A stretch of DNA of 64,000 nt, taken from Collinsella sp. An7. Its GTDB lineage: Bacteria; Actinomycetota; Coriobacteriia; Coriobacteriales; Coriobacteriaceae. The stretch is from positions 1 to 64,000 of the forward strand of contig NZ_NFHP01000004.1 of the NCBI RefSeq assembly GCF_002159335.1. Direction: 5' to 3'. The notes under the pieces were generated by a model. That model worked only from the letters and a program-made list of their open reading frames with translations. It made no database searches and was not told where the DNA came from. Shown piece by piece: positions 1-64,000 of the stretch; the first letter of the stretch is position 1, and every line of letters begins with the position of its first letter. Made by a program: the position numbers and the translations under genes.

Positions 1-357
1 AATTGTGTAGGAACTATGGAGCCCCGGATTCCCCCTTGCGCCCCGGGGGGAGGGCTGGCAATATATCTCCTTGCCGCGCGGCCCGGAGCCGAGAGCGAGG
101 GGACGCGGCGGGCACCTTGAGAACCGGATATCGCGGGGGACACGGCCTCAGAGCAGGCCAGAGAGTGTCCCACAGGATGAGAGAAGAAGAACCATCTTCC
201 AGACAGCAGTATAGCAGAGTGGTGAGGTTTTACCCAGATCCGCTCAGGCAGTCACGCGAACGATGGATCCGAGAGAGCACCGGCTTCAGGCCGGGCCACG
301 GGCGGGCTCCCGCGCCGATAGGAACAGCAGCCGACCCTCGGGGTCGGCGGTCGATAT
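1..357 (+). other. rRNA operon leader (partial)
   Basis: No protein gene is visible here; the stretch is transcribed leader RNA ahead of 16S rRNA, and its promoter probably lies to the left of the window. It contains a short strong hairpin at 330-348 (GCCGACCC / GGGTCGGC) just before the mature 16S end, and the segment 121-132, which is perfectly complementary to the spacer after 16S. The motif CTTGAGA at 115-121 recurs in the 16S-23S spacer at 2010-2016. It resembles the TTGAGAAC core often seen in actinobacterial rRNA antitermination or processing sites, but that role is inferred. Confidence 0.7.
121..132 (+). other. pre-16S processing stem, 5' strand
   Basis: GAACCGGATATC here is the exact reverse complement of GATATCCGGTTC at 1900-1911, on the other side of 16S rRNA. 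The pair would close a long-range stem looping out the whole 16S, the usual substrate for RNase III. The pairing is read directly; the enzyme is inferred from known rRNA maturation. Confidence 0.75.
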
Positions 358-1863
<1,506 letters not shown>

Positions 1864-1899
1864 AGGGAGACACCTGGAGAGCTATGACTTTCAAACTTT

Positions 1900-1911
1900 G
1901 ATATCCGGTTC
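1900..1911 (+). other. pre-16S processing stem, 3' strand
   Basis: GATATCCGGTTC pairs perfectly over 12 bp with 121-132 in the leader and brackets 16S rRNA. Confidence 0.75.
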
Positions 1912-2001
1912 GACCGGACCCCGGCGCGGAGCATCGAGCCCGCCCGACTCGAACCCTGTGGGCACCCCCTCCCCCGCGGTACCCGGTCCCCGGGGTTCGC
2001 C

Positions 2002-2035
2002 CCGCGTACCTTGAGAGCCGCATAGCGAGAAGGAG
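2002..2035 (+). other. pre-23S processing stem, 5' strand
   Basis: This 34-nt segment is complementary to 5348-5380, downstream of 23S. Of the 34 positions one is bulged, two form G-U pairs and three are A-C mismatches; the rest are Watson-Crick. It starts CCGCGTACC, contains TTGAGAGCCGCATAGCG and ends AGAAGGAG. It brackets the complete 23S rRNA and is the expected RNase III substrate. Confidence 0.75.
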
Positions 2036-2279
2036 GCAGGAGCCCTTCGGCTCCTGTCGAGAGGAACGATTGAATTCGATTCTCCATCTACGACATCTTT
2101 TTTGTTGACGATTTATCTTTCCGATCCGATATACGCGGATATTGAGACAGATACCGAACGAGAGTGAACGTTCGGGGAGTACGACGGTGTCCCCCGCGTG
2201 GGGCGCGTCTCACTCCCGATCGCGACACCAACTTGTTAGAAGCACGGATTTACACGCATGGCGCCCCGCCCCGGGAGGG

Positions 2280-5255
<2,976 letters not shown>

Positions 5256-5347
5256 GCCATCCCGGACCGGGCGCCCTGCCCGTGCGGGTGGCGCGAGACG
5301 GAGAGAGACGAAGCGCCCCGTATCGAGACACCGTCCCCTCTCACCCC

Positions 5348-5380
5348 CTCCTTCCGCTGTGCGGCCCTCAGGGCACGCGG
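5348..5380 (+). other. pre-23S processing stem, 3' strand
   Basis: Pairs with 2002-2035. It lies in the 155-nt spacer between 23S and 5S, which holds no gene. It starts CTCCTTCCGCTG and ends GGGCACGCGG. Confidence 0.75.
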
Positions 5381-5410
5381 TCCCCCGGGGCCGGCGGGCG
5401 CCGCCCACCG

Positions 5411-5525
5411 GTCAGCGGCCAGAGCAGGGGTGGCACGCCCGGACCCGTTCCGAACCCGGAAGCTAAGACCCCTCGCGCCGATGGTACTGCGGGGTGAGCC
5501 CGTGGGAGAGCAGGGCGCCGCTGAC
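5411..5525 (+). rRNA. rrf: 5S ribosomal RNA
   Basis: About 115 nt. The ends GTCAGCGGC and GCCGCTGAC pair to form helix I. The conserved core CCGTTCCGAACCCGGAAG (near 5446-5463) and the GATGGTACTGCGGGG region follow the standard 5S layout. It is the last gene of the rRNA operon. Confidence 0.96.
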
Positions 5526-5529
5526 CGGT

Positions 5530-5588
5530 GGACGGCACCGAGCCGTCCAATCGATTGCTAAGACCCTCTGTTTATCAGAGGGTCTTTT
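5530..5588 (+). terminator. rRNA operon terminator region
   Basis: Two hairpins follow 5S. The first (GGACGGC/GCCGTCC, 5530-5548) has no T-run. The second is a classical intrinsic terminator, AGACCCTCTG (5561-5570) / CAGAGGGTCT (5576-5585), loop TTTAT, followed by TTTT. It separates the rRNA operon from coaE. Confidence 0.92.
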
Positions 5589-5596
5589 GCTATGTA

Positions 5597-5624
5597 TTGA
5601 GTGTCTAACGTATGCTGGTATGTG
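5597..5624 (+). promoter_or_regulatory. putative coaE promoter
   Basis: TTGAGT (-35) and TGG-TATGTG (extended -10) are separated by 16 nt, directly after the rRNA terminator and 30 nt before the GTG start of coaE. Confidence 0.4.
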
Positions 5625-5654
5625 TCTTTGAATCATGTCGCCAGGAGGTGGGTC

Positions 5655-6299
5655 GTGTTTACGCTCTTTGTGATTGGCAATCTTGCGTCTGGCAAGAGCA
5701 CTGCCACACGCTACCTTGCCTCTCGTGGTGCTCGTCGGATCGACCTTGATCAGCTTGCGAAGGACCTCTATGTCCCTGGCTCTGACGTTGTTGCAGCACT
5801 TGCGGACGCTTTTGGTTCCGACATTCTCGATGAGAATGGCGCGGTGCGTCCCCGTGTTTTGGCTGAGCGGGCTTTTGCAACGCCGGAACAGACCCGCGCG
5901 CTGAACGACATTGTGCTGCCGCTTGTGTATGAGCGTCTCAACAATATGCTGCTTCCCTGTGCCTGCATGGCAACCGAGCGCAGCCTGCCCGCGTTAACTG
6001 TGGTTGAGGTCTCACTTGCGCGCGAGTTCTCGTATGCGTTCCCTCTCGCTGACGAGATTATGGCCATTACCGCTCCTCTTGAGGTGCGTATTGCGCGCGC
6101 CGTTGAGCGTGGGATGAGCGAGGACGATGCTGAGAATCGTGCCGCTCTGCAGCCTTCTGAAGAAGAGCTCTGTGGCCTGGCCAACACCGTGTTCGATAAC
6201 ACGGCAGGTGATGATTCGCTCTTCTTGGCTCTTGATGAATGGCTTGCCTGCCATGGGTTCGATAACCGACAGATGGCCTTGGAGTCTCTTGATGCGTAA
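5655..6299 (+). CDS. coaE: dephospho-CoA kinase (CoaE)
   Basis: Phosphorylates dephospho-CoA to CoA, the last step of coenzyme A synthesis, in the cytoplasm. The 214-aa length fits the family. An N-terminal P-loop (GNLASGKST, residues 8-16) is followed by the DLDQLAKDLYVPG segment that matches the family DAD...VPG region, then IL-DENG and RPRVLAERAF. The start is the GTG preceded by AGGAGG (5643-5648); a longer reading frame from 5601 has no ribosome binding site. The P-loop lacks the usual GIGSGKS glycines, and the family HP motif reads LPL, so it is somewhat divergent. The stop overlaps the next start by 8 nt, indicating coupling with the lytic transglycosylase. Confidence 0.85.
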   Translation: MFTLFVIGNLASGKSTATRYLASRGARRIDLDQLAKDLYVPGSDVVAALADAFGSDILDENGAVRPRVLAERAFATPEQTRALNDIVLPLVYERLNNMLLPCACMATERSLPALTVVEVSLAREFSYAFPLADEIMAITAPLEVRIARAVERGMSEDDAENRAALQPSEEELCGLANTVFDNTAGDDSLFLALDEWLACHGFDNRQMALESLDA

Positions 6300-6879
6300 G
6301 GGTCTGAGGCTCTTTGCCTGGTATCGGGTGGTGCCGATTGCGCTCATGTTTGCTGTCGGCGCCGTCTCGTTTGTCTACAGCTATGCTCCTGCGCCGCTTT
6401 TTGGCTTACTGTATCCTCTCGACTACGAGGATTACATTACGGATTCGAGCGAGCGTCATACCGTAGACCCGTTTCTCGTCGCCGCGGTGATCGAGACGGA
6501 GTCGAATTGGAACGCACAAGCGGTTTCCTCTAAAGAGGCCCAGGGTCTTATGCAGCTACTCCCCGAGACGGCGGAGGACATGGTCAAGATGGGCCTTGTC
6601 GATGGTGCGCGCTTTGATCCGGATGAGCTTGACGACCCTCGCACCAACATCGAGTTTGGCTGCGCCTACCTGTCGTACCTCATCGACTATTTCAACGGCT
6701 CGACCGATCGGGCCATCGCGGCGTATAATGCCGGTCTTTCGAACGTAAACGACTGGGCATCGGCAGATACGGTGCTGCATAACGCCATCACCTTCCCCGA
6801 GACACAGGCGTATCTTGTGCGGGTGAACAATGCATGGGCGCGCTATAAGGAGCTGTATTTGGACGCGTTCCTTGAGTAG
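6292..6879 (+). CDS. membrane-anchored lytic transglycosylase (Slt/LT domain)
   Basis: Cleaves the MurNAc-GlcNAc bond of peptidoglycan with anhydro-product formation. The protein has 195 aa. Residues 13-35 form a transmembrane or signal anchor and the catalytic SLT domain covers about 47-190. The conserved IETESNW motif carries the catalytic Glu70, followed by the family motifs GLMQLLP (86-92), FGCAYLSYLI and AAYNAG. It starts at ATG 6292 inside the end of coaE (8-nt overlap), so translation is probably coupled. Pairing of a CoA kinase with a wall hydrolase suggests shared expression rather than shared function. Confidence 0.9.
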   Translation: MRKGLRLFAWYRVVPIALMFAVGAVSFVYSYAPAPLFGLLYPLDYEDYITDSSERHTVDPFLVAAVIETESNWNAQAVSSKEAQGLMQLLPETAEDMVKMGLVDGARFDPDELDDPRTNIEFGCAYLSYLIDYFNGSTDRAIAAYNAGLSNVNDWASADTVLHNAITFPETQAYLVRVNNAWARYKELYLDAFLE

Positions 6880-7027
6880 CTAGGATCTCCTCGTGTGGCG
6901 GGAAGGTTGTGGGCTTTTCTGCAGCGTAGCGATCTCCCGCATCGCTTGTGCTGCCACCGCGTCCTTTTGGGTATAGGGCAGAGCGTGGGCTGATGGCGAG
7001 CGCACCGCGCCGATTGAGGAGGATGAC

Positions 7028-9283
7028 GTGGAGAAGTTTGAAGTCGAGCGCGTCGGCGGCGAGCTCAAGCTCTTTGGCGTCGCGGGCGATCCGGTTGCCT
7101 TTGAGGTTGTCTCGCCTTTTGAGCCCGCGGGCGACCAGCCCCAGGCTATCGCCTCCCTCGTCCAAGGGGTTAAGGATGGGGACCGCTATCAGGTGCTGCT
7201 TGGCGTAACGGGCTCTGGCAAGACCTACACCATGGCAAAGACCATCGAGGCTCTGGGTAAGCCAACGCTCGTCATGGCGCCCAACAAGACGCTCGCCGCA
7301 CAGCTTGCGAGCGAGCTCAAGGAGTTTTTCCCCCATAACGCAGTGGTGTACTTCGTCTCGTACTACGACTACTACCAGCCCGAGGCGTACGTGCCGCAGT
7401 CGGACACCTACATCGAGAAGGACGCCTCCATCAACGAGGAAGTCGAGATGCTGCGGCACCAGGCAACGGCCTCGCTGCTCAGCCGCCGGGACGTGATCGT
7501 GGTCGCCTCTGTCTCGTGCATCTACGGTATCGGTTCGCCCGAGGACTATGCCGGGCTCGCCCCCAACGTGGACAAGAAGGAGCCACTCGAGCGCGACGAC
7601 TTTATCCACACGCTTATCGACATCCAATACGACCGCAACGACTTTGATCTGGCGCGTGGCACGTTCCGCGTGCGCGGCGACGTGGTGGATGTCTATCCGC
7701 CCTATGCGGAGCACCCGCTGCGCTTTGAGTTCTTTGGCGACGAGGTGGAGCTCATCGCCGAGACTGATGAGGTGACGGGCGAGATTCTGCGCGAGTACGA
7801 CGCGATCCCCGTGTGGCCGGCCTCGCATTACGTGACCGAGAAACCCAAGGTCACCGCGGCCCTCAAGACCATCGAGGAGGAGCTGGAGCATCGCGTGGGC
7901 GAGCTCAAGGCGGCCGACAAACTGCTCGAGGCGCAGCGCTTGCAGCAGCGCACCGATTACGACCTCGAGATGCTCGAGACCATGGGCTACTGCAACGGCA
8001 TCGAGAACTACTCGCGCCACCTCGACGGGCGCAAGCCGGGCGAGCCGCCCTTTACGCTCATCGACTACTTCCCCAAAGACATGCTCTGCATCATCGACGA
8101 GAGCCACGTTACCGTGCCGCAGATCCGCGGCATGCACGAGGGCGACCGCTCACGCAAGGTGACCCTCGTGGAGCACGGGTTTCGCCTGCCCTCGGCGCTG
8201 GACAACCGCCCGCTGCGCTTTGACGAGTTTGAGGCGCGGATTCCGCAGTTTATCTATGTGAGCGCCACCCCGGGCGACTACGAGTTGCGCGTGTCGCAGA
8301 ACAACGTGGAGCAGATCATTCGCCCCACCGGTCTGTTGGACCCCAAGATCGACGTGCGCCCGGTGCGCGGGCAGATCGACGACCTCTTGGACGAGATCCG
8401 CGAGCGCACGGAACGCCACGAGCGTGTGCTGGTGACGACGCTCACCAAGCGCATGGCCGAGGACCTGACCGACCACCTGCTCGATGCGGGCGTGAAGGTC
8501 AACTACATGCACTCCGACACGGCCACGATGGACCGCGTGGATATCCTGCGCGACCTGCGCCAGGGAAAGATTGACGTGCTGGTGGGCATCAACCTGCTGC
8601 GCGAGGGCTTGGACCTGCCTGAGGTGTCGCTCGTGGCGATCCTCGACGCCGACAAAGAGGGCTTTTTGCGCAACCGCCGTTCGCTCATCCAGACAATCGG
8701 TCGCGCCGCGCGCAACGCCGACGGCGCGGTGGTGATGTACGCCGACACGATCACCGACTCCATGCGCGAGGCCATCGACGAGACGAACCGCCGCCGTGCG
8801 ATCCAGATGAAGTTCAATGAGGAACATGGCATCGAACCGCGGACGGTGCGCAAGGCAATCAACGACATCTCGAGTTTTATCGCCGAGGCGGAGGAGAACG
8901 TGGGCAAGCGCGACCGCAGCCGTGGCGACTCGCTCGGGCACGGCGCGTTCTTTACCCCGGCAGGCACCGAGGGTGCCGACGAGGCGCCCGGCGTGGAGGT
9001 CTCCGACGGCCAGCAGCTTGCCGAGGAGCTGGCAAACCTGCCCAAGGACGAGCTCGCGCGCATCGTGGCCACCATGGAGGAGGACATGCGGAGCGCCTCG
9101 GAGGCGATGGACTTTGAGGAGGCCGCCCGCCTGCGCGACGCCATCGTGCACCTGCGCGCCGTCGCCGAGGGCACAAGCGAGGACGAGGTTATCGAGCTGC
9201 TGCGCCGCGATGCGCGAAAGGGGAGCGTATTCGCCGCAGGCCGCAAACGCCAGGGCACCCGAGCAAAACGCGCAAAGCACTAG
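7028..9283 (+). CDS. uvrB: excinuclease ABC subunit B
   Basis: DNA-damage recognition helicase of nucleotide excision repair; it is loaded by UvrA and recruits UvrC. The protein has 751 aa. Walker A is GVTGSGKT (59-66). The damage-wedging beta-hairpin region [20 protein letters not shown] is present, followed by the DESH motif II, the helicase motifs [13 protein letters not shown] and QTIGRAARN, and a C-terminal UVR domain ([17 protein letters not shown]...AARLRD) that contacts UvrC. The GTG start is chosen because GAGGAGG lies just upstream. A tail of about 30 basic residues (ending [14 protein letters not shown]) makes it longer than the usual 660-700 aa. uvrA and uvrC are in the same window, but not adjacent. 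Confidence 0.97.
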
Positions 9284-9418
9284 GAGCGAGACCTGGTACG
9301 GCCCGGAGGCACCGTGGGGCGCGAGCCCAGGACTGTCTGAAGTTGGAATCCCGCGCCCCGCGGCCCGGTCAAGCGAGCCCTCAACATCGTCAGTGCGTAG
9401 TGGCGTATCCGTTGACGA

Positions 9419-9427
9419 TGGTATACT
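9419..9427 (+). promoter_or_regulatory. putative extended -10 promoter of the 9482 gene
   Basis: TGG-TATACT (extended -10) lies 54 nt before the start codon, with no good -35 box. The upstream gap after uvrB (9284-9418) holds an imperfect 11-bp inverted repeat, CGTGGGGCGCG (9313-9323) / CGCGCCCCGCG (9352-9362), without a T-run. Confidence 0.5.
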
Positions 9428-9481
9428 CATGGGTTGAGGGAAGTCGCGGCCCATGAGGCTGCTGGTTTTTGAGGGGTTGCC

Positions 9482-10138
9482 ATGACTGACGAGTACATGC
9501 TCGAGTATCGCCCGGTTGACGGGAAAGCGCTGCTGGCAAAGCTGGCGCGGGTTAAGTGGAGCTTCGTCATCATGGCGGTGCTCTGCTTCTTCTGGGCGGT
9601 CTACATGTATGTGACGGCGCCTCAGGGCGGTGCGGGCGGTCTGCTGCCCACGCCGGTCGAGGGCCCGGCGGGTCTTGTGGGGCTGCTGCCGTGGTGCGGC
9701 ATCGTGGGCGGCCTCCTCGGGTTTGTGGGGACCGTCGTCTCGCGCTCGCCGTGGGCACTCGGCTGGGTCGAGCCGCTCGTGAGCATCGTGATGCTCCTCG
9801 CGGGCCTCTGGGGCATCTACTCGATCCCCGAGCTCGGGACGTTTGGCCAGACCTACACGCTCGCGGGCGTCTTTCTTGCACTCTATGTGGCCGTGATTGC
9901 GCTCGAGCTTTATCGTCGCGACGCGAGCTATTGGTACGTTGAGATGCTCGTCGCCGCGGCGGTTCTCGCAATCTCGCTCGCCGGCGGCGTCAACATGGCC
10001 TCCGATGCCGCGCTCGTGGGCTTCTACAGCCTTGCCTTCTTTGTGGCGGCGTGGGGCTTTGTCTACGGTGCCCTCAAGCTCGGTGGCTCCGACAAGGGCG
10101 CTGAGGCGTGCGAGACGGTAGTGGCTGCTGCCGAGTAG
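9482..10138 (+). CDS. polytopic membrane protein of unknown function
   Basis: I do not recognise this 218-aa protein. A charged N-terminus of about 28 aa is followed by six probable membrane segments: about 30-47, 63-85, 96-116, 123-143, 153-170 and 178-198. A soluble tail of about 20 aa follows. There are no catalytic motifs or signal peptide. The start ATG follows GAGGGGTTGCC. It sits alone between uvrB and mrp with its own candidate promoter. The segment count comes from hydrophobicity read by eye. Confidence 0.7.
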   Translation: MTDEYMLEYRPVDGKALLAKLARVKWSFVIMAVLCFFWAVYMYVTAPQGGAGGLLPTPVEGPAGLVGLLPWCGIVGGLLGFVGTVVSRSPWALGWVEPLVSIVMLLAGLWGIYSIPELGTFGQTYTLAGVFLALYVAVIALELYRRDASYWYVEMLVAAAVLAISLAGGVNMASDAALVGFYSLAFFVAAWGFVYGALKLGGSDKGAEACETVVAAAE

Positions 10139-10157
10139 CCGACGCGCCCCGCGGGGG

Positions 10158-10209
10158 TATTATCAGAAACGGTGGCAATCGGTCGAGAGCGCTCGCGGGC
10201 GCTCTCGAC
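10158..10209 (+). promoter_or_regulatory. putative mrp promoter with inverted repeat
   Basis: A TATTAT box (10158-10163) is followed by a perfect 10-bp inverted repeat, GTCGAGAGCG (10182-10191) / CGCTCTCGAC (10200-10209), loop of 8 nt, ending 18 nt before the mrp start codon. With no T-run after it, it fits an operator or a 5'-UTR hairpin better than a terminator. Confidence 0.4.
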
Positions 10210-10227
10210 GTGTATGAAAGGAAAACC

Positions 10228-11076
10228 ATGGCAACGTGCGAGCATGCGCAGGCGGCAGGCGGGCAGACCGCGCCGCAGCAGTTTGAGGAGAACAACCTCT
10301 CGGAGGCCAAGCGAGTCATCGCCATCCTCTCGGGCAAGGGCGGCGTGGGCAAGTCGCTCGTCACCGGCTCGCTTGCGGTGGAGCTTGCCCGCCGCGGCAA
10401 CAAGGTCGGCATTCTCGACGCGGACATCACCGGCCCCTCCATCCCCAAGATGCTCGGCATGAGCGGACGGCACGCCTCGGGTCTGGGCAACCTGCTGCTG
10501 CCCGAGATCTCGCAGACGGGGATCAAGGTCATGTCGTCCAACCTGCTGCTTGCCAACGAGACCGACCCCGTGCTCTGGCGCGGTCCGGTGATCGCCGGGG
10601 CCATCCGACAGTTCTGGAGCGATACCTCATGGGGCCCACTCGACTATCTGCTCGTGGACATGCCCCCGGGCACGGGCGACGTGGCGCTCACCGTATTCCA
10701 GTCGCTGCCGGTGGACGGTATCGTGGTCGTCACGAGTCCGCAGGACCTCGTGTCGATGATCGTGGCCAAGGCCGTCAACATGGCCGACAAGATGAACGTC
10801 CCGGTGCTTGGCATCGTGGAGAACATGAGCTACGTGACTTGCCCCGACTGCGGCAAGAAGATCGAGGTCTTTGGTCCGAGTAAGCTCGACGACGTGGCGG
10901 CAGAGTACGGTGTGAAGGTGCTCGGGCGCCTGCCGATCGACCCGACGCTCGCCGCCGCCTGCGATGCGGGCGCCCTCGAGGAGGCGCTGCCCGAGGGCTT
11001 TCTGCCCGAGGCACTCGCGGCTTGCGAGGCCGTGGCGCCACGCGAGGGCGAAGGCGCGCCTGACTCGGCTGAGTAG
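10228..11076 (+). CDS. mrp: Mrp/ApbC-type Fe-S cluster carrier ATPase
   Basis: P-loop NTPase of the Mrp/NBP35 family that binds and transfers [4Fe-4S] clusters to apoproteins in the cytoplasm. The protein has 282 aa. The deviant Walker A is SGKGGVGKS (about 37-45), followed by LDADITGPSIPKMLG, the family DMPPGTGD motif and the C-terminal CPDC pair that bridges a cluster between subunits. The ATG at 10228 follows AAGGAAAACC; an upstream extension in frame from 10108 is not supported. Many Fe-S and siroheme proteins nearby could be clients (inference). Confidence 0.92.
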   Translation: MATCEHAQAAGGQTAPQQFEENNLSEAKRVIAILSGKGGVGKSLVTGSLAVELARRGNKVGILDADITGPSIPKMLGMSGRHASGLGNLLLPEISQTGIKVMSSNLLLANETDPVLWRGPVIAGAIRQFWSDTSWGPLDYLLVDMPPGTGDVALTVFQSLPVDGIVVVTSPQDLVSMIVAKAVNMADKMNVPVLGIVENMSYVTCPDCGKKIEVFGPSKLDDVAAEYGVKVLGRLPIDPTLAAACDAGALEEALPEGFLPEALAACEAVAPREGEGAPDSAE

Positions 11077-11136
11077 GTCTGCCTACGGGCTTGCGGTAGG
11101 GCGATGCGACGGAAGGCCACCGGCGAGGGAGGCGCT

Positions 11137-12441
11137 ATGAAGGCTGCGGCGACTGCATACGACGTTGCCGTGATCGGCGGCGGGGCCTCGGGCCTTGCCG
11201 CCGCGTTTGCCGCCGCGTGGACAGGGGCTCGGGTCGTGGTGCTCGAGCGCGACGTGGCCTGCGGGCTTTCCATCCTCGCTACGGGGAACGGTCGCTGCAA
11301 CCTCTCCAACGAGCGGCTGGACCCTGCGCGCTATCGGCACCCCGCAGCGGCCCGGGTCGTGATGGGCGAGGAGCCCGAGCGCTCCGTCGCTGCGTTCTTT
11401 GACCGCGTGGGTGTGTGGACCGCCGCCGAGGACGAGGGGAGGCTCTATCCCTACAGCCGTCGAGCCGCGTCGGTGCGCGACGCGCTTCTTGGTGCGTGTC
11501 TCCGTGCGGGGGTGGAGCTTCGCTGTGGCTGCACGCTAACTGCCGCACATGCGGACGCCGATGCCGCGGGCTGGGAGCTTGCACTGCGTGGGCCCGAGCG
11601 CCCCGTCCGCCTGCGCGGCGGGCGCGACGAGAAAGCTGCGCTCCGGGCGGCACGGCGGGCCCTCTCGGATGTCGCCCAGTGCGATGGGCGGCTGCACGCT
11701 CGTGCCGTGGTCCTGGCGCCCGGGGGGCGCTCCGAGGGCATCTGCGGTATCTTTGGGCTCCCGCACGTGCCGGAGCGGCCCGTTCTCTGCCCGATTGCGT
11801 GCGCGGTGCGCGACCTGCCCAAAGCAACGGCTGCGCTCGACGGCGTGCGGGTTCATGCCGCGCTTACGCTCCGGGGTCCTGATGGTCCGGCGTGGCGCGA
11901 GGCGGGGGAGGCTCTCTTTCGCCCATATGGCATCTCGGGCATCGCGGCCTTTAACCTGTCGCGTCGCATTCGCCCCGGCGACGAGATCGTGCTCGATCTT
12001 TTCCCCGAGATGGATGAGGAAAAGCTTGCGGCGGCGTTTGAGCGGCGTGCGGATTTGCGCGGCGACCTCGCGGGTGCGAAAGATGCGGACGCCTGGTTTG
12101 ACGGAGTCCTCGACCGACGGGTTGGCAGCCTCGTGCGTGAGGTGGCGGAGCGGACGTCTGCCCGGGTTACGCCAGAGACACTTGCCCGCGCCGCAAAGGG
12201 CATTGAGCTTACGGTTGCCGGTACGGCGGGCGAACAAGCGGCGCAGGTGCGGCAGGGCGGTATCCCGTTTGATGCCGTCGACCTCGAGACGCTTGAGCTT
12301 GCGGGCGCTGGGGCACCGGGCGTCTTTGCGTGCGGCGAGGCGCTCGATATGGACGCCGACTGTGGTGGCTTTAACTTGGCGTGGGCATGGCTCTCGGGTC
12401 TGCGCGCGGGGTCGTCTGCCGCTGCGGCGGCGCGGAGGTAG
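11137..12441 (+). CDS. HI0933/YhiN-family flavoprotein (FAD-dependent oxidoreductase)
   Basis: The protein has 434 aa. The N-terminal FAD-binding motif is GGGASGLAAAFAAA with Glu at the end of beta-2 (VVLERD), followed by the family signature ATGNGRCNLSN. The C-terminal signature ends in GGFNLAWAWLSGLRAG. The family includes BaiN, assigned to bile-acid dehydroxylation in clostridia, but most members are unassigned, so the substrate cannot be given. ATG 11137 is preferred over ATG 11104 because GGGAGG lies 5 nt upstream. A second, unrelated FAD enzyme follows 206 nt downstream. Confidence 0.85.
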   Translation: MKAAATAYDVAVIGGGASGLAAAFAAAWTGARVVVLERDVACGLSILATGNGRCNLSNERLDPARYRHPAAARVVMGEEPERSVAAFFDRVGVWTAAEDEGRLYPYSRRAASVRDALLGACLRAGVELRCGCTLTAAHADADAAGWELALRGPERPVRLRGGRDEKAALRAARRALSDVAQCDGRLHARAVVLAPGGRSEGICGIFGLPHVPERPVLCPIACAVRDLPKATAALDGVRVHAALTLRGPDGPAWREAGEALFRPYGISGIAAFNLSRRIRPGDEIVLDLFPEMDEEKLAAAFERRADLRGDLAGAKDADAWFDGVLDRRVGSLVREVAERTSARVTPETLARAAKGIELTVAGTAGEQAAQVRQGGIPFDAVDLETLELAGAGAPGVFACGEALDMDADCGGFNLAWAWLSGLRAGSSAAAAARR

Positions 12442-12647
12442 CTGGATGCGCACGGCGGCGGCAGAGCAGGTGTGGGAGCGCATCTATGCCGGTACGGCTT
12501 ACGTTTGATGTACGGTGGCCCGCGACGAGCCTTCACGTGGCACCATCGTGGACCAAGACGCATCAAAGGCTGAGGGGGAGAGGGCGCGCCTTGCCGAACG
12601 GCGGCGGGCGGCGGGCGGTGGCGGAGACGACTCGATGGGAGGGCGAT

Positions 12648-14342
12648 ATGCTCGAGATTTCCAACCTGCGGATTGCGCTCGATGACGGCGTGGACGAGAA
12701 AAACTGTCTTGCGGCCGCTCGGCGTGTCGCCGCAAAGCTGCTCCGCTGCGCCCCTTCTGAGCTTTCGGACTTGGAGCTCCGTCGGCGTTCGATCGATGCG
12801 CGCAAGAAGCGCGACGTGCACCTGGTCTGTACGGTCCGAGCGGGGGTGGGCGGTCCGTCTCGCGAGCGGGAGCTCATCGAGCGTCTCGCCCCGCAGGCGC
12901 GCCGCAACGTGCGCTCGGTCGAACCCGAGCGGGTGGCGTTTCCGAGCCCCGTGCCCTCAAAACTCCCGCACCGCCCCGTGGTTGTGGGCGCGGGTTGCGC
13001 CGGCCTCTTTGCGGCGCTCGCCCTTGCCGAGGCCGGGCTCGAGCCGCTTCTCATCGAGCGCGGCGACAACGCCACGCGCCGCGCCGACGCCATCGACCGC
13101 TTTGAGCGCACGCGCGCGCTCGATCCCGAGAGCAACATCCAGTTTGGCTTGGGCGGAGCGGGGACGTTCTCGGACGGCAAGCTCACCACGGGCACCAAGA
13201 ATCCGGCGCACCGGCTCATCCTCGAGACCTTTGTGGCCGCAGGGGCGCCGCGCGCGATCCTTTGGGACGCCAAGCCGCATATCGGGTCGGATATCCTGCC
13301 GCGCGTGGTCACCTGGATTGTGGCGCGCATCCGCGAGCTGGGCGGCGAGGTGCGTTTTCGCACGAGGCTCGTCGACATCGAGCGCGATGGTGCAGGCGCC
13401 GTACGGGGGATAGAGATCGAGGCCACGGGGCCCGATGGCGAGCCGGCGCAGGACCAGGAGGGCTCCAGCGCAACAGCGGCACCGCGCGTCTCGCGCATCG
13501 CGTGCGAGCGGCTTGTCCTTGCCTGTGGGCACTCGGCACGCGATGTCTTTGAGCTGCTGGAACGGCGTGGGTTTGCCCTTGCCCGCAAGACCTTTGCCAT
13601 GGGAGTGCGCATCGAGCACCGGCAGGCAATGATCGACCGGGCGCAGTACGGCCCCGCAGCCGGCCACCCTGCGCTCGGCGCGGCGCCCTACAAGCTCGTG
13701 GCGCATCCGCGCGATGCCCGCGCGGTCTTTAGCTTCTGCATGTGCCCGGGCGGTACGGTTGTGGCGGCAACGTCGGAGGAGGGCTGCGTCGTCACCAACG
13801 GGGCGAGCGAGCACGTCCGGGCGGGTGAGAACGCCAACGCGGCGCTCCTCGTCAACGTGCTGCCGGACGACCTGCCCGGCACCTCGCCCCTGGCGGGCGT
13901 GGAGCTTCAGCGCCAATGCGAGCGCGCTGCCTTTGCGGCGGGCGGCGGCGACTACCGCGCTCCGGCGCAGCTGCTCGGCGACTTCCTTGCCGGCAGGCCG
14001 AGCACGGGGCCCGGTGCGGTGCGGCCGACCTACCCGCTTGGCGTAACGTGGACGGCGCTCGACGCTCTGCTGCCCTGTTATGTCACCGAGGGGCTCCTGG
14101 CCGGTATTCCGCTCATGGAGCGCCAGCTCAGGGGCTTTACGGTGCCCGACGCGGTGCTCACCGGCGTGGAGACCCGCTCAAGCTCGCCTGTGACCGTCCG
14201 CCGCAGCCGCGCATGCGAGGCCGAGGGCGCGCCCGGTGTCTTTCCCTGCGGCGAGGGCGCGGGCTATGCGGGCGGCATCATGAGCGCCGCCACCGACGGC
14301 ATCCGCTGCGCCGAGGCGCTGATCGCGAGCCTTGCGGACTAA
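12648..14342 (+). CDS. FAD-dependent dehydrogenase of the COG2509 type
   Basis: The protein has 564 aa. The N-terminal part of about 90 aa (LRIALDDG...LRRRSIDARKK) is the small domain typical of this uncharacterised family. The FAD-binding motif is VVVGAGCAGLFAALALAE, followed by the strongly conserved QFGLGGAGTFSDGKLTTG and the C-terminal GEGAGYAGGIMSAATDG. The substrate is unknown. ATG 12648 follows GGGAGGGCGAT; the open frame extends 267 nt further upstream, but that part has no family similarity. The 206-nt gap before it contains no convincing gene. Confidence 0.85.
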   Translation: MLEISNLRIALDDGVDEKNCLAAARRVAAKLLRCAPSELSDLELRRRSIDARKKRDVHLVCTVRAGVGGPSRERELIERLAPQARRNVRSVEPERVAFPSPVPSKLPHRPVVVGAGCAGLFAALALAEAGLEPLLIERGDNATRRADAIDRFERTRALDPESNIQFGLGGAGTFSDGKLTTGTKNPAHRLILETFVAAGAPRAILWDAKPHIGSDILPRVVTWIVARIRELGGEVRFRTRLVDIERDGAGAVRGIEIEATGPDGEPAQDQEGSSATAAPRVSRIACERLVLACGHSARDVFELLERRGFALARKTFAMGVRIEHRQAMIDRAQYGPAAGHPALGAAPYKLVAHPRDARAVFSFCMCPGGTVVAATSEEGCVVTNGASEHVRAGENANAALLVNVLPDDLPGTSPLAGVELQRQCERAAFAAGGGDYRAPAQLLGDFLAGRPSTGPGAVRPTYPLGVTWTALDALLPCYVTEGLLAGIPLMERQLRGFTVPDAVLTGVETRSSSPVTVRRSRACEAEGAPGVFPCGEGAGYAGGIMSAATDGIRCAEALIASLAD

Positions 14343-14360
14343 AGCATCGCCGCCATGTGT

Positions 14361-14410
14361 CAAAGAAACCTGTCCCCACGGTCACGTGACAATGGGGACA
14401 GGTTTCTTTG
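14361..14410. repeat. intergenic palindrome, repeat copy A
   Basis: A perfect 18-bp inverted repeat, CAAAGAAACCTGTCCCCA (14361-14378) / TGGGGACAGGTTTCTTTG (14393-14410), whose 14-nt loop itself contains the palindrome GTCACGTGAC (14381-14390). Its arm aligns with the TGGGGAC-GTGTTCC-TTTGAC core of the repeats at 34551, 41645, 53719 and 62404, so it is probably a diverged subfamily. There is no T-run. Confidence 0.85.
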
Positions 14411-14566
14411 TTACGCCGTGGGCGGTTGCCCGGGCGCGGTGAGCGGCAAGATGAGCGGCGCACCGCCCGCGGCGATGACGGCGTCGGCGTAGTTGGCTGC
14501 GAGGCGGATATCGCCCACGGCGGGCAGGTGCGTCGGCGCGATGCCGATGATGGGGCGCGTGCTCAT
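14411..14566 (-). pseudogene. truncated C26 peptidase / gamma-glutamyl-GABA hydrolase relic
   Basis: A 51-codon minus-strand frame, too short for usual ORF cut-offs, reads RPIIGIAPTHLP...ANYADAVIAAGGAPLILPL. This matches the N-terminus of class I amidotransferase-like gamma-glutamyl hydrolases (family pattern PIIGI..., Y..AV..AGG.P..LP), which are normally about 240 aa. It has a start codon with AGGAGA upstream. The frame ends at a TAA that abuts repeat copy A (14361-14410), and the catalytic Cys and His regions are missing. It is best read as a gene cut off at the repeat. Confidence 0.6.
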
Positions 14567-14687
14567 AAGGGGAGTCTCCTGGGTATGCTCGATGCTCGGC
14601 TACATGCGGGGCGTTCTACCGAGGTTCTTCGCCGGAGCACCCCCCGCTGTTCAGAAAACGCGGTGCCCGGCGTGGGGCCCCGCAGCG

Positions 14688-14719
14688 CGTCGGCGGGCAA
14701 CACACGCCGCCCGCCGACG
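14688..14719 (-). terminator. hairpin downstream of the siroheme reductase gene
   Basis: A perfect 11-bp stem CGTCGGCGGGC (14688-14698) / GCCCGCCGACG (14709-14719), 10-nt loop, 20 nt past the stop of the minus-strand gene. It lacks a T-run, so it may be a weak terminator or an RNA 3' end stabiliser. Confidence 0.45.
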
Positions 14720-14739
14720 TCAACCGGTCCAAAAGACGG

Positions 14740-17334
14740 CTAGCAGGTGGCGCCGCCCTTGACCTCCTTCTTGAGGATGGCCTCCTTATCGATGGGGGCC
14801 GTGAGGAGCTTCTCCTCCACGTAGTCAAAGCCGAGGCGCGCGATGGTGTCAGAGAAGCGCTCGCCGCTCAGCCCCTCGTCGCGGAAGAACAGGATGGCGC
14901 GCTCGACCACGTCCATGACCTCGTCCTCGTTGGTAAAGAGCTTGCCGAGCGGGATGCCGTGCGCCGTCTTCTTGCCCCAGCGCCCTCCGATGTAGACCTT
15001 GTAGCCCACCTGGTCCTCGGTCACCGCGCCAAAGGGGCAGGTGCCGATGCAGCGCCCGCAGCGATTGCAGACCTCCTCGTCGATGGCGATGCGGCCGTTC
15101 TCGGCAATGTGCGCGTCACCGAGCGGGCATGCCTCGACCACCTGGCAGACCTTGCAGCCGCGGCACTTGGCGGGGTCGATGGCGGGTACGCGCTGGCCCA
15201 CGATGCCAAGGTCGTTGAGGTCGGGCTTGACGCACATGTTGGGGCAGCCGCCCACGGCGATTTTGAATTTGTGCGGCAGCTCGACGCCGTGGTAGCCCAC
15301 GTAGAAGCGCTCGTGCAGCTTCTCGGAGAGAGCGAAGGTGTCGATGAGACCGTACTGGCAGGTCGTGCCCTTGCACGAGACTACGGGGCGCACCTTGGAG
15401 CCGGTGCCGCCCGCGTCGAGGCCCGCCTCCTGCAGATAGGCGATGCAGGGCTCGATCTGCCCGTAGTGCACGCCCTGGATCTCGAGCGTGAGGCGGGTCG
15501 TCATGGTCACCTCGCCCGAGCCGAACTTCTCGGCCGCCTCGGCAACCGTCTTCTGCTCGGCGGCGGTGAGCTTGCCGTTGCGGGTGATCACGCGCACGTT
15601 AAAGACGTCGTCGTAGCGCTTGTCCTGAAGGCATCCGAGGCCCTTCAGGCGCTTGATCTCGGCGGCGGGGAGCTTGTTGCCGGCCTTGCGCGGCACGTGC
15701 ACCTCGTTAAAGGTCATGCCGCCCTCGAGCACGCGCGTGGCGGTGTAGCCCGCGGCCTTGAGACGGTTCTGCGTAAAGTAGCCGCGCTTGCCCTTGGCGC
15801 ACACAAGCAGGAGCTTCTCGTCGCGTGCGTGCCCGGCGATGCCCTCCGGCCCCACTTGGGCGAGGTCCACCCACTCCGCGCCGGGGATGGTGGGCTCGGG
15901 CAGCACGTCGATCACGGTGTAGTCGCGCGCCTCACCCGCGGTGTATTGGGCGGGGGTGATGGTCTCGAGCTTGCCGTCGAGTTTGTTCTCGAGGATGTAG
16001 CAGGCCGTCACGAGTGGGTGGATGGCGGTGGAGAAGGGCGGCGCATAGGCAAAGTCCATGAGGTCAAGGTCGTCGACGGTGAGCTTCTGGTAGAGGGCCG
16101 CAACGGCGATATCGACCACCTTGTCGACTGCGCCCGCGCCAAAGACCTGCGCGCCGAGGAGCCGGCGCGTGGGGCGGTCGGCGATGAGCTTGAGGTAGAA
16201 GCTCGAGGCGCCGGGGTAGTAATGGGCCTTGTCGTCCACGATGCAGACGATGCTCTCGGGCTCAAAGCCGGCAGCGCGCGCCGCGGCCTCGGTCAGGCCG
16301 GTGCGCCCGCCGTTGAGGGAGGAGGTGAGCTTGACCACGCCGGTGCCGAGCACGCCGGGGTAGGGCGTCGGCGTGCCGGTAAGGGTCTTGGCGAGCGCGC
16401 GGGCGGCGATGTTGGCCGTCGAACCCATGGCGCTCCACTGGGGCGCCCCCGTGAGGGCGTTGCTCACCTCGGCGCAGTCGCCGGCGGCGTAGACGTCGGG
16501 CAGGTTGGTCGCGAGGTACTCGTCTACGAGGATGCAGCCCTTGAGTGTCTCGATGCCCGAGCCCTCGAGCCAGGCGGTGGCGGGGCGGATGCCGATGGCG
16601 AGCACCACGAGGTCGGCGGGGATGCTGCCGGTGGGCGTGGCGACGGCGCCGGCGCGGTCTGCGGCATCGCCCGTACCGGCGGTGATGCCCTCGAGCGGCG
16701 TGGAGAGGCGCACGCGCATCCCGGCGGCCTTGAGCTGACGGGTGGCCCAAGCGGCCATCTCGGGGTCAAAAACGTTGGGCATGATCTGGTCGGCCGCGTC
16801 GATCACGGTCACGTCGAGCCCGCGGGCGAGCAGGTTCTCGGCAACCTCGAGTCCGATAAAGCCGGCACCCACTACCACCGCGCGCCGGCAATCGCGGCGC
16901 TCGGCCCAGGCGCGGATGCCCTCGGCGTCGTCGGGCGTGCGCACGCAGAAGACGCCCTCGAGGTCGGTGCCGGGCACGGGCGGCACAAAGGGCGCGGCAC
17001 CCGTGGCAATCACGAGCTTGTCGTAGGACTCGGTGTCCGTCGTGCCGTCGGAGCGGCGGACAGAGACCGTGTGCGCCGCGGCGTCGAGTCCGGTGGCCTC
17101 CACACCCGTCTCCACATGGACGCCGGTCAGGCCCTCGTACTTCTCGGGCGTGTTGACGATGAGCTCGTCGCGCGACTCGATGCCCCCGCCGATGTAGTAG
17201 GGCAGGCCGCAGCCGGCATAGGAGATGTCGGCATCGCGCGTGATGACGCGCACCTCGGCCGTGCGGTCGCAGCGCTTGATCTTGGCTGCCGCCTTGGTGC
17301 CGGCGGCCACACCGCCCACGATGAGAAAGCGCAT
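14740..17334 (-). CDS. three-module siroheme reductase: CoA-disulfide-reductase-like flavoprotein + rhodanese-like + nitrite/sulfite reductase
   Basis: The protein has 864 aa. Residues 1-450 are a class III pyridine nucleotide-disulfide oxidoreductase (VGGVAAGTKAAAKIK FAD site; SYAGCGLPYYIGG with redox Cys42, as in CoA-disulfide reductases). About 455-540 is a rhodanese-like fold with a Cys in LLLVCAKGKRG. About 560-864 is a nitrite/sulfite reductase unit with siroheme/[4Fe-4S] ligands (CKGTTC and GGCPNMC) and two ferredoxin clusters (CRGCKVC..., CNRCGRCIGTCPFG). It probably passes NAD(P)H electrons through FAD and Fe-S to siroheme to reduce sulfite, nitrite or a sulfur species; the true substrate is not readable. 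The start follows AAGGGGAC. Siroheme synthesis genes lie 3 kb away in the opposite orientation. Confidence 0.88.
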   Translation of the reverse strand: MRFLIVGGVAAGTKAAAKIKRCDRTAEVRVITRDADISYAGCGLPYYIGGGIESRDELIVNTPEKYEGLTGVHVETGVEATGLDAAAHTVSVRRSDGTTDTESYDKLVIATGAAPFVPPVPGTDLEGVFCVRTPDDAEGIRAWAERRDCRRAVVVGAGFIGLEVAENLLARGLDVTVIDAADQIMPNVFDPEMAAWATRQLKAAGMRVRLSTPLEGITAGTGDAADRAGAVATPTGSIPADLVVLAIGIRPATAWLEGSGIETLKGCILVDEYLATNLPDVYAAGDCAEVSNALTGAPQWSAMGSTANIAARALAKTLTGTPTPYPGVLGTGVVKLTSSLNGGRTGLTEAAARAAGFEPESIVCIVDDKAHYYPGASSFYLKLIADRPTRRLLGAQVFGAGAVDKVVDIAVAALYQKLTVDDLDLMDFAYAPPFSTAIHPLVTACYILENKLDGKLETITPAQYTAGEARDYTVIDVLPEPTIPGAEWVDLAQVGPEGIAGHARDEKLLLVCAKGKRGYFTQNRLKAAGYTATRVLEGGMTFNEVHVPRKAGNKLPAAEIKRLKGLGCLQDKRYDDVFNVRVITRNGKLTAAEQKTVAEAAEKFGSGEVTMTTRLTLEIQGVHYGQIEPCIAYLQEAGLDAGGTGSKVRPVVSCKGTTCQYGLIDTFALSEKLHERFYVGYHGVELPHKFKIAVGGCPNMCVKPDLNDLGIVGQRVPAIDPAKCRGCKVCQVVEACPLGDAHIAENGRIAIDEEVCNRCGRCIGTCPFGAVTEDQVGYKVYIGGRWGKKTAHGIPLGKLFTNEDEVMDVVERAILFFRDEGLSGERFSDTIARLGFDYVEEKLLTAPIDKEAILKKEVKGGATC

Positions 17335-17571
17335 AGGTCCCCTTTCGCTTGGATGACACACTCCATCATAGGTCGTTTTGACGGCGGCGACACGGAGGTG
17401 GTGCGCGCCGCGGGCGAGCGGTCGGCGCGTTGGGGCTGGCGGGTGGGCTGGATCGTCTGCCGCCCGCGCCGGTTCCCTCGGGGCGTTGTTGGCCCATACG
17501 ACGTTGGCGTGGTTTTGCGCGGGCGCGCCTACTCCCGCTCTCGCGGGGACTGCGGTGTCCGCAGGGTGGGG

Positions 17572-17577
17572 TACCAT
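17572..17577 (+). promoter_or_regulatory. candidate -10 box before the FMN reductase
   Basis: TACCAT lies 42 nt before the start codon. The same hexamer lies 37 nt before the permease start (19036-19041). No clear -35 is seen. The rest of the 285-nt divergent gap holds nothing else recognisable. Confidence 0.3.
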
Positions 17578-17619
17578 GGAAAAAACGGGCGCGTTGCGCC
17601 TCAGACGAGAGGGGCCGAT

Positions 17620-18171
17620 ATGGCTAAGGTGCTCATCATCGCGGGATCGCTCCGCGAGAAGTCGTTCAACCGGCAGCTCGCTCGCGCGGCAGAGGCGCGC
17701 CTCGCCGGCCGCGCGGAGACCGAGATGCTCGAGTATGCAGATGTGCCATTCATGAATCAAGATGTGGAGTTTCCGCCGCCGGAGGCGGTCGAGCGCGTGC
17801 GCGCCGCCGTTCGTGCGGCCGATGCGCTCTGGATCTTTACGCCCGAGTACAACTACAGCTACCCCGGGGTGCTCAAGAACCTGCTCGATTGGCTGAGTCG
17901 CCCGGTCGTCCCCGGTGAGCGCGCCACGGCCGTCACGGCGGGCAAGCCCGTTGCCGTGAGCTCCTGCGCGGGTCGGTCCGCCGGTGCCGGGTCGCGCGCC
18001 AAGCTCACGGAGCTTTTGCGCGCCATGCAGGCGGTCCCGCTCGAGGAGCTACAAGTGGGCGTGAGCCTTGACGGCGCGGCGTTTGCGTCGGATGAGCTCC
18101 CCCTCACCGATGAGATACTCGCCGGGCTCGATGCGGAGGCGAGTGCGCTGCTCGCCGCGGTCGCGGCGTGA
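17620..18171 (+). CDS. NADPH-dependent FMN reductase family protein
   Basis: Flavodoxin-fold reductase of 183 aa, related to chromate/quinone reductases of the YieF/ArsH group. The FMN phosphate-binding loop is GSLREKSFNRQLA (8-20). The family signature TPEYNYSYPGVLKNLLDWLSRP lies at about 76-97. It would use NAD(P)H to reduce flavins, quinones or metals; the substrate is unknown. The start ATG follows GAGAGGGGCCGAT. It is divergent from the siroheme reductase and could share regulation with it (inference). Confidence 0.9.
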   Translation: MAKVLIIAGSLREKSFNRQLARAAEARLAGRAETEMLEYADVPFMNQDVEFPPPEAVERVRAAVRAADALWIFTPEYNYSYPGVLKNLLDWLSRPVVPGERATAVTAGKPVAVSSCAGRSAGAGSRAKLTELLRAMQAVPLEELQVGVSLDGAAFASDELPLTDEILAGLDAEASALLAAVAA

Positions 18172-18199
18172 CGCGGCACGGGGACGGTGCATTTGGGTG

Positions 18200-18230
18200 C
18201 ATTTGGGGACGGGGTCGTTTTGACCCATTG
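18200..18230. repeat. intergenic repeat copy B (diverged)
   Basis: ATTTGGGGACGGGG-TCGTTTTGACCCATTG follows the repeat core at 34551-34580, with GGGTCG in place of GTGTTC. It is preceded by a partial tandem copy (GGGGACGGTGCATTTGGG, 18180-18197). Next to it lies a hairpin CGGGGTAGT (18253-18261) / ACTGCCCCG (18271-18279), without a T-run. Confidence 0.65.
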
Positions 18231-18375
18231 CTGCTTGCGGGCGGCTCTCCCACGGGGTAGTTTGCGGAATACTGCCCCGGCCCGCGCCCGGCCTGCGCAA
18301 AAATGACCTGTAGATGGGGCGGTGCGCCGTGGCGCTGCCCGGAGGGCGGGCCGTTGACGGCGGAAAGGGGAGCGT

Positions 18376-18906
18376 ATGAGAGAACATATCGACGTCATCG
18401 AGCGGGCGGGCGCCATCTTGGGCGCGCTGACGCCCGGGGCGCTGGTTACGGTCAAGGCGAACGGGCGCGTGAACCCCATGACGATCGGCTGGGGCATGCT
18501 CGGCATCGAATGGCGCCGGCCGATCTTTATCGCCTACGTCCGCTGCGACCGCTACACGCACGAGCTGCTTGAGGATGCTGACTGCTTTACCGTGAACGTT
18601 CCCGTGCCGACGGGCGACGCCGAGGCGGACCGCCGCGCGCGCCATGCGCTCGGTTTCTGCGGTTCCCACAGCGGCCGCGACGGCGATAAGGTGGCCGAGC
18701 TCGGCCTCACGCTCGTCCCGGGAGAGGAGGTCGACGCCCCGGCCATCCGCGAGTTGCCGCTCACCCTCGAGTGCCGGATCATCTACCGGCATGACCAGGA
18801 CACCGCGCTCATGCCCGAGGAGCTCCGCGCGGGCACCTACGGCGACGCGCCCGTCTATCACACCGCCTACTACGGGGAGGTCGTGAGCGCCTACCTGCTG
18901 CGGTAA
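18376..18906 (+). CDS. flavin reductase-like (FMN-binding split-barrel) protein
   Basis: The protein has 176 aa and fits the flavin_reduct/DIM6-NTAB fold: the N-terminal strand-rich region GALVTVKANGRVNPMTIGW, then FIAYVRCDRYTHELLE and FTVNVP, then the C-terminal YHTAYYGEVVSAYLL. Family members bind FMN and often couple to monooxygenases or act as flavoredoxins in anaerobes. The exact partner is unknown, but the neighbouring FMN reductase is a plausible one. The ATG is preceded by GAAAGGGGAGCGT. Confidence 0.85.
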   Translation: MREHIDVIERAGAILGALTPGALVTVKANGRVNPMTIGWGMLGIEWRRPIFIAYVRCDRYTHELLEDADCFTVNVPVPTGDAEADRRARHALGFCGSHSGRDGDKVAELGLTLVPGEEVDAPAIRELPLTLECRIIYRHDQDTALMPEELRAGTYGDAPVYHTAYYGEVVSAYLLR

Positions 18907-19035
18907 GGGCGCTGATATTCGGTCGATGCGCGTTCGGGGGTGCCCGGCATCCCCGAACGATCGGTGCAAAGGGGCAGGGCTTTGCGCCGGGGAGGGCCAC
19001 GCCGCCCGAGTGCGCCGCCGCGCTGCCTCCTGTCG

Positions 19036-19041
19036 TACCAT
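19036..19041 (+). promoter_or_regulatory. candidate -10 box of the permease-siroheme gene group
   Basis: TACCAT lies 37 nt before the permease start codon, within a 172-nt intergenic region with no other signal. Confidence 0.3.
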
Positions 19042-19078
19042 AGGGCGATGCAACGGACGACATCGACGAGAGGGCGGC

Positions 19079-20557
19079 ATGGCTCAGGACGACAGCACAG
19101 ACAAGGGGCGCACCGCACGGCGGGCGGGCTCCACCGAGCTCAAGCGCAACGCCCTGGGCGCGCCGAGCCTCGTCTTCATCGTCATCGCTGCCATCGCCCC
19201 GCTGGCGGCGTGCGCGGCCAACATCCCCCTCATCATCGGGCATGGCAACGGTATCGCTGCGCCCCTCGATTTTGTGCTCATGGGGGTCGTGCTCGCGCTC
19301 TTCTCCTGCGGCTACACTGCCATGAGCGAGCACATGGTCAACGCCGGCGCCTTCTGGGCCTACGTCTCCGAGGGTCTCGGGCGCGTCGCGGGCGCGGCGG
19401 CGGGCTACCTCGCGCTCGTGTCGTACAACGTGCTCACCGTATGCACCTCCGCCATGGGAGGCTACATCGTCTCGCGCAACCTCGGCTTTGAGCTGGGGAT
19501 CGACCTGCCCTGGTGGGCGGTGTCCGCCGTGCTCTGGGTGGTCGTGTGGCTCCTCGGCGCCGCGGGGGTGGACGTGGGCGCGCGCTTTCTCGGGGTCTGC
19601 CTCGTCCTCGAGCTCGTCATCATCGTCGCGGCGGTGGGTGCGGTCGTGCTCGGTGAGGGGCTGGCGGCGTTTCTGGCGGCGTCGTTTGCGCCCGAGAGCT
19701 TCGTGCGCGGCTCGCCGGGGCTCGGGCTCGTCTTTGCCTTTGCGTGCTATCTGGGGTTTGAGGCCACGGCCGAGTACAGCGAGGAGGCGCGCGATGCCCG
19801 GCGCACCGTCCCGCGCGCGACCTTTGCCGCGCTGGCGCTCGTGGGCGCGCTTTTTGTAGCCGCGGCGTGGGCGATGCTCGCCGCGCTCGGGCCGGAGGCG
19901 GTGCGCCTCGCGCAGGGGGAGGATGCGGGGACGATCCTCTACCGCATCGTGGCGGCGCGCCTCGGCGCGGGCTTTGGTCACGTGTACAACTGGTTCTACA
20001 TGCTGAGCTCGATTGCGTGCTGGGTGAGCGCGCACAACGCCGCCACGCGCTACCTGTACGCCTTCGGGCGCGCGGGGCTGCTCCCGCGGGTGCTCGCCCG
20101 CACGCACCCGCGGCGTCGGAGCCCCTACGTCGCCGGCCTCGCGCAGGCGGCCTTCGGTGGCGGGGTGCTCGCGCTGGCCGCGGCGGCGGGGCTCTCGCCC
20201 TACGCGCAGATCGGGGCGACGGCTTCGGCGCTCGCCTGCGTGGGCGTGATGCTGCTCGAGCTGCTGGCGTCGGTCGCCGCCTTCTGCTATCTGCGGCGGC
20301 ATGCGGGCGAGCCGGGTTTTGAGTACGGGTTCTTGAGGGCTCGCGTTGCGCCGGTGCTCGCGGCGGTGGCGCTCGGCGCGGTGAGCGTACTCGTGATGGC
20401 GAACCTTTCCGCCCTGACCGAGCAGGAGTCGTTTGCGGTGAATCTGGTGCTCGGCTGCCTCATGCCGGCGGTGCTCGGCGCGGGCTGGCTGGTGGCGGCC
20501 CGCCGTGCGCGCCGGGGGACGCTCCCCGATCCCGCGGGCATCTCGGTGGAGGGCTGA
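19079..20557 (+). CDS. APC-superfamily amino acid/organocation permease
   Basis: The protein has 492 aa with about twelve membrane segments and a short hydrophilic, charged N-terminus. The first segment carries the APC-like region FIVIAAIAPLAACAANIP, and the second includes the glycine-rich loop and YTAMSEHMVNAGAFWAYVSEGLG, typical of the family. The conserved cytoplasmic segment YLGFEATAEYSEEARDARRTVPRAT lies near the middle. The substrate cannot be read from sequence. ATG 19079 follows GAGAGGGCGGC. The next gene begins 3 nt after its stop, so it is probably in one transcript with the siroheme branch, which is unexpected for an amino acid transporter. Confidence 0.88.
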   Translation: MAQDDSTDKGRTARRAGSTELKRNALGAPSLVFIVIAAIAPLAACAANIPLIIGHGNGIAAPLDFVLMGVVLALFSCGYTAMSEHMVNAGAFWAYVSEGLGRVAGAAAGYLALVSYNVLTVCTSAMGGYIVSRNLGFELGIDLPWWAVSAVLWVVVWLLGAAGVDVGARFLGVCLVLELVIIVAAVGAVVLGEGLAAFLAASFAPESFVRGSPGLGLVFAFACYLGFEATAEYSEEARDARRTVPRATFAALALVGALFVAAAWAMLAALGPEAVRLAQGEDAGTILYRIVAARLGAGFGHVYNWFYMLSSIACWVSAHNAATRYLYAFGRAGLLPRVLARTHPRRRSPYVAGLAQAAFGGGVLALAAAAGLSPYAQIGATASALACVGVMLLELLASVAAFCYLRRHAGEPGFEYGFLRARVAPVLAAVALGAVSVLVMANLSALTEQESFAVNLVLGCLMPAVLGAGWLVAARRARRGTLPDPAGISVEG

Positions 20558-20560
20558 GGC

Positions 20561-22114
20561 GTGGGCGAGGCGAGGGCCGGGGCGGTCCGCGGCCAAAATG
20601 CGCGCTACGGCCTGGTGGTCGCCTGCTACGGTGCGTCCGACCCGGCGTTTGTCGAGGGGTGGGCGGTACCGCTCATGTGGGAGGCTCGCGACGCCCTGAC
20701 GGTGGCACGGGGCGTCTCGGCGGACGACCTTGCCTGCCGTATCGCCTTTACGAGCCCTGGGGTCCGCACTGCGCTTGCGGCGCGTGGTGTTGCCGTTGCA
20801 GACGTTGCCGGGGCGCTCGACGACCTCGCCCGCGCCGGGGTGTGCGAGGTGGCGGTGGCGTCGGCACATCTGGTGGCGGGCGGCTCGTACCGCGCGCTTG
20901 CGGATGCCGCGTCTTGGGCGGAGGCGCGCGGTTGCGCCGTGCGCGTGGCGGCGCCGCTGCTGGCAGATGCGGACGATGCGATCTGTCTGGCCCGGGCGCT
21001 GACGGACCGCTATCCCGCCGAGCCCGGCCGCGCCGTGGTGCTCGTGGGGCACGGCGCGGCCGGGGCGGCGCAGCTCTCCTACGCCGCGCTCCAGGCCTAC
21101 CTTGCCGCGCAGGGCCGTGCCGATGTGCTGGTGGGTACGCTCCGCGGGCGACCGGGCGCGGAAGAGGTTATGGCCGAGCTCGCCGCCCTCGGGTGCCGAC
21201 GCGTGCTGCTCGCGCCCCTCATGCTCGTGACGGGCGTGCACGCCGCGCGCGATATCGGCGGGACGGGAGCGGGAAGTTGGTGCGTGCGCCTTGCGGCGGC
21301 GGGTTATGAAGTGACGGTGGCGCCGGAAGGTCTGGCGGAGCTCCCCGCGGTGCGCGAGCTCGCGGTGCGCCATGTGCTGGCGGCCGTGTCGCAGCCGGCG
21401 GAGGACGCCGCGGACGTGCGGCCGCAGCTGCCGCCGCGGCACGCGGCGGGGGATGCGGTTGCGGGCTTCGGTGTGTCCCCGGGAGCGCGCTCGGAGGGTG
21501 CTGCCCGCCCGCCGCGCTTCCCGCTCTTCGTCTCGCTGGCGGGTGCGCGCTGCCTCGTTGCGGGATTTGGAGCGGTGGGGGAGCGCCGCGCTCGGGCGCT
21601 TGCGCGGTTTGGCGCGGAGGTGCTCGTCGTGGACCCACGCGGGGCGGCGTCCGTGGGTGCAGAGGCGGATGCGCCGCATGTCAACGACGCTGCAGGCGAT
21701 GTCGGGCTCGCGGCAAAGGCCTCCCACGCCTCACGCGTTGCCGGGGGCGCGCCGCATGAGCCCGCTGCCGCGTGCGACGAGGGCGATGCGCCGTCGCGCC
21801 TCGTGCTCCCGGCATCTGGTGGCGGGCGCATCGTCGTGGCCGCGCGCGCCTACCGGGAGGGCGACGAGGAGGGCTGCGCGCTCGTCGTGGCGGCCACCAG
21901 CGACCGGGCCGTCAACCGCCACATCGGCGCGCGCTGCCGCGAGCGGGGCATCCCGGTCTCCGTTGCGGACGCCCCGGAGGAGGGCACGTTCTTCTTCCCG
22001 GCGCTTTGCGAGGGTGAGCGGCTCGTTGCGGGCATCGTCTCGCGCGACGGTGCGCACGCCGATCACGCGCTCGTTGCCCGGGCGGCACGCGACGTGCGCA
22101 GCATCCTGCCATAG
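20561..22114 (+). CDS. CbiK-type chelatase fused to precorrin-2 dehydrogenase (Met8-like)
   Basis: The protein has 517 aa. About 15-285 resemble the anaerobic CbiK sirohydrochlorin chelatase, with the metal-binding His in VLVGHGAAGAAQLSYAAL and the second His in PLMLVTGVHAARD-IGG-TGAGSW. About 325-517 resemble the Met8/CysG-B NAD-dependent precorrin-2 dehydrogenase, with the Rossmann motif GFGAVGERRARAL, then VVAATSDRAVNRHIGARCRE and the final EGTFFFPALCEGERLVAGI. It would oxidise precorrin-2 to sirohydrochlorin and insert iron (siroheme) or cobalt. The acidic ligand between the two histidines of known CbiK is not obvious (the equivalent stretch reads VGTLRGRPGAEE). The GTG start follows GGTGGAGGG. 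Confidence 0.85.
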   Translation: MGEARAGAVRGQNARYGLVVACYGASDPAFVEGWAVPLMWEARDALTVARGVSADDLACRIAFTSPGVRTALAARGVAVADVAGALDDLARAGVCEVAVASAHLVAGGSYRALADAASWAEARGCAVRVAAPLLADADDAICLARALTDRYPAEPGRAVVLVGHGAAGAAQLSYAALQAYLAAQGRADVLVGTLRGRPGAEEVMAELAALGCRRVLLAPLMLVTGVHAARDIGGTGAGSWCVRLAAAGYEVTVAPEGLAELPAVRELAVRHVLAAVSQPAEDAADVRPQLPPRHAAGDAVAGFGVSPGARSEGAARPPRFPLFVSLAGARCLVAGFGAVGERRARALARFGAEVLVVDPRGAASVGAEADAPHVNDAAGDVGLAAKASHASRVAGGAPHEPAAACDEGDAPSRLVLPASGGGRIVVAARAYREGDEEGCALVVAATSDRAVNRHIGARCRERGIPVSVADAPEEGTFFFPALCEGERLVAGIVSRDGAHADHALVARAARDVRSILP

Positions 22115-22132
22115 CGTCCGCCCATCCGTGCG

Positions 22133-22141
22133 TGCTAGCAT
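22133..22141 (+). promoter_or_regulatory. putative extended -10 promoter of hemC
   Basis: TGC-TAGCAT lies 52 nt upstream of the hemC start codon, just past the stop of the chelatase fusion; no -35 box is seen. Confidence 0.45.
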
Positions 22142-22193
22142 GTCGGGACGGTCAGCGCCGCCCTGCGGCGCGTTTTTGAGCAAAGGGGGTCCC

Positions 22194-23222
22194 ATGGCGG
22201 AGCGGGTTCTGGTGCGCATCGGCACGCGGCGCTCCGTCCTTGCGCGGGAGCAGGCGCGCATCGTGGGCGCAGGTCTTGCGGCTGTGGCGCGCGCGGAGGG
22301 CATCGAGCTCACCTTTGAGCTCGTGGGCATCACCACCGCGGGCGACCGCATCCTGGACCGCCCGCTCGAGCAGATCGGCGGCAAGGGGCTCTTCATTCGC
22401 GAGCTGGACAGCGAGATGACCGAGGGGCGCATCGACATCGCCGTCCACAGCTGCAAAGACCTTCCCGTCGAGCTCGACCCGCGCGTCCGCATCGCGGCGA
22501 TTCCCGCCCGCGGCGACGTGCGCGACGTGCTCGTGCTGCCCGTGCCGGGCGGTGAAGGTGCCGCAGTCGCGGACGTCCCGACGCCCGGCAGGAGCGCAGA
22601 GCCTTGCAGCGACCTTGCGGAGCTGGGTGCCCGCCTGGTGGCGACGGGGCTCCCCATCGGCTGCTCGAGCGCCCGACGTCGCGTGCAGCTGGGTGAGCTC
22701 TTTCCCGGTGTTCCCGTGGCGTCGATCCGCGGCAACGTGAACACGCGGCTCGAGAAGCTCGACGCGGGCTCGTATGCGGCGCTCACGCTCGTCGTGGCGG
22801 GCCTTGAGCGCCTTGGCTTAACTTCACGCCTCAGCCGCGTGTTCGAACCGCACGAGATGCTCCCCGCAGCGGGGCAGGGTGCGCTTGCGGTCACGGCGCT
22901 GCGCCGCGGCGGCACTCCCGACGGGCGGGTCGCGCTCATCGATCGGCTCCTCGAGCGCTATCACGATGTGCAGACGGGCCTGTGCGTTACGGCCGAGCGC
23001 GCCTTTACCCGCGCGCTCGGAGCCGATTGCGCCACACCCTGCGGGGCGTATGCGTGCGCAACGGACTCCGGTGCCATCGAGCTCGAAGGCCTTTTTGCGC
23101 CACCCGGCTGCGCGCCGCGACGCGGCAAGACGGTGGTCGAGCTTGCGGACGCCTCTGCCGACGTTGCGACCGCACGACTCACGGCTGCAGCGTCGAGCCT
23201 TGCGGAGCGGCTACTTGCGTGA
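22194..23222 (+). CDS. hemC: hydroxymethylbilane synthase (porphobilinogen deaminase)
   Basis: Polymerises four porphobilinogen molecules into hydroxymethylbilane using a covalent dipyrromethane cofactor. The protein has 342 aa. Motifs are IGTRRSVLAREQA at the N-terminus, IGGKGLFIRELDSEM, DIAVHSCKDLPVEL, then RRVQLGELFPGVPVASIRGNVNTRL and MLPAAGQGALAV. The cofactor Cys is in the GADCATPCGAYA region. An insertion of about 25 residues (around PGGEGAAVADVPTPG) precedes the domain boundary, making it longer than the usual 310 aa. The ATG follows AAAGGGGGTCCC. It belongs to the siroheme group; HemB and earlier steps are not in the window. Confidence 0.95.
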   Translation: MAERVLVRIGTRRSVLAREQARIVGAGLAAVARAEGIELTFELVGITTAGDRILDRPLEQIGGKGLFIRELDSEMTEGRIDIAVHSCKDLPVELDPRVRIAAIPARGDVRDVLVLPVPGGEGAAVADVPTPGRSAEPCSDLAELGARLVATGLPIGCSSARRRVQLGELFPGVPVASIRGNVNTRLEKLDAGSYAALTLVVAGLERLGLTSRLSRVFEPHEMLPAAGQGALAVTALRRGGTPDGRVALIDRLLERYHDVQTGLCVTAERAFTRALGADCATPCGAYACATDSGAIELEGLFAPPGCAPRRGKTVVELADASADVATARLTAAASSLAERLLA

Positions 23223-23406
23223 TGGCGGTTTTTGGTGCTGAAACCGGTGGTTTTCCGCGCAGTACACGACCTGCGGAAACAGAGCGTTTGAGCAGGTAGA
23301 CGGCACATCCTCCTGAGGGGAAGAAGCATTAGATTTTGGCACGTAATCTGGGGACGGCGGAGTATAGGCCGCGGTGGGGCGGCGGCAAACGGGCAAGGAG
23401 GCGGCT
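23223..23406 (+). other. hemC-cobA intergenic region with hairpin
   Basis: The 184-nt gap has no gene. A hairpin TTTCCGCGCAG (23252-23262) / CTGCGGAAA (23271-23279) follows hemC. No recognised tetrapyrrole or cobalamin riboswitch motif was found by eye. Confidence 0.5.
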
Positions 23407-25008
23407 ATGGAAGACCAGGGGCAGCTAGCTGGGGGCCATATGGACGATCCAGCGACCTCGCGCGGGGTGCGCGCCGAGGGTGCTGCTCGCGTGGCGCTTG
23501 TGGGCGCGGGTCCGGGTGCGCCGGACCTCATCACGGTGCGCGGTCGGGAGTTCCTCGCGCGCGCCAACACCGTCTTGTACGACCGGCTCATCAGCCATGA
23601 GCTGCTCGGCCTCTGCCGTCCCGACGCCAAGCTCATCAACGTGGGCAAGCACGCGGGCGTGCATTCCGTACCACAGCAAGAGATTAACCGCCTGCTCATG
23701 GAGGAGGCGCTCTGCGTTGGGGCGGGCGGGCTCGTCGTGCGTCTCAAGGGCGGCGACCCGTACGTCTTTGGCCGTGGTGGCGAGGAGGCGTCGGCGCTTG
23801 CGGCGGCGGACATCCCCTTTGAGGTGGTGCCCGGGGTCTCGAGTGCTGTTGCGGCGCCGGCGTGGGCGGGCATCCCCGTCACCGATCGGCGCTTCGCATC
23901 GTCCTGTACTGTGGTGACGGGCCATCGCCGCACCGACGGCACGCTCGACATCGACTACGACGCGCTCGTGCGCACGCGCGGCACACTCGTCTTTCTGATG
24001 GGGGTCGCTACGATGCCCCAGATCTGCGCGGGGCTTCTTGCCGCCGGTGCTGCCGCTGACCTGCCGGCGGCCGTGGTCGAGCGGGGAACGAGCGCATCTC
24101 AGCGCCGCATCGACGGCACCCTTGGCGGTATCGCCGAGCGTGCCCGGGCGGTGGGCGTGGAGAGTCCGGCCGTGCTCGTGGTGGGGGCGGTGTGCGCGCT
24201 CGCGCCGGAGCTCGACTGGTACGACCGGCTGCCCCTGCGCGGCACCCGTGTGCTCGTGACGCGCCCGGTGGACCGCGCGGCGGGGCTTGTGCGGGCGCTC
24301 GCGGGCGAGGGCGCGGCGGTGGAGGAGTTTCCGTGCATCGAGACGCGTCCGCTCCCGTCTGCCGCCAAGATGCTCGGCCGCCTGCGAAACTTCACCTGGC
24401 TTGTGCTCACGAGCACGTTTGGCGTGCGCTGCCTTATGGACGTGATTGCGGCGGGCCCGCTCGACCTGCGGTGCCTCGGGCATCTGCGCATCGCGGCCAT
24501 CGGCTCCGCCACTGCCGCGGCGCTCGCGGCCCATAGGATCACGGCCGATTACGTGCCCGAGGTCTACGACGGCGCGCACCTGGGAGCGGGGCTTGTCGAG
24601 CGCGCCGACGCAGCGTGCGACCGAGTGCTCATCTTTCGGGCGCGCGACTCGCTCACCGACCTGCCGGAGGCGCTCGAGCGCGCGGGCGTGCCCTTTGAGG
24701 ACGTTGCCGCGTACGAGACCGTGCTCGCCCCCGTCTCGCCTGCGCCCGATCTTGCCCGGCGGCTTGCGGCGGGGGAGTTTGACGCCGTTACCTTTACGAG
24801 CGCGTCGACTGCGCGCGGGTTCGCCCGGGCGTTCCCGGATGTTGCACCGCGGGCCTTTACGGCGGTCTGCCTTGGCGAGACCACACGCCGCGCCGCCGCG
24901 GCGCTCGGCTATCGGTGCGTCGTCTCGCGCGCGGCTACGATTGAGAGCCTCGTCGAGCGGACCGTCGAGGCCATAGGGCGGGAGCGTGGCGCTCAGGGCG
25001 GAGCCTGA
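23407..25008 (+). CDS. cobA: uroporphyrinogen-III C-methyltransferase / uroporphyrinogen-III synthase fusion
   Basis: Bifunctional protein of 533 aa. About 20-260 are the S-adenosylmethionine-dependent methyltransferase ([15 protein letters not shown] motif, [43 protein letters not shown]), which makes precorrin-2 from uroporphyrinogen III. About 270-533 are a HemD fold ([53 protein letters not shown]) that cyclises hydroxymethylbilane. With hemC and the chelatase fusion it makes the route from porphobilinogen to siroheme nearly complete. ATG 23407 is chosen because AAGGAGG lies 5 nt upstream; GTG 23374 is less likely. Confidence 0.94.
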
Positions 25009-25181
25009 GCGGACGGCGCGGCGCAAGGGGCGCGCGGACAGCGGTACGGCGGCATCGAACAAAGCTTGAATATCCCGTGATGGCCGCACGCTCCGAACAT
25101 ATGTGCGCAGACGGCGCGCTACACTACCGTTGCCGGAGTATCATCAGCCGGCTGTTCACCTTCGGTCAGATTGGGATACCC

Positions 25182-28052
25182 ATGTCCGATTCTTCCATCG
25201 TCATCCGCGGGGCGCGCGAGCACAACCTCAAGGATATCGACGTTACCATTCCGCGCGACAAGCTCGTGGTCATCACGGGCCTCTCGGGCTCGGGCAAGTC
25301 GAGCCTTGCCTTCGATACCATCTACGCCGAGGGCCAGCGCCGCTACGTGGAGAGCCTCTCGAGCTATGCGCGGCAGTTTCTCGGGCAGATGGACAAGCCC
25401 GACCTTGACTCCATCGACGGCCTCTCACCGGCCGTCTCCATCGACCAGAAGACGACCTCCAAAAACCCGCGCTCCACGGTGGGCACGGTGACCGAGATTT
25501 ACGACTACCTGCGTCTGCTTTTTGCCCGCATCGGCACGCCGCACTGCCCCGAGTGCGGGCGCGAGATCGAGCGCCAGACAACCGACCAGGTTGCCGACAA
25601 GATCCTCGAGGCGGGGGAGGGCCGGCGCGCCTACATGCTCGCCCCCGTGGTGACCGACCGCAAGGGTGAGTTTGCCAAGCTCCTCGACGACCTGCGCCGC
25701 GAGGGCTTCAGCCGCGTGCGTATCGACGGCGAGGTGCGCTCGCTCGACGACCCCATCGAGCTCGACAAGAAGTTCCGCCATACCATCGAGGTCGTGGTAG
25801 ACCGCATCGTCATCCGCGAGGGCTCGGTGGGGCGCATCGCCGAGGCGGTGGAGCAGGCCACCAAGCTTGCGCACGGGCGCGTGGGCGTGTACCTCCTGCC
25901 CGACCGCGACGCGCCGGAGGGCACGGAGGGTGAGCTTCTCATGTACTCGCTCGCGCTCGCCTGCCCCGAGCACGGACACTCCATCGACGACCTGCAGCCG
26001 CGCGATTTCTCGTTCAACGCGCCCTACGGAGCCTGCCCCGAGTGCGACGGCCTCGGCTTTAAGAAGGTCGTGGACGCCGAGGCGCTTATCGAGGACCCGT
26101 CGCTCTCCATCGAGGACGGGGTCTTCGGTAGCTTCTTTGGGCGGTCGAACTACTACCCGCAGATTTTCAGGGCGCTCTGCCGCCACCTCAAGGTGGACCC
26201 GACGACCCCGTGGCGCGACCTGCCGGCCCGCGCCCGCAAGGTGTTTCTCGACGGTCTGGGCGACAAGAAGATGCGTGTGGACTACCACACCCAGGACGGG
26301 CGCGACACGCATTGGTTTACCAAGTACTCGGGTGTGCGCAACATCCTCTACGAGCGCTACACCGAGACCACCAACGAGAACACCAGGGCACGTCTCGAGA
26401 AGTACATTCGCGAGGAGCCCTGCCGCGCTTGCCACGGCGCGCGCCTGCGTCCCGAGATGCTGGCCGTTACCGTGGGCGGCAAGTCCATCTACGACGTGTG
26501 CTGCCTTTCGTGCCGCGAGTCGCTCGAGTTCTTTGAGCACCTCGAGCTCAACGAGCGCCAGGAGTTCATCGGTGGGCGCATCGTAAAGGAGATCCTCGAG
26601 CGTCTCCGTTTTTTGGTGGACGTGGGCCTGGACTACCTCACGCTCGACCGCGCCTCGGCCACGCTCTCGGGCGGCGAGGCACAGCGCATCCGTCTTGCCA
26701 CGCAGATCGGCGCGGGCCTCATGGGCGTGCTCTACATCTTGGACGAGCCCTCGATCGGTCTGCATCAGCGTGATAACGAGCGGCTCATCGGTACCCTTGA
26801 GCGCCTGCGCGATCTCGGCAACACGGTGATCGTGGTCGAGCATGACGAGGACACCATCCGTGCTGCCGATTACGTGGTCGACATGGGGCCGGGCGCGGGC
26901 GAGCACGGCGGCGAGGTGGTGTGCGCCGGCACCCCGGCAGAGATCATGGCCTGCCCTGACTCGCTCACCGGCCAGTACCTCACCGGTGCGCGCATGGTGC
27001 GTCTGCCCGACGAGCGGCGCCACCCCGGGCGCGGCTGCCTCACCATCACGGGGGCGCGCGCCAACAATCTCAAGAACGTGACGGCCAAGATCGAGTTCGG
27101 CACCTTTACGGTGGTGACGGGCGTGTCGGGCTCGGGCAAGTCGAGCCTGGTGACCGACACCATCGCGCCGGCGCTCGCCAACGCCGTCCACCATTCGGCG
27201 CGCCCCGTGGGGCCGTACCGCAAGATCGAGGGGCTCGACCAGATCGACAAGGTCATCGATATCGACCAGTCGCCTATCGGCCGCACCCCGCGCTCCAACC
27301 CCGCAACCTACATCGGCCTCTGGGACGACCTGCGCGCGCTCTTTGCGAGCGTGCCGGAGTCCAAGGCGCGCGGCTACTCGCCGGGGCGCTTCTCGTTCAA
27401 CGTGTCGGGCGGCCGCTGCGAGGCGTGCAAGGGCGACGGCCAGATCAAGATCGAGATGCACTTCTTGCCCGATATCTACGTGCCGTGCGAGGTCTGCGGC
27501 GGCAAGCGCTACAACCGCGAGACGCTCGAGGTAACCTACCGCGGCAAGTCCATCGCCGACGTGCTCGACATGAGCGTGACCGAGGCGCTGGCCTTCTTTG
27601 GCAACATCCCGCAGATCAAGCGCAAGCTCCAGACGCTCTACGATGTGGGCCTGGGCTACGTGCGCCTGGGACAGCCCGCCACGACGCTCTCGGGCGGCGA
27701 GGCGCAGCGCGTCAAGCTCGCCAAGGAGCTGCACCGCAAGCAGACGGGCAAGACCTTCTACATCTTGGACGAGCCCACGACGGGTCTGCACTTTGAGGAC
27801 GTGCGCCAGCTCATCGATGTGCTTCAGCGTCTGGTGGACGCAGGCAACACCGTGCTCGTGATCGAGCACAACCTCGACGTGATCAAGGTGGCCGACCGCA
27901 TCATCGACCTCGGCCCCGAGGGCGGCTCGGGCGGCGGGCGCATCGTGGTCTCGGGCACCCCCGAGCAGGTGGCCGCCTGCCCCGAGAGCTATACCGGGCG
28001 CTTCCTCGGGCCCATCTTGGAGCGCGACCGCGCGCGCCAGGCCGCGGAGTAG
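25182..28052 (+). CDS. uvrA: excinuclease ABC subunit A
   Basis: Damage-sensing ATPase of nucleotide excision repair, 956 aa. The first Walker A is [14 protein letters not shown] and the first zinc site CPECGREI...; CPEHGHS and CPECDGLG lie in the insertion domain. The first ABC signature is [16 protein letters not shown]. The second half has [14 protein letters not shown], the zinc module [10 protein letters not shown]...[10 protein letters not shown] and [17 protein letters not shown]. The ATG at 25182 gives the family N-terminus ([20 protein letters not shown]); only a weak ribosome binding site (TTGGGA) precedes it. A TACACT box at 25120-25125 may be its -10. The gap 25009-25181 holds nothing else. 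Confidence 0.98.
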
Positions 28053-28314
28053 CAAGTTTGCAAGATGCACGACCGGGGGCGGGCCGTTTTGCCGGGGGCG
28101 CGCGGCGCTTCCAGCAAGGCGACCCGCCTCCGGTTGCTTTGGTTGTGCTTCGGGCCGAGGGCGCGGCAACCGGCTCGCCGCGCTCGTCGGCGCCGCATTC
28201 GAGCTTGGCACGTCCGCCTGCTCCGCGGTCGGGCCCGGTCGGCACCCGGCCCGGGGCTCAGTCCGGGACTCGGTGGCCAGCTTGACGCGCGCATCGGCAT
28301 CGAACTCCCAAAAC
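28053..28314. other. gene-free stretch after uvrA
   Basis: GC-rich sequence with no coding frame showing family similarity on either strand, no terminator with a T-run and no tRNA. The whole uvrA-NlpC gap is 561 nt and also contains the repeat at 28315-28409 and a promoter at 28568. Confidence 0.5.
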
Positions 28315-28409
28315 GCGGTTCACTCATCGTTTGCGCATGTTCTCGTCCTAAAACGCCCAATAGGTGAGTGAACGACAAAACCAGAATGCACAAAAGGTGA
28401 GTGAACCGC
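28315..28409. repeat. iterated TGAGTGAAC repeat with inverted copy
   Basis: AGGTGAGTGAAC occurs twice, exactly 33 bp apart (28362-28373 and 28395-28406). An inverted copy lies at 28315-28326 (GCGGTTCACTCA), giving a 12-bp inverted repeat with 28398-28409 (TGAGTGAACCGC). The flanks are AT-richer than the surroundings. Regular spacing near three helical turns fits protein-binding sites, or a fragment of a dispersed repeat. Confidence 0.65.
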
Positions 28410-28567
28410 AAAGTGCGGTTTCCGTCTGGCCCGCCGTCGGCTGCTGTGCGCGGGGCGGTCTCTGGTCGGGACCCACCGTCGGCCATCGGGCGGAACTCCC
28501 CGCCCTCAAGCCCGTCTGTCCCCCGTGTGGAGTGTTTCGAGGGCGATGCGCGCGCCTCCGGGCGGGC

Positions 28568-28576
28568 TGGTATGAT
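28568..28576 (+). promoter_or_regulatory. putative extended -10 promoter of the NlpC/P60 gene
   Basis: TGG-TATGAT, 37 nt before the start codon; no recognisable -35. Confidence 0.5.
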
Positions 28577-28613
28577 GGTGACCATGCCTATCGAATCACC
28601 GGGAGGGCGCACC

Positions 28614-29876
28614 ATGAAGCTCAACCATACCGTCGCATCCCCCGTGCACGCGCTCCGCGGCAGGCGCGCCGCGGTGGCCGCGCTGGCGCTCGCGCTCGCT
28701 GCCGGGCCGGCACTCGCGCCGGTTGCGACGTTTGCCGCAGAATCTGATGACCTTTCCAGCCAGCTCGCCGCAGCGCAGCAGGAGCTTGCCGACCTTACCA
28801 GCGAGCTCGAGCGTGCTCAGGCCGAGGTTGATACCACCGCTTTTGAGCTTGCCGACACGCAGGATCGCATCGCCACACTCGAGACGCAGGTCGCCGAGAC
28901 CTCCGAGAAGCTCGCGAGCGCGCAGGAGGAGCTCTCGAGCCAGGCCGCGCAGACCTACAAGGCGGGGAGCGTCACGCTCTTTGATATCATCCTCTCCTCG
29001 TCGAGCTTTGACGAGCTGGCGAGCCGCTTCTACTACGCCAACAAGGTTGCCGACGCCGAGAGCTCGCAGGTAGAGAACGTTCGCGAGCTGCAGGAGAGTC
29101 TGAACGCCCAGCAGAGCGAGCTTACTACGCGCGAGGAGGAGCTGACCGGGCTCCTCGACCAGCAGACGGCGAGCGCCGACGCCCTCGCTTCGGCCCAAAG
29201 CGAGGCCTCAAGCTACGTGAACGGCCTCTCTTCCGAGCTGCAGGAGGCGCTTGCCGCCGAGCGTGCGGCAGCGGCTGCGGCCGCCGCCCAGCAGCAGCCC
29301 GCCACCGATACGGGCGCTACGGACAACGGTAACCAGGGCACGGCGGACACCACGCCCGCGCCGGAGACCCCTTCGGGCGGCAACAACACCCAGCAGCAGC
29401 CCTCTGCCCCCAGCGGCGGCGGCTCGACGAGCAACCCCTCGACCCCGTCGGGTGGCGGATCGGGCTCGGGCGGCTCCGCAAGCTCGGGCAACCTCTCGCA
29501 GTCCCAGCGCTCGACCATCGTCTCCACCGCGCGGAGCCAGCTCGGCTGCGCCTACAGCTGGGGCGCGTGCTCGCCGGGCGTGGCCTTTGACTGCTCGGGT
29601 CTTACCATGTACGCCTACCGCGCCGCGGGCATCTCGCTTTCGCACAGCTCGGCCGCTCAGTACCGCACCGTCAAGAACGCCGGCAACCTCAAGACCAACG
29701 CGAGTGACCTCGTGGCGGGCGACCTCGTCTTCTACCAGTCGGGCGGCGTGGTGGGCCACGTGGCCATCTACATCGGCGGCGGTCAGGTGATTCACGCGAG
29801 CGACTACAGTACGGGCGTCATCACCTCGAGCCTCTACTACAGTTCGGGCTTCTGCGGCGGCGGCAGCCCGGTGTAG
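28614..29876 (+). CDS. secreted NlpC/P60 peptidoglycan hydrolase with coiled-coil
   Basis: The protein has 420 aa. An N-terminal signal peptide (basic GRRAAVAAL... core, cleavage near AATFAAES at about residue 43) is followed by a long coiled-coil (about 46-225, rich in Ala/Glu/Gln). A low-complexity Gly/Ser/Pro/Thr linker (about 230-300) leads to a C-terminal NlpC/P60 domain (about 305-420), with catalytic Cys327 in FDCSGLTMYAYR and His382 in VGHVAIYIGGGQVIHA. The layout matches RipA/CwlO-type DL-endopeptidases that split daughter cells and are often autoinhibited by the coiled-coil. The ATG follows GGGAGGGCGCACC; earlier in-frame ATGs are less likely. Confidence 0.93.
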   Translation: MKLNHTVASPVHALRGRRAAVAALALALAAGPALAPVATFAAESDDLSSQLAAAQQELADLTSELERAQAEVDTTAFELADTQDRIATLETQVAETSEKLASAQEELSSQAAQTYKAGSVTLFDIILSSSSFDELASRFYYANKVADAESSQVENVRELQESLNAQQSELTTREEELTGLLDQQTASADALASAQSEASSYVNGLSSELQEALAAERAAAAAAAAQQQPATDTGATDNGNQGTADTTPAPETPSGGNNTQQQPSAPSGGGSTSNPSTPSGGGSGSGGSASSGNLSQSQRSTIVSTARSQLGCAYSWGACSPGVAFDCSGLTMYAYRAAGISLSHSSAAQYRTVKNAGNLKTNASDLVAGDLVFYQSGGVVGHVAIYIGGGQVIHASDYSTGVITSSLYYSSGFCGGGSPV

Positions 29877-29886
29877 GGCGGCGCGT

Positions 29887-30378
29887 ATGGCCTCCGCACC
29901 CAAGAAGACTAACGCGATGCGCGAGCTCGAGCGCGCGGGCATCGCCTACTGCACGCACGTCTACGAGCACGTCGAGGGTGATTTCTCGGGCGTGCACGTG
30001 GCCGAGCAGCTCGGCGAGGACCCGGACCAGGTCTTTAAGACGCTTGTGACTGTGGCGCCAACGGGTGAGCACGTGGTGTGCTGCATCCCGGTGCGCTGCG
30101 AGCTCGACCTCAAGCGCGCGGCAAAGGCGGCGGGCGTCAAGTCACTTTCGATGTTGCATCTCCGCGACCTCACGGCCGTGACTGGTTATGTGCGAGGCGG
30201 CTGCTCGCCGGTGGGCATGAAGCGCGTCTTTCCAACGGTGATTGACGAGACCTGCCAGCTCTTCGACACCATCATGATCTCGGGCGGGCGGCGCGGTCTG
30301 CAGCTGGAGCTCGACCCGGCGGAGCTTGTGTCGTTCTGCCACGCTGCGCTCGCCGATATCGTTCAAGAGGGGATATGA
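29887..30378 (+). CDS. ybaK: YbaK/EbsC-type Cys-tRNA(Pro) deacylase
   Basis: Editing enzyme of 163 aa that removes Cys from mischarged tRNA-Pro. Typical features are N-terminal TNAMRELERAGIAYCTHVYEH, EDPDQVFKTLV with the conserved Lys of the active site, KRAAKAAGVKSLSML, and GYVRGGCSPVGMKRVFPTVID near the C-terminus. It lies 10 nt after the NlpC/P60 gene and its TGA stop overlaps the murJ start (ATGA), so all three are probably co-transcribed. Confidence 0.92.
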   Translation: MASAPKKTNAMRELERAGIAYCTHVYEHVEGDFSGVHVAEQLGEDPDQVFKTLVTVAPTGEHVVCCIPVRCELDLKRAAKAAGVKSLSMLHLRDLTAVTGYVRGGCSPVGMKRVFPTVIDETCQLFDTIMISGGRRGLQLELDPAELVSFCHAALADIVQEGI

Positions 30379-32504
30379 GCATGACCGAAACGTACGGGGA
30401 ACACCCCCGCGGCAAGCACTTCAAGGCCCCTGCGCCCGAGGCGCCCGGCGTGGCGCGCCCGGACGAGACGGCCGTTTTCATCACGGCGGCCGAGCGTGCG
30501 CGCGTGACCCCGCACCCCCGTACCAGTGCAGACGAGACCTCGGTCTTCCTCGCGATGGCCGAGCAGTCGGTGAACGCAACACCCGCACGCCCCGCCGTCA
30601 CCGCCCCGACCCCCTCTCATCCTTTTTCTTCCATCAGCGAGGGCCCAGGCTCGACCGGCAACCTAGCAGCCGCCCAAGGCGGAGAGACGGGGCTCTTCCC
30701 GCCCCTCTACAACGGTGCGTCGGGCAGTTCCTCCGTGCCGGGCGCGGGCATCCCTTCGGACGTGGTCCTCGTGAATTCGAGCTCTTGCTCGAATTCCCTG
30801 CGGGAAACGTCCTGCGGGATGCCCGCGCCCGGCACGGAGGAACTGCCCGACGGCTCGGCTGCCGAGGCCGACGATGACGACTTCTCCGCCTCGGGCGACT
30901 ACGAGAGCGTCGGCCGCTCGGCGGGCCTTATGACCTTGCTGATCGTCATCTCGCGCCTCACCGGCTTTGCCCGAACCTGGTTCATGGGCCTGGCCTTCGG
31001 CGTGTCGCTCCTCGCCTCGTCCTACAACATCGCCAACAACCTGCCCAACATGCTCTACGAGCTCGTGATGGGCGGCATGCTTGTCACGGCGTTTCTGCCC
31101 GTCTACATGGACGCGCGCCGGCTCGGCGGCAAGGAGGGCGCCAACGCCTACGTGGGGAACCTTCTCTCGATCCTGCTCGTCGTGCTCGGCGTGGCGTCGG
31201 TCGCGGCGTGCGTCTTTGCCCCGGCGCTCATCTGGACGCAGTCGTTCATGAGCTCGGGCGAGGAGATGGAGACGGCGGTCTACTTCTTCCGCATCTTTGC
31301 GTTCCAGATTCTGTTCTACGGGCTCGGCTCGGTCTTCTCGGGCGTGCTCAACGCGCACCGCGACTACTTCTGGAGCAACGTCGGCCCCATCCTCAACAAC
31401 GTGGTCGTTATCGCGAGCTTTGTGGCATTTCCCTTCCTGCAGCAGGTGAGCGACGCCGTGGCCATCACCGTGCTCGCCGTGGGCACCACCGCGGGCGTGT
31501 TCGTGCAGATGGCCTGCCAGATTCCGGCGCTCGGACGCCATGGGATCCACCCGCGCCTGCACATCGACCTGCGCGACCCGCTTCTGCGCAAGACGGTCTC
31601 GCTCGGCGTGCCCACCATCATTGCCACCCTCTGCACGCTCGTCACGAGCTCGGTCATGAACTCCACCGCGCTCGCCGTGCAGCCCGGCACCGGCTCGTCT
31701 GTTATCGCCTACGCGCGCCTGTGGTACACACTGCCCTACGCGCTTCTGGCCGTTTCGCTCAACACGGCGCTCTACACCGAGCTCGCGCGCGACGCCACCC
31801 GCGGCGACGACGACGCGGTGCGCGCCGGCCTCTCGCGCGGCATTGCCCAGCAGTTCTTTGTGCTCATCCCCTTTGCGCTCTACCTCATGGTCTTCAGCTT
31901 CCCGCTCAACATGATCTACTGTGCGGGCAAGTTCGACCTCGAGGGCGTGGGGCTCGTTGCCGAGTACCTGCGCTTCCTGGCGCCGTCGCTGCCGCTCTAC
32001 GGCGTGTGCATGCTCATGCAGAAGGGCTGCTCGGCGCTGCGCAACATGCACCCCTATGCCGCCTTTATCTTGGCGGGCGCCGTGGCCGAGATCGCCTGGT
32101 CGGTCACCTTTGCGCTCGGCCTCGGCGGCGGGATGCCCTTCATCGCGCTCTCCATGACGGCGAGCTACCTCGTCTCTGACATCGGCGCCTTCTGGTGGAT
32201 GCGCCGTCGCCTGCACGGTCTCAGGGCCAAGCAGATTGTCCACGGCATTTTGGCGGGCCTCTTGCTCGGCGGCCTTGGAGCGGCGGCGGGCGCAGGTGTG
32301 CTCGCGCTGCTGGAGACCTTCGTGGCGCCGCTCGTCACCTACCTGCCCGACGGCACCGCCCAGACGGCCGGCATGCTCCAGACCGTCGCCTACCTGGCGG
32401 TGGCGGGTATCGTCTCGCTCGTGGTGACCTTTGGCCCGGCCATTGCGCTCAAGTTCCCCGAGGCCGATATGTTCCGCTCGATCCTCCGCCGCGTGAGGCG
32501 CTAG
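30375..32504 (+). CDS. murJ: lipid II flippase MurJ with long N-terminal extension
   Basis: Flips lipid II across the membrane for peptidoglycan synthesis. The protein has 709 aa. The MATE/MOP-fold core begins at about residue 180 (SVGRSAGLMTLLIVISRLTGFART) and has about 14 membrane segments, with the family NIANNLPNMLYELVMGGML near 215-235. The first 180 residues are hydrophilic and probably disordered. They contain three related motifs DETAVF, DETSVF and GETGLF (Thr32, Thr55, Thr105) and a 135-bp palindromic element (residues 115-160). The start overlaps ybaK by 4 nt (ATGA). An internal ATG near 30930 would give a bare core protein, so dual starts are possible. Confidence 0.9.
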   Translation: MSMTETYGEHPRGKHFKAPAPEAPGVARPDETAVFITAAERARVTPHPRTSADETSVFLAMAEQSVNATPARPAVTAPTPSHPFSSISEGPGSTGNLAAAQGGETGLFPPLYNGASGSSSVPGAGIPSDVVLVNSSSCSNSLRETSCGMPAPGTEELPDGSAAEADDDDFSASGDYESVGRSAGLMTLLIVISRLTGFARTWFMGLAFGVSLLASSYNIANNLPNMLYELVMGGMLVTAFLPVYMDARRLGGKEGANAYVGNLLSILLVVLGVASVAACVFAPALIWTQSFMSSGEEMETAVYFFRIFAFQILFYGLGSVFSGVLNAHRDYFWSNVGPILNNVVVIASFVAFPFLQQVSDAVAITVLAVGTTAGVFVQMACQIPALGRHGIHPRLHIDLRDPLLRKTVSLGVPTIIATLCTLVTSSVMNSTALAVQPGTGSSVIAYARLWYTLPYALLAVSLNTALYTELARDATRGDDDAVRAGLSRGIAQQFFVLIPFALYLMVFSFPLNMIYCAGKFDLEGVGLVAEYLRFLAPSLPLYGVCMLMQKGCSALRNMHPYAAFILAGAVAEIAWSVTFALGLGGGMPFIALSMTASYLVSDIGAFWWMRRRLHGLRAKQIVHGILAGLLLGGLGAAAGAGVLALLETFVAPLVTYLPDGTAQTAGMLQTVAYLAVAGIVSLVVTFGPAIALKFPEADMFRSILRRVRR
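30718..30852. repeat. structured palindromic element, copy 1 (inside murJ)
   Basis: Perfect 37-bp outer arms (30718-30754 / 30816-30852). Inside them are a middle stem GGACGT (30758-30763) / ACGTCC (30807-30812), internal-loop strands GGTCCTCGT (30764-30772) and CTGCGGGAA (30798-30806), and a 10-bp inner hairpin GAATTCGAGC / GCTCGAATTC with loop TCTT. Length 135 nt equals 45 codons, so the murJ frame stays open. The loop strands are identical in copy 2 at 48618-48726, but the stems are unrelated in sequence. Confidence 0.9.
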
Positions 32505-32508
32505 CCCT

Positions 32509-34491
32509 ATGGCCGATACGCAGTGGCACGATGCCCCGGGTGATACCGACCGCACGGAGCACATCGACGAGACCCTCATCGCGCCGGCGCCGGGCATTGC
32601 CCCGAGCCTCGCCGAGCAGGTGGCGCGCGTTCCCACGAGCCCGGGGTGCTATCTCTGGAAGGACGCGGCCGGTACCGTTATCTACGTGGGCAAGGCCAAG
32701 AACCTGCGCGCCCGCATGCGCCAGTACGTGCAGCTCACCGATGAGCGGCAGAAGATTCCGCTCATGATGCAGCTCGTGGCGTCGTTTGACTATCTCGTGG
32801 TGGAGAGCGAGCACGAGGCGCTCGTGCTGGAGCGCAACCTCATCGGCCAATACCACCCCTACTTCAACGTCGACTTCAAGGACGACAAAAGCTATCCCTT
32901 TATCGCCCTCACCAAAGGGGACCTCTTTCCGGCCATCAAGTACACGCGCGAGCGGCACCGTCCGGGGACGCGCTATTTTGGACCCTATACCGACAGCCGC
33001 GCCGCCCGCGACACCATCGACACCATCCGTAAGGTCATCCCCATCTGCATCGCCAACTGCGCGGAGTGGAAACGCTGCCGACGCCTTGCCGAGGCGCACA
33101 AGGGCGACGAGGACATCCTCGGGCTCATCATGGCCGAGAAGGGGCGGCCCTGCTTTGACTACCACGTGGGCCGCGGCCCCGGGGCGTGCGTGGGCGCCAT
33201 CACCCCCGAGGACTACGCCAAGAACGTCCGGCGCGTAGAGCGCTTTCTCTCGGGCAAGCGCAGCGAGGTGACGGGCGAGCTCAGGGCTGAGATGGCCGAG
33301 GCCGCCGCCGACCTCGACTTTGAGCGGGCGGCGCGCCTCAAGCGTCGGCTCGAGGTGATCGACGGGCTCGATGACCGCCAGCAGGTGGTCTTTCCCTCCC
33401 GCGTGGACCTCGACGTCATCGGGTTTTACCGCGAGGAGACGATTGCCGGTGCTTGCGTCTTTGCCGTGCGCGAGGGGCGCACGGTCAGAAGCTGCGAGTT
33501 CATTCTCGACAAGGGGCTCGACGTGGACGAGGAGGAGCTCGTCTCGGGCTTTGTGAAGCGCTACTACGACGAGACGGCCGATATCCCCGCCGAGGTCGAC
33601 GTGGCGGTTGAGCTTGCCGACGCCGAGGTGCTGGGGGAGTGGCTCACCGAGAAGCGCGGGCACATCTGCCGACTGCATCGCCCGCAGCGCGGCGAGAAGC
33701 GCCACCTGCTCGAGACCTGCGAACGCAACGCCCGCCACGCCCTCATGCGCTACATGATGCGCACGGGCTACGCGGACGACCGGACCAACCAGGCGCTTCT
33801 TGAGCTCGAGAGCGCGCTGGCGCTGCCCGCGCCGCCACTGCGTATCGAGTGCTTCGATATCTCGACCATCCACGGACGCTTTACCGTGGCTTCGATGGTG
33901 GTCTTTACCAACGGGCGGCCCGACAAGAGCCAGTACCGGCGCTTCCGCGTGCGGAGCGTTACGGGGGAGGCCAACGACTTTCTCTCGATGCAGGAGGTGT
34001 TGGGCCGTCGTTACGCCTCGGAGCGCATGGCCGACGAGCGGTTTGGCAGCCGTCCCGACCTGCTCGTGGTCGACGGCGGCAAGCCGCAGCTCACCGCCGC
34101 GCTCACCCAGCTCTCGGAGCTCGGGCTCGACATCCCGGTCTGCGGCCTCGCCAAGGCCGACGAGGAGGTCTTTGTGCCCTGGGACGACACGCCCGTGGTG
34201 CTGCCCAACGGCTCGGCCTCGCTCTACCTCATCAAGCAGGTCCGCGACGAGGCGCACCGCTTTGCCATCACCTTCCACCGCGAGCTGCGCGACAAGGCCA
34301 TGACCGTGAGTGTGCTCGACGAGGTGGAGGGCGTGGGCCCCACGCGCAAGAAGGCCATCATGCGGCACTTTGGCTCGATGAAGCGCCTGCGCGCGGCAAG
34401 TGTGGACGACATCGCAGCGGTCAAGGGCGTCCCGCGCCAGGTGGCCGAGGCGGTGTACGAGACGCTGCGGGCCTGGGAGAACGCCGACTAA
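32509..34491 (+). CDS. uvrC: excinuclease ABC subunit C
   Basis: Dual-incision nuclease of nucleotide excision repair, 660 aa. The GIY-YIG domain (about 40-125) includes TSPGCYLWKD and IYVGKAKNLRARMRQYV, the UVR domain follows near 255-290 (AAADLDFERAARLKRRLEVID), then the UvrC RNase H-like endonuclease (ECFDISTIHG, LVVDGGKPQL), and the C-terminal helix-hairpin-helix pair (EVEGVGPTRKKAIMRHFGS, VKGVPRQVAEAVYETL). An N-terminal extension of about 38 aa precedes the usual start. ATG 32509 has no clear ribosome binding site but lies 4 nt after the murJ stop, suggesting coupled translation. It heads the conserved actinobacterial uvrC-rapZ-whiA-gap block. Confidence 0.96.
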   Translation: MADTQWHDAPGDTDRTEHIDETLIAPAPGIAPSLAEQVARVPTSPGCYLWKDAAGTVIYVGKAKNLRARMRQYVQLTDERQKIPLMMQLVASFDYLVVESEHEALVLERNLIGQYHPYFNVDFKDDKSYPFIALTKGDLFPAIKYTRERHRPGTRYFGPYTDSRAARDTIDTIRKVIPICIANCAEWKRCRRLAEAHKGDEDILGLIMAEKGRPCFDYHVGRGPGACVGAITPEDYAKNVRRVERFLSGKRSEVTGELRAEMAEAAADLDFERAARLKRRLEVIDGLDDRQQVVFPSRVDLDVIGFYREETIAGACVFAVREGRTVRSCEFILDKGLDVDEEELVSGFVKRYYDETADIPAEVDVAVELADAEVLGEWLTEKRGHICRLHRPQRGEKRHLLETCERNARHALMRYMMRTGYADDRTNQALLELESALALPAPPLRIECFDISTIHGRFTVASMVVFTNGRPDKSQYRRFRVRSVTGEANDFLSMQEVLGRRYASERMADERFGSRPDLLVVDGGKPQLTAALTQLSELGLDIPVCGLAKADEEVFVPWDDTPVVLPNGSASLYLIKQVRDEAHRFAITFHRELRDKAMTVSVLDEVEGVGPTRKKAIMRHFGSMKRLRAASVDDIAAVKGVPRQVAEAVYETLRAWENAD

Positions 34492-34522
34492 CTCTGCCGG
34501 CCCACTGCAGCACGACCTCGGC

Positions 34523-34610
34523 CCTCAATCGTCGGTCGCCGCGCGCAGGTCATTTGGGGACGTGTTCCGTTTGACCCATTTTCACGGGGCAGAGGGACAG
34601 GGGCTTTGTC
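34523..34610. repeat. composite intergenic repeat copy C
   Basis: Three parts in order: CCTCAATCGTCGGTCG (34523-34538); the core CATTTGGGGACGTGTTCC followed by GTTTGACCCATTTT (34551-34582); and a small hairpin GGACA-GGGGCTT-TGTCC (34594-34610). The same three parts recur in the same order at 62212-62468. It ends about 46 nt before the rapZ -10 box. Confidence 0.85.
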
Positions 34611-34656
34611 CTACGAGGGGCGCGCGACCAAGTGTCTGTCCCCACCGCCGCACGGT

Positions 34657-34662
34657 TATACT
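34657..34662 (+). promoter_or_regulatory. candidate rapZ -10 box
   Basis: TATACT, 34 nt before the rapZ start codon; the -35 region (TGTCTG) is weak. Confidence 0.4.
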
Positions 34663-34696
34663 TATCCACAGGCTTAACGTGTTGAGGAGGTAGACC

Positions 34697-35632
34697 ATGC
34701 CGAGCGACGAGGCGATCCATAGCAAGGAGAACGCCGAGCGCGTGCCCGATATCGTGGTCATCACCGGTATGTCCGGTTCGGGCCGCACGCAGGCGATGCA
34801 CGTCTTTGAGGACATGGGCTACTTCTGCATCGACAACCTGCCGCCCCGCCTCATCCAGCAGCTCGCCGAGCTCGTGGGCATCAACTCGGGCGTGGGGAGG
34901 CATCTCGCCGTTACCTGCGACCTGCGCAGTCAGGGTCTCTTTGACGAGCTTGTCGACGTGATCGAGGCGCTCGAGGAGCACGAGATGTCGGTCGAGGTCG
35001 TCTACCTCGAGGCGTCGGACGAGGTCCTCATGCGCCGCTATAACGAGAACCGCCGTCGGCACCCGCTCGCTGCCCCCGGTGAGAGCACCTCCGGCGCCAT
35101 CGCGCGCGAGCGCCGGCAGCTCGCCGTGGTGCGCGACCGCGCCGACATGATCATCGACACCTCGCACCTCGCCACCTCCGCGCTGCGTGCCCGCCTGCGA
35201 GCTGCCTTCTCCGAGCTCACCGACCAGCAGCTCATGGAGGTGCACGTCTTCTCCTTCGGCTTTAAGCACGGCCTGCCCGCTGAGGCGGACATCATGATCG
35301 ACGTGCGCTTTCTGCCCAACCCCTTCTACGACCCCGAGATGCGCAAGCTCACCGGCAAGGACGAGAAGGTCGCCTCCTTTGTGCTCGACCACCCCAAGAC
35401 CCAGCAGTTCTGGCGCGCCTGGTGCCAGCTGCTCGATGCGGTCATGCCCGGGTACGTGGCCGAGGGCAAGCCGCAGCTCTCTATCGCGGTGGGGTGCACG
35501 GGCGGTCAGCACCGCTCGGTTGCGATCGCCGAGGCCACAGGGCGCTACCTCGCGGGGCAGCAGTACCACGTGACGGTCTCGCACCGCGATCTTGCCCGCG
35601 CCAACCGCACGGCCGAGGGCGAGATCCACTGA
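34697..35632 (+). CDS. rapZ: RapZ/YvcJ-family RNase adapter / nucleotide-binding protein
   Basis: The protein has 311 aa. Walker A is GMSGSGRTQA (24-33), followed by the family MGYFCIDNLPP, then SHRDL and the C-terminal GCTGGQHRSVAIAE signature. In E. coli RapZ controls GlmS by steering RNase E; in Gram-positives YvcJ has nucleotide-binding and competence-linked roles, so the precise job here is not readable. ATG 34697 follows GAGGAGGTAGACC. The next gene is whiA, 75 nt on; the yvcK gene normally found between them is missing. Confidence 0.95.
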   Translation: MPSDEAIHSKENAERVPDIVVITGMSGSGRTQAMHVFEDMGYFCIDNLPPRLIQQLAELVGINSGVGRHLAVTCDLRSQGLFDELVDVIEALEEHEMSVEVVYLEASDEVLMRRYNENRRRHPLAAPGESTSGAIARERRQLAVVRDRADMIIDTSHLATSALRARLRAAFSELTDQQLMEVHVFSFGFKHGLPAEADIMIDVRFLPNPFYDPEMRKLTGKDEKVASFVLDHPKTQQFWRAWCQLLDAVMPGYVAEGKPQLSIAVGCTGGQHRSVAIAEATGRYLAGQQYHVTVSHRDLARANRTAEGEIH

Positions 35633-35707
35633 GCGTGCCGGGCGCGTGCGCGTGTCCGCGCGGCGTGAGGCGCCCCGCCCCAACCCGGCTCACAGGAGAG
35701 GAGGAGC

Positions 35708-36634
35708 ATGTCGTTTACGGCCGAGGTGCGCGACGAGCTGTCGCGCTGTGAGCCCGTCTGCGAATACTGCAACCTGGCGACACTTGCGGCGCTCGTGCGC
35801 GTGACGGGCACGCTCTCGATTGCGGGCTCGGGCCGCCGGCTCACGGTGGCAACCGAGACGGGCGCGGTGGCGCGCACCATGATCAACCTCACCCACACGG
35901 TGCTCAAGCTCAAGACCGAGCTCACCCCGCGCCGCTCGGTGCTCCACAAGGTGCGCAACTACCTCATCACCCTCCCCGAGCAGCCGGGGCTCGACAAAGC
36001 GCTCGTGCTGCTCGGCGTGCTCGACCGCAAGGGCAACCTCGTGGCGGGGGTGCCCCGGCATGTGGTGGCTCGCCCGTGCTGCCGGCTCGCCTACTTGCGC
36101 GGCGCGCTCATCGCCGGGGGCTTTGTGGCCGACCCGCGGGGCGACTTTCACCTCGAGATCGCGGTCTCGGGCGAGGAGTTTGCCCGCGGGCTCGCAAAGC
36201 TCATCGAGCAGGAGGGGGTGCGCGCCCGCGTAAACCCGCGCCGCGGGGCCTACGCTGTCTACGTCAAGAGCGCCGAGGATATCTGCCGGCTCCTCACGGA
36301 GCTCGGTGCGACCCGGAGCGTGGCGGGGATCGAGGACGCGCGCGCGATGAAGCTCGTCAAGAACAACGTCAACCGCAAGGTCAACGCCGAGCTTGCCAAC
36401 CAGACGCGCACCGCCGACGCCGCCCAGCACCAGGTTGAGCTCATCCGCCGTGTGGTGGACGAGGGGCTCTACGACACCCTGCCCGGGGCGCTGCGCACCT
36501 TCTGCGACCTGCGCCTGGCGCATCCGGACCTGTCGCTGAGGGACCTCGGGGCCCTCGCCGACCCGCCGCTCAGCAAGTCGGCGCTCTACCACCGGGTCCT
36601 GCGGCTCGAGAAGCTGGTAGGGGAGCGCGAATAG
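35708..36634 (+). CDS. whiA: WhiA, DNA-binding regulator with LAGLIDADG-like fold
   Basis: The protein has 308 aa. Residues 1-85 include MSFTAEVRDELSR and the SIAGSGRRLTVATET region, the centre has the degenerate homing-endonuclease fold (CCRLAYLRGALIAGGFVADPRGDFHLEI), and the C-terminal helix-turn-helix (about 220-305) contains NRKVNAELANQTRTADAA and LRDLGALADPPLSKSALYHRVLRLEKL. In actinobacteria WhiA works with WhiB in cell division genes; in Firmicutes it affects chromosome segregation. ATG follows CAGGAGAGGAGGAGC. The gap 36635-36831 to gap holds only the promoter. Confidence 0.96.
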   Translation: MSFTAEVRDELSRCEPVCEYCNLATLAALVRVTGTLSIAGSGRRLTVATETGAVARTMINLTHTVLKLKTELTPRRSVLHKVRNYLITLPEQPGLDKALVLLGVLDRKGNLVAGVPRHVVARPCCRLAYLRGALIAGGFVADPRGDFHLEIAVSGEEFARGLAKLIEQEGVRARVNPRRGAYAVYVKSAEDICRLLTELGATRSVAGIEDARAMKLVKNNVNRKVNAELANQTRTADAAQHQVELIRRVVDEGLYDTLPGALRTFCDLRLAHPDLSLRDLGALADPPLSKSALYHRVLRLEKLVGERE

Positions 36635-36754
36635 CGGCGGCAGGTCGGTTCTCGGGTGCTTGATGCGGGCCCGCGTGGATTTTGAGACCCACCGTCAACA
36701 TCAGCGTTCGGTCAAAAAGTCCGTAATGACGCGACTGAGATTTTGAAAAAAAGG

Positions 36755-36760
36755 TATATT
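36755..36760 (+). promoter_or_regulatory. candidate gap promoter (-10)
   Basis: TATATT in an AT-rich patch (GAAAAAAAGG), unusual for this sequence, 71 nt before the gap start codon. The leader between them contains a GCGGGCACC-CGCCCGCGG-type GC hairpin (36790-36810) and the strong ribosome binding site AAAGGAGAC. Confidence 0.4.
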
Positions 36761-36831
36761 GGTTGAGTGGTTTGTTTGTGGGCCTCGACAGCGGGCACCC
36801 GCCCGCGGGGGTCTAACGAAAGGAGACACGC

Positions 36832-37857
36832 ATGGCAGTAAAGGTTGCTATCAACGGCTTCGGTCGCATCGGCCGCCTGGCGTTCCGTCAGATGTTCGGT
36901 CACGAGGGCTCCGAGATCGTCGCCATTAACGACCTCACCTCCCCGGACATGCTCGCTTACCTGCTGAAGTACGACACCACGCAGGGCAACTACGCTCGCG
37001 ACCACAAGGTCGAGGCCGGCGAGGACTCCATCACCGTCGACGGCAAGAAGATCACCATCTACAAGGAGGCCGACGCTAACAACCTCCCGTGGGGCGAGCT
37101 CGGCGTTGACGTCGTCCTCGAGTGCACCGGCTTCTACACCAGCAAGGAGAAGGCTCAGGCCCACATCAACGCTGGCGCCAAGAAGGTCGTCATCTCCGCT
37201 CCTGCGGGCAACGACCTCCCCACGATCGTCTACAACGTGAACCATGAGCAGCTCACGGCTGAGGACAACATCATCTCCGCCGCTTCCTGCACCACCAACT
37301 GCCTCGCCCCGATGGCCAAGGGTCTCAACGACTTCGCGCCCATCGTGTCCGGCATCATGACCACCATTCACGCCTACACCGGCGACCAGATGCCGCTCGA
37401 CGGCCCGCAGCGCAAGGGCAACAAGCGCCGCAGCCGCGCTTGCGCTCAGAACATCGTCCCCAACAGCACCGGTGCCGCCAAGGCCATCGGTCTGGTGCTC
37501 CCCGAGCTCAACGGCAAGCTCATCGGTGCCGCCCAGCGCGTCCCGACCCCGACCGGCTCGATCACCAACCTCTACTGCGTGGTTGACAAGACCGTGACCG
37601 TCGACGAGGTCAACGCCGCCATGAAGGCCTACGCCGAGACCATCCCCGAGACCTTCGGCTACAACACCGACGACATCGTCTCCTCCGACATCATCGGCGA
37701 GACCCACGGCTCGATCTTCGACGCCACCCAGACCATGGTCCAGGACCTCGGCAACGGCCAGAGCCTCGTTCAGGTCACCTCTTGGTACGACAACGAGAAC
37801 TCCTACACCTCGCAGATGGTCCGCACCATCAAGTACTTCGAGAAGTTCGTCGCCTAA
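36832..37857 (+). CDS. gap: glyceraldehyde-3-phosphate dehydrogenase, type I
   Basis: Oxidises glyceraldehyde 3-phosphate to 1,3-bisphosphoglycerate. The protein has 341 aa. The NAD site is [16 protein letters not shown] (7-22), the catalytic segment [13 protein letters not shown] contains the active Cys at about 154, followed by [10 protein letters not shown] and the catalytic His. RVPTPTGS and [14 protein letters not shown] are also conserved. Its start follows AAAGGAGACACGC. Codon use is strongly biased, as expected for a highly expressed gene. A strong terminator-like hairpin follows, so it may also be expressed alone. Confidence 0.98.
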
Positions 37858-37895
37858 GTGCCGACGCACGACTCTAAGCGCTTTTAGCGTCTGAC

Positions 37896-37941
37896 AGGGG
37901 CGCGGCCTTTGGGTTTGGGCCCAGAAGCCGCGCCCCTTTTT
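37896..37941 (+). terminator. intrinsic terminator after gap
   Basis: Stem AGGGGCGCGGC (37896-37906) / GCCGCGCCCCT (37927-37937), 20-nt loop, then TTTTT. It should reduce read-through from gap to pgk. Confidence 0.85.
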
Positions 37942-38025
37942 CGATGGGCGCCCGGGAGGCGAGCCCGCTCGACCCGCGCCCTCGACAGATGGAAGTCCCA
38001 CCAACCCGACGAAAGGCAGATGCAC

Positions 38026-39222
38026 ATGGCTTTCACCAAGAAGACCGTCCGCGACATCGATGTCGACGGCAAGCGCGTCCTCATGCGCGTTGACTTCAAC
38101 GTGCCGCTCAAGGACGGCGTGGTGACCGATGACACGCGCGTGCGCGCCGCCATCCCCACCATCCAGTACCTCAAGGACCACAACGCCAAGATCATCCTCA
38201 TGAGCCACCTCGGTCGCCCCAAGGGCGACGGCCCCGAGCCCGAGCTCTCGCTCAAGCCGGCCGCCGACAAGCTCGCCGAGCTCACCGGCTATGAGGTCAA
38301 GTTCGTCGACGATACCTATGGCGAGAAGGCCAAGGCTGCGGTCGACGCCCTCGAGCCGGGCGAGATCCTCGTGCTCGAGAACGTCCGCTTTGACAAGCGC
38401 GAGAAGAAGAACGACCCCGAGATTGCCAAGACCCTCGCTTCTTACGGCGACATCTTCGTGCTCGACGCCTTTGGCACCGCACACCGTGCTCAGGGCTCCG
38501 TGGTGGGCCCGGCCGAGTACCTGCCGGCCGTTGCGGGCTTCCTGCTCGAGAAGGAGGTCGACACCCTGACCAGCATCTTCGCTGAGCCGGCCCGTCCGTT
38601 TGTGGCCATCGTGGGCGGCTCCAAGGTGTCCTCCAAGATCGGCGTGCTCGATCACCTCATCGATTCCGCCGACACCCTCATCATCGGTGGCGGCATGGCC
38701 TACACCTTCTTCCTCGCCAAGGGCTACACCGTCGGTACCTCCCTCAAGGAGGAGGACTGGGTCGAGCGCGCGGGCGAGATGCTCAAGAAAGCCGAGGAGA
38801 AGGGCGTCAAGATCCTGCTCCCCGTCGACAACGTCGTGGCCGATCACTTTGGCGAGGACGCTGTGGGCGAGGTCGTCGACTCCGACAAGATCCCCGATGA
38901 CCGCATGGGCATGGACATCGGCCCCAAGACCGAGAAGCTCTACGCCGACGCCATCGCTGGCGCCAAGACCATCTTCTGGAACGGCCCCATGGGCGTCTTT
39001 GAGATGGATCAGTTCGCGCACGGCACGCAGGCCGTCGCCGAGGCCGTGGCCGCCAACACCGACTGCACCTCCATCATCGGCGGTGGCGACTCCGTGGCCG
39101 CTGTGAACAAGTTCAACCTGGCCGACAAGATGTCCTGGATCTCCACGGGTGGCGGCGCCTCCATGGAGCTCGTCGAGGGCAAGGCCCTTCCTGGAGTGGA
39201 GGCTCTGAACGATGCCGAGTAA
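38026..39222 (+). CDS. pgk: phosphoglycerate kinase
   Basis: Transfers phosphate from 1,3-bisphosphoglycerate to ADP in glycolysis. The protein has 398 aa, the usual length. Motifs are RVLMRVDFNVPLKDG near the N-terminus, ILMSHLGRPKG, ENVRFDKREKKN, the GGSKVSSKIGVL hinge, the nucleotide-binding GGGMAYTFFLA, and the C-terminal GGGDSVAAVNKF and STGGGASMELVEG. ATG 38026 is preferred over ATG 38020 because GAAAGG then sits 9 nt upstream. Its stop overlaps tpiA by 11 nt. Confidence 0.97.
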   Translation: MAFTKKTVRDIDVDGKRVLMRVDFNVPLKDGVVTDDTRVRAAIPTIQYLKDHNAKIILMSHLGRPKGDGPEPELSLKPAADKLAELTGYEVKFVDDTYGEKAKAAVDALEPGEILVLENVRFDKREKKNDPEIAKTLASYGDIFVLDAFGTAHRAQGSVVGPAEYLPAVAGFLLEKEVDTLTSIFAEPARPFVAIVGGSKVSSKIGVLDHLIDSADTLIIGGGMAYTFFLAKGYTVGTSLKEEDWVERAGEMLKKAEEKGVKILLPVDNVVADHFGEDAVGEVVDSDKIPDDRMGMDIGPKTEKLYADAIAGAKTIFWNGPMGVFEMDQFAHGTQAVAEAVAANTDCTSIIGGGDSVAAVNKFNLADKMSWISTGGGASMELVEGKALPGVEALNDAE

Positions 39223-39979
39223 GCGCACCCGCCTCATCGCAGGCAACTGGAAGATGAACAACGACGTCCCGGCCGCTAAGGAGCTGGCCGAGGCGCTCGT
39301 GGAGAAGGTTCCGGCCTCCGATAGCGTCGAGGTGGTCATCTGCCCGCCGACGATCGATTTGGCCTGCACCTCGCACAAGATCGCCGAGTCCGCCATCAAG
39401 CTCGGTGGCCAGAACGTGTACTGGGAGGAGAAGGGCGCCTACACCGGCGAGACCTCCTGCGGCATGCTCAAGTCGGTGAACGCCGAGTACTGCATCATCG
39501 GTCACTCCGAGCGTCGCGACTACTTCCACGAGACCGACGAGGACATCAACAAGAAGGCCAAGGCGCTGATGGCCGCGGGCATCACCCCGATCAGCTGCTG
39601 CGGCGAGTCGCTCGAGGTCCGCGAGGCCGGCACGCACGTTGCCTTCGTGGTCGACCAGATCAAGAAGGACACCGAGGGCCTCACCATCACCGATCCCTCC
39701 AAGTACGTTGTGGCCTATGAGCCCATCTGGGCCATCGGCACCGGCAAGACCGCCACGGCCGCTGACGCCCAGGAGGTCTGCGGCGCCATCCGCGCGACCC
39801 TCGCCGAGATTTTCGGCCAGGAGACCGCCGACGGCATCCGCATCCTTTACGGTGGCTCCGCCAAGCCCGAGAACATCGCCGGCTTCCTCGCCGAGGAGGA
39901 CGTGGACGGTGCCCTCGTGGGCGGCGCTTCGCTCAAGGCCGATGACTTTGCGGCCATGGTTGAGAAGGCGGCTGAGTAA
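39212..39979 (+). CDS. tpiA: triosephosphate isomerase
   Basis: Interconverts dihydroxyacetone phosphate and glyceraldehyde 3-phosphate. The protein has 255 aa. The N-terminal AGNWKMN contains catalytic Lys, IIGHSERRDYF has the catalytic His, and AYEPIWAIGTGKTA holds the catalytic Glu and flexible loop 6; LYGGSAKPEN and VGGASLKADDF close the phosphate site. The ATG lies inside the end of pgk and follows GGAGGCTCTGAACG. The stop overlaps the gpmI start by one base, so pgk-tpiA-gpmI are translationally coupled. Confidence 0.98.
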   Translation: MPSKRTRLIAGNWKMNNDVPAAKELAEALVEKVPASDSVEVVICPPTIDLACTSHKIAESAIKLGGQNVYWEEKGAYTGETSCGMLKSVNAEYCIIGHSERRDYFHETDEDINKKAKALMAAGITPISCCGESLEVREAGTHVAFVVDQIKKDTEGLTITDPSKYVVAYEPIWAIGTGKTATAADAQEVCGAIRATLAEIFGQETADGIRILYGGSAKPENIAGFLAEEDVDGALVGGASLKADDFAAMVEKAAE

Positions 39980-41547
39980 TGGCAGAGAACAAGCGCCATC
40001 TTCCGGCGCTCCTCGTGATCATGGACGGCTTTGGCCTGGCTCCGGCCGGCGACAACAACGCCGTCTTTAAGGCCGAGAAGCCCTATCTCGACAAGCTCTG
40101 GAACGAGTATCCGCACACCACGCTCGGCGCTTCGGGCGAGGACGTGGGCCTGCCTGCGGGTCAGATGGGCAACTCCGAGGTCGGGCACCTCAACATCGGT
40201 GCCGGCCGCATCGTGTTCCAAGAGCTCAGCCGCATCAACAACTCCATCATCGACGGCTCGATCGAGGAGAACCCCACGCTCGCCAAGGCGATGGAGGACA
40301 CCGGCCGCCACGGCGGCACCGTCCACCTGCTCGGTCTTGTCTCGCCCGGTGGCGTGCACTCCATGCAGCGCCACGGCGAGGTCCTGTCGGTGCTCGCTGC
40401 CATGCACGGCGTGGAGAAGATTCGCTTCCACTGCTTCATGGACGGCCGCGACGTCGATCCGCACTCCGGCGCGGGTTACATCAAGACCCTCAAGGAGAAC
40501 CTCGAGGCGCTCTCCAAGTACACCGGCGTCGACGCCCGCATCGCCACGGTCTCCGGCCGCTACTGGGCCATGGACCGCGACAACCGCTGGGAGCGCGTCG
40601 AGCGCGCCTACGACGTCATCACCCTGCCCCAGGAGGGCCCGGATGTCGATCCGGTCGAGGGTGTCGAGGCCTACTACGAGCGCGACGAGCGCGGCGACGA
40701 GTTCGTTGAGCCCTTCGCCTGCCATAACGAGGGCGTGCACGACGGCGACGCGATGGTGTTCTTCAACTTCCGTCCCGATCGCGCCCGCGAGATGACGCGC
40801 GCCTTTACCGAGCCCGATTTTGACGGCTTTGAGCGCAAGGTTGCCCCCAAGCTCTCGCACTTCGTCACCATGACGGAGTACGACGATACGTTCAAGAACG
40901 TCGAGGTGGCCTTCCCCAAGACGTTCCCCGAGAACGTGCTGGCCGACGTCATCGCGCAGAACGGCCTCAAGCAGCTGCACACCGCAGAGACCGAGAAGTA
41001 CGCCCACGTGACGTTCTTCCTCAACGGCGGCGTCGAGGAGCCCAAGGAGGGGGAGGAGCGCGTGCTCGTTCCCTCGCCGAAGGTTGCCACCTACGACCTG
41101 CAGCCCGAGATGTCGGAGCCCGAGGTCACCGAGAAGCTCGTTGCCGCCATCGAGAACGATGAGGCCGACTTCTACATCGTGAACTATGCCAACTGCGACA
41201 TGGTGGGTCACACCGGCGTCTTTGACGCTGCCGTCAAGGCCGTTGAGGCCGTGGACGATGGCCTCTCCAAGGTGATTCCCGCGATTCTCGCCAAGGGCGG
41301 TTTTGCGCTCATCACCGCCGACCACGGCAACGCCGACCACATGTACGACGTGGACGATGCAGGCGAGAAGCACCCCTTCACCGCCCATACCACCAACCGC
41401 GTGCCGTTTATCGTGGTCGACCCCAAGGCCAAGCTCACCGGGATCGAGAGCGGGCGCCTGTCGGACATCGCGCCGACGCTGCTCACTCTTGCCGGGCTCA
41501 AGCCCTCAGCCGAGATGACCGGTCGCGTCCTCGCCACCGAGGAGTAA
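39979..41547 (+). CDS. gpmI: 2,3-bisphosphoglycerate-independent phosphoglycerate mutase
   Basis: Mn-dependent isomerase converting 3- to 2-phosphoglycerate. The protein has 522 aa. The first metal Asp is in VIMDGFGLAP (9-18), and the catalytic Ser in GQMGNSEVGHLNIG near residue 63. The phosphotransferase domain has HCFMDGRDVDPHSGAGY and FNFRPDRAREMT, and the second metal half has NYANCDMVGHTG and ITADHGNADHMYD. It is one base downstream of the tpiA stop codon start. An intrinsic terminator and two repeat copies follow. Confidence 0.97.
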   Translation: MAENKRHLPALLVIMDGFGLAPAGDNNAVFKAEKPYLDKLWNEYPHTTLGASGEDVGLPAGQMGNSEVGHLNIGAGRIVFQELSRINNSIIDGSIEENPTLAKAMEDTGRHGGTVHLLGLVSPGGVHSMQRHGEVLSVLAAMHGVEKIRFHCFMDGRDVDPHSGAGYIKTLKENLEALSKYTGVDARIATVSGRYWAMDRDNRWERVERAYDVITLPQEGPDVDPVEGVEAYYERDERGDEFVEPFACHNEGVHDGDAMVFFNFRPDRAREMTRAFTEPDFDGFERKVAPKLSHFVTMTEYDDTFKNVEVAFPKTFPENVLADVIAQNGLKQLHTAETEKYAHVTFFLNGGVEEPKEGEERVLVPSPKVATYDLQPEMSEPEVTEKLVAAIENDEADFYIVNYANCDMVGHTGVFDAAVKAVEAVDDGLSKVIPAILAKGGFALITADHGNADHMYDVDDAGEKHPFTAHTTNRVPFIVVDPKAKLTGIESGRLSDIAPTLLTLAGLKPSAEMTGRVLATEE

Positions 41548-41550
41548 CCT

Positions 41551-41584
41551 GACTCATTTTGGGACGGGGTAATTTTCGTTCATA
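41551..41584. repeat. intergenic repeat fragment (diverged core)
   Basis: ACTCATTTTGGGACGGGGTAATTTTCG resembles copy B (CATTTGGGGACGGGGTCGTTTTGACC) and lies between the gpmI stop and its terminator. Confidence 0.55.
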
Positions 41585-41585
41585 G

Positions 41586-41628
41586 GGAGGGCCGCCGCAG
41601 CCACCAGGTTGCGGCGGCCCTCCTTTTT
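41586..41628 (+). terminator. intrinsic terminator after gpmI
   Basis: Stem GGAGGGCCGCCGCA (41586-41599) / TGCGGCGGCCCTCC (41610-41623), 10-nt loop, then TTTTT (41624-41628). Confidence 0.92.
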
Positions 41629-41636
41629 GGGTCACG

Positions 41637-41709
41637 TGGGTCATTTGGGGACGTGTTCCATCTGACCCATTTTGGGAAGAAAAATGGGTCAGATGGAACA
41701 CGTCCCCAA
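41637..41709. repeat. intergenic repeat copy D, perfect 29-bp palindrome
   Basis: Arms 41645-41673 and 41681-41709 are exact reverse complements (29 bp), loop GGGAAGA. Each arm contains the family core TTGGGGACGTGTTCCATC followed by TGACCCATTTT, so this is a head-to-head pair of two repeat units. The left unit also carries the terminal TGGGTCA at 41637-41643. Confidence 0.95.
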
Positions 41710-41724
41710 CTGCACCAAACGGTG

Positions 41725-41733
41725 TGGTAGCAT
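41725..41733 (+). promoter_or_regulatory. putative extended -10 promoter of secG
   Basis: TGG-TAGCAT, 39 nt upstream of the secG start. The place where a -35 would sit (about 41705-41710) is the end of the repeat D palindrome. Confidence 0.5.
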
Positions 41734-41772
41734 ATTGAACGTTCTAGCAAGACACCGAAGGAGTCGTAACCT

Positions 41773-42027
41773 ATGGGTCCGTTCCAGATCGTTATCTTTG
41801 CCGTGTGGGCGCTCTCCACGCTCGCGCTCATCGCGCTCGTGCTCATGCACTCCGGTAAGGGCACCGGCGTGTCCGACATGATCGCTAGCTCGCTCTATAA
41901 CGCGAGCGCTGCGACCGGCGTTATGGAGAAGAACCTCGACCGTCTCACCATCATCGTCTCGGTGGTCTTTGCCGTGTGCGTGGTGCTCTGCATGTTCTTC
42001 TTCCCGCAGGGAATCGTGGGCATTTAA
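41773..42027 (+). CDS. secG: SecG preprotein translocase subunit
   Basis: Small subunit of the SecYEG channel, 84 aa. Two membrane segments (about 5-24 and 56-80) flank a cytoplasmic loop with the SecG-typical HSGKGTGVSDM and a LYNASAATGVMEKNLDRLT region. The start follows GAAGGAGTCGTAACCT. Its place after the glycolytic block agrees with other actinobacteria (gap-pgk-tpi-secG). Confidence 0.93.
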   Translation: MGPFQIVIFAVWALSTLALIALVLMHSGKGTGVSDMIASSLYNASAATGVMEKNLDRLTIIVSVVFAVCVVLCMFFFPQGIVGI

Positions 42028-42125
42028 GCTGCGTTTAAAACTGCGCTCGAGCACTGCTCCCGGGGAGCCGCACGACCGCAAGCGCTAAAGCCCGCACCCC
42101 AGCGTAAGCCAAATCCAGCCGTATC

Positions 42126-42152
42126 GAGGGGCCGCTCGTAAGGGCGGCCCTC
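42126..42152 (+). terminator. hairpin after secG, possible terminator
   Basis: GAGGGGCCGC (42126-42135) / GCGGCCCTC (42144-42152) with one bulged G, followed only by TTGTAT, so it would be a weak terminator. Confidence 0.5.
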
Positions 42153-42478
42153 TTGTATACAGGCGCTTCGCACCCCGCTCTTCGCGATTCCCACACAAAG
42201 CTTGAGGTCCGAGTCAGCCTGAAGAAACAGCTTGGAAACAATCCGTTCACCGACCGCTCACGGCGGGCGGGCGAAACCAAAAATAGTGCAGATAAAGGAG
42301 CATATACTCCACTAAACCAGAGAGGGCCCAGCACGTTTGCCGAAAAACCATCCCGGATGCACGGTGAATCGGGTAAGGTAATCTGCAATGCCTTGATGCT
42401 GCCACCCTTGTGCGTGGCGTGCGTCACGGTTGCGTAAGGGGTGTGCAAAGAGCGCACCTAGCCTAAAGGAGGAAATGC
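42153..42478 (+). other. gene-free oppA upstream region
   Basis: No convincing gene; a 94-codon frame starting at 42153 has no family resemblance. A TATACT box lies at 42303-42308 without a good -35. The stretch is less GC-rich than its neighbours around 42230-42320, as is usual for regulated promoters. No known riboswitch was recognised. Confidence 0.4.
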
Positions 42479-44143
42479 ATGGCACAGATCAACCTGAATC
42501 GTCGCCAGTTCGTGGGCAGCGCCCTTGCTGCGAGCGCGCTTGCCGCGCTGGCCGGCTGCACCAGCAACGGCGGCACCACCGCCGGTTCCGCGGGCAGCGC
42601 TCCGGCTGCGGCCCCCGAGGTCGGCGAGAACTATATCAGCTTCTACCTCTCCGAGCCGGCGTACATCGACCCGTACAACGCGCAGGAGAACCAGGGTACC
42701 GCGGTTGTCCGCGCTACCTTTGACGGCCTTGTGACTTGGGACTGGGCCGCCAACGACGTTGTGCCGCTGGCCGCCGCCGAGCTCCCGACCGTCTCCGAGG
42801 ACGGCCTCACCTACACCTTCAAGCTGCGCGAGGGCATGAAGTTCCACAACGGCGACCCCGTGGACGCCGCTTCCTTCAAGCGCGGCTGGGAGCGCCTGGC
42901 CGACTCGACCATGAAGTCCCCGTCCGAGATCGGCTACCACCTCGCCCCCGTGGCCGGTTACGCCGAGATGGCCGCCGGCGACGCCGACGAGATTTCCGGC
43001 CTCGTCGCCGTTGACGACCTCACCTTCCAGGTGACCCTCACCGACCCGATGGCCGACTTCACCGCCGTGTGCTGCCACCCGGGCCTCGTGCCCGTTCCGC
43101 AGGCCGCCCTCGACGACCCGGCGGCGTTCCTCGAGCAGCCCATCGGCAACGGCCCCTTCAAGCTTGACGAGGCTTGGCAGCACAACCAGTACATCATCGC
43201 CTCCAAGTTTGAGGACTACTACGGTGAGGCCCCCAAGATCGATGGTGTGTACTTCTCCATCCAGGCCGACCCCGACACCGCCTACCGTGAGCTGCAGGCC
43301 GGTTCCATCGACTTTGCGATGATCCCGACCGGACAGATCCAGGAGGCCGTGGACCAGTACGGTCTCTCCGACGACGGCTTTACCGTCACCCCGGGCAAGC
43401 AGGTCCTCACGGGCACCGAGCTCTCGACCTACTACCTCGTCGTCAACCTCAACGACCCGGCGCTCTCCGATGTCAACGTGCGTCGCGCCATCTCGCTGGC
43501 CATCGACCGCCAGGCTATCGTCGATACCCTCTACGAGGGCTATCGTGAGCCGGCCACCTCGATCATGCCGCTCTCCATCGACGACAACGAGGAGAACGTC
43601 TGGGAGTACTGCAAGTACGACCCCGAGCAGGCCAAGCAGATTCTGGCCGACGCCGGCTACGCCGACGGCGACATCAAGGTGAGCCTGAGCTACAACGGCG
43701 ACGGCGGCCACGAGGACCTCATGTCCAAGGTGCAGCAGGACCTCGAGGCGGTGGGCATCACCGTGACCCAGGACACCACCGAATGGGCCACCTACCTCAA
43801 CAACCTGTCCGACGGTAACTATCAGCTCGCCCGCCTCGGCTGGACCGCTGACTACCCGACCATGGACAACTTCCTCTACCCGAACTTCTTCTCCACGGCC
43901 GACAACAACTACGGTGGTTACAACAACCCCGACGTTGACGCCGCTATGCTGGCCGCCCGCCAGATCCAGGACGAGGAGGAGCGCAAGGCTGCTTACCGTC
44001 AGATCTGCCACCAGGTGGGCGAGGACATGCCGGTCATCCCGATTATGTACTATGCGCACAACTATGTGGGCACCGATCGTCTCGCGAGCTTCTACTACGA
44101 CTCGCAGACCATCCCGCACTTCGAGACCGCTGAACTCGCGTAA
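42479..44143 (+). CDS. oppA: oligopeptide ABC transporter substrate-binding lipoprotein
   Basis: SBP family 5 protein of 554 aa. The N-terminus has a twin-arginine-like signal (LNRRQFVGSALAASALAAL) ending in the lipobox LAGC with lipidation Cys27. Features are EPAYIDPYNAQENQGTAV, LTYTFKLREGMKFHNGDPV (family signature) and NDPALSDVNVRRAISLAIDRQ. The protein is anchored outside the membrane and delivers peptides to OppBCDF. The ATG follows TAAAGGAGGAAATGC, a very strong ribosome binding site. A hairpin after its stop and a separate oppB promoter suggest it is expressed more than the rest. Confidence 0.94.
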   Translation: MAQINLNRRQFVGSALAASALAALAGCTSNGGTTAGSAGSAPAAAPEVGENYISFYLSEPAYIDPYNAQENQGTAVVRATFDGLVTWDWAANDVVPLAAAELPTVSEDGLTYTFKLREGMKFHNGDPVDAASFKRGWERLADSTMKSPSEIGYHLAPVAGYAEMAAGDADEISGLVAVDDLTFQVTLTDPMADFTAVCCHPGLVPVPQAALDDPAAFLEQPIGNGPFKLDEAWQHNQYIIASKFEDYYGEAPKIDGVYFSIQADPDTAYRELQAGSIDFAMIPTGQIQEAVDQYGLSDDGFTVTPGKQVLTGTELSTYYLVVNLNDPALSDVNVRRAISLAIDRQAIVDTLYEGYREPATSIMPLSIDDNEENVWEYCKYDPEQAKQILADAGYADGDIKVSLSYNGDGGHEDLMSKVQQDLEAVGITVTQDTTEWATYLNNLSDGNYQLARLGWTADYPTMDNFLYPNFFSTADNNYGGYNNPDVDAAMLAARQIQDEEERKAAYRQICHQVGEDMPVIPIMYYAHNYVGTDRLASFYYDSQTIPHFETAELA

Positions 44144-44185
44144 GGTACGGGTTTGCCGCATAACGGCTCGGTAGGGTCGTAGCCC

Positions 44186-44214
44186 AAGGGGCGTCGCTCG
44201 CGCGGCGCCCCTTT
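44186..44214 (+). terminator. attenuator-like hairpin between oppA and oppB
   Basis: Stem AAGGGGCG (44186-44193) / CGCCCCTT (44206-44213) followed by a short T-run (TTT). Likely a partial terminator that keeps oppA mRNA in excess. Confidence 0.55.
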
Positions 44215-44355
44215 GCATGCGGGGCGCGGCGCGGCAGGGCGTCCTGGCCCGCGGCGCGCCGGGACCGTGCTCCCACAAAAATGTTGACAGTGTGTTACCG
44301 CGATATGGTGAAACGCATGAAATGGGGTGGGTGCATCTCGCTCATTCGCATATTT

Positions 44356-44385
44356 TTGATGAGGTACCGTGTTTTCCGGTATACT
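44356..44385 (+). promoter_or_regulatory. oppB promoter
   Basis: TTGATG (-35, 44356-44361) and TATACT (-10, 44380-44385) are 18 nt apart and lie 59 nt before the oppB start. Confidence 0.65.
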
Positions 44386-44444
44386 CACACTTTACGGCTC
44401 TAAAGCGCCGTAGTCGTATAAGCCAGACAAGGGAGGGTATCGCC

Positions 44445-45482
44445 GTGGTCAAGTACATTGCCAAGCGAATCCTACAGTTCATCCCTGTCTTCCTTGGCGT
44501 GACGCTGATCCTCTTCATCATGCAGAACGTGGTGCCGGGCGATCCCATCAAGCTGATCGCCGGCGAAAGGAAGCTCGACCCGCAGGTTGAACTGAATCTC
44601 CGTGCGACACACGGGTTCATCGAGACGGATGCCGACGGCAAGATCATCTACGATGAGAACGGCGACACGATCGAGACGCCGATGTGGAAGCGCTACGTCA
44701 CCTATCTGTCGGACTTGCTCCACGGAGATCTCGGCACGTCGTACCAGCGCGGCACCCCGGTGTCTGAGATCATCGCGCAGAAGTACCCCTACACCGTTCA
44801 GCTCGCCTTGGTGGCCATTGTGATTGAGGCCGTGGTGGGTATCGGCGCGGGCATCATCTCGGCAATCAAGCGCTACTCGTTCTGGGATATCCTCGTTACC
44901 CTTGTGACCTCGCTTCTGGTGGCCATGCCGGCGTTCTGGTTCGGCATGCTCCTCCAGCTCATCTTTGGCGTGTGGCTCAAGGACCTCACCGGTGGCGCCC
45001 TGTCGCTGCCCATCTCCGGCGTGGCCGGCCCCATCGCCAAGTACCCCGCGTGGATGTACTACATCCTCCCGGCCGTGACCCTCGCCGCGGTTTCGACCGC
45101 CTACACCGCGCGCATCATGCGCTCGCAGCTTCTGGACGTTATGAACCAGGACTACATCCGTACCGCCAAGGCTAAGGGCCTCTCCAAGAGCGCGATCATC
45201 CGCAAGCACGCGCTCAAGAACGCGCTCATCCCCGTGGTGACCTACGTGGGTATGGACTTTGGCGCCATGCTCGCCGGCGCCATCCTGACCGAGACGGTCT
45301 TTAGCTGGCCCGGCATCGGTCGCGAGACCTATATCGCCATCACCCAGCGCGACTGGCCCATCGTTATGGGCACCGTGACGGTGATCGTGGTCGTGGTCAT
45401 GATCATCAACCTTATCGTCGACGTGAGCTACGCCTTCCTCGACCCGCGCATCAGGCTCGGCAGCTCCAAGAACGAGGGCTAG
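44445..45482 (+). CDS. oppB: oligopeptide ABC transporter permease OppB
   Basis: Inner-membrane permease of 345 aa. The first membrane segment (about 9-29, RILQFIPVFLGVTLILFIMQ) and NVVPGDPI are typical of OppB/DppB. An external loop of about 75 residues is followed by five more membrane segments, with the cytoplasmic EAA motif region RTAKAKGLSKSAIIRKHALKN contacting the ATPases. GTG 44445 is chosen because GGGAGGG precedes it; a longer frame from 44217 lies over the promoter. Confidence 0.95.
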   Translation: MVKYIAKRILQFIPVFLGVTLILFIMQNVVPGDPIKLIAGERKLDPQVELNLRATHGFIETDADGKIIYDENGDTIETPMWKRYVTYLSDLLHGDLGTSYQRGTPVSEIIAQKYPYTVQLALVAIVIEAVVGIGAGIISAIKRYSFWDILVTLVTSLLVAMPAFWFGMLLQLIFGVWLKDLTGGALSLPISGVAGPIAKYPAWMYYILPAVTLAAVSTAYTARIMRSQLLDVMNQDYIRTAKAKGLSKSAIIRKHALKNALIPVVTYVGMDFGAMLAGAILTETVFSWPGIGRETYIAITQRDWPIVMGTVTVIVVVVMIINLIVDVSYAFLDPRIRLGSSKNEG

Positions 45483-45494
45483 GGGAGGAGCAGC

Positions 45495-46444
45495 ATGAAA
45501 TATCCTCACGCAATTCCTGCCGACGCGCACATCCAGACGCCCGCGCATGCCGCGAGCTCGAGCGACAGCGCTGCGTCGCGTACGCTCTGGGGCGACGCCT
45601 GGGGCCGTCTTAAGAAGAACAAGCTCGCCATCATCGCGGCGATCTGGATCGTGTTCATCGTGATCGTTGCCCTTTCGGCCGACTTGTGGGTGCCGCAGGT
45701 CCTCGGCGACCCCAACGCCACCGCTGCCGGCGTGAGCATGGCCGACGCCTCGCGCCTGCCGCCGTCGCTCCAGCACCCCTTCGGTACCGACACGCTCGGC
45801 CGTGACGTGCTCTCGCGCGTCATCTACGGTGCGCGCGTCTCGCTCACCGTCGGTGTGGTGGCCACGGGCATCTCCACGGCCATCGGTCTGGTGATGGGCG
45901 CCCTCGCTGCGTACTACGGCGGCATCTGGGACACCATCATCATGCGCCTTGCTGACATCTTCTTGGCGTTCCCCTACACGCTCTTTGTCATTGCCATGAT
46001 CGCCGTGATCGGCAACGGCATCCAGAACGTGTTCATCGCCATCGGCATCCTCGGATGGCCGAGCATCGCCCGCGTCTTCCGCTCGGCGATCCTCTCGGTC
46101 AAGCAGAACGACTACGTGGACGCCGCACGCGCCATGGGTGCTTCCGACGCGCGCATCATCGTGCGCCACATCTTCCCTAACTCCGTGGCCTCCATCGTGG
46201 TCTACGCCACGATGAACATCGGCGGCGCCATCCTCACCGAGAGCGCTCTGTCGTTCCTCGGCATGGGCGTCGTGCCGCCCGATCCCTCGTGGGGCACGCT
46301 CATCCAGGACGGTCAGCAGTACCTGCAGACCCAGCCCTGGCTCATGATCCTGCCGGGTCTCGCGATCCTCTCCACGGTGCTCGCGTTCACCCTGCTGGGT
46401 GACGGTCTGCGCGACGCGCTCGACGTTAAGATGAAGGATGCATA

Positions 46445-46445
<1 letters not shown>
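45495..46445 (+). CDS. oppC: oligopeptide ABC transporter permease OppC
   Basis: Second permease, 316 aa. A cytoplasmic N-terminus of about 40 residues precedes the first membrane helix (about 44-66), followed by the OppC-type HPFGTDTLGRDVLSRVIYGARVSL and four to five further helices. The EAA loop is DAARAMGASDARIIVRHIFPNS, and the end reads FTLLGDGLRDALDVKMKD. The start follows AGGGGAGGAGCAGC. The stop overlaps oppD by one base. Confidence 0.95.
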
Positions 46446-47581
<1,136 letters not shown>

Positions 47582-48601
47582 ATGGCAGAGAACACCCCCC
47601 TGCTCAAGGTCGAGCACCTCTCCAAGGAGTTCCCGGCGGAGTCCGGCGTCTTTGCGAGCCGCTTTGCCAAGAAGGTCTCGGCTGTTAACGACGTGAGCTT
47701 TGAGATCAACGCGGGCGAGACCCTCGGCCTGGTGGGCGAGTCCGGTTGCGGCAAGTCCACGACGGGTCGCTCCATCATGCGCCTCACGCGCCCGACCGCC
47801 GGCCACGTATACTTTGAGGGCCGCGACGTTGCCAAGATGAACAAGAAGGAGCTCAAGGACCTTCGCCGCCAAATGCAGTTCATCTTCCAGGATCCGTACG
47901 CGAGCTTGAACCCGCGTATGACCATCGGCGAGATCATCTCGGAGCCGCTGCAGATCCATGGTGACGGCCGCAGCCAGGGCGAGCGCATGAAGTACGTGCG
48001 CGAGCTCCTCGACGTGGTGGGTCTTAACCCCGAGCACATCAACCGCTATCCGCACGAGTTCTCGGGCGGTCAGCGCCAGCGCATCGGTATCGCGCGCGCC
48101 TTTGCCCTGCACCCCAAGCTCATCATCTGCGACGAGCCGGTGTCGGCCCTCGACGTGTCGATCCAGGCGCAGGTGCTGAACCTCCTCAAGGAGCTGCAGA
48201 AGCAGTTTGGCACGGCCTATCTCTTCATCGCGCACGACCTCTCCGTCGTTCAGCACATCTCGGACCGCGTGGCCGTGATGTACCTCGGCAAGATCGTGGA
48301 GCTCTCCGACTGGAAGAGCCTCTACGCTCAGCCGAACCACCCTTACACGCAGTCTCTGCTCTCGGCCGCGCCCATTCCGGACCCGGACCTGCAGAAGAGC
48401 CGTCGACGCATCATCCTCGCCGGCGATCCGCCCTCGCCGCTCGACCCGCCGAGCGGGTGCCGCTTCCATACGCGCTGCCCGATCGCGCAGGCCAAGTGCG
48501 CCGAGGAGCAGCCGGAGTTCCGCGAGGTCGAGCCTGGGCACTTCTGCGCGTGCCACTTTGCGCAGCCGTTCCCGATCAAGGAATCGCATATTGACCTGTA
48601 G
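47582..48601 (+). CDS. oppF: oligopeptide ABC transporter ATP-binding protein OppF
   Basis: Second ATPase, 339 aa. Walker [15 protein letters not shown]-loop [17 protein letters not shown], signature [16 protein letters not shown], Walker [14 protein letters not shown]-loop [10 protein letters not shown]. The C-terminus has [14 protein letters not shown], the Opp-family Cys motif. It forms a heterodimer with OppD. The ATG follows GAAGGAGGCATAA, one base after the oppD stop codon. Confidence 0.97.
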
Positions 48602-48617
48602 GTGAGGTGCTCCCGGC

Positions 48618-48726
48618 GGCGGGTGGGCTTGCCGTGTTTCCCTCTGGCGTGGTCCTCGTCCTTTGCGCGTCCGCGCGCAAAGGACTGCGGGAAACGCCGT
48701 CGGGAAACACGGCAAGCCCACCCGCC
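48618..48726. repeat. structured palindromic element, copy 2 (intergenic)
   Basis: Perfect 25-bp outer arms (48618-48642 / 48702-48726). Middle stem GGCGT (48646-48650) / ACGCC (48694-48698), loop strands GGTCCTCGT (48651-48659) and CTGCGGGAA (48685-48693), and a 10-bp inner hairpin CCTTTGCGCG / CGCGCAAAGG with loop TCCG. Loop strands are identical to copy 1 (30718-30852). It starts 16 nt after the oppF stop. Confidence 0.9.
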
Positions 48727-48781
48727 TGCGCGCCTGTGCCTACGAGGTTGAGAGTCTTGGGTTGAGGCTCTTACGTGGGGA

Positions 48782-48816
48782 GGGACCTCGTCCTGGTTGG
48801 GACGGGGTCCCTTCTT
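48782..48816 (+). terminator. likely terminator of the opp operon
   Basis: Stem GGGACCTCGTCC (48782-48793) / GGACGGGGTCCC (48800-48811) with one G-U pair, loop TGGTTG, followed by TTCTT. The 376-nt gap before the next gene holds this, the structured element, and no coding frame with family similarity. Confidence 0.7.
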
Positions 48817-48977
48817 GCTGCAAAGGCGTGGTGCGCGCGATCTGTGGCAGTGTCCGCCGGGTTGTTGCGTTGGGCTGCAGATTCCGGGCTATCGGGCTTG
48901 CGTCTGTGGACGTTGTGGTGCGCATGCCCTATCGTCTTGGAGAGCAGGACCGACCGCACGTGCTTGTGAGGATGCCC

Positions 48978-50666
48978 ATGGATCGCCGTAACCCCAACTT
49001 TGCCCCGCTCGTCTCTCGTCGCGCCCTTGTGGGTGGCGCGCTTGGCGCGGTAGCTCTCGCGGCGCTCTCGGGCTGCTCGGCTCCGGGTTCCTCTGCAGAC
49101 GGCAGTGCGGCTGACGAGAGCTTTGGCGTCGCCATCTTGCGTCCCAAGAGCATCGACCCCTTTCTTGCAAGCGACGAGGCGGGTCTGCAGATCGTCCGGC
49201 AGGTGTTTGAGCCCCTGACGGGCTTTGATTACGAGACCGGCGAGCTCGTGGGCCGCGCGGCGCAGCGTTTTGAGGTCTCGGACGATGCCCTCACGATTAC
49301 GTTTTACCTGCGCGATCGGATGTTCCACAGTGGTGAGCCCGTAACGGCTGCGAGCTTTAAGCGCGCATGGGAGCGCCTGCTCAACCCCTCGAGCGCGGCA
49401 AGCGCCGCCTACGGGGTCTCGCCCCATGCCTACCTTCTGGCGCTCGTGGCGGGTGCGGCCGAGCTTCGCGCGGGCGAGGCCGATGGGCTCAGCGGCGTAT
49501 CCTGCCCCGACGACCGGACGCTCGTGGTTACGCTCACCGAGCCGTACGCGGACTTTCCGTACGTTGCGGCGCATCTGGCGCTCTCGCCGGTGCCCGAGGC
49601 GGCGGAGGCGGACGTGGCGGCCTTTGGCTCTGCGCCGGTGGGCAACGGCCCCTTTATGCTCGACGGCTCGTGGGGCAAGAACTCGGCTGCCATCAAGCTC
49701 AAGCGCTATGACGATTATGCGGGCACGGTTCCGGCGATCGAGCGGGTGCGCTTTCCCTTTGAGTCCGACACGGCGAGTGGGTTTCAGGATTTTCTGACGG
49801 GGGCGGTCGATGTGGCCTCGTGTCCGGTGGACGAGCTCGAAGGGGCAGGCGCGCGCTATGGCCGGGCGGTCGACGGGCTCGTGGCGGGGCCGGGCGAGCA
49901 CCTCGTCTATGCGGCCGACCTCGCCACGAGTTACCTCGTCTGTAATACCGCGGTCGCCCCCTGCAACAATGCCGACTTCCGCCGTGCGCTCTCGCTCGCC
50001 TTTGACCGCACGGGCCTTTGCGAGCGCATCTACCGCGAGATGCACCTTGCTGCGGATAGCATTGTTCCGCCGGTCGTTCCCGGGTACCGCGAGGGCGCCT
50101 GGGCGTATACGGCGCACGACCCGGCCCGTGCCGAGGAGCTGCTCGACGGACTGTACCCGCTGCTCGACTCCGATGAGCGCGCGGTTGCCGTGAGTATCAT
50201 CTACGCCACGCGCGGTGGGAGCGAGTCCGCCATGGAGGAGCTTGCCGAGCAGCTCAAAGCCGTGGGCGTGCCCTGCGAGGTTGAGGGGCTGGAATACGAC
50301 GTATTCTACGATCGACTTGCCGCGGGCGACTTTACCCTTGCGCGCCTTGACGTTCAGACCGAGGAGCCCACGCTCGAGAGTATCCTCTTTCCGCTCTTCC
50401 ACACCCGGTCGCTCGGCGGCGCAAATGTGAGCGGCTACACCAACGAGGAGGCGAGTGCGCTCATGACCGAGGCGCGCGCCACCAAAGATGCCGGTCACCG
50501 CATGGCGCTCCTGCAGCAGGCGGAGGATCTGATCGCCGAGGACATGCCGGTGATTCCGCTCACCTACCCGGCGCACGCCGTGGCGACCTCCAACCGCGTG
50601 GAGACGCTCGTGGTCGAGCCCACGGGCGCGCTCGACCTGGCGGGGGCGGTGCTCGCCGAGGAGTAG
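48978..50666 (+). CDS. second peptide-type substrate-binding lipoprotein
   Basis: SBP family 5 protein of 562 aa, a diverged paralogue of the oppA product. The signal has an SRRALVGG twin-arginine-like patch and the lipobox LSGC with Cys33. The family signature reads LTITFYLRDRMFHSGEPV, and a late segment reads NADFRRALSLAFDRTGLCE. Codon use is less biased than oppA, suggesting lower expression. Start ATG 48978 follows GTGAGG; ATG 48972 is an alternative. It lies behind the opp operon without its own permease, so it may feed OppBCDF a different peptide class. Confidence 0.9.
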   Translation: MDRRNPNFAPLVSRRALVGGALGAVALAALSGCSAPGSSADGSAADESFGVAILRPKSIDPFLASDEAGLQIVRQVFEPLTGFDYETGELVGRAAQRFEVSDDALTITFYLRDRMFHSGEPVTAASFKRAWERLLNPSSAASAAYGVSPHAYLLALVAGAAELRAGEADGLSGVSCPDDRTLVVTLTEPYADFPYVAAHLALSPVPEAAEADVAAFGSAPVGNGPFMLDGSWGKNSAAIKLKRYDDYAGTVPAIERVRFPFESDTASGFQDFLTGAVDVASCPVDELEGAGARYGRAVDGLVAGPGEHLVYAADLATSYLVCNTAVAPCNNADFRRALSLAFDRTGLCERIYREMHLAADSIVPPVVPGYREGAWAYTAHDPARAEELLDGLYPLLDSDERAVAVSIIYATRGGSESAMEELAEQLKAVGVPCEVEGLEYDVFYDRLAAGDFTLARLDVQTEEPTLESILFPLFHTRSLGGANVSGYTNEEASALMTEARATKDAGHRMALLQQAEDLIAEDMPVIPLTYPAHAVATSNRVETLVVEPTGALDLAGAVLAEE

Positions 50667-50744
50667 GGGAGGGGCGTGGCCTTTCGGAAGCTGCGCCGTT
50701 GCCACAGCCTGTCTCCCTCGTGCCGTCGCGCACGAGCACCCCCT

Positions 50745-50925
50745 CGACTCGTTGGTGCCGTTGCCGCGGGCTTTCTTTGCTTCGTTGGTGCCGTTGCCCG
50801 GTGGTGCCCTTCTTCGCTTCGCCCGTGGGGCCCTGCCGCGCTGTCGCGTCGCCCGTAGGGCCCTCTACCGCGTTTACGCGTTGCCCGCAGGTTCCCTCCG
50901 CCTCGCCGCCGTTGGGCGCCCTGTC
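50745..50925. repeat. degenerate tandem repeat array, about five units of 30-35 bp
   Basis: TCGTTGGTGCCGTTGCC occurs at 50749-50765 and again at 50782-50798 (33 bp apart). CGCCCGTNGGGCCCT recurs at about 50820 and 50850 (30 bp apart), and a fifth weaker unit (TTGCCCGCAGGTTCCCT) follows. A hairpin CTCGTGC/GCACGAG (50718-50737) precedes it. On the minus strand it would read as repeated GPTGEA-like peptide, with no family known to me. Confidence 0.7.
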
Positions 50926-51028
50926 CCGTCTGGTGCTTCTACCTGCCCATGTGATGAATGAAACTCCCCAGCGGGACCTGCCCGCTCCCGCTTTGAACCC
51001 TCCGCACAAACTTTTTTAAAATTCCCCC

Positions 51029-51057
51029 TTGCGCACTCCTAGGGGCTTGGGTATTAT
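51029..51057 (+). promoter_or_regulatory. tRNA-Leu promoter
   Basis: TTGCGC (-35) and TATTAT (-10) with a 17-nt spacer, ending 14 nt before the tRNA 5' end. Confidence 0.7.
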
Positions 51058-51071
51058 TCTCTTTGCTGCTT

Positions 51072-51162
51072 GTCGGAGTGGCGGAATTGGCAGACGCGCT
51101 AGCTTGAGGTGCTAGTGACCATACCAACGGTCATGCGGGTTCAAGTCCCGCCTCCGACACCA
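51072..51162 (+). tRNA. tRNA-Leu (anticodon GAG)
   Basis: Complete 91-nt cloverleaf including the encoded CCA: acceptor GTCGGAG / CTCCGAC, anticodon arm CTAGC-TTGAGGT-GCTAG with GAG in the centre, a long variable arm typical of class II tRNA-Leu (TGACCATACCAACGGTCA), and T arm GCGGGTTCAAGTCCCGC. It decodes CUC/CUU; CUC is the dominant Leu codon in the genes here. Confidence 0.98.
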
Positions 51163-51174
51163 TCGAATCTTCGG

Positions 51175-51195
51175 GGCCTCTTCGGAGGCTCTTTT
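51175..51195 (+). terminator. terminator after tRNA-Leu
   Basis: GCCTC-TTCG-GAGGC hairpin (51176-51189) followed by TCTTTT. Confidence 0.85.
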
Positions 51196-51263
51196 CATAT
51201 CGAGGCACGGCCGGGCAAGCGCCCCACCCAACGCCCGGGGTGGGCGCAGATGGGAGGAGCGGC

Positions 51264-53675
51264 ATGGCGAGCGACGCCCACGACGAACTTCCAAAGATCT
51301 CGCAGCTGGTGGAGCTTACGAGCGACGCCGTCGTCGTCTGCGGCCATGACGGCACCATCGCCCACGCCAACAGCCGCTTTTTGGAGCTTTCGGGCAAGAC
51401 CCGCTCCGATGCGGTGGGTGCCGACATCAAAGACCTGCTCTTTAGCGATGCCTTTGAGCGCGCCGTCAACCACGGCCTGCCCTTCCCGATCAACGGCGAC
51501 CCGGTGGCGCTCAAGCTCAAGCTGGCCGACGGCTCGTTTGTTCCCGTTGAGGCGCGCGCCATCCCCATCGGCCACCGCACCGTCGAGCTCCGTAAGAAGT
51601 TCTCGCTCAGTCTCAAGGCCCGCGACCGCGTGCTCGTGGTCATCCGCAGCCTTGCCGAGCAGTACGCGCGCGACCGTCAGATGCGCCGCGTGCTCTCGGA
51701 GCTTCAGGCGGCAAACAAGCGCCTCTCGGGCACGCTCGCGGTCATTATGGCGACGGTCGGCGCCGACAACCTTCCCGAGATGCTCGACTCGGTGCTCAAC
51801 AAGCTCGTGGACGCCCTCGACGCCGACGGCTCCACCATGTACTTTGCCGAGAACGGCGGCTTTAAGCTCCGGGCGATCTCGCGCTCGCTCGAGCGCTCCT
51901 TTGTGCCGGAGTTCATCCCTTACGGCGCGGGCATTCCCACCTATGTGCTGCGCGAGGCCCGGGCCTGCCGTATCTCGGTGGTGCCGGCAGGGGAGGGCAC
52001 GGCATCGAGCGGCGTCTTCTACGACCTCGACCGTCGCCGGACGCGCCCGCTGCGCGTGCAGGACGCCCCCTCCTTTAAGACGCTCATCGCCGTGCCGGTC
52101 TTTTTTGGCCAGCAGGTCATGGGCGTGATGGAGCTCGGCTGGAAGCGCCCTTGCATGCCGCGAGCCTACGACGTGAGCGTGCTCGAGGTGATCTGCGACT
52201 ACCTCTCCATCGAACTCGTGAGCCTCATCGCGAGCATGCGTTCGCGCCGTGCCGCCGAGCTCACGCGCTCGCTCAATACCGTCCGCGACACAATTTTCTC
52301 GCTCGAGGACGACCGCAACTCAGCCTGGGCAGAGGTTGTGGCCGAAGTGAAGCGCGTGCTCAGCTGTCACATCTGCCCGGTGGTCTTTGATGCCGGCCGC
52401 GGCTGCTACGTGCTCGATTACGAGGGCGGCAGCCAGGTGGCGCTGCCGGGCGGCATCGAGTGGCTCACCTCCTCCACCACCGCGCCCGCCGCGCAGGTGG
52501 CGCCCGGTGTGGCCGACTACTTTGCGCACGAGCGGACGGGCCTTACCGCCGATGGTGACGATTTTGACAATGCCCGGGTGACGCGCATCGATCGGCTATC
52601 GCGCGCGGGCGAGTGGCTGCTTGCACACGACCTGCCCAACCAGGGCGTTTTCGTGGAGCTAGGGCTCCACGCGGACGAGGAGGGCACTCAGGACCCGAGG
52701 GCGGCGTTTGCTGCCAATCCCGCCGCCGGTGCGCTCATCACCCACGGGGACGCCGAGCGCCTGGCGCAGTGCCGCTCGGTGCTCTTTCTGCGCGACAACA
52801 CCCAGGAGCCCATCGACGACGTGGAATACGACTATGTCGTCCGCATCACGCGCGAGTACGAGATGCTCTTCCGCCGCGTGGAGCAGAAGGAGGCCGACCG
52901 ACGGATCGCCCAGACGCTCCAGAGCGGCATGCAGAGCTCGCTCGGCCGCGTGCCGGGTATAACCTCCGACGCGCTCTACTCGTCCGCCACGCGCCAGGCC
53001 CTCGTGGGCGGCGACTTCTACACGCTCATCCGCCTGCCGGACGACCGCGCCGTCATGATCTTGGGCGACGTGTCGGGCAAGGGCGTGGAGGCGGCGTCGA
53101 TGTCGGCGCTCGTTAAGACCGCGCTCTCAGCCTACGCGTGGGAGGGGGCGAGCCCGGTGCACATGGTGCGCTCGCTCAACAGCATGCTCATGAGTTTCTC
53201 GCGCGTGGAGACCTTTGCCACCATGTTCGTGGCCAAGATCGACCTGCGCCGGCGGAGCGCCCTCTACTGCTCGGCGGGGCATCCGCCCTCGATGCTGCTG
53301 CGCCGTCGTGCACTGGCAAGCTCGGGTGCTGCCGTACCGGACGACGGCGAGGAGCCCGCAGGGCCCCAGACGACCGAGATCGAGCTTTTGAGCCGCCAGT
53401 CGGGCGTGGTGGGCGCCTTTGAGGGGATGGCCTTTAACAGCGGGTCGTTCACCTTTGCTCCGGGCGACATGCTCTTTATGTATACCGACGGCGCCATCGA
53501 GGGCCGAAACGCTGCCGGCGAGTTTTTTGGCGAGCAACGTCTGCGCGACGTGCTGCTCGCGCGCGCGGGTGAGGGGGTCGAGGGGCTCTGTCAGAAGGTG
53601 CTCGACGAGCTCGACGCGTTTACCGACTCTGCCCTCGAGGACGATATCGCGCTTGTGGCGCTGCGGTTTGACTAG
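51264..53675 (+). CDS. PAS-GAF-PP2C (SpoIIE/RsbU-type) serine phosphatase
   Basis: The protein has 803 aa. A PAS domain (about 12-115, CGHDGTIAHANSRFLELSGKTR) is followed by a GAF sensor (about 155-320) and a second divergent GAF-like region (about 345-520). A helical linker (about 530-560) leads to a C-terminal PP2C/SpoIIE phosphatase (about 565-803). Metal-binding aspartates are in VGGDFYTLI, LGDVSGKGVEA, MYTDGAIEGRN and EDDIALVALRFD. It would dephosphorylate an anti-sigma-factor antagonist (STAS protein) in response to a signal, as RsbU does; no such partner is in the window. The ATG follows GGGAGGAGCGGC. Confidence 0.9.
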   Translation: MASDAHDELPKISQLVELTSDAVVVCGHDGTIAHANSRFLELSGKTRSDAVGADIKDLLFSDAFERAVNHGLPFPINGDPVALKLKLADGSFVPVEARAIPIGHRTVELRKKFSLSLKARDRVLVVIRSLAEQYARDRQMRRVLSELQAANKRLSGTLAVIMATVGADNLPEMLDSVLNKLVDALDADGSTMYFAENGGFKLRAISRSLERSFVPEFIPYGAGIPTYVLREARACRISVVPAGEGTASSGVFYDLDRRRTRPLRVQDAPSFKTLIAVPVFFGQQVMGVMELGWKRPCMPRAYDVSVLEVICDYLSIELVSLIASMRSRRAAELTRSLNTVRDTIFSLEDDRNSAWAEVVAEVKRVLSCHICPVVFDAGRGCYVLDYEGGSQVALPGGIEWLTSSTTAPAAQVAPGVADYFAHERTGLTADGDDFDNARVTRIDRLSRAGEWLLAHDLPNQGVFVELGLHADEEGTQDPRAAFAANPAAGALITHGDAERLAQCRSVLFLRDNTQEPIDDVEYDYVVRITREYEMLFRRVEQKEADRRIAQTLQSGMQSSLGRVPGITSDALYSSATRQALVGGDFYTLIRLPDDRAVMILGDVSGKGVEAASMSALVKTALSAYAWEGASPVHMVRSLNSMLMSFSRVETFATMFVAKIDLRRRSALYCSAGHPPSMLLRRRALASSGAAVPDDGEEPAGPQTTEIELLSRQSGVVGAFEGMAFNSGSFTFAPGDMLFMYTDGAIEGRNAAGEFFGEQRLRDVLLARAGEGVEGLCQKVLDELDAFTDSALEDDIALVALRFD

Positions 53676-53718
53676 GGAGCCGCCGGTCGGGTCGTTTCGT
53701 GGCTCGGGTTGCCGCGTG

Positions 53719-53756
53719 AATGGGTCAAACGGAACACGTCCCCAAATGACCCATTT
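53719..53756. repeat. intergenic repeat copy E (minus orientation)
   Basis: AATGGGTCAAACGGAACACG followed by TCCCCAAATGACCCATTT. It is the reverse complement of the core seen at 34551 and shows the terminal inverted repeat ATGGGTCA (53720-53727) / TGACCCAT (53747-53754) clearly. Confidence 0.9.
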
Positions 53757-53823
53757 CGTTGCGCTGCGTCCACGCCTCGCCCCGTCCCTACGCAGCTCGC
53801 GACATCCGCCCGAGGGGTCGTTG

Positions 53824-53832
53824 TGGCAGAAT
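53824..53832 (+). promoter_or_regulatory. candidate extended -10 of cutC
   Basis: TGG-CAGAAT, 39 nt before the cutC start codon; weak match and no -35. Confidence 0.3.
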
Positions 53833-53871
53833 GGACCGAGCAGGCGTTTCCAGCGAGGGCGGGAGGTCCCC

Positions 53872-54555
53872 ATGTCCGATTTCATCCGTGAGTTCTGCGC
53901 CGAGAACTTTACCGACGTGCCGGCGGCAGTCGAGGCGGGTGCGCGCCGCATTGAGCTCTGCGACAACTTGGCGGTGGGCGGCACCTCGCCCTCGACGGGC
54001 GTAATCGAGGCGACGGTGGCCTACGCGCACGACTTCGGCGCTCGCGTGATGGCGATGGTGCGCCCGCGCGGCGGCGACTTTGTCTACACGCCCGAGGAGC
54101 TCGGCATGATGGAGGCCGACGCACGCGTGGCGCTCGCGCTCGGCGTGGACGGCATCGTCTTTGGGTGCCTCGCGCCGGACGCGTCGGGCGAGCTCGACCT
54201 CGACCACGATGCGATCGAGCGGCTCATGCATATCGTGCACGAGGCGGAGGCCGAGCGCGACGACAAGGTGGACGTGACCTTCCACATGGCCTTTGACGTT
54301 CTGCCCGAGGACCGTCAGCTCGCCGCCATCGACGCCATCGCCGAGGCGGGCGCGACGCGCATCCTCACGCACGGCGGCGTGGCGGGAACGCCCATCGCGG
54401 ACAACCTCGACCGCCTGCGCACCTACATCGAGCGCGCTGCCGGGCGCATCATCATCCTGCCGGGCGCGGGCATTACCTACCAGAACGTGGACGAGATCGT
54501 GGCGGCGCTCGGCGTGCACGAGGCGCACGGCACCAAGATCGTAAAGCTCGCGTAG
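53872..54555 (+). CDS. cutC: CutC family protein
   Basis: TIM-barrel protein of 227 aa of the family first linked to copper homeostasis; its enzymatic role is unsettled. Signatures are AVEAGARRIELCDNLAVGGTSPSTGV (about 20-45), MVRPRGGDFVYTPEE, the central DGIVFGCLA, and VTFHMAFDVLPED. RILTHGGVAGTPIADN and IILPGAGIT follow. The ATG follows GGGAGGTCCCC; a longer frame extends into the phosphatase gene but has no family support. Confidence 0.93.
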   Translation: MSDFIREFCAENFTDVPAAVEAGARRIELCDNLAVGGTSPSTGVIEATVAYAHDFGARVMAMVRPRGGDFVYTPEELGMMEADARVALALGVDGIVFGCLAPDASGELDLDHDAIERLMHIVHEAEAERDDKVDVTFHMAFDVLPEDRQLAAIDAIAEAGATRILTHGGVAGTPIADNLDRLRTYIERAAGRIIILPGAGITYQNVDEIVAALGVHEAHGTKIVKLA

Positions 54556-54576
54556 CAGATGGCGGGAGAGATGCGG

Positions 54577-55842
54577 ATGCGCGGGGCGATCGAGACCGAG
54601 CGGCTGCGTCTGCGCCCGTGGACGGACGCGGACGCACCGGCGCTCTTTGAGCTCGCGCGCGAGCCGGAGCTCGGCTACGGGGCGGGCTGGCAGCCGCACC
54701 GGAGCGTCGAGGAGAGCCTGACGGTTATCCAGACCGTGCTCGGCGCTCCCCATACCTACGCCGTGGAGCTGCGCGTGCCGAGTGCGGATGGCGAGCCGGC
54801 CGGGACGCTTGTGGGCGCGGTTGGGCTCATGGGACCGGACGCGAGTGACCTTGCGTTTGACGCGGGCGAGTACGAGATCGGCTATTGGACGGGCAAGCCG
54901 TTCTGGGGCCGCGGCTACGCGCCCGAGGCTGCCGGCGCGCTCATGGGTGCCGCGCAGCGGGAGCTCGGTGCCCGGGCGATCTGGCTCGGGTATTACGCGG
55001 GCAACGAGCGTTCAGCGCACGTGGCTAAGAAGCTGGGCTTTCGTGCGGTCCGGGTGCGGCGCGGGGTCGACGTGCCGCTTTTGGGCGAGCGCCGCGACGA
55101 GGTGGATAACCTGCTCGCGCTCCTCTCGCCCGAGGGGCGCCGTGCGCTCGTGCTGCTTGCGGCGCGGGACGACCCGGCGCGCCACCTGTGCACGAGCGAG
55201 TCCGTGCGTCTTGGCCGCGCGGACGTGCTTATGGCGGACGAGCAGCTGGGCGTGCTCGCGCGCTTTGCCGGCAAGGGTGCCTATCTCGCTTCGCCCTTCT
55301 CTGCGGCGGGCGCCCGGGCGATGGGGGAGCGCATCGAGCCCGGTGCCGTGGTGAGCCTCGACGACGCCGCGCTCGCTGGGGAGCTTGCGCCGGGTGCGGA
55401 GGTCTGGCCCTACGATGGTTGGGTCTACGAGGCCGCTGAGCCCCCTGCCGAGGTGGGCGCTCCGCTCGAGATGCGCCCGCTCACGGTGGAGGACACCGAT
55501 GCGGTGGACGCGCAGTACGCGCTCATGGACCGTGACGGGGTGGAGGACCATCTGCGCCGCGGCTGGGTTATCGGCGGCTACGACGGCGAGGGTCGGCTCG
55601 TGGGCTTTATCGGCGAGCACCACGAGGCCTCGATGGGCATGCTCGAGGTCTTTCCCTGGGCCCGCCGCCACGGCTACGCAACCACGATCGAGGCCGCCCA
55701 GATCCGCGCAATGCTCGAGGCGGACCGCATCCCCTTCTGCCAGGTGGCCCCTGACAACGAGGCGTCCCAGGCGCTGCAGCGCAGACTGGGCCTTCGTCGC
55801 ATAGGCCAGACGCAATGCTGGCTCCACAAGCCGGAGACGTAG
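54577..55842 (+). CDS. tandem GNAT acetyltransferase (two domains)
   Basis: About 421 aa with two acetyltransferase domains. The first (about 1-165) is RimJ/RimL-like: IETERLRLRPWTDADAPALFELA, then GYWTGKPFWGRGYAPEAAGALM (acetyl-CoA loop with GRGYA) and NERSAHVAKKLGFRAV. The second (about 285-421) is reduced: PLTVEDTDAVDAQYALMD, a PWARRHGYATTIEAAQI loop and DNEASQALQRRLGLRRIG. About 100 residues between them look like a third, worn GNAT-like or linker region (LCTSESVRLGRADVL). The substrate is unknown. ATG 54577 is chosen because GGGAG lies 8 nt upstream; 54559 and 54571 are alternatives. It follows cutC closely, probably in one transcript. Confidence 0.85.
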   Translation: MRGAIETERLRLRPWTDADAPALFELAREPELGYGAGWQPHRSVEESLTVIQTVLGAPHTYAVELRVPSADGEPAGTLVGAVGLMGPDASDLAFDAGEYEIGYWTGKPFWGRGYAPEAAGALMGAAQRELGARAIWLGYYAGNERSAHVAKKLGFRAVRVRRGVDVPLLGERRDEVDNLLALLSPEGRRALVLLAARDDPARHLCTSESVRLGRADVLMADEQLGVLARFAGKGAYLASPFSAAGARAMGERIEPGAVVSLDDAALAGELAPGAEVWPYDGWVYEAAEPPAEVGAPLEMRPLTVEDTDAVDAQYALMDRDGVEDHLRRGWVIGGYDGEGRLVGFIGEHHEASMGMLEVFPWARRHGYATTIEAAQIRAMLEADRIPFCQVAPDNEASQALQRRLGLRRIGQTQCWLHKPET

Positions 55843-56149
55843 CGGCGCGCGGGGTGCGGCCCGCGCGGTGAGCCCGACCGCCGCGCTCCCGCTAATCGCC
55901 CCGACCCCAAAGGCGCGCGATTTGCCGGCCAAGGGCCGGCAAGAGCGACCCATTCCATAGTCCCTATGCAAAGGTCCCGCCGGGGCATCCACCGGCGGAA
56001 GGCGGCAAAGCCGCCAACCGCCGTCCCCGCGTGCCAACGTCACCCCACCATGCCAACCCAGGCGCACGAAGCCAGCGCCTACCTCAGCCAAGGGGCCGGT
56101 GCACTTCATTTCCCTCTCTCGTCTGTGGTGAGCCCGCCCTCCTGCGGGC
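55843..56149. other. gene-free region rich in GC hairpins
   Basis: No coding frame with family similarity on either strand. Hairpins include TTGCCGGCC (55922-55930) / GGCCGGCAA (55934-55942), CCGCCGG / CCGGCGG near 55978-56000, and nested GGCGGC-AAA-GCCGCC near 56003-56017. None has a T-run. It forms part of a 536-nt gap. Confidence 0.5.
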
Positions 56150-56225
56150 GGGTCGGGGCGCTCCTCCGGGGCGAGTCGCGAAGCGAGCCCGCAGGGCGCC
56201 GAGCCCCGGAGGAGCGCTCCGACCC
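56150..56225. repeat. palindromic element with GAGTCGCGAAGCGAG core
   Basis: Outer arms of 23 bp (56150-56172 / 56203-56225) with one G-U pair. The 30-nt centre contains TCGC-GAA-GCGA and GCCC-GCA-GGGC mini-hairpins. The overall plan (long paired arms around a short core) resembles the elements at 30718 and 48618, but the core sequence is different. Confidence 0.75.
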
Positions 56226-56315
56226 ACCTCGCCCAAAGAGCGCATCAGCCCCATAGTCATCGCCCCGCTCCACCCCGCTATCACCCAAGCCAAAACCGTG
56301 TCCGCACGAAGCGCG

Positions 56316-56357
56316 TATAATGGATGCGTTCAACAGCCCGGCCCGCCGCAGCGGGCC
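56316..56357 (+). promoter_or_regulatory. recJ fusion promoter and 5'-UTR hairpin
   Basis: A consensus TATAAT (56316-56321) lies 57 nt before the start codon with no clear -35. The leader contains the hairpin GGCCCGC-CGCA-GCGGGCC (56340-56357), which ends 21 nt before the ATG. Confidence 0.5.
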
Positions 56358-56378
56358 TCATCACAAGGACGTCTTTCC

Positions 56379-59300
56379 ATGGCTTCGCTCAAAACGAGCC
56401 ACCGTTGGGTGGTAGCTCCCGAGAACCCCGAGCTCGCGCAAGAGCTCTCCTCCGGGCTCAACGTCGCGCCGCTCGTGGCGCGCATCATGGTCGCGCACGG
56501 CATCGCCTCTGTCGAGGAGGGCAGGCTCTTCCTCACACCCTCGCTCGAGCGCGACTGGGCCGACCCGCTCACCATTCCCGGCATGTACGAGGTCGCAACG
56601 CGCGTGGAGCGGGCGCTCGACGCGCACGAGACCATCGCGATCTTTGGCGACTTCGATGTGGACGGCATCACCTCGACCTGCCTGCTCACCGAGGCTCTGC
56701 GCGCGCTCGGGGGCGACGTGCACCCCTTCATCCCGCACCGCTTTGACGAAGGGTACGGCCTCAGTCAGGCGGCGCTCGACCGCGTGATCGGGGATTGCGC
56801 GCCGAGCGTGGTGGTTACGGTCGACAACGGCATCGCCGCGCGCGACGAGGTGGCCTACCTGCGCGAACGCGGCATCGATCTCGTGGTGACCGACCACCAC
56901 GAGCCCTCCGACATGGTGCCGCGCGGCGTGCCGCTCACCGACCCTAAGCTCGCGCCGACGGGCCCCTCGCGCGAGCTTGCGGGAGCGGGCGTGGCGCTCA
57001 AGCTCGTGCAGGTGCTGGGCGAGCACCGCGGCAAGCCCGACCTGTGGCGCACGCTCACCGAGGTCGCGGCGCTCGGCACCGTGTCGGACATGATGCCCCT
57101 CACGCCCGAGAACCGCGCACTCGTGGCCGACGGCATCGCGCAGATGCGCGCCACGGCGCGTCCGGGCTACATCGCGCTCGCCGCGCTCACCCGCACCGAC
57201 CTCTCCACCATCACCGCCGACGCGCTCTCGTTCTCGCTCATCCCGCGCCTCAACGCCGCCGGGCGCATGGCAGACCCCACGCTCGCCCTCAACCTGCTGC
57301 TCGAGCGCGACCCGGTCGAGGCCGGCCGGCTCGCCGCTGAGCTCGAGGCCATCAACCAGGAGCGCCGCGACATCGAGGCCGAACTCACAGCCGACGCGCT
57401 CGCCAAGGTCGAGGAGACCTACACGGGTGGCCGCTGCGTAGTGGTGGGCGGCGAGGGCTGGCACGAGGGCGTCAAGGGCATCGTGGCGAGCCGCATCGTC
57501 AACCGCTATCACGTGCCGGCGCTCCTCTTCTCCATCGAGGGCGACGTGGCGCGGGGCTCCGGCCGCTCGGTGGGCACCGTCAACCTCTTTGACGCGGTGG
57601 AGCGCTGCGCCGATCTGCTCACGCGCTTTGGCGGCCACGCGGGCGCCGTGGGCGTGACGCTCCCCGCGGCAAACCTGCCCGCGCTGCGCGAGCGGCTCGA
57701 CGCCGTGCTCTCGGAGCTGCCGGCGGAGGCCTTTGAAGACAAGGGTGAGGTGGCGGCCACCGTTACGCTCGGCGAGCTCACCATAGAGAACATCGAGCAG
57801 ATCGGGCTGCTGGAGCCCTTTGGCCAGGGCAACCGCGTGCCGCTCTTGGCGGCGACGGGCGTGACCATGGCCGACCGCTCCTGCGTGGGGCGGACGGGCG
57901 ACCACATGCGCTTCACCGCGACGGACGGGATCTCGAGCGTGGCGGCCATCATGTTCCGCGCGCCCGACCCCGACGTCCTCTGCTCGTGCGATAGCGTGGT
58001 CGACCTGGTTTTTGAGGCGGTGGCGGAGCACTGGCAGGGCCGCGTGAAGCCCAAGCTCATGGTGAAGGACATCCTGCGCCACGACCGCGCGGACGGTGCG
58101 GGGGGCGGTGTCGCGCCCGTCACTGCAGGTGATGTCGCGGCAGACGACGCGGGTACGACAGAGGTGGCCTGGGGCGCAGCCGATGCCGACCCGGACGAGC
58201 CCACCACCCATGCACGGGCGGCTACCCCCGATGGCCGCGCCCGCCGCGCCACGCTCGAGCGCCTCCCCTACGACGAGCTCACGCGCACATTGCTGCACGC
58301 GCTCATCGGCGGGGCCGCGCCACATCCCGCCCAGCGCGAGGCGCTCGATGTCCTCGGCCGCGGCGAGAGCGCGCTTGCCATCATGGGCACGGGGCGCGGC
58401 AAGTCCCTCGTCTTTCAGGTGCACGCCGCGCGCGAGGCCGTGCTCAACCACCATGCGAGCATCTTCGTCTATCCGCTCCGCGCCCTCATCGCCGACCAGG
58501 CCTTCCACCTGGTCGAGCTCCTCGGCGGCTACGGCGTGTCGGTGGGCGTCCTCACGGGCGAGACCACCGAGGCCGCGCGCGACCGGATCTTCCATGGCAT
58601 CGCCACGGGCAACGTGGACGTGGTGCTCACCACGCCGGAGTTTCTCGCCATCCACCGGGCCCGCTTTGCCGAGAGCCGCCGCGTGGGCTTTGTCGCGGTG
58701 GACGAGGCTCATCACATCGCGGCCGCGCCGGGCGGCGACCGCAGTGCCTACCTCGAGCTCCCCGAGGTGCTCACGGCGCTCGGCCACCCGACGGTTCTCG
58801 CCGTCACGGCCACGGCCGACGCGCGCACGGCCGGGCAGATCATGCGGCTCCTCGGCATCTCGCGGCAGATCGTGGACGATGCCGACCGCCCCAACCTCCA
58901 CCTTGAGGACGACCGCAATCTCGCGAGCCGCGAGAACCGCCTTGTCTCCATCGTGGCGACGGGGGAGAAGTGCGTGGTCTACGTCAACTCGCGTGAGCAG
59001 ACGGTCGCGCTCGCCCGCACGCTCCGCCAGCGCGTGCCCGAGCTCGGCGGGGCGATCGCCTTCTACAACGGCGGCCTTGCGCGCGAGGCACGCTCCCGCG
59101 TGGAGGAGGCCTTCCGTGCCGGTGAGCTCACCTGCATCGTCTCGACCTCGGCCTTTGGCGAGGGAGTCAACCTCCCCGACATCCGGCACGTGGTGCTCTA
59201 CCACATGCCCTTCTCGGCCACGGCCTTTAACCAGATGAGCGGCCGGGCCGGGCGCGACGGCGAGCCGGCGCTCATCCACGTCATGTACTCCGCGCGCGAT

Positions 59301-59750
59301 GCCCGCATCAACGAGCGCCTGCTCGATGCCGCCGCCCCCGAGCGCGGTGAGCTCGTGACGCTCTACCGGGCGCTCCAGACCATATGGCGCCGCCACCGGG
59401 GCACCACGGGCGAGCGCACCTTTCAGGCGAGCGACCTCGACATCGTGAGCATGTGCCGCGCCATCGACGCCCGCGAGACGGTTGACGAGCGGAGCGTGGC
59501 GAGCGGCATCCAGATCTTTGAGGAGCTCGGCTTTGCCCGCGTGACGGGCATTGCCGACGGCCGGCGTATCGAGATGCGCGAGCAGCCGGGGCACATGGCG
59601 CTCACCGAGTCGATCCGCTATCTTGAGGGCCTGCGCGCCCGTTCGGCCTTTGCTACGTTTCGGAGCTGGGCGCTCGACGCCTCGCCTCGTGATATGCTTA
59701 ACCGAATAACCCGTCCCATCACCCCGGGGCGCGGCGACACCCCGGCGTAG
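56379..59750 (+). CDS. recJ: RecJ exonuclease fused to a RecQ-like helicase
   Basis: The protein has 1,123 aa. About 1-565 are RecJ: IFGDFDVDGITST (DHH motif I), VVTVDNGI, VVTDHHEP (about 168-175), the GTVSDMMPL and RLNAAGRMADP regions, and the DHHA1 segment SGRSVGTVNLFDAVERC...FGGHAGA, then the OB-like domain. About 640-1123 are a superfamily 2 helicase: GTGRGKS (about 671), VDEAHH (about 773), AVTATADART, VYVNSREQT, FGEGVNLPD, QMSGRAGRDGEP and a RecQ-like C-terminal helical part. It would unwind and degrade 5'-ended single strands in recombination and repair. The ATG at 56379 has only a weak ribosome binding site (AAGGA, 11 nt). Confidence 0.92.
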   Translation: MASLKTSHRWVVAPENPELAQELSSGLNVAPLVARIMVAHGIASVEEGRLFLTPSLERDWADPLTIPGMYEVATRVERALDAHETIAIFGDFDVDGITSTCLLTEALRALGGDVHPFIPHRFDEGYGLSQAALDRVIGDCAPSVVVTVDNGIAARDEVAYLRERGIDLVVTDHHEPSDMVPRGVPLTDPKLAPTGPSRELAGAGVALKLVQVLGEHRGKPDLWRTLTEVAALGTVSDMMPLTPENRALVADGIAQMRATARPGYIALAALTRTDLSTITADALSFSLIPRLNAAGRMADPTLALNLLLERDPVEAGRLAAELEAINQERRDIEAELTADALAKVEETYTGGRCVVVGGEGWHEGVKGIVASRIVNRYHVPALLFSIEGDVARGSGRSVGTVNLFDAVERCADLLTRFGGHAGAVGVTLPAANLPALRERLDAVLSELPAEAFEDKGEVAATVTLGELTIENIEQIGLLEPFGQGNRVPLLAATGVTMADRSCVGRTGDHMRFTATDGISSVAAIMFRAPDPDVLCSCDSVVDLVFEAVAEHWQGRVKPKLMVKDILRHDRADGAGGGVAPVTAGDVAADDAGTTEVAWGAADADPDEPTTHARAATPDGRARRATLERLPYDELTRTLLHALIGGAAPHPAQREALDVLGRGESALAIMGTGRGKSLVFQVHAAREAVLNHHASIFVYPLRALIADQAFHLVELLGGYGVSVGVLTGETTEAARDRIFHGIATGNVDVVLTTPEFLAIHRARFAESRRVGFVAVDEAHHIAAAPGGDRSAYLELPEVLTALGHPTVLAVTATADARTAGQIMRLLGISRQIVDDADRPNLHLEDDRNLASRENRLVSIVATGEKCVVYVNSREQTVALARTLRQRVPELGGAIAFYNGGLAREARSRVEEAFRAGELTCIVSTSAFGEGVNLPDIRHVVLYHMPFSATAFNQMSGRAGRDGEPALIHVMYSARDARINERLLDAAAPERGELVTLYRALQTIWRRHRGTTGERTFQASDLDIVSMCRAIDARETVDERSVASGIQIFEELGFARVTGIADGRRIEMREQPGHMALTESIRYLEGLRARSAFATFRSWALDASPRDMLNRITRPITPGRGDTPA

Positions 59751-59780
59751 CCAGACGCCGCAACCGTGTGAGGAGGCCCC

Positions 59781-62174
59781 ATGGATGCCGCAACGCGTGC
59801 CGCGCACGACGCGACGCTCACCTCATCGTCGAAGATGGTGCACTACACCCATGCCGACGACCTCCCGCCCGAGATCTGCGCCGACGACTACGACGAGCTC
59901 GCCGGGCTCTGCCGCAAGTACATGAGCGACGAGGACTGCGCGCTCATGGAGCATGCCTACTGCTTCGCGGCCGAGAAGCACGCCGCCCAGCGCCGCCGCT
60001 CGGGCGAGCCCTACATCAACCACCCCGTTGAGGTTGCGATCATCCTGGCCGAGCTCAAGATGGACTGCGACGTGATCTGCGCGGCGCTTTTGCACGACAC
60101 GGTGGAGGACACCGAGGTTTCGCTCGCCGACGTGCGCGACATCTTTGGCGAGACGGTGGCCGGCCTCGTGGACGGCGTCACCAAGCTCACCAACATCGAG
60201 GTCGACAGCATGGACGAGAAGCAGGCCCTCAACCTGCGCAAGATGTTTCTCGCCATGTCGAAGGACATCCGTGTGATCATCGTCAAGCTGGCCGACCGCC
60301 TGCACAACATGCGGACGCTCGCCGCGCTGCGCGAGGACCGCCGTCTCTTTAAGGCGCGCGAGACCATGGACGTCTATGCGCCGCTCGCCGACCGCCTGGG
60401 CATGAGCTCCATCAAGTGGGAGCTCGAGGACCTCTCGTTCTTCTATCTGGAGCCCGAGGCCTACCAGCGCATCGCCCGCATGGTGGCCGAGAGCCGCGAG
60501 GTGCGCGAGCGCTACCTCGCCGAGACCATCAAGACCCTCACCGACGAGCTGCACGACGCCGGGCTCGAGGGGTTTCAGATCAACGGGCGCTCCAAGCACT
60601 ACTGGTCGATCTACCAGAAGATGAAGCGCAAGGGCAAGGAGTTCTCCGAGATCTACGACCTCGTGGCCATGCGCGTCATCTGTCACACGGTGGGCGACTG
60701 CTACTCGGCGCTCGGCGCGGTGCACGCCCTGTGGCACCCCATGCCGGGGCGCTTCAAGGACTACATCGCCAACCCAAAGCTCAACAACTACCAGTCGCTC
60801 CACACCACGGTCATCGGGCCCACGGCGCGCCCGCTCGAGATCCAGATCCGTACCTACGAGATGCACGAGCAGGCCGAGTACGGCATCGCCGCGCACTGGC
60901 TCTACAAGCGCTCGGGCGGCTCGTCGGCCACCAAGTCGGTCGACGCCCAGCGCCTTGACGAGCAGATCAACATGCTCAAGCACACGCTCGACTGGGCGGC
61001 CTCCGACGACATCGACGACCCCAAGGAGTTTTTGCACTCGCTCAAGGTCGACCTCTACGACCAGGAGATCTTTGTCTTTACCCCCAAGGGCGAGATCATG
61101 AGCTTGCGCGCGGGCTCCACGCCGCTCGACTTTGCCTACGCCGTGCACACCGAGGTGGGAAACCACTGCGTGGGCGCCAAGGTCAACGGCGTGGTGGCGC
61201 CGCTCACGCACGAGCTCGAGATGGGCGACCGGGTGGAGATCCTTACCAACAAGAACTCCAAACCCTCGCGCGACTGGCTGACCATCGTAAAGACCCCGAG
61301 TGCCCGCTCCAAGATCCGCCGGTACTTTGCCGCGGCGACCAAGGACGAGGACGCTGCCGCCGGGCGCGAGATTCTGGCCAAGGACCTGCGCAAACGCGGC
61401 TACGGCATCTCCACGCCGCGCTCCACGCGCGCGCTCACCGCCGTGTGCGAGCAGCTGAATTACCGCCATCTCGAGGACCTCTTCGCCGCCATCGGCTCGG
61501 GCAAGGTGGCGCCGCGCCTCGTGGGCAACCGCGTGCAGCAGATCTTGGACCCCAAGCCCGAGATTCCCGCGGTGCCCCTTGCGGGGGACGGCTCGGCTGC
61601 CGGCGCTACGGGCGCGGCGGGCGAACGCCCGGCGCGGGGGAGCAACCGCCGGCCGCGCTCCGGCGGCTCGGGGCACGGCTCCAAGGGGAGCTCCGGCGTG
61701 GTGGTCAAGGGTTCGTCCGACTCCGGGCTGCTCGTGCGCCTTGCGCATTGCTGCAACCCTGTGATGGGCGACGACATCGTGGGCTTTGTGACCCGCGGCC
61801 GCGGCGTCTCGGTCCACCGGGCCGACTGCCCCAACGTCAAGGGGCTCATGGAGCACCCCGAGCGCATGATCGACGTGGCATGGGACACGCGTGCCGACGC
61901 CGCCTTTAGGGTCGAGATCGTGGTCGAGTGCCTCGACCGCATGGGGCTCCTCAAGGACGTGACCATCGCCATTGGCGAGGCCGGGGCGAACATTCTCTCG
62001 GCGGCGACCTCCACCAACCGCGATGGCGTTGCCGTGCTGCGCTTCTTGGTGGAGATCTCCGACGCGAGCGGGCTCGATCCGCTGCTGGCCGCCATCAGCC
62101 GGGTGGAGAGCGTCTACGACGCGCGCCGCCTCAAGCCGGGAGAGGGCGCGCTGCAGATGAAGAGAAGGGGGTAA
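59781..62174 (+). CDS. relA: RelA/SpoT-type bifunctional (p)ppGpp synthetase/hydrolase
   Basis: The protein has 797 aa. The HD hydrolase domain (about 45-200) has AAEKHAAQRRRSGEPYINHP and ALLHDTVEDT, with the essential HD pair. The synthetase domain (about 240-370) has INGRSKHYWSIYQKMKRKGKEFSEIYD (G-loop), NYQSLHTTVIGP and the Glu in EIQIRTYEMHEQAEYGIAAHW. The TGS domain (about 430-490) is followed by a linker and an ACT domain (about 715-790). Both active sites look intact, so it probably makes and breaks the alarmone. ATG follows AGGAGGCCCC, 30 nt after the RecJ fusion. Confidence 0.97.
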   Translation: MDAATRAAHDATLTSSSKMVHYTHADDLPPEICADDYDELAGLCRKYMSDEDCALMEHAYCFAAEKHAAQRRRSGEPYINHPVEVAIILAELKMDCDVICAALLHDTVEDTEVSLADVRDIFGETVAGLVDGVTKLTNIEVDSMDEKQALNLRKMFLAMSKDIRVIIVKLADRLHNMRTLAALREDRRLFKARETMDVYAPLADRLGMSSIKWELEDLSFFYLEPEAYQRIARMVAESREVRERYLAETIKTLTDELHDAGLEGFQINGRSKHYWSIYQKMKRKGKEFSEIYDLVAMRVICHTVGDCYSALGAVHALWHPMPGRFKDYIANPKLNNYQSLHTTVIGPTARPLEIQIRTYEMHEQAEYGIAAHWLYKRSGGSSATKSVDAQRLDEQINMLKHTLDWAASDDIDDPKEFLHSLKVDLYDQEIFVFTPKGEIMSLRAGSTPLDFAYAVHTEVGNHCVGAKVNGVVAPLTHELEMGDRVEILTNKNSKPSRDWLTIVKTPSARSKIRRYFAAATKDEDAAAGREILAKDLRKRGYGISTPRSTRALTAVCEQLNYRHLEDLFAAIGSGKVAPRLVGNRVQQILDPKPEIPAVPLAGDGSAAGATGAAGERPARGSNRRPRSGGSGHGSKGSSGVVVKGSSDSGLLVRLAHCCNPVMGDDIVGFVTRGRGVSVHRADCPNVKGLMEHPERMIDVAWDTRADAAFRVEIVVECLDRMGLLKDVTIAIGEAGANILSAATSTNRDGVAVLRFLVEISDASGLDPLLAAISRVESVYDARRLKPGEGALQMKRRG

Positions 62175-62211
62175 CGCGGCCCCGCGGTCTCCCGTAGCAC
62201 CCGATTTGGGT

Positions 62212-62468
62212 CCTCAATCGTCGGTCGGCGCCCTTAGGCGTCCTCCCTCCTCTTTTGGGCAACCTCGGGCACTACGGAAGGCCGTACCCGGCCCGCTGAG
62301 GCACGCCACCTTGCCGTTCAAGATTTCGGGCATGGCCCTAAGGCCTATCCCAAAGTCTTTCGCGGCAATCTGGCGCACTTCAGCGGGCCGTATGCTGTTG
62401 TCGATGGGTCAGTTGGGGACGTGTTCCATTTGACCCATTTCGGGACAATGGGGCAGGGGCTTTGTCCC
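62212..62468. repeat. composite intergenic repeat copy F with inserted 102-nt hairpin
   Basis: CCTCAATCGTCGGTCG (62212-62227) recurs from copy C. Then comes a long imperfect hairpin 62289-62390 (arms CGGCCCGCTGA / TCAGCGGGCCG, further paired blocks CGCCA/TGGCG, TTGCCG/CGGCAA, loop CTAA at 62338-62341). After it lie the family core with terminal ATGGGTCA (62404-62411) and TGACCCAT (62431-62438) around TTGGGGACGTGTTCC, and a final hairpin GGGACAA (62442-62448) / TTGTCCC (62462-62468). There is no coding frame in this 371-nt gap. Confidence 0.85.
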
Positions 62469-62502
62469 GCCAGCCCCCTGCCCTCATCTACGCCCGGCTG
62501 GG

Positions 62503-62508
62503 TACAAT
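62503..62508 (+). promoter_or_regulatory. candidate -10 box of the hydrolase gene
   Basis: TACAAT, 37 nt before the start codon at 62546; no clear -35. Confidence 0.45.
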
Positions 62509-62545
62509 CGTCTCAATTGATTACGTGCATTGTTGAGGAGGCGTC

Positions 62546-63223
62546 ATGGCTGATAGCTTTACGCTCGATACGACCCCCTGCGGGACGGTTGAGGTTGCGT
62601 ATGTGGTCAACGGTCCGATTGAGACCAACACGTACTTTGTCATCTCGGGTGACGAGGCGGTGGTGATCGACCCGGCGTGGGACGGGGAGGAGCTGGCGCG
62701 TTCGTTTGCGGCGGCGCACCCCGGAGTGAGAATCCGGGCCATCGTGTGCACGCACGGTCACGCCGACCACGTGGGTGGCGTGGCGGGTCTTCGCAAGGCG
62801 CTCCCCGAGATTGAGTACCTGCTTCCCGCCGAGGATGTCGCAACTGTGGAGACCAATATCGCGCGCCAGCGCACCTGGGGCATCGAGACGCCGGATCCGG
62901 GTGAGCCGACCCGCTTGGTGCACGAGGGCGACGTCATCACGGTCGGGTCGGCCCGGCTGCAGGCGATTGCAACCCCAGGGCACACACCGGGCGGCATGGT
63001 GTACTTCTGCGCGATCGACCAGGGGCCCATCGCCTTTGTGGGCGACACACTCTTTCCGGGGAGCCACGGTCGCACCGACCTCGCAGGTGGCGACGAGGTT
63101 GCCATCATCCGCTCGCTCCGGCGTCTGGGGCAGCTGCTCCCGTCTGCGACCAGCTGCCTTGTGGGCCACGGCCCCTCGACCACCATCGAACGCGAGCTCG
63201 CCACGAACCCGTTTATGCGCTAG
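62546..63223 (+). CDS. metallo-beta-lactamase-fold hydrolase (glyoxalase II-like)
   Basis: The protein has 225 aa. The metal site THGHADHVGG (about 71-80) is the THxHxDH motif, with further ligands in ATPGHTPGG (His near 147), VGDTLFPGSHGRTDL (bridging Asp) and the final GHGPSTTIERE. Such small members include hydroxyacylglutathione hydrolase-like and other thioesterases; lacking the extra C-terminal helical domain of classical GloB, the substrate stays open. ATG follows GTTGAGGAGGCGTC. Confidence 0.9.
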   Translation: MADSFTLDTTPCGTVEVAYVVNGPIETNTYFVISGDEAVVIDPAWDGEELARSFAAAHPGVRIRAIVCTHGHADHVGGVAGLRKALPEIEYLLPAEDVATVETNIARQRTWGIETPDPGEPTRLVHEGDVITVGSARLQAIATPGHTPGGMVYFCAIDQGPIAFVGDTLFPGSHGRTDLAGGDEVAIIRSLRRLGQLLPSATSCLVGHGPSTTIERELATNPFMR

Positions 63224-63361
63224 GGGTGGCTGCCCGAGCGGGGCGGTGCCGATGGTGCGGACACCGCACCGAAACCGGCTGCCCGCGCCCTGCTCGCACC
63301 GGAGCCGTTGGGCTCGACGTCTGCCTCCCCGCGTATCGAGCGTCTACGCCCACGGCGCGCG

Positions 63362-63370
63362 TGGTACACT
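63362..63370 (+). promoter_or_regulatory. putative extended -10 promoter of fba
   Basis: TGG-TACACT, 39 nt upstream of the fba start codon. The upstream gap also contains a hairpin GGTGCGG-ACA-CCGCACC near 63254-63270. Confidence 0.5.
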
Positions 63371-63409
63371 AAGAGCGTCATTGGGCAACCCGTCTATTGG
63401 GAGGTTTCT

Positions 63410-64000
63410 ATGCTCGTCAATGCAGCTGACATGCTCAAGAAGGCCGAGGCCGGCAAGTACGCCCTCGGTGCCTTCAACACCAACAACCTGGAGTGGACGC
63501 TCGCTATTCTCCAGGCTGCCGAGGAGGCCAAGAGCCCGCTGATCATCCAGTGCACCGCCGGTGCCGCCAAGTGGATGGGCGGCTTCAAGGTCTGCGCCGA
63601 CATGGTCAAGGCCGCCGTCGAGGCGACCGGCGTGACCGTCCCCGTTGCGCTGCACCTCGACCATGGTTCGTATGAGGACTGCTTCAAGGCTATCGATGCC
63701 GGCTTTACCTCCATCATGTACGACGGCTCCCACGAGGAGACCTTCCAGCTCAACCTCGACCGCACCAAGGAGCTCGTGGAGCTCGCCCATGCCAAGGGCC
63801 TCTCCATCGAGGCTGAGGTCGGCGGCATCGGCGGCACCGAGGACGGCGTGACCTCCTCCGGCGAGCTCGCCGATCCGGCCGAGTGCAAGCAGATCGCCGA
63901 TCTGGGCGTCGACTTCCTCGCCTGCGGCATCGGCAACATCCACGGCGTGTACCCCGAGGATTGGGCCGGCCTTTCGTTCGAGCGCCTCGGCGAGATCAAG
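63410..64000 (+). CDS. fba: fructose-bisphosphate aldolase class II (3' end outside window)
   Basis: Zn-dependent aldolase that splits fructose 1,6-bisphosphate. Only the first 197 codons are inside the window and the frame is open to the edge. Motifs seen are LGAFNTNNLEWTLAILQAAEE at the N-terminus, LHLDHGSYEDC with the metal/catalytic Asp-His pair, TSIMYDGSHEE and IEAEVGGIGGTEDG, then FLACGIGNIHGVYP. The start follows TTGGGAGGTTTCT. With tpiA, gap, pgk and gpmI it adds another glycolytic step, but from a separate promoter. Confidence 0.96.
   Translation, partial: MLVNAADMLKKAEAGKYALGAFNTNNLEWTLAILQAAEEAKSPLIIQCTAGAAKWMGGFKVCADMVKAAVEATGVTVPVALHLDHGSYEDCFKAIDAGFTSIMYDGSHEETFQLNLDRTKELVELAHAKGLSIEAEVGGIGGTEDGVTSSGELADPAECKQIADLGVDFLACGIGNIHGVYPEDWAGLSFERLGEIK

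Follow-up and report, generated by a model that had tools for sequence, protein, structure and literature searches.

A single-chain persulfide reductase, rhodanese and siroheme reductase in Collinsella, and a pattern among its relatives that points to siroheme salvage

The stretch of DNA analysed here, referred to as the window, comprises 64,000 nucleotides of Collinsella sp. An7 (GCF_002159335.1, NZ_NFHP01000004.1:1-64000), whose 2.37-Mb assembly is 99.7% complete. On its minus strand lies an uninterrupted reading frame that runs from an ATG at 17334 to a stop at 14740 and encodes a fusion protein of 864 amino acids. Long open frames antisense to genes, such as those at 14959-18171 (+) and 18809-21727 (-) of the window, are due to the high G+C content and are not genes. 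The fusion and its parts are as follows:

14740..17334, minus strand: three-module protein of 864 aa, CoA-persulfide reductase, rhodanese and siroheme sulfite reductase with two ferredoxin clusters
16018..17331, minus strand: CoA-disulfide/persulfide reductase module, aa 2-439, with FAD/NAD domains and dimerisation domain
17209-17211, minus strand: redox Cys42 of the CoA-disulfide/persulfide reductase module
15700..15957, minus strand: rhodanese module, aa about 460-545, with active-site loop CAKGKR
15799-15801, minus strand: rhodanese Cys512, in the CAKGKR loop
14806..15609, minus strand: siroheme sulfite reductase module, aa 576-843, single-repeat, with sulfite site and siroheme-[4Fe-4S] cysteines
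15037..15165, minus strand: inserted ferredoxin domain with two [4Fe-4S] clusters (Cys 724/727/730/736 and 756/759/762/766)
14743..14757, minus strand: C-terminal tail GGATC, aa 860-864, invariant, behind a variable stretch

An earlier note on this DNA had read three modules in one 864-residue chain, and this is borne out by Pfam, alignment with PDB structures, Foldseek and 79 homologues. Pfam places Pyr_redox_2 at aa 2-291 (1e-59) and Pyr_redox_dim at aa 340-439, and aa 1-543 align with the CoA-persulfide reductase 8a56, the persulfide reductase 6pfz and the CoADR-RHD protein 3icr. Searched with Foldseek, the AlphaFold2 model (mean pLDDT 85.5, pTM 0.67, with low confidence at aa 644-658, 786-791 and the C-terminal tail) retrieved the persulfide reductases 8a56, 6pfz and 3ict at TM-scores to target of 0.89-0.93. 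The Pfam rhodanese match (aa 483-540) reaches 20.1 bits, slightly under the cut-off of 22.2; what makes the assignment firm is the aa 1-543 alignment together with Foldseek and the C-x4-R loop CAKGKR with its invariant cysteine. Cys42, a single redox cysteine of the CGLPYY type, sits within YAGCGLPYY in 79 of 79 homologues; Cys512 is invariant in the same set and its loop nearly so. The HYY (aa 371-373) and YAPPFS (aa 430-435) motifs of the flavoprotein module are likewise conserved. Given that both Cys42 and Cys512 are invariant, the persulfide-reductase module probably does more than donate electrons. An acidic residue at the end of the second Rossmann strand favours NADH over NADPH. Here that residue, Asp179, is invariant among the aligned homologues, which favours a flavoprotein of the NADH type and supports the earlier suggestion of a single-chain pyridine-nucleotide enzyme.

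The second half of the chain carries NIR_SIR_ferr (aa 576-637) and NIR_SIR (aa 645-843, 2e-28) with Fer4 between aa 718 and 772, and in the PDB comparison aa 572-839 match the F420-dependent sulfite reductase Fsr (7np8/7npa). Cysteines 654, 659 and 697 of the siroheme cluster are present in 79 of 79 homologues and cysteine 701 in 78 of 79, while the eight ferredoxin cysteines are conserved throughout that set. In Fsr, sulfite is bound by Arg355, Arg423, Lys460 and Lys462, and Arg388 marks the assimilatory type (PMC10229431). These residues align with R581, R649, K689, K691 and R614 of the fusion, all five of which are invariant in a 50-sequence alignment, supporting a complete sulfite site. 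The siroheme-site residues, whose loss in close homologues the earlier note had named as evidence against its reading, are thus conserved. The cluster motif itself takes the form CX4C...CX3C (SCKGTTCQYG), whereas the compared AsrC-like, Fsr, NirB and CysI sequences have CX5C; being one residue shorter than the canonical motif, it may reflect a different cluster or siroheme site. The earlier note had also raised the phylogeny of this module against other reductases. In our tree the siroheme modules of fusion and split forms make one clade (97/98); the branches are long, and the tree supports no particular deep placement of the module.

Every intact copy, the split form included, ends in GGA(T/S)C, and Cys864 is conserved as the last residue across the 79 homologues. 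Conservation is 99.6% in the tail compared with 65% in the stretch before it, and none of the three AsrC-like proteins nearest to the fusion has the tail. That an invariant cysteine closes a variable linker suggests a mobile, sulfur-carrying arm.

The nearest named relatives of the protein belong to Collinsella, Enorma, Olsenella and Thermophilibacter, and full-length homologues of 56-85% identity occur in Coriobacteriia, Lachnospiraceae, Oscillospiraceae and Spirochaetales. Full-length fusions are found in 16 of 60 relatives, the window genome excluded, and in the majority of 80 more loci spanning three phyla, so that the fusion is neither chance nor an assembly artefact. Two Lachnospiraceae loci (L108:2798-5422; L110:8001-10604) hold a split version in two adjoining genes, as would be expected of two functional halves. 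The 545-aa product is the persulfide reductase, and the 317-aa product is the siroheme reductase with its GGATC end kept. We found no description of such a fusion, or of its activity, in the open-access literature searched, which is weak evidence of absence.

Genes for siroheme synthesis lie 3-8 kb from the fusion, on the opposite strand:

20561..22114, plus strand: CbiK-like sirohydrochlorin chelatase fused to precorrin-2 dehydrogenase (CysG-N/Met8-like), last siroheme steps
22152..23222, plus strand: hemC, hydroxymethylbilane synthase
23374..25008, plus strand: cobA-hemD fusion, uroporphyrinogen-III C-methyltransferase and uroporphyrinogen-III synthase

As the only NIR_SIR protein of its genome, the fusion is likely the consumer of the siroheme made by these genes. 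Of about 40 Coriobacteriia loci, the window counted, 34 have chelatase and/or dehydrogenase genes (cluster 1) close to the fusion, and across the sampled loci the neighbours are siroheme genes, LysR regulators, a NifX-like protein or a FecCD-type importer. In many Bacillota loci, forming two groups (L066-L081, L078, L087-L090), a LysR-type regulator is encoded divergently upstream of the fusion and is likely a sensor of its substrate. The NifX/NafY-like (Nitro_FeMo-Co) protein, with an HFGHCDCF motif, lies between chelatase and fusion at L031:7312-7764 and in 22 further Coriobacteriia loci (cluster 2); its gene is divergent from the fusion, and it may possibly handle a cofactor. In three Spirochaetales loci (L101, L103, L104), pdxS/pdxT (vitamin B6) and a serine-hydrolase gene stand upstream of the fusion and importer. 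Gene clusters 4-8 beside the Atopobiaceae fusion, considered as tetrapyrrole genes, proved to be a phosphodiesterase and an hspR-dnaJ-grpE-dnaK operon, and the genes flanking the fusion of L093-L098 (nrdD, SHMT, transketolase) carry no sulfur signal.

Record titles place many relatives in the gut, as the earlier note had supposed. Its further suggestion of taurine- or cysteine-derived sulfite found no such backing, since no sulfonate or taurine gene was seen among the sampled neighbours. A downstream sulfonate transporter (SsuABC/TauABC), guessed from gene order, was rejected because the conserved transporter is of the Peripla_BP_2/FecCD type. Sulfate assimilation is also ruled out as the context of the fusion: ATP sulfurylase (Sat) was found in 0 of 40 fusion-bearing genomes, and CysD over its cut-off in 0 of 40. 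The sulfite consequently does not come from sulfate via known routes.

We propose that the fusion is a single-chain, NADH-dependent sulfite-to-sulfide reductase whose persulfide module reduces zero-valent sulfur (S0) released at the siroheme, with siroheme supplied by nearby genes in this genome and by import of sirohydrochlorin or siroheme through a FecCD-type ABC importer in relatives that lack hemC. Judged from sequence, this proposal is evenly poised between right and wrong. Sulfite would be held at the siroheme by R581, R649, K689 and K691 and reduced there with electrons that, on the simplest reading, would pass from NADH to the FAD module, then to the two ferredoxin clusters and on to the siroheme. 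The sulfur would leave partly or wholly as S0 (persulfide) rather than as sulfide, and would be collected on a protein thiol, the tail Cys864 and/or the rhodanese Cys512. Via CoA it would then reach Cys42 in the persulfide-reductase module and come off as sulfide, at the cost of another NADH. The electron route, the sulfur relay, the role of the tail and sulfite rather than nitrite as main substrate are what we infer; sulfur transfer between the modules is plausible. In a recent re-examination, assimilatory sulfite reductases are reported to release S0 first, with H2S forming later from it (PMC13188885); for siroheme enzymes of this kind, a persulfide reductase would be a natural second half.

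Against such a relay counts Arg614, since the Arg388-type marker belongs to enzymes classed as complete six-electron reducers (PMC10229431), which would need none. The fusion could then be a plain six-electron NADH sulfite reductase in which the flavoprotein acts as electron donor only, like the flavin domains of Fsr and NirB, and in which Cys42, the rhodanese and the tail handle no substrate sulfur. Its domain logic does parallel NirB and Fsr, Arg614 is of the assimilatory type, and 8c0z_E, the FAD subunit of an Fe-S aldehyde oxidoreductase, is related to the flavoprotein module. However, Cys42, HYY, YAPPFS, Cys512 and Cys864 stay invariant across three phyla and would be needless in a mere donor, and we consider this explanation unlikely.

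All three modules would find employment in a thiosulfate (or organic thiosulfonate) reductase, in which the rhodanese takes the sulfane sulfur and frees sulfite, and the CoA-persulfide and siroheme modules yield two sulfides. The missing sulfate activation genes, which imply a need for an external reduced sulfur oxyanion, would agree with it. Yet rhodaneses of the CoADR-RHD type act, to our knowledge, on persulfides, and the neighbourhood of the fusion gene showed no thiosulfate transporter, which leaves this function distinctly unlikely. A NirB-type enzyme detoxifying nitrite or nitric oxide would share a similar FAD/siroheme domain order, and the fusion scores 235 bits against the NirB model TIGR02374; nitrite is also reduced by Fsr (PMC10229431). 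That score is far under the cut-off of 578 and owes most of its value to the FAD domain (best stretch aa 5-336), while NirB is without equivalents of Arg581 and Arg614 at the aligned positions. A rhodanese would moreover make no sense for nitrite, and we regard a NirB-type function as very improbable.

Loss of tetrapyrrole synthesis in about half of the bearers goes beyond the earlier note, as do the GGATC tail, the CX4C variant and the nearby siroheme genes. Counted by hemC and SUMT (uroporphyrinogen methyltransferase) alone, hemC is absent in 27 of 50 fusion-bearing genomes, and 25 of these 27 also lack SUMT. Bullifex porci and Thermophilibacter provencensis are among the hemC-less bearers. 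All 27 keep an intact fusion, nearly always as their only siroheme enzyme; a second, AsrC-like siroheme protein is encoded at G089:C19:3686-4291 (L115), in a genome without SUMT and hemC. In G017, G060 (=L031) and G063 (=L034) SUMT-HemD is kept, hemC is missing and the importer is present. Among 60 relatives and the genome of the window, 15 of 17 bearers lack hemC; most of the relatives' genomes are 95-100% complete, and because several species are common to both, these relatives and the 50-genome set are not independent.

An importer of the FecCD/Peripla_BP_2 type follows or flanks the fusion in 12 of 27 hemC-less loci and in 0 of 23 hemC-positive ones. Binding proteins of such importers are encoded, for example, at L043:10590-11828 and L104:10640-11557. 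A profile of the Collinsella-type binding protein matches every one of the 18 hemC-less bearers in Coriobacteriia and none of the 4 with hemC (Fisher p about 1.4e-4, kinship ignored). This type and the adjacent importers of the Oscillospiraceae/Spirochaetales type together cover all 27 hemC-less bearers; one importer for all lineages is ruled out, the two binding-protein types being about 15% alike. In the Coriobacteriaceae and one related family (f1 and f5, 40 genomes), the importer is present in all 21 genomes that have a siroheme or B12 pathway without hemC, and in 0 of the 19 others. These 21 comprise 15 hemC-less fusion bearers and six fusion-less genomes with corrin methylases. The six Coriobacteriaceae concerned (G031 (L135:1-13000), G025, G028, G033, G035 and G036) have corrin-ring methylases and the importer, no hemC and no SUMT over the cut-off; for their B12 they likely take up a late tetrapyrrole precursor. 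G031 is the one whose corrin cluster was read closely, and there the importer directly adjoins the genes for CbiK and CbiE/T, H, G, L, D and F. A genome with both pathways (G009) has two importer copies, one of them beside its corrin genes.

On the fusion tree, hemC and the importer change state six times each, always together. Four independent pairs of coinciding changes fall on well-supported branches (six on all branches), and the p of 0.125 for four is not significant alone; the importer state of hemC-positive Lachnospiraceae on this tree comes from adjacency or the Collinsella-type search only. The pattern points to salvage of sirohydrochlorin or siroheme, as far as gene content can tell. 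Because sirohydrochlorin is the branch point common to siroheme and B12, it is our best guess for the importer's cargo. Near the fusion, Atopobiaceae keep the chelatase only, and Collinsella tanakaei types keep chelatase and dehydrogenase, a state consistent with import of sirohydrochlorin or precorrin-2; where neither gene is nearby, the bearer may import siroheme itself. Alternatively, hemC-less bearers might use another siroheme pathway, another tetrapyrrole or none, with the FecCD importer carrying B12, heme or iron for purposes unconnected with the fusion. Such an account could draw on the low likeness of the Collinsella and Oscillospiraceae/Spirochaetales binding proteins. The 21 of 21 against 0 of 19 distribution of the importer with a fusion or cbi cluster lacking hemC, its position beside CbiK and the cbi genes in G031, and the coinciding changes on the tree all speak against it, and it seems somewhat unlikely to us. 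Salvage of tetrapyrrole precursors is known for cobamides, where only dependence on 5-aminolevulinate has been verified (Shelton et al., PMC6461909). For siroheme salvage we found no description in the open-access literature searched, again weak evidence of absence.

We speculate that the fusion is a widespread gut-bacterial single-chain sulfite reductase that finishes S0 reduction with its own persulfide module and a C-terminal cysteine arm, that roughly one bearer in two is a siroheme auxotroph importing sirohydrochlorin or siroheme via a dedicated FecCD-type ABC importer, and that siroheme is a shared good of the gut community. This combined picture is tentative, and to us a little more doubtful than secure. 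Whether siroheme sulfite reductases yield sulfide or zero-valent sulfur is a question that has just been reopened (PMC13188885), and a natural fusion of a siroheme enzyme with a persulfide reductase would allow the product to be tested in one protein by single cysteine changes. The pattern in the relatives predicts siroheme-dependent bacteria unable to make their cofactor, and names a candidate importer. If this is true, sulfide formation from sulfite in the gut would depend on tetrapyrrole sharing among species.

Several known systems resemble the fusion in part. With CoA-persulfide reductase, NADH-dependent persulfide reductase (8a56, 6pfz, 3nta) and CoADR-RHD (3icr), aa 1-543 share the fold, FAD/NAD sites, Cys42, rhodanese cysteine and tyrosine motifs at about 31-35% identity, yet those proteins stop after the rhodanese, where the fusion continues into a siroheme reductase. 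Its score against the CoA-disulfide reductase equivalog TIGR03385 is 365 bits, under the 578.8 cut-off. Fsr and the fusion both combine a single siroheme repeat, an inserted two-cluster ferredoxin and a flavin domain in front, with identical sulfite-binding residues and the Arg388 equivalent. They differ in the donor domain, which is FrhB-like (F420H2) in Fsr and a pyridine-nucleotide persulfide reductase in the fusion; Pfam finds no N-terminal FrhB-like F420H2 oxidase domain in the latter, and Pyr_redox_2 stands there instead. Fsr also has CX5C in place of CX4C, and its alignment stops short of the tail region. AsrC and AsrC-like proteins share the single repeat with ferredoxin and, among the sequences sampled, come nearest to the module (34-38% identity), but the AsrC-like proteins in this sample carry CX5C and lack a C-terminal cysteine, in contrast to the CX4C and terminal cysteine of the fusion. 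The AsrC model TIGR02912 gives 105 bits, under its cut-off of 324, and no AsrA/AsrB partners occur among identified neighbours of fusion loci. NirB, the large subunit of NADH nitrite reductase, likewise joins NADH/FAD and siroheme domains in one chain, although it is without a rhodanese and its FAD domain comes from another branch.

The DsrA (TIGR02064, 100 of 392.9 bits) and DsrB (TIGR02066, 95 of 341.5 bits) models both score under cut-off, and DsrAB-DsrC has two siroheme chains where the fusion has one, from a single gene. The C-terminal cysteine tail recalls the DsrC arm by analogy only, having no homology to DsrC, and DsrA has Thr at the Fsr Arg388 position where the fusion has Arg614 (PMC10229431). 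Closest to the situation of the hemC-less bearers are salvagers in the cobamide pathway (PMC6461909), which have likewise lost upstream tetrapyrrole genes and kept the downstream pathway. There the product is B12, whereas in the bearers of the fusion the consumer is a siroheme enzyme, accompanied by a candidate importer.

What the first reader, a model, noticed from the sequence alone, without database searches (positions are those of the whole stretch)
30718..48726. Two-copy structured element with identical internal loops but unrelated perfect stems
Seen: copy 1 (30718-30852) and copy 2 (48618-48726) share CGTGGTCCTCGT on one side and CTGCGGGAAACG on the other. Everything that pairs is different, yet stays paired: outer arms 37 bp against 25 bp with no sequence similarity, middle stem GGACGT/ACGTCC against GGCGT/ACGCC, and inner 10-bp hairpins. 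Conserved loop plus compensated stems is the signature of a conserved structure in RNA or folded single-stranded DNA. The perfection and variability of the outer arms suggest they are made from local sequence, for example a target copied in inverted form when the element arrives. I know of no named family that fits. Inference: a mobile or self-templating structured element.
Basis: partly seen in the sequence, partly recalled or inferred. Interest (0 to 1): 0.85.

Follow-up and report, generated by a model that had tools for sequence, protein, structure and literature searches.

The report
Conserved hairpin repeat after gene ends
The two odd hairpins belong to a larger family of short folded elements that mostly sit just after the stop codons of genes in this bacterial lineage, keeping one inner loop nearly fixed while their stems change freely but stay paired, which points to a working structure rather than a target copied on arrival.

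Summary
Covariance models find 16 sites in this genome, further copies across its taxonomic family, and a few matches beyond it. On 63 copies all 31 stem pairs show double-sided changes (covariation 0.76; 0.17 shuffled, 0.09-0.13 slid), while the loop GUCCUCG/CUGCGG(G)A is nearly invariant: a real conserved structure.

Most copies lie in 3' untranslated regions. In co-directional gene pairs 64 point with the genes and 11 against; 84 of 88 same-strand copies start 5-60 nt past a stop codon. Some genes (oppF, fhs, a Ca2+-ATPase gene) carry a copy in several genera. In orthologues the arms change mostly by compensated double substitutions, and in one genome a nearly identical copy, arms included, follows two different genes: both speak against arms copied from the target. 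Copy 1, inside murJ, is an exception (1 of 26 murJ loci).

It matches no Rfam family at threshold, lacks GTAG/CGTC REP tags, and usually lacks a terminator T-run. Best reading: a REP-like palindromic repeat acting as a 3'-UTR RNA element whose loop is a recognition site. The molecular role is inferred; a folded-DNA mobile element is the main rival. Interest 0.6.

The parts
30718..30754 (+). copy 1, outer stem, 5' arm (37 bp, perfect)
30758..30763 (+). copy 1, middle stem 5' side GGACGT (after 3-nt loop TTC 30755-30757)
30764..30772 (+). copy 1, conserved loop, 5' side GGTCCTCGT
30773..30796 (+). copy 1, variable capping hairpin (10 bp, loop TCTT)
30798..30806 (+). copy 1, conserved loop, 3' side CTGCGGGAA
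30807..30812 (+). copy 1, middle stem 3' side ACGTCC (then 3-nt loop TGC 30813-30815)
30816..30852 (+). copy 1, outer stem, 3' arm
30375..32504 (+). murJ-like reading frame that contains copy 1 in frame (about residues 115-159, before the MurJ domain)
48618..48642 (+). copy 2, outer stem, 5' arm (25 bp, perfect)
48646..48650 (+). copy 2, middle stem 5' side GGCGT (after 3-nt loop TCT)
48651..48659 (+). copy 2, conserved loop, 5' side GGTCCTCGT
48660..48683 (+). copy 2, variable capping hairpin (10 bp, loop TCCG)
48685..48693 (+). copy 2, conserved loop, 3' side CTGCGGGAA
48694..48698 (+). copy 2, middle stem 3' side ACGCC (then 3-nt loop GTC)
48702..48726 (+). copy 2, outer stem, 3' arm
47582..48601 (+). 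oppF-like ABC transporter ATPase gene upstream of copy 2
   Evidence: orthologue in G052 named by NCBIfam; orthologues
48799..48811 (+). weak terminator-like site downstream of copy 2 (not more than chance in the scan)

Best explanation
A dispersed palindromic repeat family that works as an RNA element at the 3' ends of mRNAs. Shown: a long, usually perfect outer stem, a 3x3 internal loop, a short middle stem, a large internal loop of nearly fixed sequence (GUCCUCG / CUGCGG(G)A) and a variable capping hairpin; stems free in sequence but held in pairing; copies mostly in sense just behind stop codons; copies at some genes shared between genera; copies now and then duplicated as whole hairpins, arms included. 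Inferred: it is transcribed at the mRNA tail, where the rigid stem shapes the 3' end (block to 3'-to-5' decay, or a processing or termination aid), and the fixed loop is the recognition site of a protein or nuclease. The arms need only be double-stranded, hence their freedom; selection, perhaps helped by template-switch correction of one arm from the other, keeps them paired. Copy 1 in murJ is taken as a misplaced, probably recent copy, tolerated because it is in frame in a poorly conserved N-terminal extension.
For: Covariation 0.82 against 0.18 shuffled on 29 copies and 0.76 against 0.17 on 63, with the loop columns at 1.7-2.0 bits. Sense position: co-directional pairs 64 with and 11 against, by gene group 32 and 11, p 0.001; strict-core sites alone 54 and 8; 84 of 88 same-strand copies 5-60 nt past a stop. 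Same genes in several genomes: oppF and fhs 7 each, Ca2+-ATPase and Band 7 genes 6 each, groEL 4. Orthologous copies change by 56 double Watson-Crick changes against 34 one-sided. Copies not in sense behind a stop have somewhat more unpaired cells, 5.5% against 3.4%, p 0.04, weak. T-run after the stem in 17 of 109, mirror side 0 of 109.
Against: No transcript or binding data. 11 copies are antisense in co-directional pairs and copy 1 is inside a gene. G-U pairs are only 2.3% of stem cells, low for selection on RNA alone, though no working control was obtained. Most copies lack a T-run. G048 and G049, same genus, have no copy, so the element is dispensable. REPs in general also lie mostly downstream of genes (PMC3733652, passages), so position alone does not prove function.
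Confidence: 0.5

Rival explanations
1. A mobile DNA hairpin: the fixed loop is the site of a transposase or recombinase that reads folded single-stranded DNA; the 3'-UTR position reflects where insertions are tolerated or where single strands are exposed.
For: Whole-hairpin copies at new sites with identity ending at the hairpin (G054); shared arms among loci in G058/G060 and in G411; copy 1 in a gene, 1 of 26 murJ loci; few G-U pairs; copy borders a 6.8 kb segment present in G053 and not in G050.
Against: Orientation bias in co-directional pairs; same genes carry copies across genera; no link to Y1 transposases: G048 and G049 have them without copies, G051, G055 and G047 have copies without them. 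No target-site duplication is evident by eye at the one clear new copy.
Confidence: 0.27
2. Ordinary intrinsic terminators that share a core by common descent or gene conversion, with no special function of the core.
For: Position behind stop codons; at oppF at least five genomes without a copy have a short hairpin with a T-run instead (G048, G049, G001, G003, G019, by eye); 17 of 109 copies have a T-run.
Against: 92 of 109 have no T-run; the loop is near-invariant while the stems are not, which a plain terminator would not need.
Confidence: 0.13
3. One reading: outer arms are new inverted copies of the target made when the element arrives.
For: Perfect, locus-specific arms; for copy 1 the outermost 14 bp match no other copy and no alignable empty site exists.
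Against: Arms travel with the element, are shared among loci and drift mainly by compensation in orthologues.
Confidence: 0.04

Closest known systems
REP repetitive extragenic palindromes, GTAG and CGTC super-families (PMC3733652, passages; PMC12306157, passages)
   Same: Dispersed hairpins, mostly downstream of genes, some inside genes, thought to act as RNA.
   Different: No GTAG/CGTC tag; stems far longer than the 5-13 bp given there; sequence information in an internal loop rather than in stem or tag; no Y1 transposase link.
Bacterial MITEs such as ERIC and Correia elements, and Rickettsia palindromic elements (PMC10969869, passages)
   Same: Short non-coding hairpin repeats, transcribed with neighbours; Rickettsia elements insert in frame in genes, as copy 1 does.
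   Different: No common terminal inverted repeat, the arms differ between loci; no target duplication evident.
RNase III processing hairpins and retroregulation (PMC5371410, passages; lambda case otherwise recalled)
   Same: Long hairpin in a transcript; a 3' hairpin acting back on the upstream gene.
   Different: No cleavage data here; no claim of membership.
Integron attC sites (recalled, not searched)
   Same: Folded site behind a gene whose arms may vary in sequence.
   Different: Nearly fixed loop sequence; host genes are mostly housekeeping genes, not cassettes.

Membership tests
GTAG/CGTC REP super-families | GTAG or CGTC next to the foot of the stem | tested here: not met
   On the 5' side GTAG at 1 and CGTC at 4 of 109 sites; complements on the 3' side 1 and 4
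GTAG REPs with RAYT transposases | association with a Y1/RAYT transposase | tested here: not met
   Presence of PF01797 and of the element do not go together in 24 genomes
Intrinsic terminators | G+C-rich stem followed at once by a T-run | tested here: not met
   T-run in 17 of 109; met by a minority only
Rfam families (release 15) | match at or above the gathering score | tested here: not met
   None at the two copies or at the elements of 20 further loci. Below threshold: microRNA-precursor families (best mir-2545, 44.7 bits against 94, E 1.7e-7) and Hairpin-meta1 at E 3.1, as expected of long hairpins
MITE | terminal inverted repeats shared between copies, target-site duplication | tested here: inconclusive
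   Arms not shared between most loci; only one clear new copy looked at by eye, no duplication evident
RNase III processing signal | cleavage by RNase III | not testable with these tools
   needs an enzyme assay or mutant RNA-seq
Integron attC site | conserved R boxes, integron integrase, cassette array | not tested
   resemblance recalled only

The most novel reading that the evidence does not exclude
A 3'-end RNA (or folded-DNA) signal, spread over part of a phylum, whose chief sequence requirement is the internal loop GUCCUCG/CUGCGG(G)A, read by a dedicated, still unknown protein or acting as a catalytic or processing site. Its arms are self-correcting by template switching, so they can drift almost without limit yet stay paired. 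The same hairpin would be both a functional mRNA tail and a unit that can be copied to new genes.
Probability: 0.25. Interest if true: 0.82.

Novelty: new variant of a known kind. Interest (0 to 1): 0.6.

Why it matters
Palindromic repeats are usually recognised by conserved stems or tags. Here the outer and capping stems carry little sequence information and an internal loop carries most of it, so sequence-based repeat finders would tend to miss the family: the exact loop string found 2 of the 16 places in this genome. If the loop binds a protein or nuclease, it marks a set of 3' ends in a little-studied lineage and gives a direct handle on how those mRNA tails are made or protected. The arms are also a natural test of template-switch correction of hairpins: many long stems, many double changes, few intermediates.

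Tried and rejected
A check of the loci fetched by then found an inner and a middle stem of at least 4 bp together only in the two window copies, so the rest are treated as chance; this includes the second genome, G004, of the family-wide exact search (2 of 65 genomes). Two further viral patterns gave 0 and 6 stretches; none of the six matches model R3 at E <= 0.1.

Known ribozymes were considered from memory; Rfam gave only a chance-level Hairpin-meta1 match (E 3.1). Y1 transposase correlation: none. Literature: no paper on this motif appeared in the listings (open-access library only, 6 to 15 rows shown per call; subscription journals and preprints not held).

Coreless hairpins in G171, G173, G032, G001, G395, G046 and G047 match the models by structure and by CCUNCGG/GAAAC pieces but lack the core; they may be a separate or older form. 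Of 109 sites 82 have the strict core and 27 do not, about half of these differing by one or a few bases. The stem, orientation and distance counts over 109 include them; strict-core orientation is given apart. One search covered 29 genomes, mostly chosen because earlier calls had hits there, so 26 of 29 is not a prevalence. For oppF, 30 genomes were searched; four (G002, G004, G057, G059) returned only paralogues of 58-60% identity as best match and were dropped, leaving 26. Gene calls come from a simple codon-usage script; of its 5 'inside a gene' sites some frames look spurious (for instance L310, which follows oppF). A cruder orientation count by gene group, 49 of 64 same-strand, was set aside because convergent gene pairs count as same-strand whichever way the element points. 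A tRNA control for the low G-U share failed, the output held no structure. The arm-extension script gives implausibly short arms for two decayed copies (L243, L244).

Full report
What was claimed and what is there. Copy 1 has a perfect 37-bp outer stem, copy 2 a perfect 25-bp one. The loop pair occurs twice in the window, with no match in 100 shuffles. Both fold far below shuffled energy (z -16.4 and -13.0). No Rfam family reaches its gathering score at the copies or at the elements of 20 further loci. With a lax threshold copy 1 matches microRNA-precursor models (best mir-2545, 44.7 bits against a gathering score of 94), as any long hairpin may, and copy 2 a hairpin-ribozyme model at E 3.1.

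It is a family. A covariance model of the two copies (R1) finds 15 distinct places in the own genome. R2, from 29 copies, finds 16. R1 finds sites in 15 of 64 genomes of the taxonomic family at E <= 0.1. R2 finds them in 21 of 395 genomes of the order at E <= 1e-4 (only 10 candidates per genome were scored, so a lower bound). R3, from 63 copies, finds them in 10 of 396 genomes drawn from the phylum, two of which, G501 and G599, are kin at phylum level only, and in 3 of 16 genomes of G501's order. The G501 sites keep GGUCCUC and CUGCGGAG. Two genomes of the own genus, G048 and G049, have none.

Structure and conservation. On 29 copies 28 of 31 pairs have a change on both sides; covariation is 0.82 against 0.18 in shuffles and 0.07-0.14 when slid. 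On 63 copies it is 31 of 31, 0.76 against 0.17 and 0.09-0.13. These alignments are fitted to the model, which favours it, but the margins are large. The columns of GUCCUCG and CUGCGG carry 1.7-2.0 bits; the outer twelve columns of the outer stem and the capping stem carry 0.1-0.7; the inner three pairs of the outer stem and the middle stem lie between. I gathered 109 non-redundant sites: 82 have the strict core, 27 are near-core or coreless. Over the 109, 93.6% of stem cells are Watson-Crick, 2.3% G-U and 4.1% unpaired.

Where it sits. By a simple gene-calling script 100 of 109 sites are intergenic, 5 inside and 4 overlapping a called gene. In co-directional gene pairs 64 copies point with the genes and 11 against; grouped by upstream gene 32 and 11, p = 0.001; in 21 convergent cases 19 are nearer the upstream gene. 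For strict-core sites alone the co-directional count is 54 and 8. Of 88 copies whose upstream neighbour is on the same strand, 84 start 5-60 nt after its end, median 25. At six loci two copies face each other (L236, L238, L318, L320, L327, L332), the last four being coreless forms. Upstream genes include OppF-like, formate-tetrahydrofolate ligase, a Ca2+-type P-ATPase, GroEL, FtsX, HtrA-like, PNPase and HtpG, ribosomal L24, NrdD and fructose-bisphosphate aldolase, PheT, enolase, ArgS, type III glutamine synthetase and phosphotransacetylase. Many of these are strongly expressed in other bacteria by general knowledge; expression was not measured. Not every host gene is of this kind (two of 30 proteins had no Pfam match and one no NCBIfam match; the last is a Band 7 protein).

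Vertical retention and drift. By upstream-gene clustering oppF and fhs carry a copy in 7 genomes each, a Ca2+-ATPase gene and a Band 7 gene in 6 each, groEL in 4. Among 26 oppF loci 10 carry a copy by R3 (13 rows, two of them opposite-strand rows and one a second, facing copy in G006). At least five of the others show a short hairpin with a T-run at that place (G048, G049, G001, G003, G019, by eye). Among orthologous copies 75-99% identical there are 56 double Watson-Crick changes, 16 single changes to or from G-U, 18 single changes to or from a mismatch and 1 double change involving G-U; pairs of genomes share branches, so these are not independent events. The nrdD copies of G000 and G063, of different genera, share most of one arm, while the other arm of the G000 copy has decayed.

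Spread. In G054 a complete copy, nearly identical to the one after the Ca2+-ATPase gene, follows a 125-residue reading frame about 6 kb away; identity stops at the ends of the hairpin. In G053 a decayed inverted copy borders a 6.8 kb segment that G050 lacks. In G058 and G060 copies after different genes share arms and flanks such as CUCCC and UGCGUUUAC. In G411 two loci share arms. So in these cases arms are carried along, not remade from the target. In murJ the copy is in an open frame (135 nt) and present only in the own genome, 1 of 26 loci; the region is not alignable between relatives, so the origin of its outermost arm stays open.

What it is not. GTAG/CGTC tags are absent (1 and 4 of 109). 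Y1 transposases do not follow the element. A T-run follows the stem in 17 of 109 and on the mirror side in none: some copies may terminate transcription, most would not do so alone. Downstream of copy 2 the scan gives one weak terminator-like site, no more than shuffles give.

How it most likely works. Shown: structure, loop conservation, sense position behind stops, retention at certain genes, occasional whole-hairpin copying. Inferred: it is transcribed as the tail of the upstream mRNA and acts there, with the loop as the recognised part. Published precedents for parts of this: REPs lie mostly downstream of coding regions and many are thought to act as RNA (PMC3733652, passages); REPs within 15 nt of a stop codon are reported to lower translation (PMC12306157, passages; our copies mostly start somewhat further away); Correia elements are reported to be cut by RNase III and ERIC elements to unmask an RNase E site (PMC10969869, passages). 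Stems with many double changes fit template-switch maintenance (PMC8794818, abstract and start of introduction). The low G-U share, for which I have no working control, is the best argument for a DNA-level component; in REPs G-T pairing is said to be frequent.

Verdict. Observation confirmed and enlarged; interpretation partly supported. A new variant of a known kind (palindromic 3'-end repeat) with an unusual division of labour: fixed loop, free paired arms. Interest 0.6.

Noticed in passing
window 41637-41717 and 14361-14410: Two other hairpin repeats (with GGGGACGTG and GGGGACAGG pieces); similar sequences appear in 3' flanks of element loci L235 and L239, so they look like further dispersed palindrome families.
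   Followed up: no
G058 loci L257, L264, L266, L291, 3' of the element: A second dispersed hairpin repeat (about GGGGCTCGGCGCTGCGCGCC) follows the element, up to three times in a row in L266.
   Followed up: partly
L364 (G053), L365 (G054), L366 (G050), L367 (G000), downstream of the Ca2+-ATPase gene: Gene content differs between relatives right after the element, with a second copy at or near the far end in G053 and G054, as if a hotspot of rearrangement.
   Followed up: partly
Y1_Tnp matches against oppF positions: In about a dozen relatives a Y1 transposase-like gene lies roughly 6-8 kb from oppF on the same contig, as if a conserved resident gene; in G000 the only match is on another contig.
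   Followed up: no
L348 (G006) 2536-2657: Copy behind oppF with a capping hairpin much longer than usual, itself long and nearly perfect, and a second facing copy about 190 nt further on.
   Followed up: no
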